Part shown: positions 1 to 64,000 of the stretch, in pieces | Layout of the letters: every line of letters begins with the position of its first letter | Position numbering within the stretch: the first letter of the stretch is position 1 | Origin: Aegilops tauschii subsp. strangulata | Lineage: Eukaryota > Streptophyta > Magnoliopsida > Poales > Poaceae | NCBI RefSeq assembly: GCF_002575655.3 | Contig: NC_053039.3 | Coordinates: 237,004,622-237,068,621 of the forward strand | Direction of reading: 5' to 3' | DNA: 64,000 nt | Translations under genes and position numbers: made by a program | Notes under the pieces: generated by a model | Told to the model about the DNA's origin: nothing | The model's database searches: none | The model's input: only the letters and a program-made list of their open reading frames with translations

Positions 1-1081
1 TAGAATTTATTTGAGGAGAAGCGCCCGAGCGTGCATTCCCAGGTGTCACGGCGGTCGTTGGCCACACACACGTGCATCGATCCCTGCTGGATCTCTCTGA
101 CCTCCTCCCTAGCTTGGGTCGAAAGAGGTAAGCTGAAGATCATGGCTGGGTCTGTGGCAGTAAGAACCTTAGAAATGGAATCATCCTCATTCAGGCAGAA
201 GGAGAAAGCCCGCGGGTACACTTCCATGAGTGGAGCGTCATTACCGCTTTCAAACCAGACATCTTTCCAAAACAGAGAGCTAGAACCATCTCCTGGGGTG
301 ACTCTGGTGATCCCACGAAAAACACCATTGAGTTGCATTACGTCTTTCCACCAGAAAGAGCCCACTGCGTCAGCTGCATGAGGGATCTTGTTCCTGTAGT
401 ATGCGTCCCAAACCAACTCCACCCAGGGAACATCATCATGGTTATAGAATTTGAACAGATTCTTTAAGAGGAGGGCTACATTCTAGGTCTTGATATCAAT
501 GACACCAAGGCCACCACACCGCTTTGGACGGCAGACAAGTTCCCATGCCACAAGGGAGTTGTTTTTGACACCATCGTCTGAATTTTTTGCCCAGAGACAA
601 TATCTGCACAATTTGTCCAGATGCTCAACCACCTTCGGGTGCAATTTGATTGTGCACATTGCATAGATCAACATCGACGTCACAACAGAATTGACCAAAG
701 TCAGCTTAGCTCCTGACGACATCAGAGATAGCGCCGTGGAAGTCTTCCTCTCAACTGCATGCACCATCGGCATAAGATCCAGCACACTGGGCCTCGTCGT
801 CCCCAGCGGGAGACCGAGGTAGGTGAACGGTAGGGATACAACAGAGCATCCAAACACCCCCGCCAACTCACTAGCACGCTGGTGATCAATGTTTATGGGG
901 ATAAGAGTTGATTTATGAAAATTGATTTCCAGACCTACCGATGCAGCGTAGTCTTCCAGGATAGTTTTCATACGGGCAGCTTGTTCAGGGCATGCCTGCA
1001 TCACCAATATCGTGTCGTCGGCATATTGCACGACTAGAAAATCGCGAGCATTGTCACGAGGGAGAGCTAGTTCAACGAGAC
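1..1081 (-). pseudogene. LINE ORF2, 3' part: RT palm (YADD) and C-terminal region
   Basis: This is the downstream half of LINE ORF2. The RT catalytic motif VVQYADDTILVMQ lies near 1000-1040 and is followed by the FTYLGLPLG motif typical of plant L1 elements (about 800-830). The open frame ends at a stop at 483-485, directly after VIDIKT. Recognisable C-terminal sequence (FRGITRVTPGDGSS, then WFES) continues to the left edge. The N-terminal RT part lies at 4035-4607, on the other side of the inserted element, in a compatible frame because the removed length (2,953 + 5 bp) is divisible by three. The long plus-strand frame at 31-381 is a shadow of this gene. Confidence 0.85.
1077..1081. repeat. 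Target-site duplication GAGAC, left copy (right copy 4035-4039)
   Basis: GAGAC directly precedes TGTAACATCC at 1082 and recurs at 4035-4039 directly after GGTCGCTACA. With one copy removed, the LINE reading frame is continuous across the break, which shows that these five bases are the duplicated target. Confidence 0.9.
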
Positions 1082-4034
1082 TGTAACATCCCAATTTTCC
1101 TAAATTAGGATGTTAATAGATCATTCATATGCATATCATATTTTTATTGCATTATTTGCTTTTTCTGAAATATTCAAATCATTATGCAACAAAGGCAATT
1201 TATTGGAGTGGAGATAACGTGACTTCTCCCCTGTTTAAAAATGTTCAAAATGTGCAGAATATTATTTCCAGTTCATCTAATATGTTCTGGTAATTTTTTT
1301 AATCTTCAAAATATTTTATTTGATTGTTTTATTGCTGTTTGAGTGGCCTATTGCATAAAAATTATTTTACAAAATTGCATTATTGTTGGAACTAGTGTTC
1401 CTATAGTTTATAGCTGTAGATCTATTTTTACTGTGTGTCTAGGTACTTTTATTTACAATTTATACTGTGTATTTTATTTTATTTATTTTGGTTCTCCTGC
1501 TGTAGTTTTTGTTTATAAAAAAACAGGGCCAGCCAACCGGCCCATCGCCGCGGCCCAGCCGGCCAGCGCAGCAGCAGCACACAGCCGCAGCCCGCTAAGC
1601 CTAGCGAAGCGGTACGCCCGCTCGCTCGCACCCGACCCGCGCCCGATCCACCCCTCGCCTCTAGCCGCTGACAACGGGTCCCGCGCCCTGCTCGTCCCCT
1701 CCACCGAGCCGGACACCACGCGCCGCACGCGCGCACGCACGCCGAGGCCGAGCCGGATCGCCCAGCGCCCCTGGTCCACCTCCAGCGCGGCCGACCTGCC
1801 GTACGCGAGCAAAACCCCTAGGGAAGACCCCGCAGCTCCTGTCCCGATCCTCTTCGTTGCCGCACGCGCTGTTGGGCGAAAACGGATCTCGCCGTCGAGC
1901 TCCGAGGCCGCCGTCGTTCACCGTCCGTATCCGCCACCGTAAGGACGCCCCTGCCGCTCCACTTGTCACCGTTCGAACCCCCTCTCGACGCCGCTCTCGC
2001 TGACTCCTTCTCGTGGCCATAAACGCAGCAGAGGGAGAGGAACGAGCTCGACCGCCGCCGCCGGAGCCACCGCGTTCAGGTCTTCACCGCCGCCGGCACA
2101 GTCCGCCTCGCCGCCGTTGAACACCACCACCACCTCCGCCACTCCACGCCGCCTCCGCTCGTCACTTCCCCCTCGCCGGAGTACCACCGGAGAGCCGCCG
2201 CCGCCGACGCCCGAGACCGCCGCCGCCGTCCTCTTTTCTCTGGTGAGCAGACGCGCACATAGTAGGTTTCAGCCAATCACGTGCTGACACGTGGCCACGT
2301 GTGCTACAGTAAATGCATGAGCAGATCAGGAGTTTTCTGCTGTTCTTTTTTGTCTTTTTCAGTTTTTCACTAAAACTTCTAATTGCTATAACTTTTAGTG
2401 TATAACTCCAAATTAGGTGTTTCTTTTTCCTGTGCACTCACAAAAACCAGCACTTTACCATAGTACCAAAATGTCACATCTTTGCACCTTTCAATTTTGA
2501 ATTCATTTGAATTTGAAATAAACCTTCCGGAGGCCGTATCTTTCAAACCGTTCATCGGAATCGATTGTTTCTTTTTGCGTTGTGACCATAGTGAAATTTA
2601 GGTGCTGTTAAGCTTCTTTTGTTGAGTTTTAAAAATGGTTTTCTTGCTGTTGGTTTTGTTTTGGTTCTATTCGTGTTCCGGTGATTGATTTGTTGAATGG
2701 TGTGAAACGTGTAGATTGTCCGGAGTGCGACGCGAGCTATTATCAGGAGTGTGACTTTCTGAACCAGAACCAAGGCAAGTTACATGTTTATCATCCTTTA
2801 CCTATTGCTTTCTATGCATGTAGTTATATCACACTATGAATATATGCATGTATAGGAGTATTATATATGTTGGCTATGTTGTTGAGCTATCTTCCCGTCT
2901 TTTGCAAATCGTGGTAGTTGTAGTTTGCTATGCTTTGTAGACGGGGGTGGTTCGTGTATTCATTGAGTTTATGTGAGGATTATATATATAACAAGTGAGT
3001 AGTAACTCAGGATTTAACTCACCTCTGGGCGGAAGTGGTATTGCTTGGTGTTGAGGGAAGGCATCATGGGGTCTTGCACCTTTTCTAAGGTCATGCGCTC
3101 ATGAGAGTGCACCCTAAGTGGAATGCCGCCCAGGTTCAAAAAGATCAGACAGACTTAGTGACTAGTAGCTTCCATGTGCGGCCACTGGCTATATGGGCTC
3201 TGGCTTAGTTGATCAGTTGTTGGAACCCTTGCCCAGACTGTGTTGACAGATGTAGCATATGTAGGTGGGATGTGGCCGTCAGGTGGTTAAGGGAACCTCT
3301 TCTGAAAGACTTTGTCTCAATCTTCGGATTGGGTCCAGTGGTTAAAGCGTACTAAACTCTGCAGAGTATTAAAACTAATCATGATTAGCCGTGCCCCCGG
3401 TTATGGGTAAATCTGAGCCACTATGCCATTACAGTTGTTGCATTATCTTGACAGATGTGACACTTAATAATATTTGTGGGCAACTTAATAAAGGGTAGGT
3501 TGGAGTTGATTTTGCCAACTCAACCTTGTGTATTTAATTGTAGTAATAAAAGAAGTAAATAAAAATTTGACTATTAGGTAGTTATTAGGATAAAATCAGC
3601 TTTCTGCAAAAATAAACCCTCAAGCCTTCCTTTTGTTATGCTATGCATATACATGTAGGTCTGCTTTATTATTACTCCTGTGTAGCTTGCCAATACATTC
3701 CAAGTATTGACCTATATGGCTGCAACGTCTCATGTCGCAGGATATTCAGACGAAGAGTAAGGTACCGTTAGGGTCGCGAGTCTGCACTCAGCATCGCCAG
3801 TGGGCTATGATGGGACTCATCGTTATTTTTCTACTACTTTCCGCTGTTTGATTGAATAAATCTAGCCAAGTGCTATGCAGATTGTTTTATTTTATATACT
3901 CTGGATCATACATTGTAATAAATGATGCACTTGCTATTCTGGTATTCATCTATATTGTGTGTGCTAGCGAGTTCGATCCAGGGACTAGCACGGTAAGCAC
4001 AGAGACTCAAATCCTTCGAGGTTTGGTCGCTACA
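1082..4034. mobile_element. 2,953-bp TG...CA element inside the LINE RT, probable large solo LTR
   Basis: The insert starts TGTAACATCC and ends GGTCGCTACA. The ends are imperfect inverted repeats of the TG/CA type, and a perfect 5-bp duplication (GAGAC) flanks it, which is the signature of an LTR-retrotransposon insertion. I see no internal direct LTR pair, primer-binding site or pol domain, so the simplest reading is one very long LTR left after LTR-LTR recombination; a large non-autonomous element is the alternative. A CpG-rich stretch (about 1530-2240), followed by AT-rich sequence, would fit a promoter/leader within an LTR. The open frames in the GC-rich part lack recognisable domains. 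Orientation and family are not determined. Confidence 0.7.
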
Positions 4035-6085
4035 GAGACCGCTAACAAACGCATCATTAATCGCTGCTTGGAGGAGGTCCGCAGCAAGGACAAAGATTAG
4101 CGGTGAGAGAGGGTCACCCTGCCGCACACCACTCTTGCATTGAAATTTCCGACCAGGAACTCCATTAAGGAGCACCGAAGAGACCCCAGAGCCAAAAATC
4201 GTATCCATCCATCCTAGCCACTTGTCATCAAAACCCATATGCCTCATGATCTCTAGCATGGGAGCATGTTCGATCGTGTCAAACGCCTTAGCAAAATCAA
4301 GCTTGAGGAGGATTATCTCCCGCGCCGAGGTATGACATTGATGGATATATTCAAAAGTCCACGCCAGGCAATCTTGGATTGTCCTCCCCTTAATGAAACC
4401 ATAATGGTTCTTGTGGATAATTTTAAGGATGACTTTCTGCAGCCGATTAGCTAGGATTTTGGTGATGATTTTGAGACAACAGTTCAGCAATGTGATTGGT
4501 CTGTAATCGTTCGCAGTTTCTGGAGAAGAGATCTTTGGGATCAAAGTGATGTAGCCCTCACTAATGCTGGTGATATCGAGCCCCCCAGCCTGGAAATCGT
4601 GGCACATCTTATAGAAATCCGTTTTGATGATCTGCCAGCAACTCTTAAGAAAACATCCATTAAAGCCGTCAGGGCAGGAGCCCTATCACTGGGCATTTCC
4701 TTAATAACAGCGTCAATCTCTTCATTGGAGAAGGGTGCCGACAATTGATCCAGCCCCTCAATCCGGCGGATGATTCTAGAAAGATCAAAGCGCATATTAG
4801 TGGGCTTAGAAGAACCTAAACGCTCCTTATAGGTTTTATACAACACCCCCTCTTTGCCAACATGGTCATTGATTTCCACATTATCATCACGAAGTGTGGA
4901 AATAGAATTGTGCCTATATCTCTCGGTGGCCAGAGATTGGAAGAGCTTGGTGTTTTCATCTGCGAACCTGAAAAACCTGATCGTACATCTTTTCCTCCAA
5001 TACTTATTCTGATACTTGAGTAGTGTCTGCAAGTGGAGTTTTAAAATCCGCCTGAAGTTTGACTCCTGGATAAAGAGAGGTATTTTGTCCTCGAGATTAT
5101 CCATCATAACAAGAGTCTCATTGCTGTTCTGGATCATAATTTTCAGCTTTGAGGTACCTCTACTCCATCTCTTGAGATCATATCTCAGTGTTTTAAGTTT
5201 TTTACAAATGCGAGCAGCAGAATTCTGGGCATGACAAGACTTGGACCAGGAGGCAGCAACCACATCAGAAAACCCCTCGTGGTTAACCCATAAATTCTCA
5301 AAGCGAAACAGCTTGGACTTGGGGATTTTAGATTCAATCGCTACCACGCATGGGATATGATCAGATACCGGTTTCCCCAACGGCAGAATCATCGTATTTG
5401 GGAACGAGGTGGTCCAACAAGAGGATGAGAAGAACCAATCAAGCTGTTCGAGCAGAGGACCATCCTGCATGTTGCTCCAGGTGTATGTTCTGCCCTTCAT
5501 AGGGATTTCCATCAAGGACTGTGCCTGAATGATTTCATTAAAAAGCAACATATCTGCAGCGTCGCCACCTGGTTTGTTTCTATTACTCATAGAGTGAATG
5601 AAATTAAAGTCACCCAGGATCAGCCAATTTTCATCATTAGGTATGTTTAGATCAAACAACCAATTAGTAAAATCCACCCGACGCTGACCAGAGCAAGGAC
5701 CATAGACATTCATCAGTTTCCATGATTCACTGGACTGAGTAGCAACAAAAGAAACACCCACCGCAAATGAATCAACATACCATGGCATGCCCACAAACAC
5801 AGAACTATTCCAGATTGTGATAAGACCACCCGAAGCACCCACTGAAGGTGAAAACACAAATTTATCGAAGAGTTTGGGGCAGAAAGTTTTAATAAATGCT
5901 AAATCAAAAGATTCATGCTTAGTTTCCTGGATACATAGCATAGAACAACCGCTAGTATCAATAGCATTCCTAAGAGCCAAAAGTTTAGTATCAGAATTGA
6001 TGCCTCTGATATTCCATGACAACACATTCCACGATTTATTCATAAGCAAGGGAGAGATCAGTCGCCAACTCCAGAGGACGAGCAC
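4035..6085 (-). pseudogene. LINE ORF2, 5' part: APE endonuclease and N-terminal RT
   Basis: ORF2 makes the nick and copies LINE RNA into the target. The APE-type endonuclease is complete to the eye: SWNIRG (residues 23-28), QETK (53-56), YGP (128-130), GDFN (158-161), YTWSN (201-205), LDWFF (215-219) and SDH (241-243). RT follows with NDYRPITLLNC, FIKGRTIQDC and RQGDPLSPLIFVLAADLLQ. A one-base deletion near 4675, just after MPSDRAP, throws the frame, and RT continues in another frame at 4607-4040. RT then runs up to the inserted element and resumes at 1076. Start chosen near 6085, shortly after ORF1 ends; the ORF1/ORF2 spacing is short, as usual in plant L1 elements. Confidence 0.88.
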
Positions 6086-8889
6086 TGGCCATCCAGCAGC
6101 TTCTCAGGAGAGAGAGCTTCTTGCGCAATCCCGCAACGGCTGCCCATCTGTTGGAGTTCTTCAATCGAAGTAGGAGGTGGACATGTATCAACCATAACCT
6201 GTACGGGAGGAGCAGCCAAAGAAACAGCAGAGACAAATGAAGTCTCGCGGGGTTTCACCCTTGACTTGGAGTGCTTAGTGTCAGTAACATGATTGATCTT
6301 AAAGCCATCATATTTGTTTGATCTTGTGCTTCTTCTGACAGTAGTGGTGTCGAGCGGCACCAGAACATTGCGGGACTGTGGTGCACTGTATAGAGATGAA
6401 GAAGCAATCACCTGAAGAGCAGTACCTTGATCTGACAGTGAAACTGACTAAAACTCTGCATCTTCAGAGACAAGTTGTGGGATCGCCTTGAGACCAGGAG
6501 AACGAGCAGCCAGCTCCCAATCAGCATCGGTCAGCTCAGACTTGGTATCACAAAACTCCTGCAGCAGAGACTTGGGGACGATGGTAGCACCAAACTGAAA
6601 GGTTGAACTGAATATAGCTGCCAGAATATCAAACTCTGGTACATCGCCTTCAAGCCAGGCCGCAGCGACAACATTCAGTTGGTTTTGGATGAACCTGAAT
6701 GGATATAGAGGTAGCATAACGGATGCGGGTTGCTCAAAAGTGAGTGCAGGCGTGTATATGCGTTTAAGCATCCCCCCATCCAAAGCAAAAGCTCATGATC
6801 AACAGCCACAAAAAAGTTAACTGAATCTCCCCCCGCTCTGACGAACGCCAGTCGTGCAGCAGGGTTCCCAAGAACAAAACCATTTGCCAGCGCTTCCACA
6901 GCCTGAAATTCAGCATCAAAAGACCAAACATCAGACAAATTGTCCTGAACATTGTGCTCAGGGTCCACACCATCCATCAGAGATGGCCTGCCATATTGAA
7001 AGAAGTTTCTGAAACTAAATCCTGTGTACGGTGGAGGAACCACAGGCCACATGCGCCATCCCATTTTCCTGAATGTGTTCCTGAGCAGGTTCCGGAGCAT
7101 TCCAGGCAGCTTCATTCAGAGCAGCTTGTGCATTCATCTCATCGATTCTTGCCTGCTGCATGAGGGTGTAGTATGGAAGCTCATATGGGTGGGGTGAGGC
7201 ATTCAGAAGGGGAGGAACATCCTCATTGCCAACAAGATTGGGGATTGTATTTCTGCCATTAAGCACATACACTGGAACAGACCAAGAACGGGCAAGACCC
7301 GGCAGCAGTCCAACCCTAGTAACCAAGATACTGTGAGGCACCTCAGCAACATCCTTAATATGACACTTAACTAGGATTCAAGCTTTGTTATGGCCCGGGC
7401 GCGGCCAGACAAGAAGTTTTCCAAAATTAGAAATAGCCTTGTGAATATAGTGCTCAGTCTGATAATCCATTGGGAAAGCAAGAAACATGACCCAAACCTC
7501 ATACTCAAAAGCAGGCATGCGCATATTTATACTTTCATCATGAGGAACTAAGGAAAAAGTGGAATCCTCCGTCAGGGCGTGAGGCCCTTCCCTAATCGCA
7601 GCATCCCTACTCTCCATATCCGCAAAAACCACACAGCCTATGCCCAACGGGTAAATGAAATCATCCACCAAATCATACTCTAAATCCACAGTGATAATAC
7701 GGCAGACCTCAGCAAGCCAGAACTCCTTTTGATGATCAGGGACTGGAGGATCGACGGATACAATGGCGTACCTATCATGGTTGAGGGGAGGATCATCCAC
7801 CACCATGACGTGGCGCTGAAATCGATGAGCAGGGCCACGATCAAAGGTCGATCCATCCGGAGCAAAGGCAAAGGGGCGCACCGGGAAGTTTGCCATAGCT
7901 CGAGATGCCGGAGAGTGGGCAGCCGCCGGGGGAGAGGTCACCGGTGAGGGGCAGAGAGATTGCTTGTGCGGTGGCGATGGCGATGAAGGCGGGGGTGGCA
8001 AGCTCGAGGAAGACGTCGGCTCACCCGATTGTGGTTTTTGGCAGGCGGAATTGACTACACCCTGACCAGGGAGGCGTATCGTCAAGCAATGGGAGGTGGT
8101 CACGTCCGAGGAGCGTGGGATTTTCTCTTTCTGTTTCCAAACCCTGCATGCACGCGTATCCCAAACAGCACAGGCCATACCAACAACCATAGGGTTACCA
8201 ACTGCAGACGTATCCGATTCACCCCGATGTAAGATCCTCTCAGATTGTGTTACTTGCGGTGATTTTTGTGTCCAAGCCCAATGCGGTACAGATTTGCAGG
8301 AACTGGGCTTACGGGCCTCATGACCCAGACGATGACAAAGAGAGCATCGACGAAGCCCAGGACAGAACTTTACCATGTGATCAGTCGCGGAACAAGCATT
8401 GCAGAGATAAACAATAGGGTCTGGGCCCACCTTGCATGGCACATGCTTGTGGGAGTTTCTACGTGAAGAAAAACAAGAACAATCCCCAGAAACATCCCCA
8501 CAGCATTGACAAAAATACCCAGTACAAGTATCTGCAACATGTACAAGCCTATCACAATTGGAGCAGTGTTTAAGCCGTTTATAAACATAATCCTTGGTTG
8601 GGACCGACGTAATTTGCACCATAAGCTTAACACGGTCGTTATCATAGCCAGCCTGCCAACCATCCAAGATGGAATACAGAGTATTATCGGGAATGGAATC
8701 CCATAAACCTTTGTTGAACAACCCTCCTTGAAAAGAAGGCAACTTGGCCAGAATATCGGAGGAGATAGGTAAAGATATGGTCCCAATCTGAAAATTATCC
8801 TGAGAAACCGGGGCCAAAAAACTGCCAAAAGAGATCTCCACTGGAGGATCGCCGGAATGTAAGTCCGTCGGCGGCGAGATCAAACCCAA
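6058..8889 (-). pseudogene. LINE ORF1 (gag-like, zinc knuckle), broken
   Basis: ORF1 would encode the RNA-binding protein that packages LINE RNA. The first open stretch (8889-7378) has Cys-rich knuckles, including CNACSATDHMVKFC (CX2CX4HX4C) and a second one, CSLCHRLGHEARK, whose last Cys is Pro, then a conserved domain ending LLVWPRPGHNKA. A TGA at 7378-7380 interrupts the frame, which resumes at 7341-7015, shifts to another frame at about 7080-6770, and returns at 6783-6448. The tail (6411-6058) has RRSTRSNKYDGFKINHV and SPEKLLDGQC, which I associate with Triticeae LINEs. No ATG is seen at the 5' end; the first codon of the open stretch is TTG, so the true start may be lost. Confidence 0.75.
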
Positions 8890-8913
8890 TTTCTGAAAAA
8901 GGGTAAGGATGCA

Positions 8914-9343
8914 GGCGGCTGGAATTGATTTTCGTCGTCTCTCCTAGGGTTTCTGGAATATTGGGGTATTTGTAGAGCAAAGAGCGGTGCGGGAGGCGGT
9001 CGAGGTGGGCACAACCCACATGGGCGCGCCTGGGCCCCCAGGCGCGCCCTGGTGGGTTGTGCTCCCCTCGGAGCCCCCCTCTTGTACTTCCTTGGCCCAA
9101 TAGGTGTCTTCTGGTCCAGAAAAAATCACCAAAAAGTTTCGCTGCATTTGGAATCCGTTTGGTATTGATTTTCCGTGAATTAAAAAACAAGCAAAAAACA
9201 GCAACTGGCACTCGGCACTATGTCAATAGGTTAGTCCCAAAAAATGATATAAAGTTGGTATAAAATGATTGTAAAACATCCAAGAATGATAATATAACAG
9301 CATGGAATAATAAAAAAATTATAGATACGTTGGAGACGTATCA
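8914..9343 (-). mobile_element. Athila-type (Fatima-like) Gypsy 3' LTR, partial
   Basis: Read on the minus strand the sequence begins TGATACGTCTCCAACG at 9343 and runs to about 8914, where it meets the LINE 5' end. It contains the inverted motif GGCGCGCCTGGGC (about 9025-9050) and a region before 8960 that on the minus strand reads as AT-rich TATA-like sequence followed by ACCCTAGGAGAG, as expected for a promoter and R region. The polypurine run of the internal region lies directly beside it at about 9395-9410. The LTR is incomplete here; its remaining part may lie left of the window beyond the LINE. The family name is from memory. Confidence 0.7.
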
Positions 9344-9475
9344 AGATCGAACTAAAATAGATAATGATGGTAAAAGGTGATGGTGATACGATATCGGGGC
9401 ACCTCCCCCAATCTTGGAATAAGCCAAGGGTGGTGCCCACCCGTGTGCTCAAGTCTCTTTCTTCGGTGATGGTGG

Positions 9476-9830
9476 TCATGAAGTGGTGGGCTTATTCTCC
9501 ATCCTCCAAGTGTCTAACTCATGCCTCTTCCTGATGATCTCATGGAGAACGTGGTTCTGTTCCTCAAGAGTAATAACTTCTTGGATGAGTGCCATATTTT
9601 GACTACAAATTGCTTCAGCTCCCTTTAGTGCATCAATATCGAAAAGATTAGGAAAAAGAGAGTAAAAAGAAGCTCCCTCTTCCCCGGCTTCAAGGTGGAA
9701 CACTGATTTATCCCCTTCTCTTTCATCGATCTTGTTGCTGGTGGCCTCGTTAGTTTCCTATTGTTCGACGTCATCCTCATCACCGAACAGCCACTCATAA
9801 TAGATGTTGCTAAAGGGGTGTTTGTCTGGA
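9476..9830 (-). pseudogene. Extra ORF downstream of pol in the Athila-type element
   Basis: A frame downstream of integrase, in the position where Athila elements carry an additional (sometimes env-like) ORF. It reads YYEWLFGDEDDVEQ, then an in-frame TAG at 9758-9760, then continues to the stop at 9476-9478. The last 75 codons are open and predict a charged helix with coiled-coil character (ICSQNMALIQEVITLEEQNH). I see no signal peptide or membrane segment, so an envelope function is not supported by this copy. The upstream extent is uncertain because the G-rich stretch near 9870-9880 disturbs the frame. Function unknown. Confidence 0.5.
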
Positions 9831-10238
9831 GAGGGCTGGATGATCCGGTGCTTGGTGTGGAGCCTTCGGGGGGGGGGCATGGAAAACTTGCAGATCTAGA
9901 TCTGTCAGAAAAATAGCCCGAAACAAGAACAGAGAAGAAACTTGCGATACATAGGTCAAAACAACAAAACATATATATAATGAATTTTTCCCTTGCAGGA
10001 GAAGTCTTCGGGAAGAATGCGGAGTCGGGAAGGTTCGCGCGGGAGTCACGAGCTCACACGGCGCGCCCCAGGGGGGGTCACCATCTGGGCTCGTGGCTCC
10101 CTCGTGCACTTTCGTGGCTGTTTGTTATTTCCTAAAAAAATATTCTGAAACAAAAAAGTACTTTTATGGAGTTTTTGGAGTCGATTTAGTTACCTTTTCA
10201 CATACAAATATATTCCTAAACAAACAAAAAGTACTTTC

Positions 10239-11214
10239 TCAGAATTTTAGAGCGTTCCGGAAAGTCTCCCTTAGGTGTTCTTCCAGTGTGATTGTTTGAA
10301 TAATGTTGGTTTCCATGTTAATGGGTGTACATGAAATGTAATATTTAATTCTTTGCCCCATTAACCACCTTTGGATTTGTGCCCTCGGCATTATTAATCT
10401 TGATAGCTCCAGAACGATAAACTTCCTCGATGATGTATGGTCCTTCCCATTTAGAGAGAAGTTTTCCTGCAAAAAATCTAAAACGAGAGTTTTCCAATAG
10501 AACTTGGTCACCTGCATTAAATTCCCCCTTTTGAATTCTTTTATCATGCCATCTTTTAACTTCTTCTTTGAACAACTTGGCATTTTCATAATCTTATATT
10601 CTCCATGCATCTAAGGAGCTAATATCAAATAACCTCTTTTCACCGACAAGTTTAAAATCATAGCTGAGTTCTTTAATTTCCCAATAAGCTTTATGTTCTA
10701 ATTCTAGAGGTAAATGACATGCTTTTCCATAGACCATTTTATAAGGAGACATACCCAAAGGATTTTTATAAGTAGATATGTATGCCCACAATGCATCATC
10801 AAGTTTCTTAGACCAATTCTTCCTCGATCGGTTAAAGGTCTTCTGCAAGATTAGTTTTATTTCCCTATTGCTCAATTTAACTTGACTACTAGACCGGGGA
10901 TGATAAGGTGATGCAATTCTATGGTTGACATCATATTTAGCTAGAATTTTACAGAATGCACCATGAATAAAATGAGAACCACCATCAGTCATTAAATATC
11001 TAGGGACTCCAAACCTTGGAAATATAACTTCCTTCAGCATTTTAATAGAGGTGTTGTGATCAGCACTTCTAGTTGGAATAGCTTCTACCCACTTAGTAAC
11101 ATAATCAACATCAACCAGAATATGAGTGTATCCATTAGAGGAAGGAAAAGGTCCCATATAATCAAAACCCTGAACATCAAATGGTTCAATAACAAGTGAA
11201 TAATTCATAGGCAT
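10239..11214 (-). pseudogene. Gypsy integrase core and C-terminal domain
   Basis: Integrase inserts the element cDNA. The catalytic core shows FDYMGPFPSSNGYTHILVDV (first Asp region), LMTDGGSHF (second Asp), SPYHPRSSSQV and SNREIKLIL (Glu). A stop ends this stretch at 10594, just after SLDAWRI. The same frame reopens with FKEEVKRWHDKRIQKGEF and the chromodomain-less C-terminus SKWEGPYIIEEVYRSGAIKI, and a frameshift near 10350 moves the tail (YYISCTPINMETNI) into another frame ending at 10239. This C-terminal sequence is what I associate with the Athila clade. The HHCC zinc finger upstream (11215-11470) is recognisable only in pieces. Confidence 0.85.
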
Positions 11215-11474
11215 TTCTTGACGTTTATCAATATTACCAATTCTCTGACAGTCATCACAAGAAAGGACAAACTTACGTGCATCTTTGAAGCGAGTGGGCT
11301 AATAAAAACCAGATTGCAATGCCTTATGTGTAGTTCTATCTTCAGCATGGTGCCCTCCGTATGCCTCAGAATGGAACTTCCTTAGGATTTGTCCTTGTTC
11401 ATACTCAGGTACACAATGTCTAATAACACCATCCACTCCTTTATATAAGTGTGGGTCAACCCAAAAGTAATGTT

Positions 11475-12297
11475 TTAAATCAAAGAATAACTTTTTCTTT
11501 TGTTGGTATGTATAACCAGGTGGTATATATATTTAGAAACAATGAAATTACCATAATCTACATACCAAGGGTTATTGCGAGAAGTAGAAGCATTTACAAC
11601 AGCTAATTGCTCATCAGGAAAACTATCATCAATGGGCAGCTCCTTTTCCATCCTAGACAAATTATATGTTATAGGATTTTCAACTCCTTTTCTATCAACA
11701 ATATGCAAATCAAACTCTTGCTAAAAAACCCACCAAATTAATCTAGGTTTAGCATCTTTCTTCTCCATAAGATATTTAATAGCAGCATGATCAGTGTGAG
11801 TAGTAATATTGGAATCAACAATATAAGGCCTGAATATATCACATGCAAACACGACTGTTAAAAATTCTTTCTTAGTACTAGCATAATTTCTTTGGGCACT
11901 ATCCAAGGTCTTACTAGCATAATGAATAACTTAAGTTTCTTATCAACTCTTTGACTTAAAACAACACCAATAGCATAATCACTAGCATCACACATAATTT
12001 CAAAGGTTAAGTTCCAATCAGGTGGTTGAACAATAGGTGCAGTTATTAAAGCTTTCTTAAGTACTTCAAAGGCTTCTACACAATCATCATCAAGAACGAA
12101 TGGAACGTCTTTTTGTAGGAGATTAGTAAAAGGCCTAGAGATTTTAAGAAAGTCTTTAATGAACCTTCTATAAAAACCAACATGACCAAGGAAACTTCTT
12201 ATACCTCTAATATCCTTAGGGCATGGAATTTTCTCAATTCCATCAACTTTAGCTTTATCTACTTCAATACCTCTTTCAGAATATTTTTTGACCGAGA
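11475..12297 (-). pseudogene. Gypsy RT C-terminus and RNase H
   Basis: From 12270 downward the minus strand encodes the last part of RT (RGIEVDKAKI, LGHVGFYRRFIKDF) and then RNase H beginning CDASDYAIGVVL. RNase H motifs THTDHAAIKYLMEKKDAK and EFDLHIVDRKGVENPI are clear. Several stops and frame changes separate the pieces (11475-11708, 11721-11906 and 11907-12297). The catalytic RT YVDD box is absent because the fragment ends at the junction with the Angela-type LTR. Confidence 0.8.
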
Positions 12298-13612
12298 TGC
12301 TCTAGAGGTATCTCCGAAGGTGTCTGTTGAGTTTGCATAGATCGAGATTAGGATTTGTCACTCCGAGTTTCGGAGAGGCATCTCTGGGCCCACTCGGTAA
12401 TACACATCATAAGCTTGCAAGCAAAAGACTAAGAAATTGGTCATGAGGTGATGTATTACGGAATGAGTAAAGAGACTTGTCGGTAACGAGATTGAACTAG
12501 GTATGTGGATACCGACGATCGAATCTCGGGCAAGTAACATATCGATGGACAAAGGGAATAACGTATGTTGTCATAACGGTTCGACCGATAAAGATCTTCG
12601 TAGAATATGTAGGAGCTCATATGACCATCCAGGTTCCGCTATGGTCAATGACCGGAGAGGTGTCTCGGTCATGTCTACATAGTTCTCGAACCCGTAGGGT
12701 CCGCACGCTTAACGTCTGATGATGATTTTGTATTATATGAGTTATGTGATTTGGTGACCGAATGTTGTTCGGACTTCCGGATGAGATCACGGACATGACG
12801 AGGAGTCTCGAAATGGTCGAGAGGTAAAGATTCATATATAGGACGATGATATTCGGACACCGGAAGTGTTTCGGCGTGTACCAGGTACATATCGGAGTAC
12901 CGGGGGGGGGGGGGGGTTACCGGAACCCCCCGGGGGAATAATGTGCCTTATGGGCCATAGGAGGGGAGCACACCATCCCACAAGGGGTGGCACCCCCCTA
13001 AGGAAGGAGGCCGAATAGGAGAAGGAGGAGGGGGTTCGGCCCCCCTTTCCTTCCTCCCCCTGTCTTCCTTTTCCCCCCTTCCGGTAATAAGGAAAGGGGG
13101 GCGAATTGGACTAGGGGCCCAAGTAGGATTCCTCCTACTTGGGGCGCCCCAATGGCAGCTCCCCTCCCCCTCCCACCTATATATACGTGGGGAGGGGGCG
13201 CCTAGAACACACACCAACAATTGTTAGCCGTGTGCGGCGCCCCCGTCCACAGTTTACGCCTCCCGTCATATCTTTGTAGTGCTTAGGCGAAGCCCTGCGT
13301 GGATCACTTCACCATCACCGTCACCACGCCGACGTGCTGACGGAACTCTCCCTCGACACTTTGCTGGGTCAAGAGTTCGAGGTACGTCATTGAGCTAAAC
13401 GTGTGCAGAACTCGGAGGTGCCGTACGTTCGGTGCTTGATCGGTCGGAACAAGAATAAGTTTGACTACATCAACTGCGTTGTCAAACGCTTCCGCTTTCG
13501 GTCTACGAGGGTACGTAGACACACTCTCCCCTTCTCGTTGCTATGCATCTCCTAGATAGATCTTGCGCGAGCGTAGGAATTTTTTTGAAATTGCATGCCA
13601 CCTTTCCCAACA
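12298..13612 (+). mobile_element. 5' LTR of the Angela-type element, 5'-truncated
   Basis: The sequence matches the right LTR (63266 onward) from GATGCTCTA onward (12298 against about 63690) and ends CCCAACA at 13612, directly before the primer-binding site. About 425 bp of the LTR start is missing and the break joins Athila-type sequence with no visible duplication, so a deletion across the junction is likely. A G-rich run at about 12902-12917 may be unstable in sequencing. Confidence 0.88.
13177..13186 (+). promoter_or_regulatory. TATA box of the Angela-type 5' LTR
   Basis: CTATATATAC lies about 430 bp before the LTR end, followed by GC-rich sequence. The solo LTR at 34587-36313 has a matching TTTATATAC near 35880 in the same relative place, which supports it as the U3 promoter. 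Confidence 0.6.
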
Positions 13613-13614
13613 GT

Positions 13615-13632
13615 GGCATCCGAGCCAGGTCT
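13615..13632 (+). promoter_or_regulatory. Primer-binding site of the Angela-type element
   Basis: TGGCATCCGAGCCAGGT begins two bases after the LTR end. It is a mutated form of the initiator-methionine tRNA complement (TGGTATCAGAGC) used by Copia elements. Confidence 0.75.
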
Positions 13633-13887
13633 ATGCGTAGATGATATGCACGAGTAGAACACAAAGAGTTGTGGGCGGTGATCGTCATACTGCTTCCCAC
13701 CAATGTCTTATTTTGATTCGGCGGTATTGTTGGATGAAGCGGCCCGGGCCAACCTTACATGACCATGTTCATGAGACCGGTTCCATCGACAGACATGCAA
13801 CTAGTTTTGCATAAAGGCGGCTGGCGGGCGTCTGTTTCTCCTACTTTAGTTGAATCGAATTTAACTGCGGCCGGTCCTTGTTGAAGG

Positions 13888-14380
13888 TTAAAATAGTAAA
13901 CTTGATAAATCACTGTTGTGGTTTTGATGTGTAAGTAAGAACGGTTCTTGCTAGAAGCCCGTAGCAGCAACGTAAAACTTGCAACAACAAAGTAGAGGAC
14001 ATCTAACTTGTTTTTGCAGGGCATGTTGTGATGTGCTATGGTCAAGACATGATGTCACATACGTTATTGTATGAGATGATCATGTTTTATAAAAGTCACT
14101 GGCAACCAGAAGGAGCCTTATGGTTGTCTCTTTATAAAACAACACTAACTTGACGAACTATCGTTGTGGTTTTGATGCGTAGGTAAGAACGGTTCTTGCT
14201 TAGCCCGTAGCAGCCACGTAAAACTTGCAACAACAAAGTAGAGGACGTCTAACTTGTTTTTGCAGGGCATGTTGTGATGTGATATTGTCAAGACATGATG
14301 CTAAATTTTATTGTATGAGATGATCATGTTTTGTAACCGAGTTATCGGCAACTGGCAGGAGCCATATGGTTGTCGCTTTA
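13888..14380 (+). repeat. Tandem duplication of about 248 bp in the Angela leader
   Basis: The untranslated leader contains two diverged copies in direct order. The marker TAAGAACGGTTCTTGCT occurs at 13936 and 14184, and each copy continues through CAACAACAAAGTAGAGGAC and TTTTTGCAGGGCATGTTGTG. No coding function is seen. Confidence 0.75.
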
Positions 14381-15099
14381 TTGTATGCAATGCAATCGCC
14401 CTGTAATGCTTTACTTTATCACTAAGCGGCAGCGATAGTCGTAGAAGCATAAGATTGGCGAGACGACAACGATGCTACGATGGAGATCAAGGTGTCGCGC
14501 TGGTGACGATGGTGATCATGACGGTGCTTCGGAGATGGAGATCACAAGCACAAGATGATGATGGCCATATCATGTCACATATTTTGATTGCATGTGATGT
14601 TTATCTTTTATGCATCTTATTTTGCTTAGTATGGCGGTAGCATTATTATAAGATGATCTCTCACTAAATTTCAAGATAAAAGTGTTCTCCCTGAGTATGC
14701 ACCGTTCCGACAGTTCGTTGTGCTGAGACACCACGTGATGATCGGGTGTGATAGGCTCTACGTTCACATACAACAGGTGCAAGACAGTTTTGCACATGCA
14801 GAATACTCGGGTTAAACTTGACGAGCCTGGCATGTACAGACATGGCCTCGGAACACTAGAGACCGAAAGGTCAAACGTGAATCATATAGTAGATATGATC
14901 AACATAGAGATGTTCACCATTGATGACTACTCCATCTCACGTGATAATCGGACATGGTTTAGTTGATTTGGATCACGTATCATTTATATGACTTGAGGGA
15001 TGTCTATCTAAGTGGGAGTTCTTAAGTAATTTGATTAATTGAACTTAATTTATCATGAACTTAGTCCTGATATTATTTGCATATCTATGTTGTAGATCA

Positions 15100-15573
15100 A
15101 TAGCTCGCGATTTAGCACCCTTATTTTTGATATGTTCCTAGAGAAAAATAAGTTGAAAGATGATAGTAGCAATGATGCGGACTGGGTCCGTGATATGAGG
15201 ATTATCCTCATTGCTGCACAAAAGAATTATGTCCTTGATGCACCGCTAGGTGACAGACCTATTACAGGAGCAGATGCAGACGTTATGAACGTTTTGGCAA
15301 GCTCCATAATGACTACTTAATAGTTTAGTGCACCATGCTTTACGGCTTAGAACCGGGACTTCAAAAACGTTGTCAACGCCACGGAGCATATGAGATGTTC
15401 CAAGAGCTAAAATTGGTGTTTCAGACTCATGCCCGTGTCGAGAGGTATGAGACCTCTGACAAGTACTTTGCCTACAAGATAGAGGAGAATATCTCAGCCA
15501 GTGAGCATGTGCTCAGAATGTCTGGGTACTACAATCGCTTGAATCAAGTGGGAGTTAATTTTCCAGATAAGAT
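15100..15573 (+). pseudogene. Copia gag, N-terminal and central part
   Basis: Gag forms the particle. Recognisable stretches are FLEKNKLKDDSSN, ILIAAQKNYVLDAPLGD, CTMLYGLEPGLQ, YEMFQELKLVFQ and SEHVLRMSGYYNRLNQVG. The expected start (about 15100-15102) reads ATA rather than ATG, a frameshift follows, and a stop at about 15318 (after SSIMTT) breaks the central part. The frame is cut by CACTA-1 immediately after PDKI; the next residues (VIDRVL) are found at 50930 beyond the transposon. Confidence 0.88.
15571..15573. repeat. Target duplication GAT of CACTA-1 (right copy 50927-50929)
   Basis: GAT precedes CACTACAAAAAA at 15574 and follows TTTTTTGTAGTG ending at 50926. Three-base duplications are the rule for CACTA elements. 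Removing the insert plus one GAT restores continuous gag codons, PDKI followed by VIDRVL. Confidence 0.93.
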
Positions 15574-15602
15574 CACTACAAAAAAATACACTTCCGTGAT
15601 GA
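15574..15602 (+). repeat. CACTA-1 left terminal inverted repeat
   Basis: Begins CACTACAAAAAA, identical over 12 bases to the reverse complement of 50915-50926, and both ends share CCGTGA further in. The following 250 bp repeat motifs such as ACTTCCATGACGATAA in both orientations. Confidence 0.85.
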
Positions 15603-15835
15603 TACGTGTTTGTCACAGTAGGTCACATTTTCTATCATGCATGTACATCCATGACGATTTTATGACAGAACAAGATAGTCATACCTGTGATGTCGTAGAA
15701 GTGTTCCATGACATTACCAAAATTATCATCACGGAAGTGTCCACTTCCATGACGATAAATTGCGCGTCATAAAAGTGCTTTCGTCATGGGTGACCGACAT
15801 TTGGCATTGACCGTAACGGGTCACTGTTAAGCTAT

Positions 15836-16468
15836 TGGGTCCGGTTTTGGATCCGATAACCCGTTAACAGCCCAGACCAATGGGGATTTTCCACGTGTAA
15901 AATTCTCATTGGCCACAGGAAACATGTGTTGGCTCACCGTTGGGACAGATGTCATCCACTCATTGGACAGGAGGCGCCTATGATACGTCGACACGTGGCA
16001 CGGCCCAACAGAGGCCCATTCAGGTGAAAAGGTCGGCCCAGCTAAAGGCCCACCATGGTTTTTCAGACACTAGAGGCTGGCCCGTTAACAGCCTGCCATG
16101 TTTTGGGTCAAATTGAGGCCCATACCACATCAGGCCCGTTCACAGCCTGTCGTGTTTTGGGCCAAATTACGGCCCATATCGGATCAGGCCCGTTAATAGG
16201 CCACTGTTCTTTTGGGCCCATTCTAAGACAAGTTTGTATTTCAGCCTGTTAAATGCCCGTTTACCAGTTCTGCCCGATAATAGTTTCGGCCTGTTAGCAG
16301 CCCGTGGTGCATCTGGGACGTTGTCGGCCTGGTTTAACTTTAGGCCAGTTAACGGCCCATGCAGAAACTGGGCTATTTCTTGTCCGAAGGAACTTTAGGC
16401 CTCTTAACGGCCCGTAGTCTTCCTGGATAAATTTCAGCCCAACTGGCCCATCAGCCTGTTAATGGCCC
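15836..16468 (+). repeat. CACTA-1 left subterminal repeats (GGCCCGTTAACAGCC type)
   Basis: Many diverged copies of a short direct motif like GGCCCGTTAACAGCC occur at spacings of a few tens of bases. The same field resumes at 21428 after the Gypsy insertion. Such subterminal motifs are where CACTA accessory proteins bind in En/Spm; binding here is inferred. Confidence 0.75.
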
Positions 16469-17073
16469 TGTTCATGGTGTAATTTGGCTAATAGTTTGTA
16501 TGATCGGCCAAATTAATTTAAATGAATGTGGCCGGATTATTCGTTCATACATATATCTACCCGTGCTGTTTAATTCAAAATGCAGGCGTGGTCATAGTCC
16601 AGTGCAGATGACACATCAGGAGATCAGGTGCACTGAAGCTATTTACCCAGGACAAATATATGGGATTTTGCAAGGATTAGCAGCCACTAATAACAAGTTC
16701 TGGACAGATTATCATACACTAAGCTAAACTACCGCTGCTTAGGACAAGTCCTAACAAGCTTCGGCTACCAAGCTGAAGAATTTTGGCAGGAGCTATGGAG
16801 TCAAGAAGGTGCAACAATACATGATGGACTATCAATCATTATTATATGGTGTGATTAGCGACCTTGCCGGAATATTTTATTAATTTCCCTGTGGACCAAA
16901 ACGTATTTGTACATGAGTGTAGTTGGGACTTGGAATTATTACGTGTTGACACAAATTAGCAAGCAGATATGAAATCGAGGGGATGTTTGTTGCTTTGCTC
17001 GGAAAGCAATCGTTCATCGTCACGAAAGCACGCCGGTTATCTTAGTGTTGCGCGACAATTTTTCGTGCCAACA
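16469..17073 (+). repeat. 5' LTR (605 bp) with internal deletion removing the promoter
   Basis: Aligned to the 3' LTR it lacks the equivalent of about 21052-21325 (274 bp), including the TTTATATAAGGG promoter core. The break is at about 16971, between GCAGATATG and AAATCGAGG. Confidence 0.85.
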
Positions 17074-17074
17074 C

Positions 17075-17095
17075 AATTGGCGACTCCACTGGGGA
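17075..17095 (+). promoter_or_regulatory. Primer-binding site of the gag-only Gypsy element
   Basis: ATTGGCGACTCCACTGGGG lies one base after the 5' LTR. It resembles the TGGCGACTC...GGGGA type of site I associate with Tat/Ogre-like Gypsy elements; the tRNA was not checked. Confidence 0.6.
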
Positions 17096-17117
17096 CGGGA
17101 AGAAGAAGAGGCACACG

Positions 17118-20100
17118 ATGAGTACCGAGTCCAGGAACGGGAGCGACATCGACCCGGAGAACGTCATCGCCGTCACACTCGACGATCTATCGAAAGATGA
17201 TCGTCAGGAGCTTGAACAAGAGCTTAAGATAGAGATGGTCGAGCAACTAAAATTGAAGTTGACTGGATACTTCAAGACAAGGATCGGCGTCGTCAACAAG
17301 GTACATGTGCCGAACCCTTCAGATTCAATCAACACCGAGGTAAAAAAGTCAACCGAAGAAATTTCTCATCAGATTGATGTGTGCGTAGCTACCAAGTATG
17401 ATTCTGATGTGAAAACTACGACACACACAATTACTCAATCAGTAGCTAATAGAATTGAAGAATTTAAGGAGCAGCTTCACAAAGATCTTGAAAATATTTT
17501 ACCTAGTCATGTTCGGTCGTTAGTGCTGCAAATCAACGATGATTATTTTGACAAAAGACCGATTGAGAATAGTGGCTTCATTAACTTTCCTAGTAATATT
17601 CATACACTTGGAGCATCGGCTAATAACATTGAGCAGCCCCATGTGCCTTCAAATAGTGATCAAGGTGGCCGGAACTATGAGAGCAGTTCGGCTGATAATT
17701 TTATGCCTAGCGTAGCTGCTCCTATTGTCTCAACTTCGGTTCCACAAAATCACAACAGCAATAACCGAAGTGCTAGTTCTAATTCTAATTTGCAGCAAGT
17801 TTTTTTATCAAACTGTAGAATATAGTAAACCACCGTTGCTGACTATCGGTACCGGGATTCCGTGTGGGCCGGTACCCGATTCATATTTTAATGGGTCTCC
17901 GTTGCAAGCATCACAAGCTCAAATTTCTTTGCCGGAGTTTCCATCACGTGCTAGTGTTCCATCTGCTCCACACACTAGTTCTCTACAGCCAAATAATAGT
18001 TTTAAGGATAAGCTTGCTAGTATACTAAAAGAATTAGGTTTAGAACCTAAGAGTAAAGCGCGCACGTATCAAAAACCATACCCTGATTATTTGGACTCAA
18101 CGCCATATCCTCGTGGTTTTAGAATTCCAGAATTTGTTAAGTTTACAGGGATAGATGGTAGATCCACTTTTGAGCATGTTGAACAATTTTTAGCACAATG
18201 CAGCAAGGTCAATACATCGGATGTTTATATAGTAAAATTATTCCCTTTGTCTTTGTCCGGTACTGCATTTACTTGGTTTACAACGCTGGCTCCTAATTCT
18301 ATTTCAACATGGGCACAATTGGAGCAAAAATTTCATGATTATTTTTATGTCGATAAAACTGAATTTCGACTTTTGGATTTATCTATGGTTAGGCAGAAAT
18401 ATAATGAACATGTTCATGATTATATTAAAAGGTTTAGAGATGTCAAAAATCCGATGTTTTAGGTTGACCATAGCCGAAAAGGATTTAGCAGATCTTGCCT
18501 TTTCAGGTCTGCTTGCTCATATTAAGGATAAATTAGAAGGGCATGATTTTCTGGATGTTAACCATGTTTTGCAGAAAGCTTTGGTGCTTGAAAACCGGAC
18601 TAAGGATATTAAACAATATAGCCGGTTTAAAGATAATACTGATAATGAGAAGGGTAACCATGCAGGTAATGCCTTAGATTATGATAGTAATTCGGCTAGT
18701 GTAGATGACATTAATATATGTGTAGCTGAGTGGGTTCAAGTGCCAAAGTCAAAACCTTTTGCATGTTCTCCTTTGAAGCCCACACCTGCTAGAAGAGATG
18801 AAACAAAATACACTTTTGATGTTAGCAAGTGTGATAGAATTTTTGATATGTTACTGGGAAATAAAATAATTAGAGTGAGAGAGGGCCATGTAATTCCATC
18901 TCCAGAAGAGTTGGGTAGACGAGCTTATTGCAAGTGGCACAATTCTTTCTCTCATGCTACTAATGATTGTAACATGTTTCGTTGACAGGTGCAATCGGCC
19001 ATTAATGAAGGACGATTCACATTTACAGAAAGTTCTAAGATAAAGCTTGATAGTGACCCTTTTCCCATCAATGTGGTCGAGCTTGAGAGTAAGAAAATGC
19101 TTATTCGGTTGGATCAGACCGAATCCGCAAGAGAAAAGAATGTTGTTGGCGATAGTGCTCCTCCAAGGATGATCAAACCAAAAAATCCAGAAGTAGGAGT
19201 GTGGAGTCAATGGAAGAAGGAAACAAGCTCCAAGACCAAAGCCGACAGTTAGCCTGTTGTTGGAAAAGTACAACTCACGCAAGGCAAGCAGTGTGTTTAA
19301 CCGGCTTGGAGGTAATAAGTGTCCTAGATGTGCTTCTAGAACTACCAGTCATCGGCGACAGCAAGGAAATTCATATGACCAGCAGATGTATTTTAAAATG
19401 GATCCGACATATGGGGGATGCACCTCCTATTTATCCACGGTTTCCTCTGTGGGGTTTTAATCCTTCGGCGCCACATCCTACAAGGCCAGTATGTTATTCT
19501 CGACCAGAGTGAATTCCAGCAGGGCCTATGTACAAGAAATCATTACATGAAAAAGGAGTTCAGTTTAATCAGGAAGTGAGACCACGTGATGGCAATGTAA
19601 TCCGTGGTAATGATGACATGCTGGTCTTGGGAACTTCAAACTCGCCTAGGAGGCACAATACAAATGGCATAGTTCATAGGGGTGGTAAGAAGTTTGTGTG
19701 GGTGCCGGTGAGGCATGCTGAATCTAAGTCTATACAAAGTTCAAATGATTTGGATGCTTCTAATGTTATGAAACTTGGTGCACACCTATCGGCTGCAAGT
19801 GTAGAGAATAGTCCAGAAACAAGAGATGTTGATGCATCTAAGTTAGAGGCTAAGGTGCACACACGTTCAGAGAAGGAAGTTGTACATGCTAGTACTAATG
19901 AGTCGGCTGATGCATGTGCCAATATATTCACCGGAGGCATTGGGAAATCTAGAACTACGAGTACATATGATCAGCGGATGATTTCTTCGGCCAACGACAA
20001 AATATTTGCTCCCGGAACAACAATACGACAGTATAGGCCGAGAGACTCGGGGGGCAGTAGAATTATTCCAGCTGCACTAGGGACTAAACCAGGAACTCGG

Positions 20101-20312
20101 TGGTGTCTAATGGGACTCACACACACACTAAGAAACGGCATGTCCAGCGACTACGAGCATTTACAATGAAAGAAGAGATAGCCGAGAAGAAGCGCTTGTT
20201 CAATCGACAAAAACCAATGGTGCCGAAGATGGCATGGATGGAGAAGCGTGTTGTGGAGAAGTTTCCAAAATATCCCAATGGAAAATATTCAAAAAATTAC
20301 TATCCTAGCTAG
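17118..20312 (+). pseudogene. Gypsy gag polyprotein, frameshifted
   Basis: The reading begins MSTESRNGSDIDPENV at 17118 and runs to 17825, with a Glu/Lys-rich N-terminus. After a frameshift near a T7 run (about 17800), the Retrotrans_gag core follows: YPRGFRIPEFVKFTGIDG, GTAFTWFTTLAPNSISTW and YVDKTEFRLLDLSMV. Another shift near 18455 leads to EKDLADLAFSGLL and YCKWHNSFSHATNDC; a TGA at 18983-18985 interrupts it, and the frame resumes as VQSAINEGRFTFTESSK. Further pieces of the same polyprotein (SRKASSVFNRLGGNK, MYKKSLHEKGVQFNQEV) run to about 20312. The polyprotein never reaches protease or RT. Confidence 0.8.
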
Positions 20313-20543
20313 CATGTCAAAGGAGGCTTGAGATAATGTGGCCGATATATTATTCTAAATATCGCCCTAAGAAAATTCGGCTAACATATTATTTGAATAT
20401 ATCTCTAAAGAAGAAATTGGCCAATGTGCTATTTGGACATCACCCCTAAACAAATTATATGGCAAGTGAAGTTATCGAAGCCTTCCTATGGAAATGTGAT
20501 AGTGTTTTTGGTGAATACAATTATACCAAAAGCAGGGGGCATG

Positions 20544-21427
20544 TGTTCATGGTGTAATTTGGATAATAGTTTGTGATCGGCCAAATTAATTTAAATGAAT
20601 GTGGTTGGATTATTCGTTCATACATATATCTACCCTTTCTATTTAATTCAAAATGCAGGCGTGGTCATAGTCCAGTGCAGATGAAACATCAGGAGATCAG
20701 GTGCACTGAAGCTATTTACCCAGGACAAATATATGGGATTTTGCAAGGATTAGCAGCCACTAATAACAAGTTCTGGACAGATTATCATACACTAAGCTAA
20801 ACTGCCGCTGCTTAGGACAAGTCCTAACAAGCTTCGGCTACCAAGCTGAAGAATTTTGGCAGGAGCTATGGAGTCACGTACGCAGAAGGTGCAACAATAC
20901 ATGATGGACTATCAATCATTATTATATGGTGTGATTAGCGACCTTGCCGGAATATTTTATTAATTTCCTTGTGGACCAAAACGTATCTGTACATGAGTGT
21001 AGTTGGGACTTGGAATTATTACGTGTTGATACAAATTAGCAAGCAGATATGGTAGGTACAGCTTTGTACATGTAACAGAATCAAGGGATTTGTGCTGTTC
21101 GGTTTGGAATTGATGTTTTGGTTGTACACGTCATGTCCTTCGTGCCCTTTATATAAGGGTCCTGGCCGATTGAAGGAAAGGATAACAATTGATCTATTCA
21201 ACAAAACCAATCTACCTTTTCATGTATGTTTTATCTATCGTTCTTTTCCCACTGAACCCTAGCAGCCCTAGGGTTTGGTTCATCTTTGCCGGTTTGTGTT
21301 GAAAAGTAGTCGTGCCTCCTCTACGAAATTGAGGGGATCTTTGTTGCTTTGCTCAGAAAGCAATCGTTCGTCGTCACGAAAGCACGACGGTTATCTTGGT
21401 GTTGCGCGTCAATTTTGCGTGCCAACA
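20544..21427 (+). repeat. 3' LTR (884 bp) of the gag-only Gypsy element
   Basis: Starts TGTTCATGGTG right after the purine-rich tract and ends GTGCCAACA, followed by GGCCC. It keeps the promoter (TTTATATAAGGG near 21149) that the 5' LTR has lost. Small differences from the 5' copy include CACGTACGC inserted near 20876. Confidence 0.88.
21149..21158 (+). promoter_or_regulatory. TATA box in the 3' LTR of the gag-only element
   Basis: TTATATAAGG sits about 280 bp before the LTR end. It is absent from the 5' LTR because of the 274-bp deletion. Confidence 0.55.
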
Positions 21428-21850
21428 GGCCCATGTAACAGTTGGGCCTAATTATAGCCCGTGTTGAATCCGGTGTGCTTGTAGCTCATCTGATAATGGC
21501 TAGTGACACTTTTAGGCCTATGGCCCGCGTAGATACCGGCCTGATTAAAGTCCATAATTTTATTGGGCCAAACAGGCCCGAGATATATTTTGGCCTGTTA
21601 ACTGCTCGTCCTATTTGGGCCAAACATGGGCCTTAGGCAGTTTCGGCCTGTATTGGCCCATGAATTTTTTGGCTCAACGCTAGCCCAATCTAGGTTTTAG
21701 CCTGTTAAAAGCCCATGGTATTCTCTGGCCCAGCTGGACAGAACTTTACTCGGCCTGTTAAAGGCGGGAAACAACTATAGGTTTAGACCTGCTAATGGCC
21801 CAAGATGATTATAGGCCCATGTTTTGGCCCATATGAGTAACGGGTCGGCT
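21428..21850 (+). repeat. CACTA-1 left subterminal repeats, continued
   Basis: The field of GGCCTGTTAA-type and GGCCCATG-type motifs interrupted at 16468 resumes here and fades near 21850. The first five bases (GGCCC) are the duplicated target of the Gypsy insertion. Confidence 0.7.
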
Positions 21851-22096
21851 TGAAGACCGACAACACTGAGATCCATTGAACCTTCCGACCTAAATTACAG
21901 CATACCGACCAAGAATAAACCTAGACTACACAACAAATAAATTACAGCATATTACATCCCCTCGGCATCAAAGTTCGCCGCCAGTGATAATACAGGGCAA
22001 CCAGACAGCAGATTACATAAACTGGGTAGGTCGCCACCAGTGGAAGTTAACAGGCGGACAAAATAATAGACAGAACCAACAACACTTCAACACACT

Positions 22097-24276
22097 TCAA
22101 GAAAGGTTAGCCCGGCCCAGGAGCTGCAGCGCAAGCAGCTTAGCAACCTGATGAGACTGCACTTCTCTGGCACTCATATCCACCAACTTAAGCTGCATAG
22201 CATCAATAAATGTCCTGTACTTACGATTAATCTTGCATAGAGATTGGAGTTCCAGTCGTATTTGAGCGGAAGCATGTATTTCTGCTTGAATTTCAGACTG
22301 AAGAAGTCGAACAGATTCAGACGGCGACTTCATCGAGCTTGTGTCACTGAGTAAATTTGACACTACATCAAGATGTGACTTCGTGGTTGTATCCCTACCC
22401 TCAATATGTGTTGCCTTCTCCTCTGGAATATGTGTTAGAGGGACAAACAATGGGTTCGTCTCACTATCATTGTGGCAGTTCTTCCTAGCAGTAGTGTTGT
22501 CACCCTGAAAGAGAGACAAGTAGGTAGATAACAGGTTTTGCGCGTATAAGCATCAGCGCTGTCAATTCATCTCATTTCTTTGTCAGAAATAAAGAGACAC
22601 GGTTTAAAATAGCATTAACATAATAGGCATTGTTCATACTTAAGACGACAGGAAATGGCATTGTGCAGGAGCGGCCAGCTTCACCAGACCACTGGATTAC
22701 AGATCAAAAACACAAGCATAGATGTAATTCTAAACAACGTATAAGCATGAATGGTGAGTGTACTGTCAATTTATACCATTTCAGATTGGTAAATAAAGAG
22801 ACACGATTTAAATAACATTAATATAATATGGCATTGTTCATAGTTGAGACATAGCAGGATATGACATTGTGCTGTTGTTGGTAGTCTCACCACACCACTG
22901 GATTACAGATCAAGAACACAAGCATACACATAGTGCTAAAGAAGATAACTTTCTATGTTTAGTTTAATTTACATGGTACGAATAAGGACCTAGATTGTAC
23001 AACTAAAGACTGAAATTGAGAAGGACAAACTTATGTTTATGAACTTCTACTTTATAAACTTTGAACAAGCAATTTGATGCAGACGACAAAAATAAACAGC
23101 ATTTGCACTCATTGCTATCCAAATATAAACAACAAAGTTTGAAGGCTCGATGAGGACAAACTTACATTAGTAGTGAAGACAAGCTCTATAAAGGCCTTGT
23201 CCATATTGATGGGGGGGGCAATTCAAGAAGTTTACCGCAGACTCTTCTTCAAGAGTATTGCCTTTATTCTACATTTTGTTAAGAGTAAATATAGATGTGA
23301 AAATATAGGAACAAATGGCGATTATTTAACTTAAGATGCAGAGTACAAATGTAAATACAACATACAGGCAGAAGGCACTGACAAGAGCAATGCGGAGCTA
23401 AACTTCTTCAGTAACATTGTTTTTGTTCAATATTTTGGCAAGAGTAAATGTAGATCTGATGTGTAGAAAAATGGAGGACAAGGGAAAATAAGCTGCAAAG
23501 TGTACATGAAGAACTAGCTGACAAATATAAGTACAGTGATGAAGGACAACAGATACTTACAAGAATAATGCAGAACTAAATTTCTTCATAGGCATTGGGT
23601 TTATTCTACCATAATTTAAGCATTAATATATATCTGATAATTAGGAGCGAATAGTGGATAAGCAAGCTATAATGCACAATGATGTCACATAATCCACCAG
23701 GTATGAATAAGGACAGCGATAGGACAATAGGTACTCACAAGAGCAAAGCAGCGACCAGCATAGTTGCGATATCCTAGGTTTTGCAGCGCTGGTTCTATCG
23801 CCAATATACGTCGGGTGCTATGTGATTTCTCCGGTAGTACCACCTTTTTCAAGGACTTTGCTTGTACTCCTTCAGGTTCTGCAATCACCCTCTTCCTTTT
23901 GGATGTCTGAAACACAAGAACAACATTTGAATGGAAAAACATGGTATGACGACAAATGGAATAGGTGTTGATAATGGATGGGCATGGCATCTTCACATAT
24001 ATCATGAGTAAACTAAGCAGATGGCGGTGCAACGAAGCAAAAGAAATGCAAGACACCTTATGCAAGATATGTGCAACCAATAAAACCTTGCCAAATTAGA
24101 ATAGGCGCCTTATTGGGTGAACAGGATAGGCCATCTGCCTTTGACTCCTTGAGCTCAGAATAGTCATTAGGATCATATTCTGAATACGAATCTATAGGTC
24201 GGGAGCATGTGGGTTTCATTGCATCCACAATGGACCTCAATCCCTTGATGCCAAGTTTGTTACACATTGAACTGTT
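22097..24276 (-). CDS. Multi-exon gene of CACTA-1, unknown; possible accessory protein
   Basis: Exon-like blocks on the minus strand have canonical borders. Exon A (24276-24087) reads LGIKGLRSIVDAMKPTCSRP and ends at AAG/GT. Exon B (23906-23739) starts after TTTCAG, reads SKRKRVIAEPEGVQAKSLKK and ends CTT/GTGAGT. The last exon (22504-22097) starts after TTTCAG, reads GDNTTARKNCHND and ends with a helical, possibly coiled-coil stretch (RLLQSEIQAEIHASAQI) and a stop. Between 23,740 and 22,510 short repeated blocks of the AAGTTTAGCTCCGCATT type, each before a GT, could be small duplicated exons. The A-to-B junction phase does not match, so an exon or border is wrong. A basic, nuclear-looking protein in this place could be the TNPA-like partner of a CACTA element, but no family match is claimed. 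Confidence 0.45.
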
Positions 24277-24940
24277 CTGCAATATTCTTCTGATGTGCGC
24301 ATTCTTATATTCATTGTGATTACGTACAATATCTATAAATCATGAAAACACAAACAGTAGTGAGATTATCTTTGTAATGCAGAGGATATTGTAATACGAG
24401 GCTCCCTGTAAACCCTTGTGTGCTATCACTAGATTCTAATGAGAGAGCCCATGTGTGCTGTAATATGGTGAGTAGATTAATATAATTTGGCACAACTACA
24501 CAAAAAAATAAGCTCCCTGTTGGGGCCCCTAGATGTAAGGATAGTTGGCAGACGATAGGTTCGTAATATACTGTATAGAAAGTTTATTGCCAAACCATGA
24601 TAACGAGAGCGCAGAGCCAGTAGGCAGATCGTAGTGTAGATAATAGGGGCACACCATAACCACCATAAATAAATCGGGAAAGCGGAACTGGCTGGAACAT
24701 AGGGTTTTGCCGCTACTAATATGCAGCCTATCGATCACCTACAGGCTAGCACTATTCACCTGAAGACGCACAGCTGTTACTATCAGTTTAGTCTATCAAA
24801 GACCGCGTGGCTCCCACCATTTCCGGAGTATTATGGCAGAGCAACTCGAAGTGCAAAATCATTTAGCAGAACCGGCCCAATAGAGGTGTCGACTGTAGAT
24901 GTCCCTGCTCCCCTTCCTGACAAGTAACATATTGTGCTTA

Positions 24941-25351
24941 CTAAAGAAGAACAGAAGAGGAACATGTTAAAGAACAGAAGAGGAAGCATATTCTGCATGT
25001 CTGCATGCAAGTCACGTGACTTTTGTCATTTGGGTCAGTCGACCATTTCAGGCAGTTGGATGAAGATCCTATGACTCCTAACCCTTCTTCTTCCTCGTCT
25101 CTGATTCTTCCCATACAGAACACCGCATGGGCCGCCGGCTGAACCACCGGCCCCGACCCCCCGCCCTCCCCTGAACCGCCCCCACCGCCTGTGTTCCTCC
25201 GCCACCCCACCCCCTCCCCCGCTCCCACCCGTGTCGAGTTTTCTTCGTTCGGCGAGGCCCCACCACCGCCCCCCACAACCACCGTCCCCACCCGAGCCCC
25301 TTCCTTCGCACCGGCGAACTCCGGCGAGCTCTCAAAAATCGACTGACCCAA
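24941..25351 (-). other. GC-skewed region upstream of the CACTA-1 minus-strand gene
   Basis: 25080-25330 is very C-rich on the plus strand (G-rich on the minus), with a 136-codon open frame rich in Gly and Glu (VVVGGGGG, GGGGGSGEGGG). It may be the first exon or leader of the gene below it. Composition alone can create such a frame, so I do not call it a gene. Confidence 0.3.
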
Positions 25352-25359
25352 TTTTGAAA

Positions 25360-27050
25360 TTTAGTCTACTGTCATTTAACTAGTGTGGAATATAAAAGGG
25401 GAAAACCATAAGCATTGCGAGTATAGTGTTGAGCGTGCCATGGCGGATCTGAAGGTGCAAACCGGACAAAGGCAACTTCGCAACCAATGTTTGCTTTCAA
25501 CTAACAAGTAAGTGACGGACAAGAAATCAGAGTAAAGCAATGGCGGTCTATTTTCTTGCTGCGATAAATAAGTTGAGCAGATACGAAAGAGTACCGCCTC
25601 TGGTGCGGTGTCATGTATGCATCTGCTGAGAATTTGACGGTGCTGCGGTAGCGATGGCTGTCGGTGGCGTGGAAGCAGACCTAGGAGGGTAGACGGTGGC
25701 GGCGGGGCGTGGTGGACGAGACGGTCGTAGGAGCGGCGCCGGCAAGGTGGACGACGGCGGGGATGAAGCGAGAGGACGGGATGCAAGGATCCCGGTGCAA
25801 GGCCGTGGATGAGAGAGGTCGATCTCTTGTAATGGACGACGGCGTCAGGGTATCAGCTCCGGCATGGTGGAGGAGGACGGCGGTGGATGGGGTGGCGGAC
25901 AGAGGAGGCTGGGATGGAGAGGGTGTTTTGGCGCCCACAGAGTACGAATGGGGAAATGGAGGGAGAGAGGAAGGGGGAACCATGTCTTCAAGGCGCGCTT
26001 GTCTCAAATGCGAGGACATTTACAAACTTAGGCCCCGTTTAAAATTTCCTACGTCACAGCAATATTAGTCGGTTGGGGATAGGACGGTAATCTCGAATAC
26101 ACCGAATATTTGCCGACGAGAGTTTGTTTTCGATGCCCATCGTGTATGAATCGGGGAGGGAGTCGATTTCGGCCGAGGAGACACTGTGTTTTGGCACCCA
26201 CCGTGTATGAATCCGGGTGAGAGGCGGTTATGTCATGTTTGAGTGGAATTACAAACCTACCCCTATCGATACCTATAGAAATTGAGCCGATAGGCTTTGC
26301 GTGTCAGGGCTAGGCAGTAATTTCCATCTCGCAGATTTTGGTTTCGTGTAGTTACTGTGACTTTCCCCGTTTCGTTCAAATTTTTGCAGAGCAAGAGTGC
26401 ACGTTTACCATGCCAAATCAATTCGAATCCAGTTTGTATTCTATTTTTGTTCGGGCAGGATCCATTTTCGAGTGGAATAAAATTCTATATACATCATTTA
26501 TATATATACTTTCAAAAGAACAGCACCCTTTATACATAAATATGGTTTACAAATGGCATGATCTCAGATTCATAAGGCTGTATCCATCTTAATTTGGATT
26601 TCCAAATATTTGAAACCACTTTATGTTGAAATCCAATGTATGCATTCCTCGCTAACTGTCTCCAATTAATGTGTGTTTCATGCGGGTTTTTTATTTCTCA
26701 AACATGTATAATGTGCTTCACACACACAACATATAGTGTAATCCCGTTTAGACATTAATTGCATATAAATCATGCATTCTCTCTAATGAAAGAATCTATG
26801 GATCACTAATATTGATAAACTATATAACATTACACATGTCCACAAATTCAAATGAATATGCATGTTTGATACACCAATTTGCGTTATGATATTATCGATG
26901 TCGTGATCTGCAGTTTAAATACTTGAATCCCCTTTAATCTAGATATTTGTCTCATATAGCTATCACTCATGCTTATATAGGAGTATCTCTCTAGACCTAT
27001 ACGCGTTCATCGTCTCTCGGGTATCTATCGTGCTACCTGTATGTCGACAA
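25360..27050. other. No gene recognised; CACTA-1 interior
   Basis: 25620-26040 is GC-rich with overlapping low-complexity frames on both strands. 26100-26220 has two diverged direct repeats ending CCGTGTATGAATC or similar. 26330-27050 is AT-rich without coding character. No terminal repeats or conserved domain were seen. Confidence 0.5.
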
Positions 27051-27059
27051 TGATCTTTT

Positions 27060-27560
27060 ATCTTCACACCACACTGACGGTACTCTCTCCCTCGACCTTC
27101 ATCACTCTATCTCTCTCTAGGTATATCTCGCTCCCTGCTATGTGTCTCTAACTATGATTCTTCATGTGAAATCTCTTTCACTCACACAAACACAAACTTC
27201 GTCTCCCGGGGTCTCATTTCTCTCTACTATTCCCCTGTGTGCCACTCGCACACCCACTCCCACACAGAGATGTCTTTCGCTCCTTAGGTATGAGAAGCTA
27301 CGACTCTTCCTCTTAAATATCTCTTTCTCACACACAAACACAAACTCTGTCTCCCAGGGTCTCATATCTCTCCACCATTCTCTTGTATGTCGCTCACACA
27401 CACTCTCTCTCCCTAGAGATATCTTGTGTTCCCTCATATGTCTCTCTAGATATCACTCTCGTTGTGAAATATCTTTCTCTCTCGCAGACACAAAACTCCG
27501 TCTCTCGGGATCTCATCGAATCGTTCTCTTCTTGTGTGCACATAACTTCTGCCTGGATGG
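27060..27560. repeat. Pyrimidine-rich tandem repeat, about 149-bp unit
   Basis: Three imperfect copies carry CACAAACT(T/C)CGTCTC-like markers at 27191, 27339 and 27489 (spacings 148 and 150), each followed by GGGGTCTCAT or similar and short CTCT/CACA runs. A further similar piece appears at about 28905-28935. The open frames here are products of the repeat. Confidence 0.7.
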
Positions 27561-27829
27561 GTAAAACACACACTCACACTTAACAATCTCCTTCTAGCTA
27601 CCCCCCTCTCTCACTCTTCCCCTATACCCCCGAAACCAATAGGACCATCCCTTCATTTAATTCCCGCTTACATGCACCATTGATATATAGTAGTCTTCCT
27701 CGGTCTCTCTCGAACAAACACGTTCTCTCGATGTCGACTCCTCTCACGCGCACACGCCTTATCTTCCCTCTCTACGGGCCTTTTCTCTCTCGCACCCCCT
27801 CGTTGGTGGCCTCTGCCATACATATCACC

Positions 27830-27960
27830 TCTCTATGATGAAGCCACACACACTTAAATTACATCCGCCACCGAGGACCCCATGTCACACACACACACAC
27901 ACACCCACACACACACTACACACACTAAGACTCCATCTCACACACACATGCTCTAGGCGG
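27830..27960. repeat. CA-rich microsatellite region
   Basis: Runs of CACACA around 27880-27945, interrupted by short unique words. Confidence 0.7.
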
Positions 27961-28076
27961 AGCATTTGTTCCTACCACCCTTCGTCCAACCTTACCCGTA
28001 TGATAAGCAATCACCTTAATTTACTTGTATAACATGGACAAATTCCACTTTAATTTAGTAGTTAGCAAACTTATCA

Positions 28077-28749
28077 TCTCTACTCTTATAAAAAAACGAG
28101 TTGGTGATGATGGTGTGCCTGCCATCTTGTAGTATAGACCGTCCGACCTATATCTGACAGATAGAAAGCAAAGTACGACAATTTTACAAAAGATACCCGC
28201 ACCTCTCTCCCCATTTAGAGCATGATTGGTTTGCTATCAATATTTGGCTAGCCAAATGTTGGAATTGCCAAATATTGGCAACTTTATGTGAGATAGGCAA
28301 GACAACTCGGTCACCAACCAAGTAGTAGCGAATATTTGGCACAATGCCAAACATTGGCATGCCTATTTTTGGCACCAAACCAATTATGCTCTTACAGACA
28401 TGGCCTTGCCTCATTCATCCTTATCTCCCACAACCTCATTGCTGAGCAATTAAAAAAGGAAGTCTCTGGAACAATCTAGCATGGTGGCCGCTACCGCCTG
28501 CCGGCGCCGTCCATCCCCATGCCTCCGCCCAGTCTGACCACCAGTCACCACCACGCTCCACTCCTCCTCACCTTATCTCTCATCTTTCCTTTTTTCTATG
28601 AAATTATCGAGATACCAGTTTTTCGATAAAATTCTCGAGATATCATTAGTTTTTACACATGGGATTACTCTTGCATGGGTCAATCACAACAGGTGTTTTG
28701 TAAAAAAATGCATAGTGATGTTTCGTGCAATGCACGAGCATCTTGCTAG
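28077..28749 (+). mobile_element. Non-autonomous Helitron, 673 bp
   Basis: The element begins TCTCTACTCTTATAAAAAAA after host A (28076) and ends CTAG (28746-28749) before host T. A short GC-rich hairpin, CGTGCAATGCACG, sits about 10 bases before the end, which is the classic Helitron 3' structure. There is no target duplication and no Rep/helicase. A Tourist-like MITE (28218-28391) lies within it. The 5' start resembles common Triticeae Helitrons from memory. Confidence 0.75.
28218..28391. mobile_element. Tourist-like MITE (174 bp, TTA duplication) inside the Helitron
   Basis: Ends GAGCATGATTGGTTTG and, inverted, GAGCATAATTGGTTTG, with TTA at 28215-28217 and 28392-28394. TTA/TAA three-base duplications are typical of PIF/Harbinger MITEs. 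The interior has repeated TTTGGC/GCCAAA words that fold back on each other. Confidence 0.8.
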
Positions 28750-29369
28750 TAATTATATAACGCAAATCACGAGCAGGAAGTGATATTTTTTTACACAACC
28801 ATGTTAACATGGCCACGTAAATCACTAGCTAAAGTGTAATATGATTATACTTATATCCCGATGAAAAAGGTTGAGTACATGTCCGAAGAGTAGAGCCGCA
28901 CACACGCACTCTGTCTCTCAGAATCTCTCGCACACACCAGTTACGTGACGCCCACTTAAGCAGACACGTATGTTACAATTTGTGCACCCGCGGGTACACG
29001 TGATGGTGCGCATTTATTTAAGCCGGACGGTGAACCCAAACAGTAGCTGCATTCATTCCCCTCCCGCCGCCTCTTCTCTGGTCTCCGTAGCCCGGTAGCC
29101 ATGGCCCGGCCGAAGGTAACGACATACGCCATACTCCCGCTGGAGTGGCGCTTTAATCTGGAAATTTTAGTGGTCATGCATGCATCTTTTTGTGCTAGCA
29201 CTCCTATATAAGGGTTGACCGGTCACTTCCCGCGGATGTGCGCGGGCGGTGGAAGAGGAAGGAGAAGGGAAGCGGGCTGTGGAGTAACGTTTTTTACCAC
29301 ATTTTCTTAGGAAACTGAGTGCAATAATTGAGTAGTTTTGCAAACTACCAGTACTACACCTGAAACGGT

Positions 29370-30480
29370 TCGAAACCAACACCACCACCACGCCCGCGTC
29401 TGACCACCCTGGCCGACCCAACCCCTTCCCTTGCCGGCACGTGCTTCCCGCATGAAACAGTCAGTGTCGCCCCGAACGTCAGTGCCACATTAACGCCCGA
29501 CCAGAGTGGAGGCGACCTCTCACTGGCGCCGGCTTTGAAGCAGCGCGACGGCCGAGAGAGCGCCGCTTCCTGGTGCACGTGACTGCTCCGCGTCGAGGCT
29601 GGCCATAGTTTGGATGAGTCTCCATCATGGGGAGCCACACTAACTGCGATGATATGGACTCCCGTTGCTCGTTCCATCTATGAAGAACACGTGGGACTGG
29701 AACTACGAGACGGACATGTACCCCGGAGTGGACGTACGAACCCGAGTAATGTAGCGCAGTAAGTGAAGTAGAAAGGCACAAATAGTATGAACATGCGTGG
29801 CATATAGGCATTTGTCTCTTACTACCACTAAATGTTGTACGTGCAATGCCCGGTGATGTTATGGAGTACGTGCCTAAGTACTCTACTACTACTATATTAA
29901 TTGGAGGCACATATTAGGTTTTATATTTGTTTACGTGTATGCCCCGAGACCTTCCAACTAGACGTGTCTTTCTCTCCGGGTCGCACTTTGTAAAATCGTT
30001 CATACCACTAGTACTTACTACATGTGGTCTCTGACCCAGAAGTGGAAGAAGTGGAGACGCTCTACCACGCTGTTCATGTCCCACTCCTTTCGCTGACATG
30101 TGGGACATCCAGCACGTGCCGTGTTTGTCACTCCTTCGTCGTAAGAGTTGAAACGCAACATTCATCAGAAATAAAAAATAAATATTAATCAGCAGTGATA
30201 CTATACCACGCGGTTTCCTTGCTCCTCGATATCGGAAAGAATACTTCCGTTCGCCGACATGTGGGACGTCAACCATCCTGGTCCACTTGCCATGCCCGCA
30301 GAACTCCAAGGGAGAGTCACCCCGGTCGTCGCGCCGCAGTAATTACTAATGAGCCGTCAAATCACCGGCCCAACCTTTCCCACTGTGAAGTTGCTCGGAC
30401 GAATGAACCATCATGACTTCTTGAATTCCGCTTCTTGAAGAAAACTACTGTACCAACAGTACTGCTAGCTACAGTAGTTA
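29370..30480. repeat. Duplicated segment, copy 1 (inside CACTA-1)
   Basis: This segment shares blocks, in the same order, with 32150-33600 and 33950-36450. Shared words include CGTCTGACCACCCTGGCC (29398), GAGAGAGCGCC (about 29553), CCGTGTTTGTCACTCCTTCG (30119), CGCCGACATGTGGGACGTC (30253) and CAACCTTTCCCACTGTGAAG (30371). It looks like promoter or gene-flank DNA duplicated several times, not a retroelement. This copy lacks the solo LTR and the foldback MITE found in its sisters, so it serves as the empty site for both. Confidence 0.75.
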
Positions 30481-30490
30481 CTCCAGCAGA

Positions 30491-30660
30491 GGCCTCCTTT
30501 GGTTCATAGGATAGGAATTTTATAGGAATATGAAAATCATAGGAAGTGAGATGACATGCATCTCAATTACTATAGAGAAAGAGATGCCATTTGATGCATA
30601 TGATAGGAACTTTTCCATTGAGTCTAGGCTAATGTACTGGTAATTTGCTCTAAAAACTAT
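30491..30660. mobile_element. MITE fragment, left end (GGCCTC...TTTGGTTCATAGG)
   Basis: GGCCTCCTTTGGTTCATAGG and the following TAGGAATTTTATAGGAAT resemble one end of a common grass MITE. The opposite end is missing here, but a matching inverted end (CCTATGAACCAAATGAGGCC) occurs at 36585-36604. Confidence 0.5.
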
Positions 30661-30745
30661 AGTAGTAACTAGTACTGGTACATGCTCGTAATTAATTAAA
30701 CAAATGTACGGGCGACACAGACACACACACTAACTACTAGTACTA

Positions 30746-31132
30746 CTACTTCTCACATGCTGGCCAGACGCCGTCGTTCTCCTTCCCGGCTTTGTCGGTG
30801 ACACCCCACCGTGCTTGGATCTCTGCCGACCTCTCCGTAGCAGCGCGTGCGTCCTCTTCTTTCTTGCGGCGGTGGGCCTCTCTTTTCTTGAGTGCTTTCT
30901 GAATTTTCCGCTCCCTCTGTGCGGCTTTGGCCGCCTCTTGCTCTACCGCCCATTCGGCCTTGGCAGCTTCAAATTCTGCCCACATAGGTGTGAGGTCGCG
31001 AGCGGCGATGAACTTGGCACGACGGGATGCCATCGCTTCCCTACCATTCTGTGTGCGGTCGTGGGCGGCGAGGAACTCGGCGCGGCGGGATGCCATCGCT
31101 TCATTACCGGTTAGTGTGCAGTGCAGTGGCAT
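30746..31132 (-). CDS. Hypothetical 128-aa protein with internal repeat, helical
   Basis: The frame begins MPLHCTLTGNEAMASRRAEF and ends with a stop at 30746-30748. Residues 11-48 contain two copies of EAMASRRAEFLAAHDRT-like sequence, followed by a long charged Ala/Glu/Lys/Arg helix (KAEWAVEQEAAKAAQRER, KKREAHRRKKEEDARAA) that would form a coiled coil. No domain is recognised. It sits within the duplicated gene-like block of CACTA-1, so it is probably captured or degenerate host sequence. The plus-strand frames over the same bases are shadows. I cannot assign a function. Confidence 0.4.
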   Translation of the reverse strand: MPLHCTLTGNEAMASRRAEFLAAHDRTQNGREAMASRRAKFIAARDLTPMWAEFEAAKAEWAVEQEAAKAAQRERKIQKALKKREAHRRKKEEDARAATERSAEIQARWGVTDKAGKENDGVWPACEK

Positions 31133-31149
31133 GAACGATGCTTGGTGAC

Positions 31150-32150
31150 AGCTCTGGGGTGGAGTGGCCGGACAACTGTATAGTGCATTGGTTTGTCAAG
31201 AGCTCAAGGACAGAAGACGAAGGAAATTTGGATTCCCCTTAAATCCTGGTCATTTATTACTGACTAAAATGCATTGGCGGTCATCGAACTTGTCTTGATA
31301 GCTCACTTTGATCATTGTATACGAGATATGGTGATTATACGGTCACTGGCTCAGTGTATAGCTCCGTATTTGTCTGGTTGACCAGTCAAACAATCCGCAT
31401 GTGCCTCATCAGCTCGTGTTCTTTATCTATTTATCTATGCGGGCCTACCTTTCAGTGGAGAAAGAAATAAAAACCGAAACTATGCGTATGTGAGGAATCA
31501 AACCACGGACTCGTCGCTGCAACGCACACTCGTCAGCCAAATGAAAATGAAATACTTTGCGTTAAATGCACAAACGGATTTTTTTTATATTGTACGTGAT
31601 GCACACATTAGCGCACACCGTCCATAGAGGCAAGTAGCATGTACGTGTGCAGACACTCAAGCTCACGCTGTCAAACCATGCTAAAGCATGCACGTCGCCC
31701 TCTCAATCAAAGTCCTGCTCATGGCCCAACGCAAATGGCGAGCCCGTCACCTGCGCGCCCCGGCGGTGCCTGACATTACTATGTAGACATTTGCTGGAGG
31801 CCTCCGCGAACACCAAGCATGTATTCACCTGGCTCAACACCAACGATCATACTCGTGACTCGGCGCCTTGCTCATGTATATCGTCCATCACAACAACAAT
31901 CTATAAAACAGCCTAGCTAGAGAGGGTACTATGGTATGGAGTATGTACTATCGTGAGCGACCGATCATAGCGCCACTGCACATGAGTGTGTGTCTGATCG
32001 ATTTGTCCATTATTCGTAAGTTATGCATGGTTGTGTGGTGTCTAATGGTGGTCGTGGAAGGCTAGCTGGCGACAAGAGCGGTTGCATGGATGCTTGGTTG
32101 TCAATACGTGCCGCATACGCTTCAAAGGCTCGTCATCCATGAGTTCACAT
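31150..32150. other. No feature recognised
   Basis: Unique-looking sequence between duplicated segments. I see no convincing frame, terminal repeat or tandem structure. Confidence 0.5.
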
Positions 32151-32265
32151 ATTACCACCACGCCAGCGTCTGACCGCCCTGGCCTACCGAAACCCCTTCC
32201 GTCGCTAGCGCACGCTTCCTACCTGAAACGGTCACCGTCTCTCCAGAATGTCAATGTCGCATTCA

Positions 32266-32378
32266 CCGGACTTAACTGCAGGTGCAGTTGGTGTGTCACT
32301 GACATGCGGGCCAGATGTCAGTTGGGCCCACATGTTAGTGACCCAACGCACCTGCGGTTAAGTCACTAAAGCAGCGTC
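32266..32378. mobile_element. Foldback MITE with 8-bp target duplication, copy A
   Basis: The 113-bp insert is an almost perfect hairpin: GACTTAACTGCAGGTGC at 32269 pairs with GCACCTGCGGTTAAGTC ending at 32364, with one mismatch. It is flanked by CGCATTCA at 32258-32265 and 32379-32386. Copy 1 of the duplicated segment (about 29490) lacks it. A related insert in the opposite orientation is at 39833-39955. Duplications of 8-9 bp suggest a Mutator- or hAT-type MITE. Confidence 0.7.
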
Positions 32379-32695
32379 CGCATTCATGCCCGACGCAACC
32401 TCTCACTGGCGTCGGCATTGCAGCAGCGCGACAGCCGAGAGAGCGCCACCCGCACTGCATCCCGGTGCAAGCGACTATTCCACATTAATGACACCACGAC
32501 CATCCTTTCGTCCGCCGCCCACATTAATGACACGCGGCTGCCGACGAACCTACTCCAGCGCCAGCCGTCTATCCGTCTGTCGCGGCTCATTGCCATTCGC
32601 CCGCTATATTAACTTGAGCCCCAGCTCCCAGCCATAGCCAAAGACCCACACTCGTTCTCCACCGGTCCCTTCCTTTTGTCTGCACCACTCCAACC

Positions 32696-33160
32696 ATGGC
32701 CTCCTGGCGCTCCAAAGCTCTCTTGGACGTATTGTCGCAGGAGCAGACGAAGGACATCGGCGGCTCCGATCCGGGCACGCTCCAAAGCTCTCTTGGACAT
32801 ACTGTCGCAGGGCAGACGAAGGAGATCACCTGCTCCCCTCGGCCGCCCTCTGCAGCCACAACCACGAAGCCGGCGCGCGTGCGCGGGCGCAGCCGGCAGC
32901 GAGGAAGAGTAGTACACGGTAGGTCGACGCCGCTCTGGTCCCAGGTAGGCCACCGCTCCTCCACTAAGTCGACACCAAGCTTGGTGGATAAACATCGGCG
33001 ACCGATTAGCCGTTTGACAGCGATGTGGAGGCGGAAATCTTCAGAACCTTGTGCTCCGGAGGAGGAGGTTATCGAGGCGTATGAGGAGGAGGCAAAGGCA
33101 ATGGCCGGCTTTCTCGGGTTCATGGCCGGACATGGTAGTCGGGCGCCGACGATCGTTTAG
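32696..33160 (+). CDS. Hypothetical 154-aa protein, gene-like with promoter
   Basis: The frame MASWRSKALLDVLSQEQTKD starts at 32696 in a good plant context (CCAACCATGGCC), about 100 bp after a TATA-like CTATATTAA (32603), and ends at 33160, followed by T-rich sequence with AATAAA-like words (AATGTAATAAATTTC). GCTCCAAAGCTCTCTTGGAC occurs twice (32708 and 32779): a tandem duplication of about 71 bp whose second copy is read in another frame, so the reading may be shifted after residue 25. The C-terminus has an acidic helix (EEEVIEAYEEEAKAMAGF). No domain is recognised. It lies in the duplicated gene-like block of CACTA-1 and could be a captured host gene fragment. Confidence 0.45.
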   Translation: MASWRSKALLDVLSQEQTKDIGGSDPGTLQSSLGHTVAGQTKEITCSPRPPSAATTTKPARVRGRSRQRGRVVHGRSTPLWSQVGHRSSTKSTPSLVDKHRRPISRLTAMWRRKSSEPCAPEEEVIEAYEEEAKAMAGFLGFMAGHGSRAPTIV

Positions 33161-33949
33161 ATTAGGTTTATAGTAGGTTTTAGTACGGTTTGTGCGAAAT
33201 ATGTAATGAATTTCGTCCAGCTAATAGGAAAAGTTTTCGAAATGTAATAAATTTCATCCGGTTAATTTGAAATTTGCTTTGTTTGCATGAATTTCGTCTG
33301 GTTAGTTCATATAGTTGTCGAAAGGTATGCAGGCAGCATTGGATGGCATCCATCAGTGTCCTCGGACAGATGCCGGTGTAAATTTGTGGGCCAGCACTGG
33401 AGATGCCCTAACTATCATGCTATAATCGCTAATAGTGCTCCATTATTTCACAGGGAACAGTTATCCCTCGAGCAAAATCAGATCCACCGTGTTTCGCACT
33501 CTTCCCACGTAAGAGTGTAGACTCTTGCTTACATAAAAATGGAGCAAGTGGACGGCACTGTAGCACGTCATATCACTCAAACTAGCCCGCCTAACGCGTG
33601 GGAAAGCACCGCCCTCGTCATTTTGTTATGGATTTCTATCGATCGATTGCACGAAAATGTTATGCTTTGCAAGCTCAAAAGGAAAAGGCGGCACACTTAC
33701 GACTCGTACGCGTCGCACCCCCGACAGTCCGGCTCACTCGCGTCTCACCAGAGGGGACACGCGTTGTCTTGCATTTTCACTGACATGTGGGACTGCAATT
33801 GATTAAACCGTTGATAGCCGAAATCTGATTGCTCGGCGGGCGTCGGCTGAGAAGAGAGAGACGGGGGAGGGAGAAGAGATCGTCCGCCCGCTACGCACGG
33901 ACTCCAAGAAATATATGGTGATAATGTGAGGTGGGCCATGCGGGAGTCC

Positions 33950-36450
33950 GGACCGCTTCCAAGCCCGCTTTTGACCGCCCTGGCCCACCAGAACCCCCCA
34001 CCACCACCTCCCCCGCGCGCGCTCCCCCCTCAGACGCCAGCTGCCCGCATTCATAGCAAGTTGTACCAGTAAAATTCTGGGCTATAAGCCCGCTTATGTG
34101 GAGGAGAGAGAGGCATTGACAAAGTCAAGGAGTGGGATCCGCAGGAGCCCATCTCTACACGTGCTCCTAGGTATAAAAAAACTAATTCTAAAAAAAGAGG
34201 CATAAAACACAATTGTGTCTAAAAAAAGAAAGGTAAAAAACATTTGAGAGGAAATAGATAGAGAGAAAGTGAGAAAAATTTGTAACCTTATAGTCAACAC
34301 TATGGTAGTATTACATGAGGAAGGAGGGAGTGGTGCACATGCCAAGTTCATTGGGGTGCCGTGTTTCACACTCCTCCGTCGTAACAGTGGAGACAATAGC
34401 TTTCGTCAAAAATAAACAATGAATACTCGTTGCCCATCCACTATACCGGAAAGAATACTTTCATTCGCCGACATGTGGGACGTCGACCATCCTAGTCCAC
34501 CTGCCATGCACAAAATTATCCTGGTCCACCCCGGTCGTAGCGCAGGCCCAACCTTTCCCACTGTAAGTTGGTCAGACGAAGGAACCTGAAGGAAATATGC
34601 CCTAGAGGCAATAATAAAGTTATTATTTATTTCCTTATTTCATGATAAATGTTTATTATTCATGCTAGAATTGTATTAACTGGAAACTTGATACATGTGT
34701 GAATACATAGACAAACATAGTGTCACTAGTATGCCTCTACTTGACTAGCTCGTTAATCAAAGATGGTTGAGTTTCCTAGCCATAGACATGAGTTGTCATT
34801 TGATTAACGGGATCACATCATTAGGAGAATGATATGATTGACTTGACCCATTCCGTTAGCTTAGCACTCGATCGTTTAGTATGTTGCTATTGCTTTCTTC
34901 ATGACTTATACATGTTCCTATGACTATGAGATTATGCAACTCCCGTTTACCGGAGGAACACTTTGTGTGCTACCAAACGTCACAACGTAACTGGGTGATT
35001 ATAAAGGTGCTCTACAGGTGTCTCCAAAGGTACTTGTTGGGTTGGCGTATTTCGAGATTAGGATTTGTCACTCTGATTGTCGGAGAGGTATCTCTGGGCC
35101 CTCTCGGTAATGCACATCACTTAAGCCTTGCAAGCATTGCAACTAATGAGTTTGTTGCAGGATGATGTATTACGGAACGAGTAAAGAGACTTGCTGGTAA
35201 CGAGATTGAACTAGGTATTGAGATACCGACGATCGAATCTCGGGCAAGTAACATACCGATGACAAAGGGAACACCGTATGTTGTTATGCGGTCTGACCGA
35301 TAAAGATCTTCGTAGAATATGTGGGAGCCAATATGAGCATCCAGGTTCCGTTATTGGTTATTGACCGGAGACGTGTCTCGGTCATGTCTACATAGTTCTC
35401 GAACCCGTAGGATCCGCACGCTTAAAGTTCGATGACGGTTATATTATGAGTTTATGTGTTTTGATGTACCGAAGGTAGTTCGGAGTCCCGGATGAGATCG
35501 AGGACATGACGAGGAGTCTCAAAATGGCCGAGACGTAAAGATCAATATATTGGACGACTCTATTCGGACTTCAGAAAGGTTCCGAGTGATTCGGGTATTT
35601 ATCGGAGTACTAGAGAGTTACGGGAATTCGCCGGGGACAAGTATTGGGCCTTATTGGGCCATACGGGAATAGAGGAGAGAGGCCAAAAGGAAGGAGGCGC
35701 GCACCCCCCCCCTCTGGTCCGAATTGGACAAGGGGTGCAGCCCCCTTTTCCTTCTCCCTCTCCCCCTCTTTCCTTCTCTCCTACTCCAACAAGGAAAGGA
35801 GGAGTCCTACTCCCGGTGGGAGTAGGACTCCCCCCTTGGCGCGCCCTCCTCCTTGGCTGGCCGCCTCCCCCCTTGCTCCTTTATATACGGGGGCAGGGGG
35901 CACCCCATAGACACAACAATTGATCTCTTGATCTCTTAGCCGTGTGCGGGGCCCCCCTCCACCATAATCCACCTCGATAATATCGTAGCGGTGCTTAGGC
36001 GAAGCCCTGCGTCGGTAGAACATCATCATCGTCACCACGCCGTCGTGCTGAAGAAACTCTCCCTCAAAGCTCGGCTGGATTGGAGTTCGAGGGACGTCAT
36101 CGAGTTGAACGTGTGCAGAACTCGGAGGTGCCATGCGTTCGGTATTTGATCGGTCGGATCGTGAAGACGTACGACTACATCAACCGCATTGTGCTAACGC
36201 TTCCGCTTTCGGTCTACGAGGGTACGTGGACACACTCTCCCCTCTCGTTGCTATGCATCACCATGATCTTGCGTGTGCGTAGGATTTTTTTGAAATTACT
36301 ACGTTCCCCAACAGAACCATCATGACTTCGTTGAATTCCACTTCTTCAAGAAAACTTACTGTACCCGCAGTACTGCTACCACACGCGAAGACTGGACGGC
36401 ACTGTACCACGTCATATCACTGAAACCCACTAGGCCAAACTAGCCCGCCT
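33950..36450. repeat. Duplicated segment, copy 3, with solo LTR inserted
   Basis: Shares TGACCGCCCTGGCCCACC (33972) with copies 1 and 2, and CGCCGACATGTGGGACGTC (34467) and CCAACCTTTCCCACTGT (34548) with copy 1. The homology to copy 1 is cut at 34586 by the Angela solo LTR and resumes at 36314 with GAACCATCATGACTTC. Further on it shares CGGCACTGTACCACGTCATA (36394) with copy 2. Confidence 0.75.
34587..36313 (+). mobile_element. Solo LTR, Angela/WIS type, 1,727 bp
   Basis: Starts TGAAGGAAATATGCCCTAGA and ends TTCCCCAACA, flanked by GAACC at 34582-34586 and 36314-36318. There is no internal region, so it is the product of recombination between two LTRs. The paralogous segment at 30371-30420 shows the same sequence with a single GAACC and no LTR. 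A TATA-like TTTATATAC lies near 35880. This copy is a different insertion from the broken Angela element that hosts CACTA-1. Confidence 0.95.
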
Positions 36451-36460
36451 AGGATTTGTA

Positions 36461-36520
36461 CTCCCTCCGTTTCAAAGTTAGTAGTAGAAAGTTGAGTCAT
36501 CTATTTTGGAACGGAGGGAG
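36461..36520. mobile_element. Very short Stowaway MITE (60 bp)
   Basis: CTCCCTCCGTTTC at the left and GGAACGGAGGGAG at the right, flanked by TA on both sides. Only about 35 bp lie between the inverted repeats, which is shorter than usual and suggests an internal deletion. Confidence 0.8.
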
Positions 36521-36584
36521 TACGTCTCTGTACTGCTATGATTTTGTGTTGTACGTCTCTGTACTTTTGCTACGATTTTCCTAC

Positions 36585-36604
36585 CCTATGAACCAAATGA
36601 GGCC
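36585..36604. mobile_element. MITE fragment, right end (pairs with 30491)
   Basis: CCTATGAACCAAATGAGGCC is the inverted counterpart of the end at 30491. The rest of the element is not recognisable here. Confidence 0.45.
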
Positions 36605-37045
36605 TGAATGTATCTGTGTCGACTATTGTCTGATCGATCGCTAAGGCTACAATTTTAGGAGCTTGGGCTACTAGCTGATCGACGACGGATCAGTATAAGC
36701 GTACCACGAGCTCATCAGCCCCAACGTTTCTCTTCGGTGAGTGTTTTGCAACTACTATAGCTCGCACAGTAGCTAGCCTACTAACACCAAGAATCATCAA
36801 ACAATCCCTGCTGATATGATAAATAGTTCAAACTTACATCTAAGCATGCCACATATTACATCAAAAGCTGGTGAGGATACATCTGTTTCCACAACTCGTA
36901 GAGGGTTCGCATGATTCACTATCAAACAAAAGTAGCAAGTACCGCCCACACAAGACCGTGCACTAGCCCTAAGATGGTTTGATAACACGCATTGTTCTGG
37001 TAATTAAACACAATGCAAACTACCCTGAAGGATTAGCACGACCAA

Positions 37046-37758
37046 CTATTTCTTTTCATCGATCTCTCGGGCAATGACCACAGCACGGACAGCGGCATGG
37101 GAATTGATCTCTGGGGCAATGTCCACCGCGACATCGGAATTGATCTCTAGGGCGATGTCCACAGGATGGACAGCGGCATCGGAATCGATCTCCGGGGCGA
37201 TGTCAATAGGACGGACCGCTACATAAAAATGATCTCTGGGGCGTTGTCCACAGGACGGCCCGCGACATCGGAATCATCAAGGACGTCCACCGGCACCTGC
37301 ACAACCCTAACATATTAGCAAGCACATTGCAAATAATCAAAAACCACAACTATGGTAAGCCATTATTTTTTACCTTGTGCAGCTCACCGGGGGATCCCAT
37401 CCCTCCAGGGGCCATCTCCTCGTCCTCGATGGGGGCCATCACCTTGCCAGGGGAATACTGCTTCTCAACGGCGACTATCTCCTCAAACTCGGCCTTGAGC
37501 CTCACATAGGTGGCCATTAGAGTTTTTGGGGTAGGCACGGTGGGGCCCTTGCTATTCTTCCAATTTTCTTTGAGGAGTTCATTCGCCAACGTCGTCAACT
37601 CTTTGGCCGGTGCTTGTTTCTTGGAGTTCTTCGTCTCCATGGGTTGGCCCGCCAACATGCTCAACTCGTTGGTCGGTGCTCGCTTCCTGGAGAGCGCTGT
37701 CTCCAGTGGGTTGTCCACCGGCAACTGTTTGCCTAGTGCTCGAGGATCCATCAATGAA
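37046..37758 (-). pseudogene. Two-exon hypothetical gene with VDIAPEI repeats, frameshifted
   Basis: Exon 1 (37758-37375) starts after GTTTGTCAG and gives MDPRALGKQLPVDNPLETAL, then Lys-rich repeats (SRKRAPTNEL, SKKQAPAKEL), ending CACAAG/GTAAAA. Exon 2 (37296-37046) starts after TTGTGCAG and continues in frame as VPVDVLDDSDVAGRPVDNAP, but meets TAG after EIIFM. In the next frame a tandem peptide repeat follows (VDIALEINSDVAV, VDIAPEINSHAAV), with units of about 27-45 bp, ending REIDEKK and stop. One extra base near 37222 explains the break. Borders are canonical, so this was a real spliced gene. No domain is recognised; cellular role unknown. Confidence 0.5.
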
Positions 37759-38270
37759 CTGACAAACAAAAAGCAATCGAAAGGAAACCACAATCACAAT
37801 GAAAACGGGAAAAGAATAGGCTGTGAGAATCGGTCGGTGCTTCGCAAAAAGAAGATTCTTGGAATGAAAATATAGTAGCATCACTGATTCGCCACCTTTC
37901 CTTCATCGGTACAGAAGAAAAATGGTAGAAGTGAGTAGCCTGGAGTGAGGTTTTCTTCAAGAAAGGGGAGAAAGGGCTTCAACGAGCGTTCCAGTGAAAT
38001 GATGGTTGCTTTGTCCAGTCCAACTTCGAGGCCACTTTACCACTGCTGGTAAAGGTGTGGGTTTTGTGATATGACGGGTCATGACGGCCACACCGGGGTG
38101 ACCGGCGAGTCTCGACTATAGCATCTCGCTGAGATTTGGTGGATGGCACGCGGGCCCGGATGCTTTGATGTCCCGCATGTAGATAGAGCGGCTAGTCATA
38201 TAGGGGTACTCAATATTGTGCACCGCGACCAAGGCGGAGAGGAAAACGAGAGAACTAGGCATTTATTTAC

Positions 38271-38370
38271 GGTGTAGATTCACTCATTTTGCTCTAGTAC
38301 TACTCATTTAGGGTGTAGTCTAGTCACTTGGTGAAATCTCTAGAAAGGCAAATACTCCTTTCCGGTTTAT
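38271..38370. mobile_element. Degenerate Stowaway remnant
   Basis: GTGTAGATTCACTCATTTTG and TCACTTGGTGAAATCTCTAG match, in reverse, the interior of the Stowaway at 38830-38990. The terminal repeats are worn away. Confidence 0.5.
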
Positions 38371-38797
38371 AGGGCTATACTAGCAAGTAGTACTACAATA
38401 GTGGGCTCAAATAGCAATTTTGTCTCATGCAAGAGCCTGGCTATATGCGTGCTCCAAGCCCTTCTCGACCCACTTTTGGGTGTTTGGTAGGGTGTATGAA
38501 GGGTGCATGAGTCCACACTAGCTTAACACAAATACACTAGGAGCATGCATGAGAAGAGCATGCATGAAGAGGGGTGCTGGGATGAGCATGCATGAAGAGG
38601 GAACAACTATGCTGAGATGAGAATGCAACCAAACACATTGTAGCGAGCGTTCGCAATTGCCACGTTCGGGTTGCGCTTGGCTCTTCGCCTCTTCGAGAAG
38701 ACGAACAATGATGTTACTACTACTTCTACAGTATCGAATTCACCGCTGCATGTCCGTCCACCGCGTGCGGGAGGGATAGCTTGTTGTAGTAGTATAA

Positions 38798-39226
38798 GGC
38801 TAGTTGTAATGGGAGTATCATAGGTAGTATTCCCTCCGTTCCTAAATATCTGTCTTCCTAGAGATTTCAACAAGTGACTACATACGGAGCAAAATGAGTG
38901 AATCTACACTCTAAAATATGTGTATATACATCCGTATGTGGTAGTCCATTTGAAATATCTAAAAAGACAAATATTTAGGAACGGAGGGAGTATCATGCAT
39001 GCCAACTAGGCAAATTTGATGAGGTGGCATAGAAGTAAATGAAGAAACTGAGGGTTGAGTATCATATCATGATACCGTATCATATTAAATGTTGTACTAC
39101 TATGTGTCATGCATGCTAATAAATGAAGTCATCGATGATACTAACATATGATACTATGCACTACGGATGTGTAGTATCATACACTAGTATCATATGCATG
39201 ATACTAGTACTCCATTACGACCAGCC
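38798..39226. mobile_element. Tourist-like MITE (TAA duplication) hosting a Stowaway
   Basis: Left end GGCTAGTTGTAATGGGAGTA and right end, inverted, GGCTGGTCGTAATGGAGTAC, with TAA at 38795-38797 and 39227-39229. The interior is rich in GTATCAT/ATGATAC words that fold back. About 266 bp remain after removing the nested Stowaway and its TA. The paralogous copy at 39610-40035 lacks it. Confidence 0.85.
38830..38990. mobile_element. Stowaway MITE (161 bp, Thalos-like) nested in the Tourist-like MITE
   Basis: TTCCCTCCGTTCCTAAATAT at the left pairs with ATATTTAGGAACGGAGGGAG at the right; TA flanks it at 38828-38829 and 38991-38992. The interior ACATACGGAGCAAAATGAGT is common to Triticeae Stowaways. 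Confidence 0.88.
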
Positions 39227-39609
39227 TAAGCAAAAGCCTGTCCTCGTCTGCGAGCCACCGCATGCATGGGCGAGGGAGAAGGCGTGTAGTAGTAAAATCA
39301 AGCTTCTCCTCGTTGTACGAGTTGACATGACACATCATAGCACTGGCCCCACATGGTTGCCTCTAAACTTGGCTGAAAGACCCGCAGTGTACAATATATT
39401 TGCTGCAACCTCTAACATTTACCCCACCACAAATTAAAATATATATTCCTGTCTTGACCAGATGAGCGTGCAAACTACAATCACCAGGATGACAGGTAGG
39501 GCCAGAAGATTATTTTAATCAAAAAAAGCTTCGAGACGGCCTCATAGCATGGAACCGACCCCAACGATTTTAAGCTTAGAGGCACGATACACGCTATCCT
39601 AGACTACTC

Positions 39610-40035
39610 TACACATGAAACTGCCACACGAGCGTCCGGGCTGCGCTGGGCTCTTCGCCTCTTCGGGAAGTCGAACAATGATGGAGTACTACTGTAGTGG
39701 AGGAGTACTACAGTATGCTTCTGGCCATTTGACACCGATCGAACTGCTGCATGTCCACCGCGTGCGGGAGGGAGAGCGTGTAGCGAAAGCTTCTCCTAGT
39801 CCTGCCAGCCACCACGCTCATGGGCGAGGGAGGGACGCAGCTTCATTGACTTACTTCTCCTGCCTTTGTGTGTATGACAGGTGGGCCCAACAGGTGGGTG
39901 GCCCACCTGTCATGCAGCCAAAGGCAGGTGCAGTTAAGGCACCGGAGCTCAGTCCGCGAGGGAGAGGGCGTTGTAGTAATCAAACTTCTCGGTCTTGTAC
40001 GAGTTGACGCGACACATCAAAGCACTGCACTCGAT
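39610..40035. repeat. Second local duplication, copy 2 (with foldback MITE)
   Basis: Shares the blocks listed for 38630-39330, without the Tourist-like MITE but with its own 123-bp insert at 39833-39955. Confidence 0.75.
39833..39955. mobile_element. Foldback MITE with 9-bp target duplication, copy B
   Basis: Flanked by GCGAGGGAG at 39824-39832 and 39956-39964. Its core, GACAGGTGGGCC...GGCCCACCTGTC, is a strong hairpin, with GCCTTTG/CAAAGGC and further arms outside. In reverse complement it aligns with the insert at 32266-32378 (shared GTGGGCCCAAC, GCAGTTAAG and GACGC at the edge), so both belong to one family. Confidence 0.7.
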
Positions 40036-40137
40036 ATATTTCAATAATTTGTGTTTATCGATGCATTAATTACAACGCATGCATGCATGCCGTGACTCTC
40101 CTTTTGATACTTGCATGTGTTGATTTGATGCACCTTG

Positions 40138-40290
40138 CCAAATTTTGACTATAAATTTAACTAACCAAATGTTCATCCATGTCACAAAAAATTACATCAT
40201 TGAAAACTATGTTCAAATACGAATCAAACGATATAATTTTTGTTAACATGCACTAACATTTTGTTAGTTAAATCTTTGGTCAAAATTTAG
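40138..40290. repeat. Inverted repeat, MITE-like
   Basis: CCAAATTTTGACTATAAATT at 40138 pairs imperfectly with the arm GTTAGTTAAATCTTTGGTCA ending near 40288. AT-rich; no clear target duplication was found. Confidence 0.5.
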
Positions 40291-40646
40291 CACCAATTAC
40301 AAAGGGGCCCAATAAATATTGTACTCTCACATTTTGTTTTGAGGATACTCCCACATAGAAAATATAAATAATAATGCATGTTGGGGTAGCCCACGTTTCT
40401 GATAATTTTAGCCGTGGGCTTGTTCACAAAGTTTACGAGGGGGTGGTTGCTCATTTAATGGAGGGTCTTGTACCAGACTTGAATGATACAAAGTGCGACC
40501 TGGCACACCGTAACACCACTTGGAATAAGCGGGTAGCTATCTCAAATAACAATCAACAACTCAAAAAGAAATAACGGCGACCTGGCACGTACACAGTTTT
40601 AAACGAATGTTTTGATGGAGTGAAAAAGGAAAACTACCCCACTACG

Positions 40647-40656
40647 TATATATAGG
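40647..40656 (+). promoter_or_regulatory. TATA box of a transcript-like region in CACTA-1
   Basis: TATATATAGG lies 30 bp before a C-rich leader (CTCCGCGCTTGCTTGC) and about 350 bp before a candidate splice donor (CTTCAG/GTATATC near 41007). Confidence 0.5.
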
Positions 40657-42033
40657 CCAGAGCCTCCGCGCTTGCTTGCTAGGGTTGCTCTATTCACACA
40701 CTCTCATCCTCTCCAAATCTAAACAAGATAGCGGTGGTAACACTGTCTTTCTCCCTTCAAAAAACACTGTCTTTCTATCCTCACCGCTGGTTACAGATCC
40801 GGACATATCCCCCTCCGCCGGTGAAGGGGAGGAGGGGCAGCATTTAGGCCGTCGTCGACAGCGAGGGAGGAGACCCACTCCCGGCCGCACCGTTATCTCT
40901 GGCCGAGCGCCGGCACGGGAGGTCCTCCGATCCCTTCGTTGTTGACCTAGTGTGGGCGGATCCGGCCTCCCGCCGCCCACCTATCCACATCCCGACGACC
41001 TTCAGGTATATCTTCCTTCGAAACCGCCCTAGCTCTACTTCTCCAGCTCGCTACGTCGCTGCATGTGCATCATTTTCTACCTCTCAGCCCCTCTCGATCG
41101 GATGGTCCAACGACACATATTTTTTTCTTCTATTGTTAGAGGTAAAGCTACTTCATGGAGTCGAATCTTGTACTTGGTTCAAACAAGAAATAAAGTGGGG
41201 GTGGGGGAATTTAGTATGTACATCGGACTTGGTACAAACATGAAGGAAAGGGGGTGAAAGTAGTACAGACTGGTCATCCAACCGGTCTCTTGGTCGAAAA
41301 GGGAAATATAGGGGAAACGATGTACACAGTGGTATGGCCAGGACTAGATTTGCTATCCACACATAGGAGTAGGTGGCTAGAGTGAACAAAAATGGGACCA
41401 ACCCAGATATGTTTCTTGGATGTTTGTTTCTCGGGGCAACAAACTCTGAATTACCACTTTATGCTCCGGTTTAGGTACATGGTGCTGGAGTGCTGGTGCA
41501 CCCACTGTCCCATGCCCTTACACCAAATATTTAGTTGTTCTTAATCTAATGCCCCTGGTAAAATGAAGCCATGCCACTGTTAAGCCATGACAAGTTTAGC
41601 CAAATGTTTTTGGCTGTAATTGTTTGAGACTCTGACTGTTTCCTCTGTAGCTTTTTGCGCAAACAGGGATATCCATTTCACCTGGTTGCTGTTGTGACCT
41701 TTTGGTGCACTGCACAAACCACTTCTTAAAAGAAGTGACTTTTGTGCTGTTTAACTGGAATGTCAGAATGGAACAGTTGGTTCATTTTGGTGGAACTACA
41801 CAAAGGGAGATCTGTGTTCCAATCCTCATCATCCATATTGGCACCATAACCTTCCTTTAGGTAAGAATGATATTTAATGCATGTGTTCATCTCTATTTTG
41901 CGACTACCATGAGAAAATAATGCTATTGTTTACTAGTACACTTGTACTCCCTCACTGACGAAACCAATTCTGAAATAGAAGGCCAATCATGTACTTAGTT
42001 TCACCAACTAGTGAGGAGAAAGAGAAATAGAGC

Positions 42034-42137
42034 ATGAAGAGGAAGAAGAAGAAGAATAAACAGTGCCAAGGTGATCTTGCTGAAGCCGAGGCCTCAGTCG
42101 AGGCCATTCAAGGGCTCCGGCAACGTCTACCTTACAT
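42034..42137 (+). other. Candidate exon resembling the N-terminus of an F-box-type protein
   Basis: Reads MKRKKKKNKQCQGDLAEAEA then SVEAIQGLRQRLPYM up to CAT/GTGAGA. The basic start followed by IQGLRQRLP resembles the lead-in of plant F-box proteins as I remember them, where the box starts at LP. No F-box follows in the next 150 bases. Weak call. Confidence 0.3.
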
Positions 42138-43381
42138 GTGAGACGATCCTCCAGGGAGCCCTTCCACTATTGCGTATTGTCCATCATGAATTTGATGCTA
42201 CTGTTAGAGTAATATGCTAATGTCTTTCTATCCTTTCTCACTAAGCTAATGAAGGTTTCACCTTGTTCCTACTTGTGCAAACAGGGATCATGTTGTGCCA
42301 ATCATATATTTGGGTGGAACTAACAATACAATGAACTGTATCCCAGCCAGTGCTTTAACTCCGCTGGAAGTTCTTGATAATCTTTCGATATAATCTCAGC
42401 ACTGGTAAACAAGAGTGATCTCAACCATACATTTGAAGTGCACAAAAATATATACTATTGAGTGATTCCAGTGAGTGCTTTATCATCTCTTCTGGGACTA
42501 CATGAATAAGCTTTTTTGCTCAGGTTGGTACCGGCCTAAGGCCTTCATCCATATTAGTTTGCTGTCATCTCTATTTGTATCGTGCTACTGTCATGAGAAA
42601 CTCCTTTATCTTTGCATGTTAAAGTTTTGCAACCTATGATACATGGCAATGCTTTGAGTGTTGAGCTAATTGGCACTGATTAAATAAACTAATACCTCTC
42701 TTTAAGCAAGACTACTATGTTGCTACATTAAGATAATGAGGGTGCTTCTATTTGTTAGTGTATGTTTCATCAACTAGTCCCACTATTACAGTAATATCAC
42801 TCTCTCAATATATGTGCCAACAGGGATGCTCGATTTTGGTGGAACTGCACAAAAACATTGAGTGCTTCATTGCCTCGACAGCTTCCTTCCTTTCCTGTGA
42901 GCCGCTAATCTGGGCTTGCTTCCTTCCTTTGCTGTTAGTCGCTTCGCTTATTTTGGCTTCCAATCAAAGGAAATAGTAATTGATATGCTACCTCACACAT
43001 GTTGGTATTGGTCTTTATCCTGATTATTGTGCTTGTCATATGTATTGGTAATTTGGTATTGTGCTACTATTTGCCGATTTCATAAAGAAGTAACTTGGAG
43101 CCTGAACTCACAGGCAAATCATTACATTGGGTGATTTCAGTAGAACTGCACAAAAGATCAGATGGACAGATACTTATGCTGCTTCTATGTACTCCAAAGT
43201 TCACTCAGACAAGCATCGATGTTGACAAGAAGAAGTGCCTATATTCATTCGAGTATCAACCGGCGTCAACCAGTTGTCAAACTCCAAGTATTAGGAGAGT
43301 GAACGCCAAAAATATTGCTTGGCGCATAGCCCAGAAAAACGTAGTCCAGTCTTTGGTCCCAACTTGTTCCTTTTGGTTATC

Positions 43382-43390
43382 GGCACATAT
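43382..43390. repeat. Target duplication GGCACATAT of LINE-2 (right copy 46238-46246)
   Basis: Nine identical bases bracket the LINE-2 insertion, including its inverted 5' piece. Confidence 0.88.
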
Positions 43391-43695
43391 TTTTTAGAGA
43401 AAAGGCATGCGCCCGACTTTACAAATAAAGCCATAAGGCAGGTAGCAAACACACATAGGTTCGAAACACAGAACCAGCCAGACCCCAACCATGGGTCATA
43501 CGAGGGAAAGTTAAAACAGGGGTACATGGCTCCCTAGCCAGTACACGGCACGCAGGCCGGAAAGTTTACTGCCCAAAAGAAACTAGCCAGCAACGCGCAA
43601 ACCAACTAAGCATCCTGCTCTTGTCTGCATAGATTAGACGCCGAGGCCCAAACTTTGGAGATCAACACAGATAGCATCCTGGTCGTCCACCTTAG

Positions 43696-44625
43696 TCAAT
43701 GATTTCCACTACTGCAAGAGAGCACACGATTTAAATAAGCAAACAGCAGGTTAGCCGGGAACACATGTTCAATAGTAAATTTATTCCTAGTTGTCGAGAG
43801 GGACCAGCATAAAGCTCCCAGGCCCACCCAAAAGATACGTCTGGTAACGCCGGACAAATTATTAGCCAGGGCCCGAAGCTCAGAGAACGAACCAGGGTCC
43901 CAGGCTACATGAAGACACTCTCTAACGCAACTCCGGATGAGCTTAGCCAAGACACAGTGGAAGAAGATACTAGCCGTATCCTCCAAGTCACCACAAAAAG
44001 CACAGAACTGTGAGCCCGGACCATTCCTCTTATGGATATGGCCAGCCGAAGGCAGTCGGCCCCTGAAAGCTTGCCATAAGAAAATCTTAACCTTAGGAGG
44101 GATCCGGGCTTTCCAGATCTGAGAGAAACGGTTAGTAGGAGTGCCACCAATAAGCTTAGAATAAAGCGATTTTATTGAAAAGCGCCCAGAAGCAGTGTGC
44201 GGCCAAATCACCGAGTCCAAATTCGCCGAGAGCGTGGGGAAGAAGGCAATAAGACGTTGCCAATCTTCAAACTCTTCAGGCGACAAGGACCGGCGAAAGG
44301 CCAGGTTCCACCCATGGGCAGCCAGCTCTGCAATAGAGATATCCGGGTCAGGGCAGTAAGAGAATAAGGTGGGGAAGGTCACGGAGAGCGGTGAATCTCC
44401 ACACCACCAATCCAGCCAAAATCTAATGGAGGAGCCATCCCCCACTACAAACTTAACGTGCGCCTGGAAAAGAGGCCTTACTTTCACCAAGGCCTTCCAA
44501 AACTGAGAACCACCACATGAGTTAGCAAACATCGGGCTAGAGAGAGGAAAATATTTGGCCTTAAGTATAGAAAACCATAAGGGTTGATCCCCACCACTCA
44601 TGATTTTCCACCGCCATTTAATCAT
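43696..44625 (-). pseudogene. LINE-2 ORF2 C-terminal domain (zf-RVT type)
   Basis: A 309-codon frame reads SGGDQPLWFSILKAKYFP, FVVGDGSSIRFWLDWWCGD and SQIWKARIPPKVKIFLWQ, then a Cys/His cluster, CAFCGDLEDTASIFFHC, which are the usual plant L1 ORF2 tail motifs. The stop at 43696 lies about 300 bp from the A tail, leaving a 3' untranslated region. A stop and short gap separate it from the RT part above (44701). Confidence 0.88.
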
Positions 44626-44700
44626 AAGACATGGTTCATGATGGCAGTGTTAATAATACCCAACCCTCCAAGGTTTTTGGGTCTGCACATCAGCTTCCAT

Positions 44701-45980
44701 TTAACGAAATGATTTGCAATGATTATCAGCAGCGTTCCAATAAAAAGCCCCACGGTGCTTATCAAAGCCAACATGGGTACCTCCCGAGAGTAGATAAAAG
44801 CCCATCAAGAACATGGGAAGAGAGGTCTGACATGCATTGATCAATGCCACTTTACCCGCGTTGGTATTGTATCTCCCACGCCAGGGTAGGAACCTGTTGC
44901 CCACCTTGGTTACCACCGGGGCAAAATCCTTCGCATGAAGCACATCCGGGGATATGGGGAGGCCCAAATACTTGAAAGGAAAGGACCCTAGCTTACAATT
45001 AAGAAGATGAGCCACCCGCAGGGCTTCATTGTCACGCACACCAGTGAAAATAACCTCACTCTTCGCAAAATTTATCTGAAGGCCCGACATAGCTTCGAAG
45101 CAGAGGAGGATGAATTTGAGATTAGCGAGGCAATAATCATTCAAATCGACCATAATAATTGTGTCGTCCGCATACTGAAGGTGGGTAATCCCTTCAGGGA
45201 TAAGATGAGAAATGACCGGAGATATATGCCCATGGTTAGCTGCTCCGGAGAGGATACAAGATAGGGCGTCCGCCACAAAATTAAACAAGATGGGAGAAGC
45301 AGGATCGCCTTGCCTTAGGCCCCTACCATTGGCAAAAATACTTACTAACCTGGCCGTTCACAGAAATGGCAGTGTGGCCTCCCAAGACCATCTGCATGAT
45401 TCTATGGACAAAGGGCCCCTCAAACCCTTTAGCCAGAAGAACCCTTCTCGAAAAGGCCAGCTCACCGAGTCGTACGCCTTCTCAAAATCAAGCTTTAGAA
45501 TCATGACTTTCGACTTACAAATTTTGAGGTTGTGCACTATTTCATGCAAGCAAAGGATCCCATCCAAGATGAATCGGCCTTTAATAAAGGCGGATTGAAA
45601 GGGGCTGATGGTACGATGAGCAATGGGGGAAAGGCACGTGGCGAACCCTTTCGCAGGGAACTTAGCGAAATTGTTAATGAAAGAAATAGGTCGAAACTGC
45701 GTCATCAAATCAGCTCCTTTGACTTTAGGAATGAGAGTAATGACAGCATAGTTAAGACGAGAGATGTCCACCGTCCCTAGGCAGAAACCTTGGATGATCT
45801 ATAGACGAGCTCCCGCAACTGCGGCCAGAATTTTTTAAAGAAGGGAATAGAGAAACCATCTGGCCCCGAGGCAGCGTTCGTGTTGGCCGAGCTAATCACC
45901 TTCCAAATTTCCTCATCAGATAAGGGAACCATTAATTCCGCATTTTCACCAGAGGATATCCTACTATCAGCATCCCAAAA
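44701..45980 (-). pseudogene. LINE-2 reverse transcriptase
   Basis: From 45960 downward: VPLSDEEIWKVISSANTNAA, LNYAVITLIPKVKGA, FQSAFIKGRFILDGIL, ILKLDFEKAYDSVSW, then a frameshift near 45,440 into the YADD part: HLQYADDTIIMVD, FPFKYLGLPIS and KVALINACQTSLP. The endonuclease is missing because the body stops at 45992. A stop after 45771 and the shift make it non-functional. Confidence 0.88.
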
Positions 45981-45992
45981 ATCAGAAGAAAT

Positions 45993-46237
45993 CCGTGACC
46001 TTCCCCACCTTATTCTCTTACTGCCCTGACCCGGATATATCTATTGCGGAGCTGGCTACCCATGGGTGGAACCTGGCCTTTCGCCGGTCCTTGTCTCCTG
46101 AAGAGTTTGAAGATTGGCAACGTCTTACTACCTTCTCCCCCCCCCCGCTCTCGGTGAATTTGGACTCGGTGATTTGGACGCACACTGCTTCTGTGCGCTT
46201 TTTAGTTAAATCGCTTTATTCTAAGCTCATTGGTGGT
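45993..46237 (+). repeat. Inverted copy of LINE-2 sequence 44143-44385
   Basis: Plus strand reads TFPTLFSYCPDPDISIAELA and LAFRRSLSPEEFEDWQRL, the same peptide that the minus strand encodes at 44385-44143, with a few changes. Its outer end meets the target at shared bases GGCAC. Confidence 0.9.
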
Positions 46238-46659
46238 GGCACATATGGTAGCGAACTGTATGGCATGGAGTCTAAATATTACAAACAAGTTGGTTGACGC
46301 ATATATTCGTCTGGCACTTAATCAGTCTGCACGCCAGGGATGCTCCATTTCAGTTGAACTGCACAAAAAATTTGGGTGGTTCATTTTCTCAACCGCCTCC
46401 TTTCTTGTCTGCAATGTAGAATTTTGGCGAGCTACAGGACCAAGATGAGCCAGTAAACTAGTTGGATGAAAGTAGTGGCCAAGTTGCTCAAACCTCCCTC
46501 GGCACGAGGCCAGAATTTGAGGATAAACCTACAAGCAAAGTTCAGATTGTCTGCGCTGCCTCTTATGTACTCGAAAGTTTACTCGTGCAAGCATTAATTT
46601 TAGCAAGAAGTACCTCCGACTGAACACCATTTACCAGTCTGTACCCTAGGTAATTAAAG

Positions 46660-48100
46660 TTCGTCCATGGATGATATTGGCTGTGATCTCAATCATTTGG
46701 TTGCATAAACATACCGAACATGTGTATATCTGAATCTTTTTGTGAATTATCTATGAATATTGTCATGTGATCTATCAATCATTTGGATGCATAGACATGC
46801 TGACCTTGTGTATATATGAATCTTTTGAGTTGTTGATTGTGAATGTTGGCTATGAATATGAACGTGTCCTGTGAACCTGAGTTTGATACGAATGTTTACC
46901 TGTTCTATTGTACTTGTGTGTGAACTTGTTAGTATGTCTACTGTGGGATTTGTGACATGTGGGTGTCAACAGCACACCTTCTTCCCAAGAAGAATTGCAC
47001 CTGCTTTTTTAGGGTAGCAACGGCGCATCAGCTCTTTTTAATATTTTCCTCTATCTTTCCCCCTCCCCCGCTCAACCTCTGCCGTAATGTTTTCGGCCTC
47101 AAAACAAGCATAGTACTGCGTTGTTTTTGGGGCTTCATGAAAAATCGAGTCCTAGTTTCTGTAGGTTGGCCCGCCCAGCAAATGGGTTGTTGGTCCACCA
47201 CGGACTGGGAGGCTAAAAATACAAGTTGTATGGTGCAGAGGCAAGTAAAAAAACGCCATCGAGAGCCATCCACTGAAGAAAAAAATCGCGTCTGACGTGC
47301 TTCTTCTTCAGTCGCGCCGCCGGCCCCCTCTTTAATCTAGTTCGCTCAGGGATCTAGCTGGTATCATTTTTTCCCAGAGGGCGAACAAGTATCAGCTAGG
47401 CCTAGGTAGGCGTAGCCCACGACATACAGAAACAGTGGTTTCAACTTATTTTTTGAGGTCCATACCAGCCTATGGGCCTCCTAGCGTAGGTTTTACTTTT
47501 TCTTAAAGATCGCCAGCCCAATGTATTTTTTTAATAAAACGCAGATCCCTGTTCTATTTATCTATATATATATGAATAATAATGCTATGTCCAATTTATG
47601 TTTTCCCTTCTAACCACATTATATATATTTATATTATTACTATTATCGTATATTTTATAGAGACTTATATATACATTATAAAAACATCCCACGTGTTATT
47701 AACTTATAAAAGTAAATGTTTAACAGAAGTTGGCAAGGAAAATCCTAGTTTTTTTTGACTCACAGGTAGGAAAATCCTGGTGATTGCATACAAAAGCTTG
47801 CAAAGATGTTAAGGACCAATGTAATAATAATGCGCTCATTTTTATTTTGAGCAATAACTCGCTAATTTGTTAATTTTATATATAAAAAATGTGTCGCCCC
47901 AGTTTATTTTTTGATATTAATTGCTCCTTCTAACCTAACATTATATATAGAACGAGCCCAACTAATTCGTGTATTTCAAGAAAGTGCAAATGGGCTGGCA
48001 TTTCTTAGAAAATATTGAATGGGGCGCATTGATGCGAAATTATTTGTTCACCCAACCCAGCAAATGGACTGTACATTCTAGAAAACATGGGTTAAATATA
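46660..48100. other. AT-rich CACTA-1 interior, no gene recognised
   Basis: 46680-46830 repeats ATCAATCATTTGG(A/T)TGCATA twice. 46960-47330 is a moderately GC region with short frames only. 47520-48060 is very AT-rich. No domain seen. Confidence 0.5.
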
Positions 48101-48106
48101 TGCCAC

Positions 48107-49350
48107 ATTTTTGCAGGCTGACATGTGGGCCAATAGGTCAAAGCCTACGGAGGGCGTTGTCAACTTGGTCAACAAATTATTATGACATCCACAACCATTG
48201 GATTTATATCCAATGGCCGGCATGCACCTTCAATCTCTCGTCTTCTTCCTCCAGCGTCGCCGGGATCGCCTGGTCCGGCCTCCGGCGGCTAGCGTCTCTG
48301 CTTAGCACGCATCGCTGCAAAGCCTACCCCACCGCTGGCTAGGCTATCCCTCCACCCCTCCACACCTCCTGTTATTCTCCACCGACTGCAGCCACACGCC
48401 GCACCAGAACTAGTTATAACCCTTGTACTCCTCTCAATCTGCGACTCCACTGCCGCGTCTTCCCATCTCTGGGTCGTTCCCGTCCGGGGCATCGCCGTCG
48501 TCCACCGCCTCGCTGCGCTCGGCGCGGCATGGTCAACAAACGAGAGTCATCGGAAGAGGACTGTACGTGGAGATCCTGACGGCTGGGACCCACGAGGTCC
48601 ATGGTCGCACGCAAGGAAAGTTCCTCCTTATTAAGCTGGAAAAAATTCCTCCCCCTGACAGCTAGGATCCACCAGCTGTATCTTCGCACGGAAGGAAGTG
48701 CCTCCTTATTATGCGAAAAAAACAATTCCTCCCATTGACAGCTGGGACCCGTCAGATTTGGTGGCTGACTTGTGGGCCTACTAAGCGGACGTGTACGCAG
48801 GGCTTTGTCAACTTAATCAACAAATGATTCTAGCAGCTAGACCGTTGGATGTTAATCCAACAGCCGTGCTCCTTCTTCAACCTCTGTTCTTGCTCCTGTC
48901 TCCCGTGGGCGCCAGTGCTGCCGCGCACCCGAACCAGTCAAGTTTCCCACTCCTCTCCATCTGCGACTCCACTGTTGCGTCTTCCCCATCTCCGGGTCAT
49001 TCCAGTCTGGGGCCTCGCCGTCGTCCACCGGCCTTGGTGCGTTCGGCACGGTGTGGTCAACGTGGTCAACAAACAAGAGTCATCGGAAGATGACTGTATG
49101 TGAGAGGCTGACAGTGGGGACGCACCACGCCCATGGACGCATGCATGCAACTACATCCTTTTTACCCTAAAAAATAATGTTTTCTCCCCTGACTGCTGGG
49201 ACCCACCAGCTACATCTTCGCACGCAAGGAAGTGCGTCCTTATTACGGGCAAAAAAAATATCCCCCCTGACAGCTGGGACCCAACAGCTATATCTTCGCA
49301 TGCAAGGAAGTGCGTCCTTATCCTCCCTGACAGCTGGGACCCACTCGGTC
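48107..49350. repeat. CACTA-1 right subterminal repeats, outer-inner module
   Basis: A module starting GCTGACATGTGGGCC (48117) and GTCAACTTGGTCAACAAAT (48159) recurs at about 48766 and 48807 as a diverged copy. GACAGCTGGGACCCA-type words followed by TCTTCGCACGCAAGGAAGTG recur several times between 48570 and 49340. Confidence 0.7.
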
Positions 49351-49639
49351 AAAGCGTACGTAGCGTTGTCTGTCTTGTGGGAACGTGTACGTACATACTG
49401 TTCGATCGGTCGCTTTGCAACGATGAACCGTGGCCGAGTAAGTAGCGGCACATGTCATAGTATAGCCCCCCACGTAGCAGTTCAAGCTGTCCCGTCTAAA
49501 CCGTGTACACGTACATACAACCACATGCCAAAAAATACGGCCACGTACGTACATACGGATGGGGTCTCGAACGCCTACTCGTGCATACGTACGGCCAGGG
49601 CTCGTGTACATGGCTGGGTTGGAACGGAGAAACTGCATC

Positions 49640-50020
49640 GTCGACATGTTCATGGGGAGGCAACGGAATGCGTCGTGTTCATCGGGAGGCAACGGAACAC
49701 GGCTGTTCATTGGGAGCAACTGGCTTGGATAGAACAATCGATGGAAACGAGGCCTGGCGTACCGCAGGACGGAGGAAACGGCCTTGTGTTCGACCGGCCA
49801 CGGTCGACACAGGATCCTGTTCATTGGGAGGGGTCTGGCGTACCGCAAAACAGAGGAAACAGACTTTTCTTGGACCTCCTACGGTCGAAACGGGGTCCTG
49901 TTGATCGGGAGGGGTGTGGCGTACCGCAAAACGAAGGAAACAGACTTGTGTTGGAGCGCTACGGTCGAAACGGGGGTCCTGTTAATCGGGAGGGGTGTGG
50001 CGTACCGCAAAACAGGACTC
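49640..50020. repeat. CACTA-1 right-end array, 81-bp unit
   Basis: GGCGTACCGCA recurs at 49756, 49837, 49918 and 49999, exactly 81 bp apart, each followed by a GGAAAC...GGTCGA word. Because 81 is divisible by three, long open frames arise here by chance. Confidence 0.85.
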
Positions 50021-50460
50021 CACGGGATACTGTTCATCTCCACCCCTCCTCTAGCCTCCACGGGCTACTGTTCATCCACCGTCGACCTCCTCCAGCCTCC
50101 ACCTGCGACTGTTCATCCACGGGCTCCTGTTCATCCAGCCTCCACCGCGCGCTCCTCCACCGGCTACTGTTCAACCAGCGCTCTCCACGGGGTCCTGTTC
50201 AACCACCCCTCCACGGGCTACTGTTCATCTAGCCCTCCACTGGCTACTGTTCAACCAGCCCTCCACGGGGTCCTGCTCATCCAGCCCTCGACGGGGTCCT
50301 GTTCATCCCACCCCAACCGGCTCGATCGATCGGGGTCCTGTTCATCCAGCGGCAACGGCCTCTACTACCACGGGGTCCTGTTCATCCAACCCCCCACCAG
50401 GAACTGTTCATCCAAACCCCCCCAACAATGCTCCACTGTTCATCCAGGGAAGGAGGCAGC
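50020..50460. repeat. CACTA-1 right-end array of short CTGTTCATCCA units
   Basis: At least a dozen units like CTCCACGGGGTCCTGTTCAT at irregular spacings of roughly 25-45 bp. Different in sequence from the left-end GGCCCGTTAA field. Confidence 0.85.
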
Positions 50461-50898
50461 AGGGTTCGGTCGGCTTCAGTTAGCAGCAGTAGCGAAGGAA
50501 TCACTCGGGTTCAGTTAACAGCAAGGGATCGATCGCTCGGGTTCAGTAACGTAGCTAGTGCAATCACTCGCGTTTAGTTAGAGCCCAACGCCTCGCACAC
50601 ACGCGCGTACGTACGAGAGAAACGGGCATCGCTCGGCTCCCGACCACCCACCGTAACCGGGAACTCCCCCGATATTTTCCTCGCCCTTGCTTCTACCACG
50701 GTTTTTCCGTCATGGACGGCCCAAAGAATGTCATGAAACATCGTCTCCGGCCCGCGCAGGAAGAAAAGCCCATTTTCTATCATGATTTTTTGTCATAGAA
50801 GTAGGAGCCCACCACATCTATGATGATACCGGGTTTTGTCACAATTATCGTCATAGAAGTGTCATAAGCATGACAGAAAAAGTTTCGTTCGGCCCGAA

Positions 50899-50926
50899 AT
50901 GTCACGGATGTCTCTTTTTTGTAGTG
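50899..50926 (-). repeat. CACTA-1 right terminal inverted repeat
   Basis: Ends TCTTTTTTGTAGTG; the reverse complement begins CACTACAAAAAAGAGACATC. GAT follows at 50927-50929. Confidence 0.88.
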
Positions 50927-53900
50927 GATAGTGATTGACAGAGTTCTCTAGTCACTATCACCAAGCTGCTAGAACTTCGTGATGAACTATAAAATGCAAG
51001 GGATGACGAAAACGATTCCCGAGCTCTTTGCGATGCTGAAATCGGCGAAGGTAGAAATCAAGAAAGAGCATCAAATGTTGATGGTTAACAAGACCACTAG
51101 TTTCAAGAAAAAGGGAAAAGGGAAAGAAAGGGAACTTCGGGAAGAATGGCAAGCAAGTTGCCACTCCCATGAAGAAGCCCAAAGCTAGACCTAAGCCTGA
51201 AACTGAGTGCTTCTACTGCAAAGGGAATGGTCACTGGAAGCGGAACTACCCCAAATACTTGCCGGATATGAAGGACGACAAAGTGAACAAAGGTATATTT
51301 GGTATACATGTTATTGATGTGTACTTTACTACTGTTCATAGTAACCCAGGGTATTTGATACCGGTTCATTTGCTAAGATTAGTAACTCGAAACAGGAATT
51401 GTAAAATGAACAGAGACTAGTTAAGGACGAGGTGACGATGTGTGTTGGAGGTAATTCCAAGGTTGATACGATCACCATCGCACACTCTCTACCTTCGGGA
51501 TTAGTGTTGGACCTAAATAAATGTTATTTGGTGTTTGCGTTGAGCATGAATATGATTGGATCATGTTTATTGCGATACAGTTATTCATTTAAGTCAGAGA
51601 ATAATTGTTGTTCTATTTACATGAATAAAACCTTCTATGGTCATAAACCCAATGTAAATGGTTTATTGAATCTCGATCGTAGTGATACACATATTCGTAA
51701 CATTGATGCCAAAAGATGCAAAGTTGATAATGATAGTGCAAAATATTTGTGGCATTGCCGTTTAGGTCATATTGGTGTAAAGAGCATGAAGAAACTCCAT
51801 GCAGATGGGCTTTTGGAATCACTTGATTATGAATCATTTGATACTTGCAAACCATGCCTCATGGGCAAGATGACTAAAACTCCGTTCTCCGGAATAATGG
51901 AGTGAGCTAATAATGACTTATTGGAAATAATACATACCGATGTATGCGGTTCGATGAGTGTTGAGGCTCGCGGCAGGTATCGTTATTTTCTGACCTTAAC
52001 AGATGATTTGAGCAGATATGGGTATATCTACTTAATGAAACACAAGTCTGAAACATTTGAAAAGTTCAAAGAATTTCAGAGTGAAGTGGAGAATCATCGT
52101 AAACAAGAAAATAAAGTTTCTACGATCTGATTGCAGACGCGAATATTTGAGTTACGAGTTTGGCCTTCATTTAAAAATGTGGAATAGTTTCACAACTCAT
52201 GCCACCTGGAACAGCACAGCGTAATGGTGTGTCCGAACGTCATAACCGTACTTTATTAGATATGGTGCGATCTATGATGTCTCTTACCGATTTACCACTA
52301 TTGTTTTGGGGTTATGCATTAGAGGCAGCTGCATTCACGTTAAATAGGGCACCGTCTAAATCCGTTGAGACGACACCGTATGAACTGTGGTTTGGCAAAA
52401 AGCCTAAGCTGTCGTTTCTTAAAGTTTGGGGTTGCGAAACTTACGTCAAAAGGCTTCAATCTGATAAGCTCGAACCCAAATCAGAGAAGTGCATATTCAT
52501 AGGATACCCTAAGGAAAGAATTGGGTACACCTTCTACCACAGATCCGAAAGCAAGATCTTTGTTGCCGAGAATGGAACCTTTCTAGAGACGGAGTTTCCC
52601 TCGAAAGAAGTGAGTGGGAGGAAAGTAGAACTTGATGAGGTAATTGTACCTTCTCTCGAATTGGAAAGTAGCTCATCACAAAAAATCGTTCCCGTGATGC
52701 CTACACCAACTAGAGAGGAAGCTAATGAAAATGATCATGAAACTTCAGATCAAGTTACTACCGAACCTCGTAGGTCAACCAGAGCACATTCCCCACCAGA
52801 GTGGTATGGTAATCCTGTTCTAGAAGTCATGTTATTAGACCATGACGAACCTACAAACTATGAAGAAGCTATTATGACCAGATTCCGATAAATGGCTTGA
52901 GGCCATGAAATCTGAGATAGGATCCATGTATGAGAACAAAGTGTGGACTTTGGTGGACTGCCCAATGATCGACAAGCCATTGAGAATAAATGGATCTTCA
53001 AGAAGAAGACTGATGCTGATAGTAATATCACTATCTACAAAGCTCGACTTGTCGCAAAAGGTTTTCGACAAAGTTCAAGGAGTTGACTACGATGAGACTT
53101 TCTCACTCGTAGCGATGCTTAAGTCTGTCCGAATCATGTTAGCAATTGCCACATTTTATGATTATGAAATCTGGCAAATGGATGTCAAAAACTGCATTCC
53201 TTAATGGATATTAAAGAAGAGTTGTATATGATGCAACCAGAAGGTTTTGTCGATCTTAAAGGTGCTAACAAAGTGTGCAAGCTCCAGTGATCCATCTATG
53301 GACTGGTGCAAGCATCTCGGAGTTGGAATATACGCTTTGATGAGGCAATCAAAGCATATGGTTTTATATAGACTTACGGTGAAGCCTGTATTTACAATAA
53401 TGTGAGTGGGAGCTCTGTAGCATTTCTGATATTATATGTGGATGACATATTGCTGATTGGAAATGATATAGAATTTCTGGATAGCATAAAGGATACTCGA
53501 ATAAGAATATTTCAATGAAAGACCTCGGTGAAGCTGCTTACATATTGGGCATCAAGATCTATAGAGATAGATCAAGACGCTTGATAAGATTTTCAATGAG
53601 TACATACCTTGACAAGATTTTGAAGGAGTTCAGAATAGATTATTCAAAGAAGGATTTCTAGCCTGTATTGTAAGGTATGAAGTTGAGTAAGACTCAAAAC
53701 CCTACCACGACAGAAGATAGAGAGAGAATGAAAGTCATTCCCTATGCCTCAACCATAGTTTCTATAAAGTATGCCATGCTGTGTACCAGACCTATTGTGT
53801 ACCTTGCCATGAGTTTGGCAAGGGGGTACGATAGTGATCCAGGAGTGGATCACTGGACGGCGATCAAAATTATCCTTAGTTACCTAAGAGGACTAAGGAA

Positions 53901-54029
53901 ATGTTTCTCGATTATGGAGGTGATAAAGAGTTCGTCGTAAAGGGTTACGTCGATGCAAGCTTTAACAATGATCTAGATGAATCTGAGTCTCAATCTGGGT
54001 ACGTATTGAAAGTGGGAGCAATTAGCTAG
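50927..54029 (+). pseudogene. Angela-type gag end, integrase and reverse transcriptase
   Basis: Continues gag after CACTA-1: VIDRVL, GMTKTIPELFAMLKSA, FKKKGKGKE, then the zinc knuckle CFYCKGNGHWKRNY, whose last Cys is Tyr. The protease is mostly lost. Pre-integrase WHCRLGHIGVKSMKKLHADG and CKPCLMGKMTKTPF (to 51905) leads to integrase: HTDVCGSMSVEARGRYRYFL, a deletion near 52130-52200, then PGTAQRNGVSERHNRTLLDM. RT follows in several frames: NKVWTLVDCP, VDYDETFSLVAMLKSVR, FLILYVDDILLIGND (about 53430) and RGYDSDPGVDHWTAIK. The start of RNase H (KGYVDASFNND) ends at CACTA-2. Many stops and shifts: non-functional. Confidence 0.9.
54027..54029. repeat. Target duplication TAG of CACTA-2 (right copy 63004-63006)
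   Basis: TAG precedes CACTACTGCAGG and follows GTATCAGTGTAGTG-type sequence at 63003. Angela sequence continues directly after it (CTCCATGCAGAGC). Confidence 0.88.
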
Positions 54030-54179
54030 CACTACTGCAGGATGCTGCTAACGCGACACTATGATCAGAGACCCTTCGACGAAACTGTGTGCGATGCAAT
54101 AATTGCAAATGGTGGTGTTAAAAGACCGTCAAAAAAGGTGCAAAACGTTTGCGATGACAGATGCATCAAACACGGTTGA

Positions 54180-54420
54180 GATTTTAGTTGCGTGTGCGAT
54201 GTTGGGCATACGGTTCAGTTCAATTAACTGTTTGCGATGAGGAGGAACAAAAGAAATGGGCACCCAGATGAAGGTGTGTGCGATGTACATCATACGGTTC
54301 ACTCAGATGAACTGTTTGTGATTAGGCAACACAAAAGAAACGGTCAGCCAGATCAAGGTGTGTGCGATATACGGCATGCGGTTCACTCGGATGAACTATT
54401 TGTGTTGAGACAAGAGAACA
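54180..54420 (+). repeat. CACTA-2 left subterminal repeats
   Basis: Three diverged copies of a unit of about 80-90 bp carrying GTGTGCGAT, then CATACGGTTCA and GATGAACTGTTTGTG words (near 54193, 54272 and 54360). Confidence 0.75.
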
Positions 54421-54639
54421 GAAACGGCCACATGTAACTGCATCGCTTGGCAACACGCGTGGCGCAACCGGATGCATATGGGGCACCCGACGTGATCGTG
54501 CGCACGCCCAACAGCTGGCAGAGCGCGCCCAAATTCAAACATTGCATCGGATGCCCGTGTATTGATTAGACAAAACATCCAATTACGTTATATAACAAAT
54601 ACCATAAATATTGCAAGGTTCAAATTCAAAGATTATAAC

Positions 54640-56726
54640 GCCCAAATTCAAACATTGCAAACATCGTCATTTTTGAAAAGGGATCAGCCGCTGACAAGTC
54701 ATGTATGGGTTTGACACAATGACTTCCAATTGCTTTGCCATATGCTCTTCCAATATGAAGTTTAGCTTTTTTGGAGCCTCTTCCATTCTGCAGTACCTGC
54801 CGGCTCTGATCAACATACCATTCACCTTTCCTAATTAAATGCGTGTTCAACCTCAGTACCCTCAGCACCTTTGCTCTGGCAAGAAAGAACCTAGCGAGTG
54901 TAATCTCCGGTAAGGTCCCTCAGTAGGAGTTCAAAGTAATATTTAAGAGATGCAGTTCCATTCATTCAATGTGATTGTTGTTATAAACATTATCCACCTC
55001 TGGGCCTATTATTATCTGCAAAAGAAGAGAACGTGTTAGTGCCTACATGCAGTTTTGAACACTACTACACGCCCATTTGGTTTGCATGATTTGTAAAATG
55101 CACCAACGTGCCATCTTCGATCTGACATGATTAACATGGGCATTTGATTACAATCTAGAAACATGTATCCTTCTTCACAAGAGGTTGGATTGGATGAAAA
55201 ATTCCCTAAGAAAACTTGTATAGATGAATCCAAAGGAGAAATGCTTACGGATTGTAACCATATGAATCAAGCAACCAATATAGGGTGGGGGGTGTATGTC
55301 CTGACATCCTCCAAAATTCCTTCAGAAATCGTAGTACATTGTCATTGTAAACTTGGGAAAAGGTGCAAAAAATTAACTCCCTTATGGTTAAAATTTAACA
55401 GGAAAGGAACATCACCTCGATATACAGCTTCTTCACGCACGGAAAGCGTCTTAGGCAACTGACAACTTGGTCCAGGTTGGGGCCCACAGATTCTAGTGCC
55501 AAGACCTTCATTGTGCCCAGAATCTGGGTGAAGCTTTGCTGGATGACAGACGAAAATACATCTTCAAAAGTAGAAATAATGTTGATATCAAGAAGGAGAG
55601 GTATAAGGCGACTGTTGTACCTAAAAGTAGTAGTATTTGGCAGACGAGTAGCCCACCAGTGTCAATTTCGGCGTAGAAATGACATTGATTCTTGTTGGAC
55701 CTTGTTGATCAACTACAAGTAATCTCTCAAGTGAAGGTGTGTCCTCAGTGACCATATTGTGGTCCACCTTTTGTGATCTCTCGTTGCAGCACCAGCAACA
55801 CACATAAATAATCCGGAGAGTCCTGGAGGTGATGTGCAAGGAACTTGACCAATTCTTCGCCTAAAGACAAAGGAACTCGAGTGCAGTACAGCCGTGGAGC
55901 AGGCGCTCCATTTCATCCTTTGGGATGCAGACGACGACGAGCTCGAGGTGCTTCAGTTGTGGTAGAAAAAGAGCGGGCGCGTCATTAAGGGGGGGAAATG
56001 GCAGTTCATGAACTTGGCGAGGCGCAGCATGGGCGCGAAGCGGAGCGTGGACGTTGGCAGCAAGCGCATATGCCCATCATTAAAACTGAGCTTGTCGAGT
56101 TGATCTATGGCGGGGGATCGGAACCACTCGTCAAGATTGGCTCGGTCCTTGCCATTGGAACGGAACTTGCCCGTGATAAGGCCTTTGATCGGCCCATGGT
56201 GACTGCCGAGGATCTGGGAGAACGCATCCAAGCTTTTGCGATAGCCATGGCAGAGCTCGTGGGCGTCGAGGAGGTTGACAGGGGTGAGGAGCCATAGGGG
56301 GCGCCACCGCCGGGAAAGGGCGGCTGTCCTCGCCCGATATTTGACTGGGAGGAGGGATATGATGACTCTCAACATATCATTGGAGAGGTTGTTGATGAAG
56401 TCTAGGCCTGCTGGAGTCGCTTGTGGTTCTTTCTTGACCCGCCTCTCCTTGTTGGCAGCCTCGTTCTCCACCTCGTCGGCAGCGACGGAAACCTCTGTCT
56501 CCATATTCACGCCGTGCTCCGGTGCTTTAGCAGCCTCCGCGTCGCCACTCCCTCCGATGGGGCGCTTCGGCGGAATCCTCATATACTGACGGTTTTGAGG
56601 ATTGAGAGCGACGTCGAGGATGCGGGCAGAGATAGAGGATTGTGTGTGTGGCGAGGATGGAGGGGTGCGGCTGCTCGGCTGTGCCATTAATACAGACCAG
56701 TGGGAGCAAGGCGGGCGGCGGTCCAA
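54640..56726 (-). pseudogene. F-box/LRR/FBD-type gene captured by CACTA-2, degenerate
   Basis: F-box proteins recruit substrates to SCF ubiquitin ligases. The 5' exon (56726 down) gives an acidic leader, then an F-box at residues 109-146: FINNLSNDMLRVIISLLPVK then TAALSRRWRPLW. LRR-like sequence follows (ELCHGYRKSLDAFSQILGSH, LDKLSFNDGHMRLLPTST). A shift at a G7 run on the plus strand (55989-55995) breaks the frame; the next frame continues QLKHLELVVVCIPKDEMERL, has a TAG after ALEFLCL, and goes on to ITSRTLRIIYVCCWCC, with a candidate donor after TATATCGAG near 55395. After TTTTGCAG (55018) the last exon encodes an FBD-like end with two TGA codons: FFLARAKVLRVLRL, then HDLSAADPF near 54670. 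So nearly a whole gene is present, spanning intron and exons, but dead. Confidence 0.8.
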
Positions 56727-56739
56727 GGCTGTCTCACTT

Positions 56740-57170
56740 CCCGGTGAGAACGACTGCTTAATCTATGAATGAAATCTATGCTTAATTACTGAATTTTAGT
56801 TGCAAAAATTAGATAGTGCTAGTGATTTTTAGCTGCATATTTTGACAAATCGCAGTGTCTCTTGGCTTAGCGCCAAAGTCTGGCTTTAATTTGCATACCG
56901 TAATCTGAACCGTTTGCGTTGAAGAGATGCAAAGATCCTGCGTTGAACAGCTTGCACGCTTCCCGGTGAGCCTGCGTTCGCACGCCTCCCGTTCAGTCAA
57001 GCAGTTGTCCGCATGGCACCTCCTATAGCCATTAAAACCAAGACATGTGGCGTCACGTGAATGGTCAACAGAACGCACACAGTTTGAATTATACAATGTT
57101 TGAGATATTAAAGTGGCAGCTCTTTTTTCAAAATGCCTTTGTTGGTTGTTATTCGAGTTCGCCTTCTCTC
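56740..57170. other. No feature recognised
   Basis: Sequence between the F-box copy and the tandem array; about 56850-57010 may be F-box gene upstream sequence, but nothing specific is visible. Confidence 0.4.
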
Positions 57171-57171
57171 A

Positions 57172-59520
57172 AAATGGACACGAAAAATACCACAGCATGT
57201 CGGGTGCCATTCCATGATAGCATGCCAAGTTTCATGAATTTCAGAAGAGTTTTGGATTTACTAGAATTTAAAAACAAAGTATCTCAACGTTTGCCGGCAA
57301 TCAACGGTGCCATGGTGTTCGAAATTCATTCCCATTTCTTGCATGGGACCTAAGAATGCACCCAAGGACACAAATTTGATTTTCCAACCAATTTCTATGC
57401 ACTGGAGCATGTGCATGTAGTTCAAATTTGAATTATGCACATAAAATGCCTAGAAAACCAGTTAATGTATAAAAATGTCCAAACGAACCCTGAAAAATTC
57501 CATAATTTAACACAACACTCCTGTTGTTCTATGTTGACACTATTAAGTTTTTGAAAGCAATAAGAGGCAGCGGATATCGTTACGTCCCCAAAGGTGGGAC
57601 GTTCCCTACCGTCCCCAAAGCTCTAGTTTGTGAGAAAATTATACCCAAACCTGCCCCAAATGGGACAAAAATTTTACCACGGCATGTTGATGCCGCTCCA
57701 TGATAGCATACCAAGTTTCATGAATTTCAGACAAGTTTTGGTTTAACTAGAATTTAAAAACCAGGTATCTCAATGTTTGCGGCCGAGTGACGGTGGCAGG
57801 GTGTTTGCCATTCTTTCCCATTTCTTGCATGGGACCTAAGCATGCAACCAAGGACACAGATTTGAACTTTCAACCAATTTATATGCATTAGAGCATGTGC
57901 ATGTAGTTCAAATTTGAATTATGCACATAAATGCATTGAAAAATAAATTAATGCATAAAAATGTCCAAACCAACCCCAACAAATTCCATAATTTATCACA
58001 ACACTCCTGTTGTTCTATGTTGACACGAGAAATTTTTTGAAAGCAATAAGACACAATGGATATCGTTTCATCCCCAAAGGTGGGACGTTCCTTACCGAAA
58101 CCATCAGGCTTGTTGTGAGAAGCTCTGGTCTGTGAGAAGCATATCCCCAAACCTGCCCCAAATGGGACAAAAAAATTACCACGGCATGTTGATGCCGCTC
58201 CATGATAGCATGCCAAGTTTCATGAATTTCAGACGAGCTTTGGATTTACTAGAATTTAAAAACTAGGTATCTGAAAGTTTGCGGACGAGTGATGGTGGCA
58301 GGGTGTTTGACATTCATTCCCATTTCTTGCATGGGACCTAAGCATGCAACCAAGGACACATATTTGAATTTTCAACTAATTTATATGCATTAGAGCATGT
58401 GCCTATAGTTCAAATTTGAATTATCCACATTAATGCATAGAAAACTAAGTTAATGTATAAAAATGTCCAAGCGAACCCCGAAAAATCCCAAAAATTGACA
58501 CAACACTCGTGTTGTTCTATGTTGACATGAGAAACATTTTTAAAGTAAGAAGAGGCAACAAATATCGTTTCATCCCCCAAGGTGGCACGTACCCTACCGA
58601 AACCATCAGGCTTGTTGTGAGAGAAGCTCTGGTTTGCGAGAAGCTTATACCCACACCTGGCCCAAATGGGACAATATTTTTTCCATAGCATGTCGCTGCC
58701 GTTCCATGATATCATGTCAAGTTTCATGAATTTCAAACAAGTTTTCGATTTACTAGAATTTTAAAACCATGTATCTTAATGTTAGCGGCCGAGCGACCGT
58801 GTCAAGGTGTTTGACATTCGTTCTCATTTCTTGCATGTGACCTAATCTTGCAACCAAGGAAAAACATTTGATTTTGCAACCCGTTTTTATGAACTGGAGC
58901 ATGTGCATGTAGTTCAATTTTGAATTATGCACATAAATGCCTAGAAAACTCAATTAACATATAAAAATGTCCAAACGATCCTCGAAAAAATCCAAAATTT
59001 AACATGACACTCCTGTTGTTCTATGTTGACACCGAGAAAAAAATTGAAAGGAAGAAGAGGCGATGAATATCATTTTGTCCACAAAGGTGACACGTTTCCC
59101 TAACGAAACCATGATATTTTCTTGTGAGAAGCTCTGGTTTGTGAAAAGCTTACCACAACCTGCCCCAAATGGGACAATATTTTTTACCCCAGCATGTTGA
59201 TGCCATTCCATGATAGCATGCCAAGGTTCATGAATTTCAGACGAGTTTTGGATTTACTAGAATTACAAAAGCAAGTACCTCAACATTTGCCGGAGAGCCA
59301 CGGTGCCGTGGTGTTCGAAATTCATCCCCATTTCTTGCATGGGACATAAGCATAAACCCATGGACACATATATGATTTTACAACCCATGTTGGTGCACCA
59401 GAGCATGTGCATGTGCTTTAATTTTGAATTGTGCACCTAAAATGGCTAGAAAACCAATTTAATGTATAAAATTTCCAAACAAACCCTGAATAATTCCAAT
59501 TTTTTTTACGACACACATAT
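57172..59520. repeat. Tandem array of about 500-bp units in CACTA-2
   Basis: Nearly five copies in direct order. The marker CCATGATAGCATGCCAAG (or one-base variants) occurs at 57212, 57698, 58200, 58703 and 59208: spacings 486, 502, 503 and 505. Each unit also carries CATTTCTTGCATGGGAC, GAGCATGTGCATGTAGTTCA, CAAATTTGAATTATGCACAT and CACTCCTGTTGTTCTATGTT. AT-rich and non-coding; small frames within it are chance. I recall similar long-unit repeats in Triticeae CACTA elements. Confidence 0.9.
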
Positions 59521-60062
59521 AGTTGCATGTTCACTATAGATAAAAGGACTAGCAATTCAAACACCGTCCATTGCCGCTGTGACCCCATTATGTAATTCAA
59601 TTCAAGACGAAAAATCAAGTATATCCCACATAGTTTATTATAACCAACCATGTGAGATGCAGCACAAAATATCTTGGAGCACCGTCAGAGTATAGTACAC
59701 ATACGACTTACGCGAGAAGGTGCGACGGCTACAGTCCACAGCCTGCTCTGAATAAGGGACCGTGTCTGATGACACTTTGCGCGCCAGTTTTTTCTCTGAA
59801 GCGATTCCAAATTTTTGGCTTCCGCGGAAATATCTACCTCCTCGACCCTTCCCCCTTACCAAAAGCCACATTTCCCCTGTTTCCGCCTTCCTTTCCAAGT
59901 TGAAACCTTCTCTCCTTGCTTGCAGCGCCGCCTCCTCGCTGGCGACCCTCCTTCACACTGCTCGGCCTCGCCTATCCAGGCAGGTAATCCACACCCGACC
60001 CCCATCCTCCTCCTCCTTCCACATCCCACATGCCCCAACCGCCGGCATGACACCTTCCACCC

Positions 60063-60524
60063 AAATCACCGACCCCTCCACCAAATAAGCGTCGCCCTAA
60101 GGCATGGTGCACGCAGTATAGCCAGGATCTCAAGGAGCATTTGGCAGCGGAGAAGCAAATCACGGTCGCACACGCGGATGAGGTCGCGATGGCTGCCATT
60201 CGTGCCGACCCCCAGATCTTGGAGGAGCACCTCACCGTCGAGGCCACCGTCGCTGCCTCGTGCGCCGACGCCGGGACGCGCTTGGCTGCTTTAAACGATA
60301 GTTCATGGCATTTTCTCGAGGCGAACATCGGTGCCTTCGACAAAGACTACGATGTGTTTTCTCAGCGTGCATGTGCTTACCTCATCTCGAGAGCCAGCAG
60401 GTTGCTGCCCGGAGCGGCTCAGGCAACTCACCACTACGACGAGGGCACCCACGATGCGGAGGCCTCGCCCTCTTCCATGTCCAAGGAGCCAATCATCATC
60501 GATATCTCCGACAATGAGGAGTAG
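60063..60524 (+). CDS. Hypothetical acidic protein exon in CACTA-2
   Basis: An open frame from about 60063 with no ATG until GCGATGGCTG (60189) reads LAAEKQITVAHADEVAMAAI, LEEHLTVEATVAASCADAG and FLEANIGAFDKDYDVFSQRA, and ends KEPIIIDISDNEE and stop at 60524. The upstream part PTPPPNKRRPKAWCTQYSQD suggests that an exon begins here; a candidate donor lies at 59985 (GGCAG/GTAATCC). GC-rich, unlike the flanks, so probably derived from a gene. The C-terminal IIIDISDNEE resembles an acidic or SUMO-interacting tail, but that is speculative. No domain recognised. The frame at 59815-60294 is an overlapping shadow. Confidence 0.45.
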   Translation, partial: KSPTPPPNKRRPKAWCTQYSQDLKEHLAAEKQITVAHADEVAMAAIRADPQILEEHLTVEATVAASCADAGTRLAALNDSSWHFLEANIGAFDKDYDVFSQRACAYLISRASRLLPGAAQATHHYDEGTHDAEASPSSMSKEPIIIDISDNEE

Positions 60525-60699
60525 CTTGTCTTATTAGCTCACTATAAGGACCCATGTTCAGTTTGCTAGCTACTGCCTTTCCTTAATAAATTCTAGTGAA
60601 TTGTGCTATCTACTTTTACCATGCAATCTTCTGCTATAGTGTATATGTTCTATATGTTGTGCAATGTGGTGTTCAGTTAACTGTTTGGTTCAATTCTGC

Positions 60700-61500
60700 A
60701 AATATGATGTTCAATTCTTGAGGGTGCAATTTTCCAAGTTGTCAAGCATGCTTGGTTTGGTTAACTGTCTGATCTTCTATTAGGAGTATGTTATATTGTG
60801 CAATGTGGTGCTCAGTTAACGTTTGGTTCATTTGTTGTGGCGTTTAGTTATCTGTTTGGTTCAATTCTGCAATGCGATGTTCAATTGTTGTGGGTGCATT
60901 CTGTTATTGTATACCATGTGAGAAATTAATCGAATTTGCTTGTACTAAATACATGAGAAACAAATACAGTTGCTATATTTCCAAGTTGTTAAGCATGCTT
61001 GGTTTGTTTAACTCTCTGATCTTCTATTAGGAGTATGCTATATTGTGCAATGTGGTGCTCGGTTAATGTTTGGTTCATTTGTTGTGGTGTTTAGTTAACT
61101 GCTTGGTTCAATTCTGCAATGTGTTGTTCAATTGTTCTGGCTGCATTCTGTTATTGTATACCATGTGAGAAATAAATCGAATTTGGTTGTACTAAATACA
61201 TGAGAAACAAATACAATTGCTATATTTCCAAGTTGTTAAGCATGCTTGCTTTGGTTAACTGTCTGATCTTCTATTAGGAGTATGTTATATTGTGCAACGT
61301 GGTGCTCAGTTAACATTTGGTTCATTTGTTGTGGTGTTTAGTTAACTGCTTGGTTGAATTCTGCAATGCGATGTCCAATTGTCCTGGGTAGAATTTTGTA
61401 TTGTTGTGCATGTGAGGAATAAATCGAATTTGGCTGCACTTAATACATGAGAAACATATACAAGTGCTATAATTCCTAGTTCTTAATCGTGCTTAGTTTG
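60700..61500 (+). repeat. 247-bp tandem repeat, three to four copies
   Basis: AAGCATGCTTG-type markers at 60744, 60991, 61238 and (diverged) 61484: spacings 247, 247 and 246. Each unit has TCTTCTATTAGGAGTATG, CAATGTGGTGCTC and GAGAAACAAATACA. It lies between the two coding parts of the plus-strand gene region, so it is probably intronic or 3' untranslated. Confidence 0.88.
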
Positions 61501-61634
61501 GATAAATGGGTTTTCCATGTGGCTTGAATTAATCTGATGAATCTGCAATGTGCTTATTTTTCATCAACATATTTTACTGATCGCATGTGAACCCTTACTT
61601 AACCTCATGACTAACTACCTTATATGTGTTGCAG

Positions 61635-61669
61635 GGAAACAATGGGAAGCACTAAGGTTTACAATCGAG
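61635..61669 (+). other. Candidate small exon upstream of the B3-like exon
   Basis: GGAAACAATGGGAAGCACTA follows TGTGTTGCAG and the block ends ATCGAG/GTTAGC, both canonical borders. Confidence 0.4.
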
Positions 61670-62006
61670 GTTAGCACGTGCATGGTCCGTTGTCTAATAG
61701 CACATTATTGTTCAATTACAGGAACCATTCTAATATTTAGGTTTTTAACAATTTGGTCTTGCACATGTAGGTCCTGCTGCCACAGGTTTTGACCCACTGT
61801 TCGACCCTTTTTAAATATGGGGAAATGAGTTGTCCATGAATATCAATCAAGTCAAGAAACTCAGAAAGATTGTTAGGATAAAGAAATTAGTGGCAAAAAA
61901 AACAAAATCTTTGTCTGCACAATGAAGAAGACATCAGTTCACTACAAGATGGTACTAACTATTATACCTTGCCTTTTTTTATTCCTTTGCCCCATTTCCA
62001 ATATAG

Positions 62007-62262
62007 AGAAGATATTTATGCACACCCTTGTTTTCAGGCCTTTCAAAGGCAGTTCACTGATGATTACCTCTCAAACCACCTCTATGGTCAGGAGGCGAGG
62101 AAAGTTTTCATACAACACCCACGGTTCAATATTGAAGTGTTCCTTAAGAGGACGAAGGATGGACGGTCAATCATACGCAGGCACTGGCCTAAAGTTGCAA
62201 AGACCTTCAACATGAATGAAGGCTCAATATTCGCCTTCCGCTTCAACAATTTTTCCAGATGA
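62007..62262 (+). CDS. Terminal exon with B3-like domain, captured in CACTA-2
   Basis: After an acceptor (CCAATATAG, 62006) the exon reads DIYAHPCFQAFQRQFTDDYL, then HPRFNIEVFLKRTKDGRSII and NEGSIFAFRFNNFSR, and ends with a stop at 62262. The pattern (FxxxLxxxYLS..., a basic strand pair with KDGRS..., W then ...N.GSIFAFRF) fits the B3 DNA-binding fold of plant transcription factors: RRHWPKVAKTF would be the W-containing helix and GSIFAFRF the closing strand. No ATG-started full gene can be traced; the upstream exons are uncertain. The 97-codon overlapping frame from 61922 is a shadow. A DNA-binding accessory protein of the transposon is an alternative. Confidence 0.5.
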
Positions 62263-62519
62263 AATGCATCTGTCTATGTACCGTCTGTGATACTAATTTT
62301 CAAAAGGTTCTAGATGTTGCATGTGAAACTTGGTGCTGGTGTAGTTGTGTAATAGGGTAGCTAAGTGCTGAAGCTATATCATGTTGTACTCTGATGTATT
62401 TTAATAATGAAATCCTGCTTCCTTAATATGGAAATGAAATATATTATGTGCTTAATATGAATGTCAATTAGATTAATAAATGGATTACTAATAATAGGGC
62501 AATTAGCCTACTAATTGGG

Positions 62520-63003
62520 ATTTCCTATTGCAAACGGTTATTGATAAAACACCGTGGGCGATGACCTCAGGCAAAGCACACAGTTTCTAGGAATAAACCG
62601 TGTTGCATCAATGAATAATCACACACGACATTCTCTTGAAAACTGTTTGCGTTAGGCCACCTTGCGCAAACGTTTTCCTTGGAGCGACTGTGTGGGATGT
62701 ATATACGAACGGAAACGTTTAGCGGGGACTGACTATGTGGGATGTACTTACGACCGGAAATGATTTCGCTTGTATAATTATATTTTTAGCACTACTATAC
62801 GTATAACCGTATTTGGTCGCTCGCCGGTCGCACACGACCTCATTTTGCCGAGCGTGTGTGCCAGGAGGGCATATCCCCGATGGTTTCTGGGTCGTGTGGG
62901 AAGGACCCCCTATTGCAGTCACTCACTAGGTGACGGTTCCAAACGCCGTCGTGAAAAGGGGTTTAAAACCATTTGTATAGCACCTCGATGTATCAGTGTA
63001 GTG
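62520..63003. repeat. CACTA-2 right subterminal region
   Basis: Contains CAAACGGT/ACCGTTTG-like and ACTGTGTGGGATGTA repeated words (near 62690 and 62730) and an internal CACTACTATACG (62790). The final bases are GTATCAGTGTAGTG-type. Confidence 0.55.
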
Positions 63004-63265
63004 TAGCTCCATGCAGAGCATTGTGAACATAGAGATTTGCGAAATACATACGGATCTGAATGTGGCAGACCCGTTGACTAAACTACTCTCACAAGCAAAA
63101 CATGATCACACCTTAGTACTCTTTAGGTGTTAATCACATGGCGATGTGAACTAGATTATTGACTCTAGTAAACCTTTGGGTGTTGGTCACATGGCGATGT
63201 GAACTATGGGTGTTAATCACATGACGATGTGAACTAGATTATTGACTCTAGTGCAAGTGGGAGAC
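63004..63265 (+). pseudogene. Angela-type pol end and polypurine tract
   Basis: Resumes after CACTA-2 with CATGCAGAGCATTGTGAACA; the frame reads TDLNVADPLTKLLSQAKHDH, the usual end of Copia RNase H. About 250 bp of RNase H expected between 54029 and here are missing, so a deletion preceded the CACTA insertion. Short direct repeats (GGTGTTAATCACATG) follow, and GCAAGTGGGAGAC (63253-63265) is the polypurine tract. Confidence 0.88.
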
Positions 63266-64000
63266 TAAAGGAAATATGCCCTAGAGGCAATAATAAAGTT
63301 TTTATTTTATATTTCCTTATTCATGATAAATTTTTATCATTCATGCCAGAATTGTATTGATCGGAAACCTAAATACATGTGTGAATACATAGACAAACAT
63401 TGTGTCCCTAGTGAGCCTCTACTTGACTAGCTCGTTGATCAAACAAGGTTAAGGTTTACTAACCATGGACATGAGTTGTCATTTGATAACGGGATCACAT
63501 CATTAGGAGAATGATGTGATGGACAAGACCCATCCGTCAGCTTAGCATAATGATCGTTCAGTTTTATTGCTATTGCTTTCTTCATGTCAAATACATATTC
63601 CTTCGACTATGAGATTATGCAACTCCCGGATACCGGAGGAATGCCTTGTGTGCTACCAAACTTCACAACGTAACTGGGTGATTATAATGATGCTCTACAG
63701 GTATCTCCGAAGGTGTCTATTGAGTTGGCATAGATAGAGATTAGGATTTGTCACTCCGAGTTTCGGAGAGGTATCTCTAGGCCCTCTCGGTAATACACAT
63801 CATAAGCTTGCAAGCAAAAGACTAAGGAATTGGTGATGAGGTCATGTATTACGAAACGAGTAAAGAGACTTGCCGGTAATGAGATTGAACTAGGTATGTG
63901 AATACCGACGATCAAATCTCGGGCAAGTAACATATCGATGGACAAAGGGAATAACATATGTCGTCATAACGGTTCAACCAATAAAGATCTTCGTAGAATA
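63266..64000 (+). mobile_element. 3' LTR of the Angela-type element, first 735 bp
   Basis: Begins TAAAGGAAATATGCCCTAGA (the canonical TG start has become TA) and matches the solo LTR at 34587 and, from about 63690, the left LTR at 12298. The right end lies outside the window. Confidence 0.93.

Follow-up and report, generated by a model that had tools for sequence, protein, structure and literature searches.

A 35-kb CACTA element within a Copia gag, very probably a non-autonomous member of an abundant transposon family

Structure of the locus

The window (i.e., the whole stretch of 64,000 nucleotides analysed here) holds a CACTA element within the gag region of a Copia retrotransposon that we take to be Angela-type (Table 1). 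CACTACAAAAAA lies at 15574 on the plus strand and at 50926 on the minus strand, in keeping with the terminal inverted repeats starting with CACTA that mark the superfamily, and the element is flanked by a 3-bp target site duplication. Exact matches to CACTACAAAAAA in the window are confined to these two ends, the other 22 sites starting with CACTAC differing at a minimum of two positions. If one mismatch is tolerated, four 11-base end matches are observed against 1.74 expected, which alone is not rare. Alignment of the 250 bp inside each end yielded a score of 38 (vs. a maximum of 32 in 500 mononucleotide shuffles, and 28 in the wrong orientation), and TTTCTATCATG was found near both ends; the subterminal motifs of the two ends thus appear related, with modest strength.

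Table 1. Coordinates of the features at the locus (window positions).
Feature	Position	Strand	Remarks
CACTA element as it stands	15574..50926		35,353 bp; ends and GAT duplication
Target site duplication GAT, left copy	15571..15573	.	
Target site duplication GAT, right copy	50927..50929	.	
Left terminal block	15574..16039	+	89-94% match to seven ends whose elements carry different interiors as far as fetched
Right terminal block	50727..50926	-	used for genome search
Host Copia element, first part	12295..15573	+	5′ LTR truncated at 12295 (to 13614), leader, gag start
Host Copia element, resumed	50930..52891	+	remaining gag, GAG-pre-integrase, SH3-like integrase-side domain
Gypsy LTR retrotransposon, later insertion	16469..21427	+	Pfam Retrotrans_gag only; LTRs 96.7% identical (590/610)
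Gypsy target duplication GGCCC, left	16464..16468	.	
Gypsy target duplication GGCCC, right	21428..21432	.	
Solo Copia LTR, later insertion	34587..36313	+	1,727 bp; empty site in C3 sister
Solo-LTR target duplication GAACC, left	34582..34586	.	
Solo-LTR target duplication GAACC, right	36314..36318	.	
LINE, later insertion	43391..46237	-	RVT_1, zf-RVT; empty site in C3 sister
LINE target duplication GGCACATAT, left	43382..43390	.	
LINE target duplication GGCACATAT, right	46238..46246	.	
Palindromic MITE-like insertion	28217..28392	.	absent at same point in C3 sister and C1 copy
ORF22	22097..22552	-	no Pfam domain; ORF of a repeated family with 57 clusters of homologues; largely absent from C3 sister
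ORF30	30746..31195	-	no Pfam domain; ORF of a repeated family with 298 clusters of homologues (120 of them listed)
ORF37	37353..37757	-	no Pfam domain above cut-off; ORF of a repeated family with 115 clusters of homologues
Tandem and diverged direct repeats ahead of right end	48110..50393	.	

When the flanks of the element were joined, the gag codons read through in one frame (PDKI-VIDRVL), as the earlier note on this DNA had described. A stop follows directly after VL and another one 7 residues on, so the host gag was broken anyway. Nevertheless, the Pfam profile Retrotran_gag_2, which scored 19.9 bits on the left flank alone, rose to 28.8 bits (cut-off of 27) on the joined flanks, with 82 residues placed on 82 profile positions in a joined fragment of 102 residues (X at stops). 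Moreover, another copy of the host element (locus L007) is uninterrupted at this site, and 120 of its 120 bases aligned to the joined flanks without a gap and with one GAT. All matches of the left-end, interior and right-end queries described below fall on contigs C1 to C7, of which the five with a stated length measure 508-652 Mb; in a diploid genome, if this is one, the homoeologous locus named in the earlier note would not be expected to exist.

Later insertions within the element

Three later insertions, each with its own target duplication, were identified within the CACTA element: a Gypsy element, a solo LTR (presumably of the Angela-type Copia family), and a LINE, whose 5′ end (45992-46236) is an inverted copy of 44144-44385. 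Subtracting later insertions leaves 25,801 bp, which agrees with the ca. 25 kb put forward previously.

At a substitution rate of 1.3e-8 per site per year, K2P distances correspond to ages of ca. 1.24 My for the Gypsy LTRs (603 sites), ca. 2.72 My for the host Copia LTRs (whose overlap in the window is only 313 sites), and ca. 2.5 My for the inverted pair in the LINE (242 sites). The use of these ages as a bracket for the CACTA hop was dropped, since the element may carry nested insertions along when it moves. As the nested insertions may have preceded or followed the hop into Copia, the hopping unit could have measured anywhere from ca. 25.8 to 35.35 kb.

Sister copies and abundance of the family

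The one complete sister observed (G000:C3:463441018-463474350; hereafter the C3 sister) is 33,333 bp long and carries its own 3-bp duplication, i.e., TAT on both sides. Its interior is colinear with that of the window element, with 47 of 48 tiles of 500 bp matching at least in part. Both the LINE and the solo LTR are missing from the C3 sister at the same points (the LINE target copy being one base different), and given these empty sites both insertions would have arrived after the window and sister lineages split. The C3 sister has extra stretches (the largest of ca. 4.05 kb; L011:1160-5215), and window stretches at ca. 24.28-25.04 and 46.95-47.58 kb are absent from it. A partial third copy on C1 follows the same order over the equivalent of window positions 26.3-41.3 kb, again without the solo LTR, and shows no ends within the 30 kb fetched.

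Further copies with the same ends and interior, as the earlier note had proposed to seek, were readily found. In the 4.1-Gb genome, a loose first pass yielded 2730 candidates for the left-end query, 3194 for a 1-kb interior query and 918 for a 200-bp right-end query; 40 candidates were scored per query (the window itself among them), and all 40 matched in each case, at 93-100% for the interior and right-end queries. Near 36.73-36.75 Mb on C5, right-end and interior matches were neighbouring but on inconsistent strands. Because the interior recurs across the genome to this extent, it looks like the family's own repeated sequence rather than unique cargo, and the window element looks like a typical large family member.

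The C3 sister also bears on the integrity of the window element. Other plant transposons are known to move as composites, and the outer ends of two separate CACTA elements, or of a composite of two, could in principle act together by chance. However, when the two ends were slid along the whole window, nothing inside the interval scored above 29 except the ends themselves (end-to-end score of 38), so that no inner end of the family rises above background, and in the C3 sister both ends and the interior recur together, flanked by a target duplication of that copy's own. A pair of adjacent elements was therefore rejected as extremely improbable, and the separate inner partner ends that the earlier note had named as grounds for refutation were not encountered. 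An assembly artefact is likewise barely credible, since a misjoin would not produce matching GAT copies, a gap-free empty site in another copy, or a colinear sister on a different contig of chromosome size. The ends, three empty-site tests and the full-length sister thus concur on the single CACTA insertion with matching ends and GAT duplication claimed at the outset.

Identity between the window element and the C3 sister is 79-88% from the left end to ca. 25.5 kb and mostly 88-97% from there to 49 kb. This step, near 25.1-25.6 kb, suggests that the two are perhaps not of one simple lineage, and the left part (15574 to ca. 25.5 kb) may have been exchanged with another CACTA subfamily, by recombination or fusion of neighbouring elements. 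In line with such a hybrid, seven ends whose elements carry different interiors (as far as fetched) match the left 466 bp of the window element at 89.2-93.8%, as against only 85.9% for the left end of the C3 sister, which in turn matches one of these seven at 90.6%. The available parts of two reports also describe neighbour-element fusion as a route to Pack-type elements (PMC8903248, PMC13317346). Nevertheless, five of the seven compared ends had been picked as best matches to the window's left end (the other two being incidental), and faster change of the left region would produce a similar step. We consider a hybrid origin of the left part conceivable, though not probable.

Interior ORFs and transposase search

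A Transposase_21-type transposase is found in autonomous CACTA members only, non-autonomous ones needing none. Six-frame Pfam analysis of the whole interval (E up to 0.1, or 0.01 for one frame of 15574-45570) yielded no match to such a transposase, with the reservation that short exons can be missed when Pfam is run on single exons; only Retrotrans_gag (from the Gypsy element) and RVT_1/zf-RVT (from the LINE) scored above cut-off. The absence of a visible transposase noted earlier was thereby confirmed, and makes the element non-autonomous as it stands. The extra 4.05-kb stretch of the C3 sister revealed no transposase among its ORFs of at least 90 aa or in a scan with transposase motifs. That scan returned nothing over 36 records (335,589 bases), and being without a positive control it constitutes weak evidence.

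The three family ORFs of the CACTA element all lie on the minus strand. Pfam searches with each window ORF plus 32 of 115 (ORF37), 26 of 57 (ORF22) and 32 of the 120 listed (ORF30) family members gave no domain above cut-off; the weak rows (E 0.0026-0.1; 1 to 4 members each, and under the cut-off wherever one was given) were regarded as noise. Protein homologues of the three ORFs carried no informative names, a solved-structure search with ORF30 returned 0 matches, viral contigs held no relatives of the left-end pattern, ORF37 or ORF30, and prokaryote contigs none of ORF30. Among metagenome proteins, ORF22 adjoins the left subterminal block in P0151, ORF37 adjoins ORF30 in P0115, and in P0171 the left terminus begins inside another ORF22 copy. 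Two of the ORFs, compared between the window and the C3 sister, show near-neutral change (dN/dS of ca. 0.77), and the multi-exon genes suspected earlier were not demonstrated. As for the duplicated gene-like blocks, short internal duplications are indeed present.

The interior might also be read as cargo, i.e., as host genes or gene fragments captured by a Pack-type CACTA element. Three ORFs devoid of Pfam domains above cut-off and the missing transposase would fit this reading, and the accessible portion of a wheat study documents 140 capture events on chromosome 3B (PMC4290129). Set against this, the interior is shared in the same order with the C3 sister and the partial C1 copy and recurs many times, its ORFs are high-copy and change almost neutrally between two copies, and neither Pfam, protein homologues nor the ORF30 structure search pointed to a host gene as source. 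Capture is thus unlikely and the label of cargo-moving element found no support, although an ancient capture before amplification may have occurred.

Discussion

Taken together, the interval in all likelihood represents one non-autonomous member of a plant CACTA (En/Spm-type) family that is very abundant, moved in trans. The element entered the gag of the older Copia retrotransposon as one unit, duplicating GAT, and the Gypsy element, the solo LTR, the LINE and at least one MITE-like piece inserted into the CACTA element itself. The transposase of a related autonomous element would have recognised both ends and carried out the cut-and-paste movement, and ORF22, ORF30 and ORF37 are probably remnants of the family's own non-transposase gene(s) rather than captured host genes. 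A wider scenario, in which a CACTA unit of ca. 26 kb without transposase was amplified in trans to hundreds or thousands of full-length copies while ends and interiors reassorted between subfamilies, one dominant left end driving several giant interiors, is speculative and rather doubtful. If such exchange between ends and interiors is true, these families would be well suited for studying the multiplication of large cut-and-paste elements that lack a transposase of their own.

What appears as a striking gene-like insertion of 35 kb is thus a copy of an abundant transposon plus later insertions; unless a source gene is known, annotations should not label it as captured host genes. Moreover, events can be clearly ordered from the nested stack, for which a sister copy and an uninterrupted target serve as references.

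As far as the consulted sections of the literature go, the large CACTA (DTC) families known from wheat and barley among the Triticeae, e.g., Caspar, Jorge, Vincent and TAT (PMC4290129, PMC6097303, PMC5738225), resemble the window element in having CACTA ends, many copies, regions rich in tandem repeats, lengths of up to 30 kb and frequent nesting. Wheat CACTA elements of up to 30 kb are on record in the excerpted text of PMC4290129, which the gross length found here exceeds because of the later insertions, and in barley the large Gypsy, Copia and CACTA elements together span ca. 2 to over 30 kb (PMC5738225, in part). The latter source, where available, assigns a named family at 80% identity over 80% of the length to a reference element; three short left-end stretches had no match in the text of the literature searched. 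Caspar_2050O8, as covered by the extract of PMC2756281, is likewise a CACTA element but measures 11,666 bp and carries transposase and CTG-2 genes, whereas the window element is without a transposase domain and has about twice its length (net). By analogy, the window ORFs might correspond to the second, non-transposase gene of Caspar_2050O8. Finally, the window element shares with Pack-CACTA or Pack-TYPE elements, as characterised in the sections seen of PMC8903248 and PMC13317346, the combination of CACTA ends with the lack of an own transposase (here by six-frame Pfam) and, presumably, movement in trans, but differs from them in that no host gene source was found and its interior is repeated throughout the family.

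Insertion of the CACTA element

The interval 15574-50926 had been described in the earlier note as a 35.4-kb CACTA transposon with matching ends and a target duplication, the removal of which closes a Copia gag exactly, and both parts of this description held. Inverted copies of CACTACAAAAAA are located at its two ends with GAT outside each, and these are the only exact copies of this 12-mer within the 64-kb window. When the flanks were joined, a single reading frame of the host gag ran across them (a stop lies six residues past the join, and a second shortly beyond), and the Pfam Retrotran_gag_2 match rose from 19.9 to 28.8 bits, with 82 residues on 82 profile positions. Moreover, another copy of this Copia element, located on contig C7 and uninterrupted at this site, aligned with the joined flanks over 120 of 120 positions, with zero gaps and a single GAT retained. 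Since these three target tests (reading frame, gain in gag score and gap-free uninterrupted copy) agree, the insertion is real and exact.

The interrupted host Copia element is itself old, with a K2P distance of 0.0707 between its two LTRs over the 313 sites that overlap in the window. Between its pol remains and 3′ LTR lies other sequence that includes tandem arrays. Elsewhere in the flanks, three long minus-strand ORFs are by eye LINE-like, presumably encoding an endonuclease, a reverse transcriptase and a zinc-knuckle protein, and a further minus-strand ORF (269 aa) resembles by eye the start of a putative F-box-type plant gene.

Coordinates of features in the window
Feature	Position	Strand	Remarks
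Long ORF	483-1112	-	
Long ORF	3906-6103	-	
Long ORF	7378-8943	-	
Host Copia 5′ LTR	12295-13614		truncated at 12295
Gypsy element	16469-21427		target duplication GGCCC; LTR distance 0.0322
ORF22	22097-22552	-	
MITE-like insert	28217-28392		palindromic
ORF30	30746-31195	-	
Solo Copia LTR	34587-36313		target duplication GAACC
ORF37	37353-37757	-	
LINE	43391-46237		target duplication GGCACATAT; inverted copy of internal piece at 5′ end
269-aa ORF	55953-56762	-	
Tandem array	57172-59499		unit ~0.5 kb
Tandem array	60731-61505		unit 247 bp
Host Copia 3′ LTR	63265-64000		extends beyond window edge

Later insertions and net length

Without the Gypsy element, the solo LTR and the LINE, together with one copy of each duplication, the net CACTA element measures 25,801 bp. 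Its core is slightly shorter, because at least one MITE-like insert, which is missing in the copies on contigs C3 and C1 described below, is also to be subtracted. Within the LINE, 45992-46236 is an inverted, 92.7% identical version of 44144-44385, both lying inside one target duplication; we take this to resemble a twin-priming product, yet it overlaps the uninverted part.

Copies elsewhere in the genome

Copies were searched in the 4.10-Gb genome (692 contigs), in which the window is part of contig C5, with 40 places scored per query. The left end, an interior kilobase and the right end returned 2730, 3194 and 918 first-look candidates, respectively, totals that count candidates rather than confirmed copies, and all 40 scored places, the window included, matched at 97-100%, 93-100% and 93-100%. 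From the 39 scored left-end places besides the window, five were retrieved as stretches of 40 kb each. The stretch from contig C3 contained, as a nested second element, a full-length sister copy of 33,333 bp (463441018-463474350) with both ends and TAT on each side. This sister was matched at least partly by 47 of 48 window tiles of 500 bp, in the same order except for a duplicated block near 39 kb. It carries an intact single target at the LINE point (with a single base changed in the target copy) and at the solo-LTR point, and the Gypsy site is situated in a region that failed to align across the join. The sister lacks most of ORF22 and has extra stretches of its own, the largest of ~4.05 kb. 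A partial third copy on contig C1 keeps the window order from 26.3 to 41.3 kb, without the solo LTR, and no CACTA end was found within the 30 kb fetched. The interior is thus a repeated sequence that, in the sister at any rate, moves together with both ends.

All of the other four fetched stretches carry the left terminal block, three of them with a piece like that at 21.9-22.4 kb, and their further matches consist of dispersed short repeats and Copia LTRs; no window-like right end was found in these four 40-kb stretches.

Identity between window and sister was 79-88% for best-hit tiles between the left end and 25.5 kb, mostly 88-97% from 25.6 to 49 kb (three tiles were lower, at 84%, 87% and, in a match of 76 bp, 79%, and one was unmatched), and 72-81% in the right-end repeats. 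The leftmost 466 bp of the window show 85.9% identity to the sister and 89.2-93.8% to seven ends that, in the fetched stretches, belong to elements with different interiors, a comparison biased by the selection of five of these ends for their likeness to the window; the corresponding 466 bp of the sister reach 90.6% identity with one of the seven. The stretch 15574-25500 thus shows both an identity step against the sister and a left end nearer to elements with other interiors. A hybrid origin of the element is possible, if unproven, and ends may have been exchanged between CACTA subfamilies.

Coding content and movement

The earlier claim that no transposase is visible was borne out, as a search of the complete interval against Pfam in all six frames (E up to 0.01 for one frame of 15574-45570 and 0.1 elsewhere) revealed no CACTA transposase domain. 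Only Gypsy gag and LINE domains exceeded the Pfam cut-off, and a sub-cut-off nematode C2 domain row (E 0.068) was taken as noise.

Three minus-strand ORFs were searched among 5.8 billion proteins, yielding 115 homologous clusters from 123 candidates for ORF37, 57 from 84 for ORF22, and 298 from 1223 for ORF30 (120 listed). Nearly all listed homologues are unnamed (a few are termed 'hypothetical protein') and stem from short contigs, which we infer to be plant DNA. Public metagenome protein sets hold hundreds of clusters of these fragments (e.g., proteins P0002 and P0211), two clusters of transposon ORF fragments counting 920 and 1075 members; their likely source is plant DNA that found its way into metagenomes or read archives. 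Among the proteins retrieved, P0151 fuses ORF22 to the left subterminal block and P0115 fuses ORF37 to ORF30, each pair being far apart in the window, and in P0171 the left terminus starts within another ORF22 copy. These joins tie the ORFs to one another and to the left end, at the level of proteins only. A dN/dS of ~0.77 for ORF37 and ORF30 between window and sister gives no good indication of selection acting on the pair of copies compared.

The element thus entered as a single insertion that duplicated 3 bp of target, has multi-copy ends and interior, and lacks a transposase domain. Of the earlier interpretation, one large non-autonomous CACTA element at 15574-50926 stands, while no evidence was found for a special cargo carrier. 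Such an element would be moved in trans by the putative transposase of a related element, presumably by cut and paste, the mechanism established for CACTA elements and named as such in PMC4158355.

Comparison with known CACTA elements

Three short left-end stretches had no match in the literature searched. Gene capture by CACTA elements is published (PMC4290129, PMC13317346, PMC8903248), and in bread wheat CACTAs account for 15.5% of the genome (PMC6097303). CACTAs are described in PMC4290129 as the largest transposons of wheat, up to 30 kb, very variable and with tandem repeated motifs, and PMC5738225 gives a joint range of ~2 to >30 kb for large barley elements, with Gypsy, Copia and CACTA taken together. 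The net size of 25,801 bp fits the wheat and barley ranges (PMC4290129, PMC5738225).
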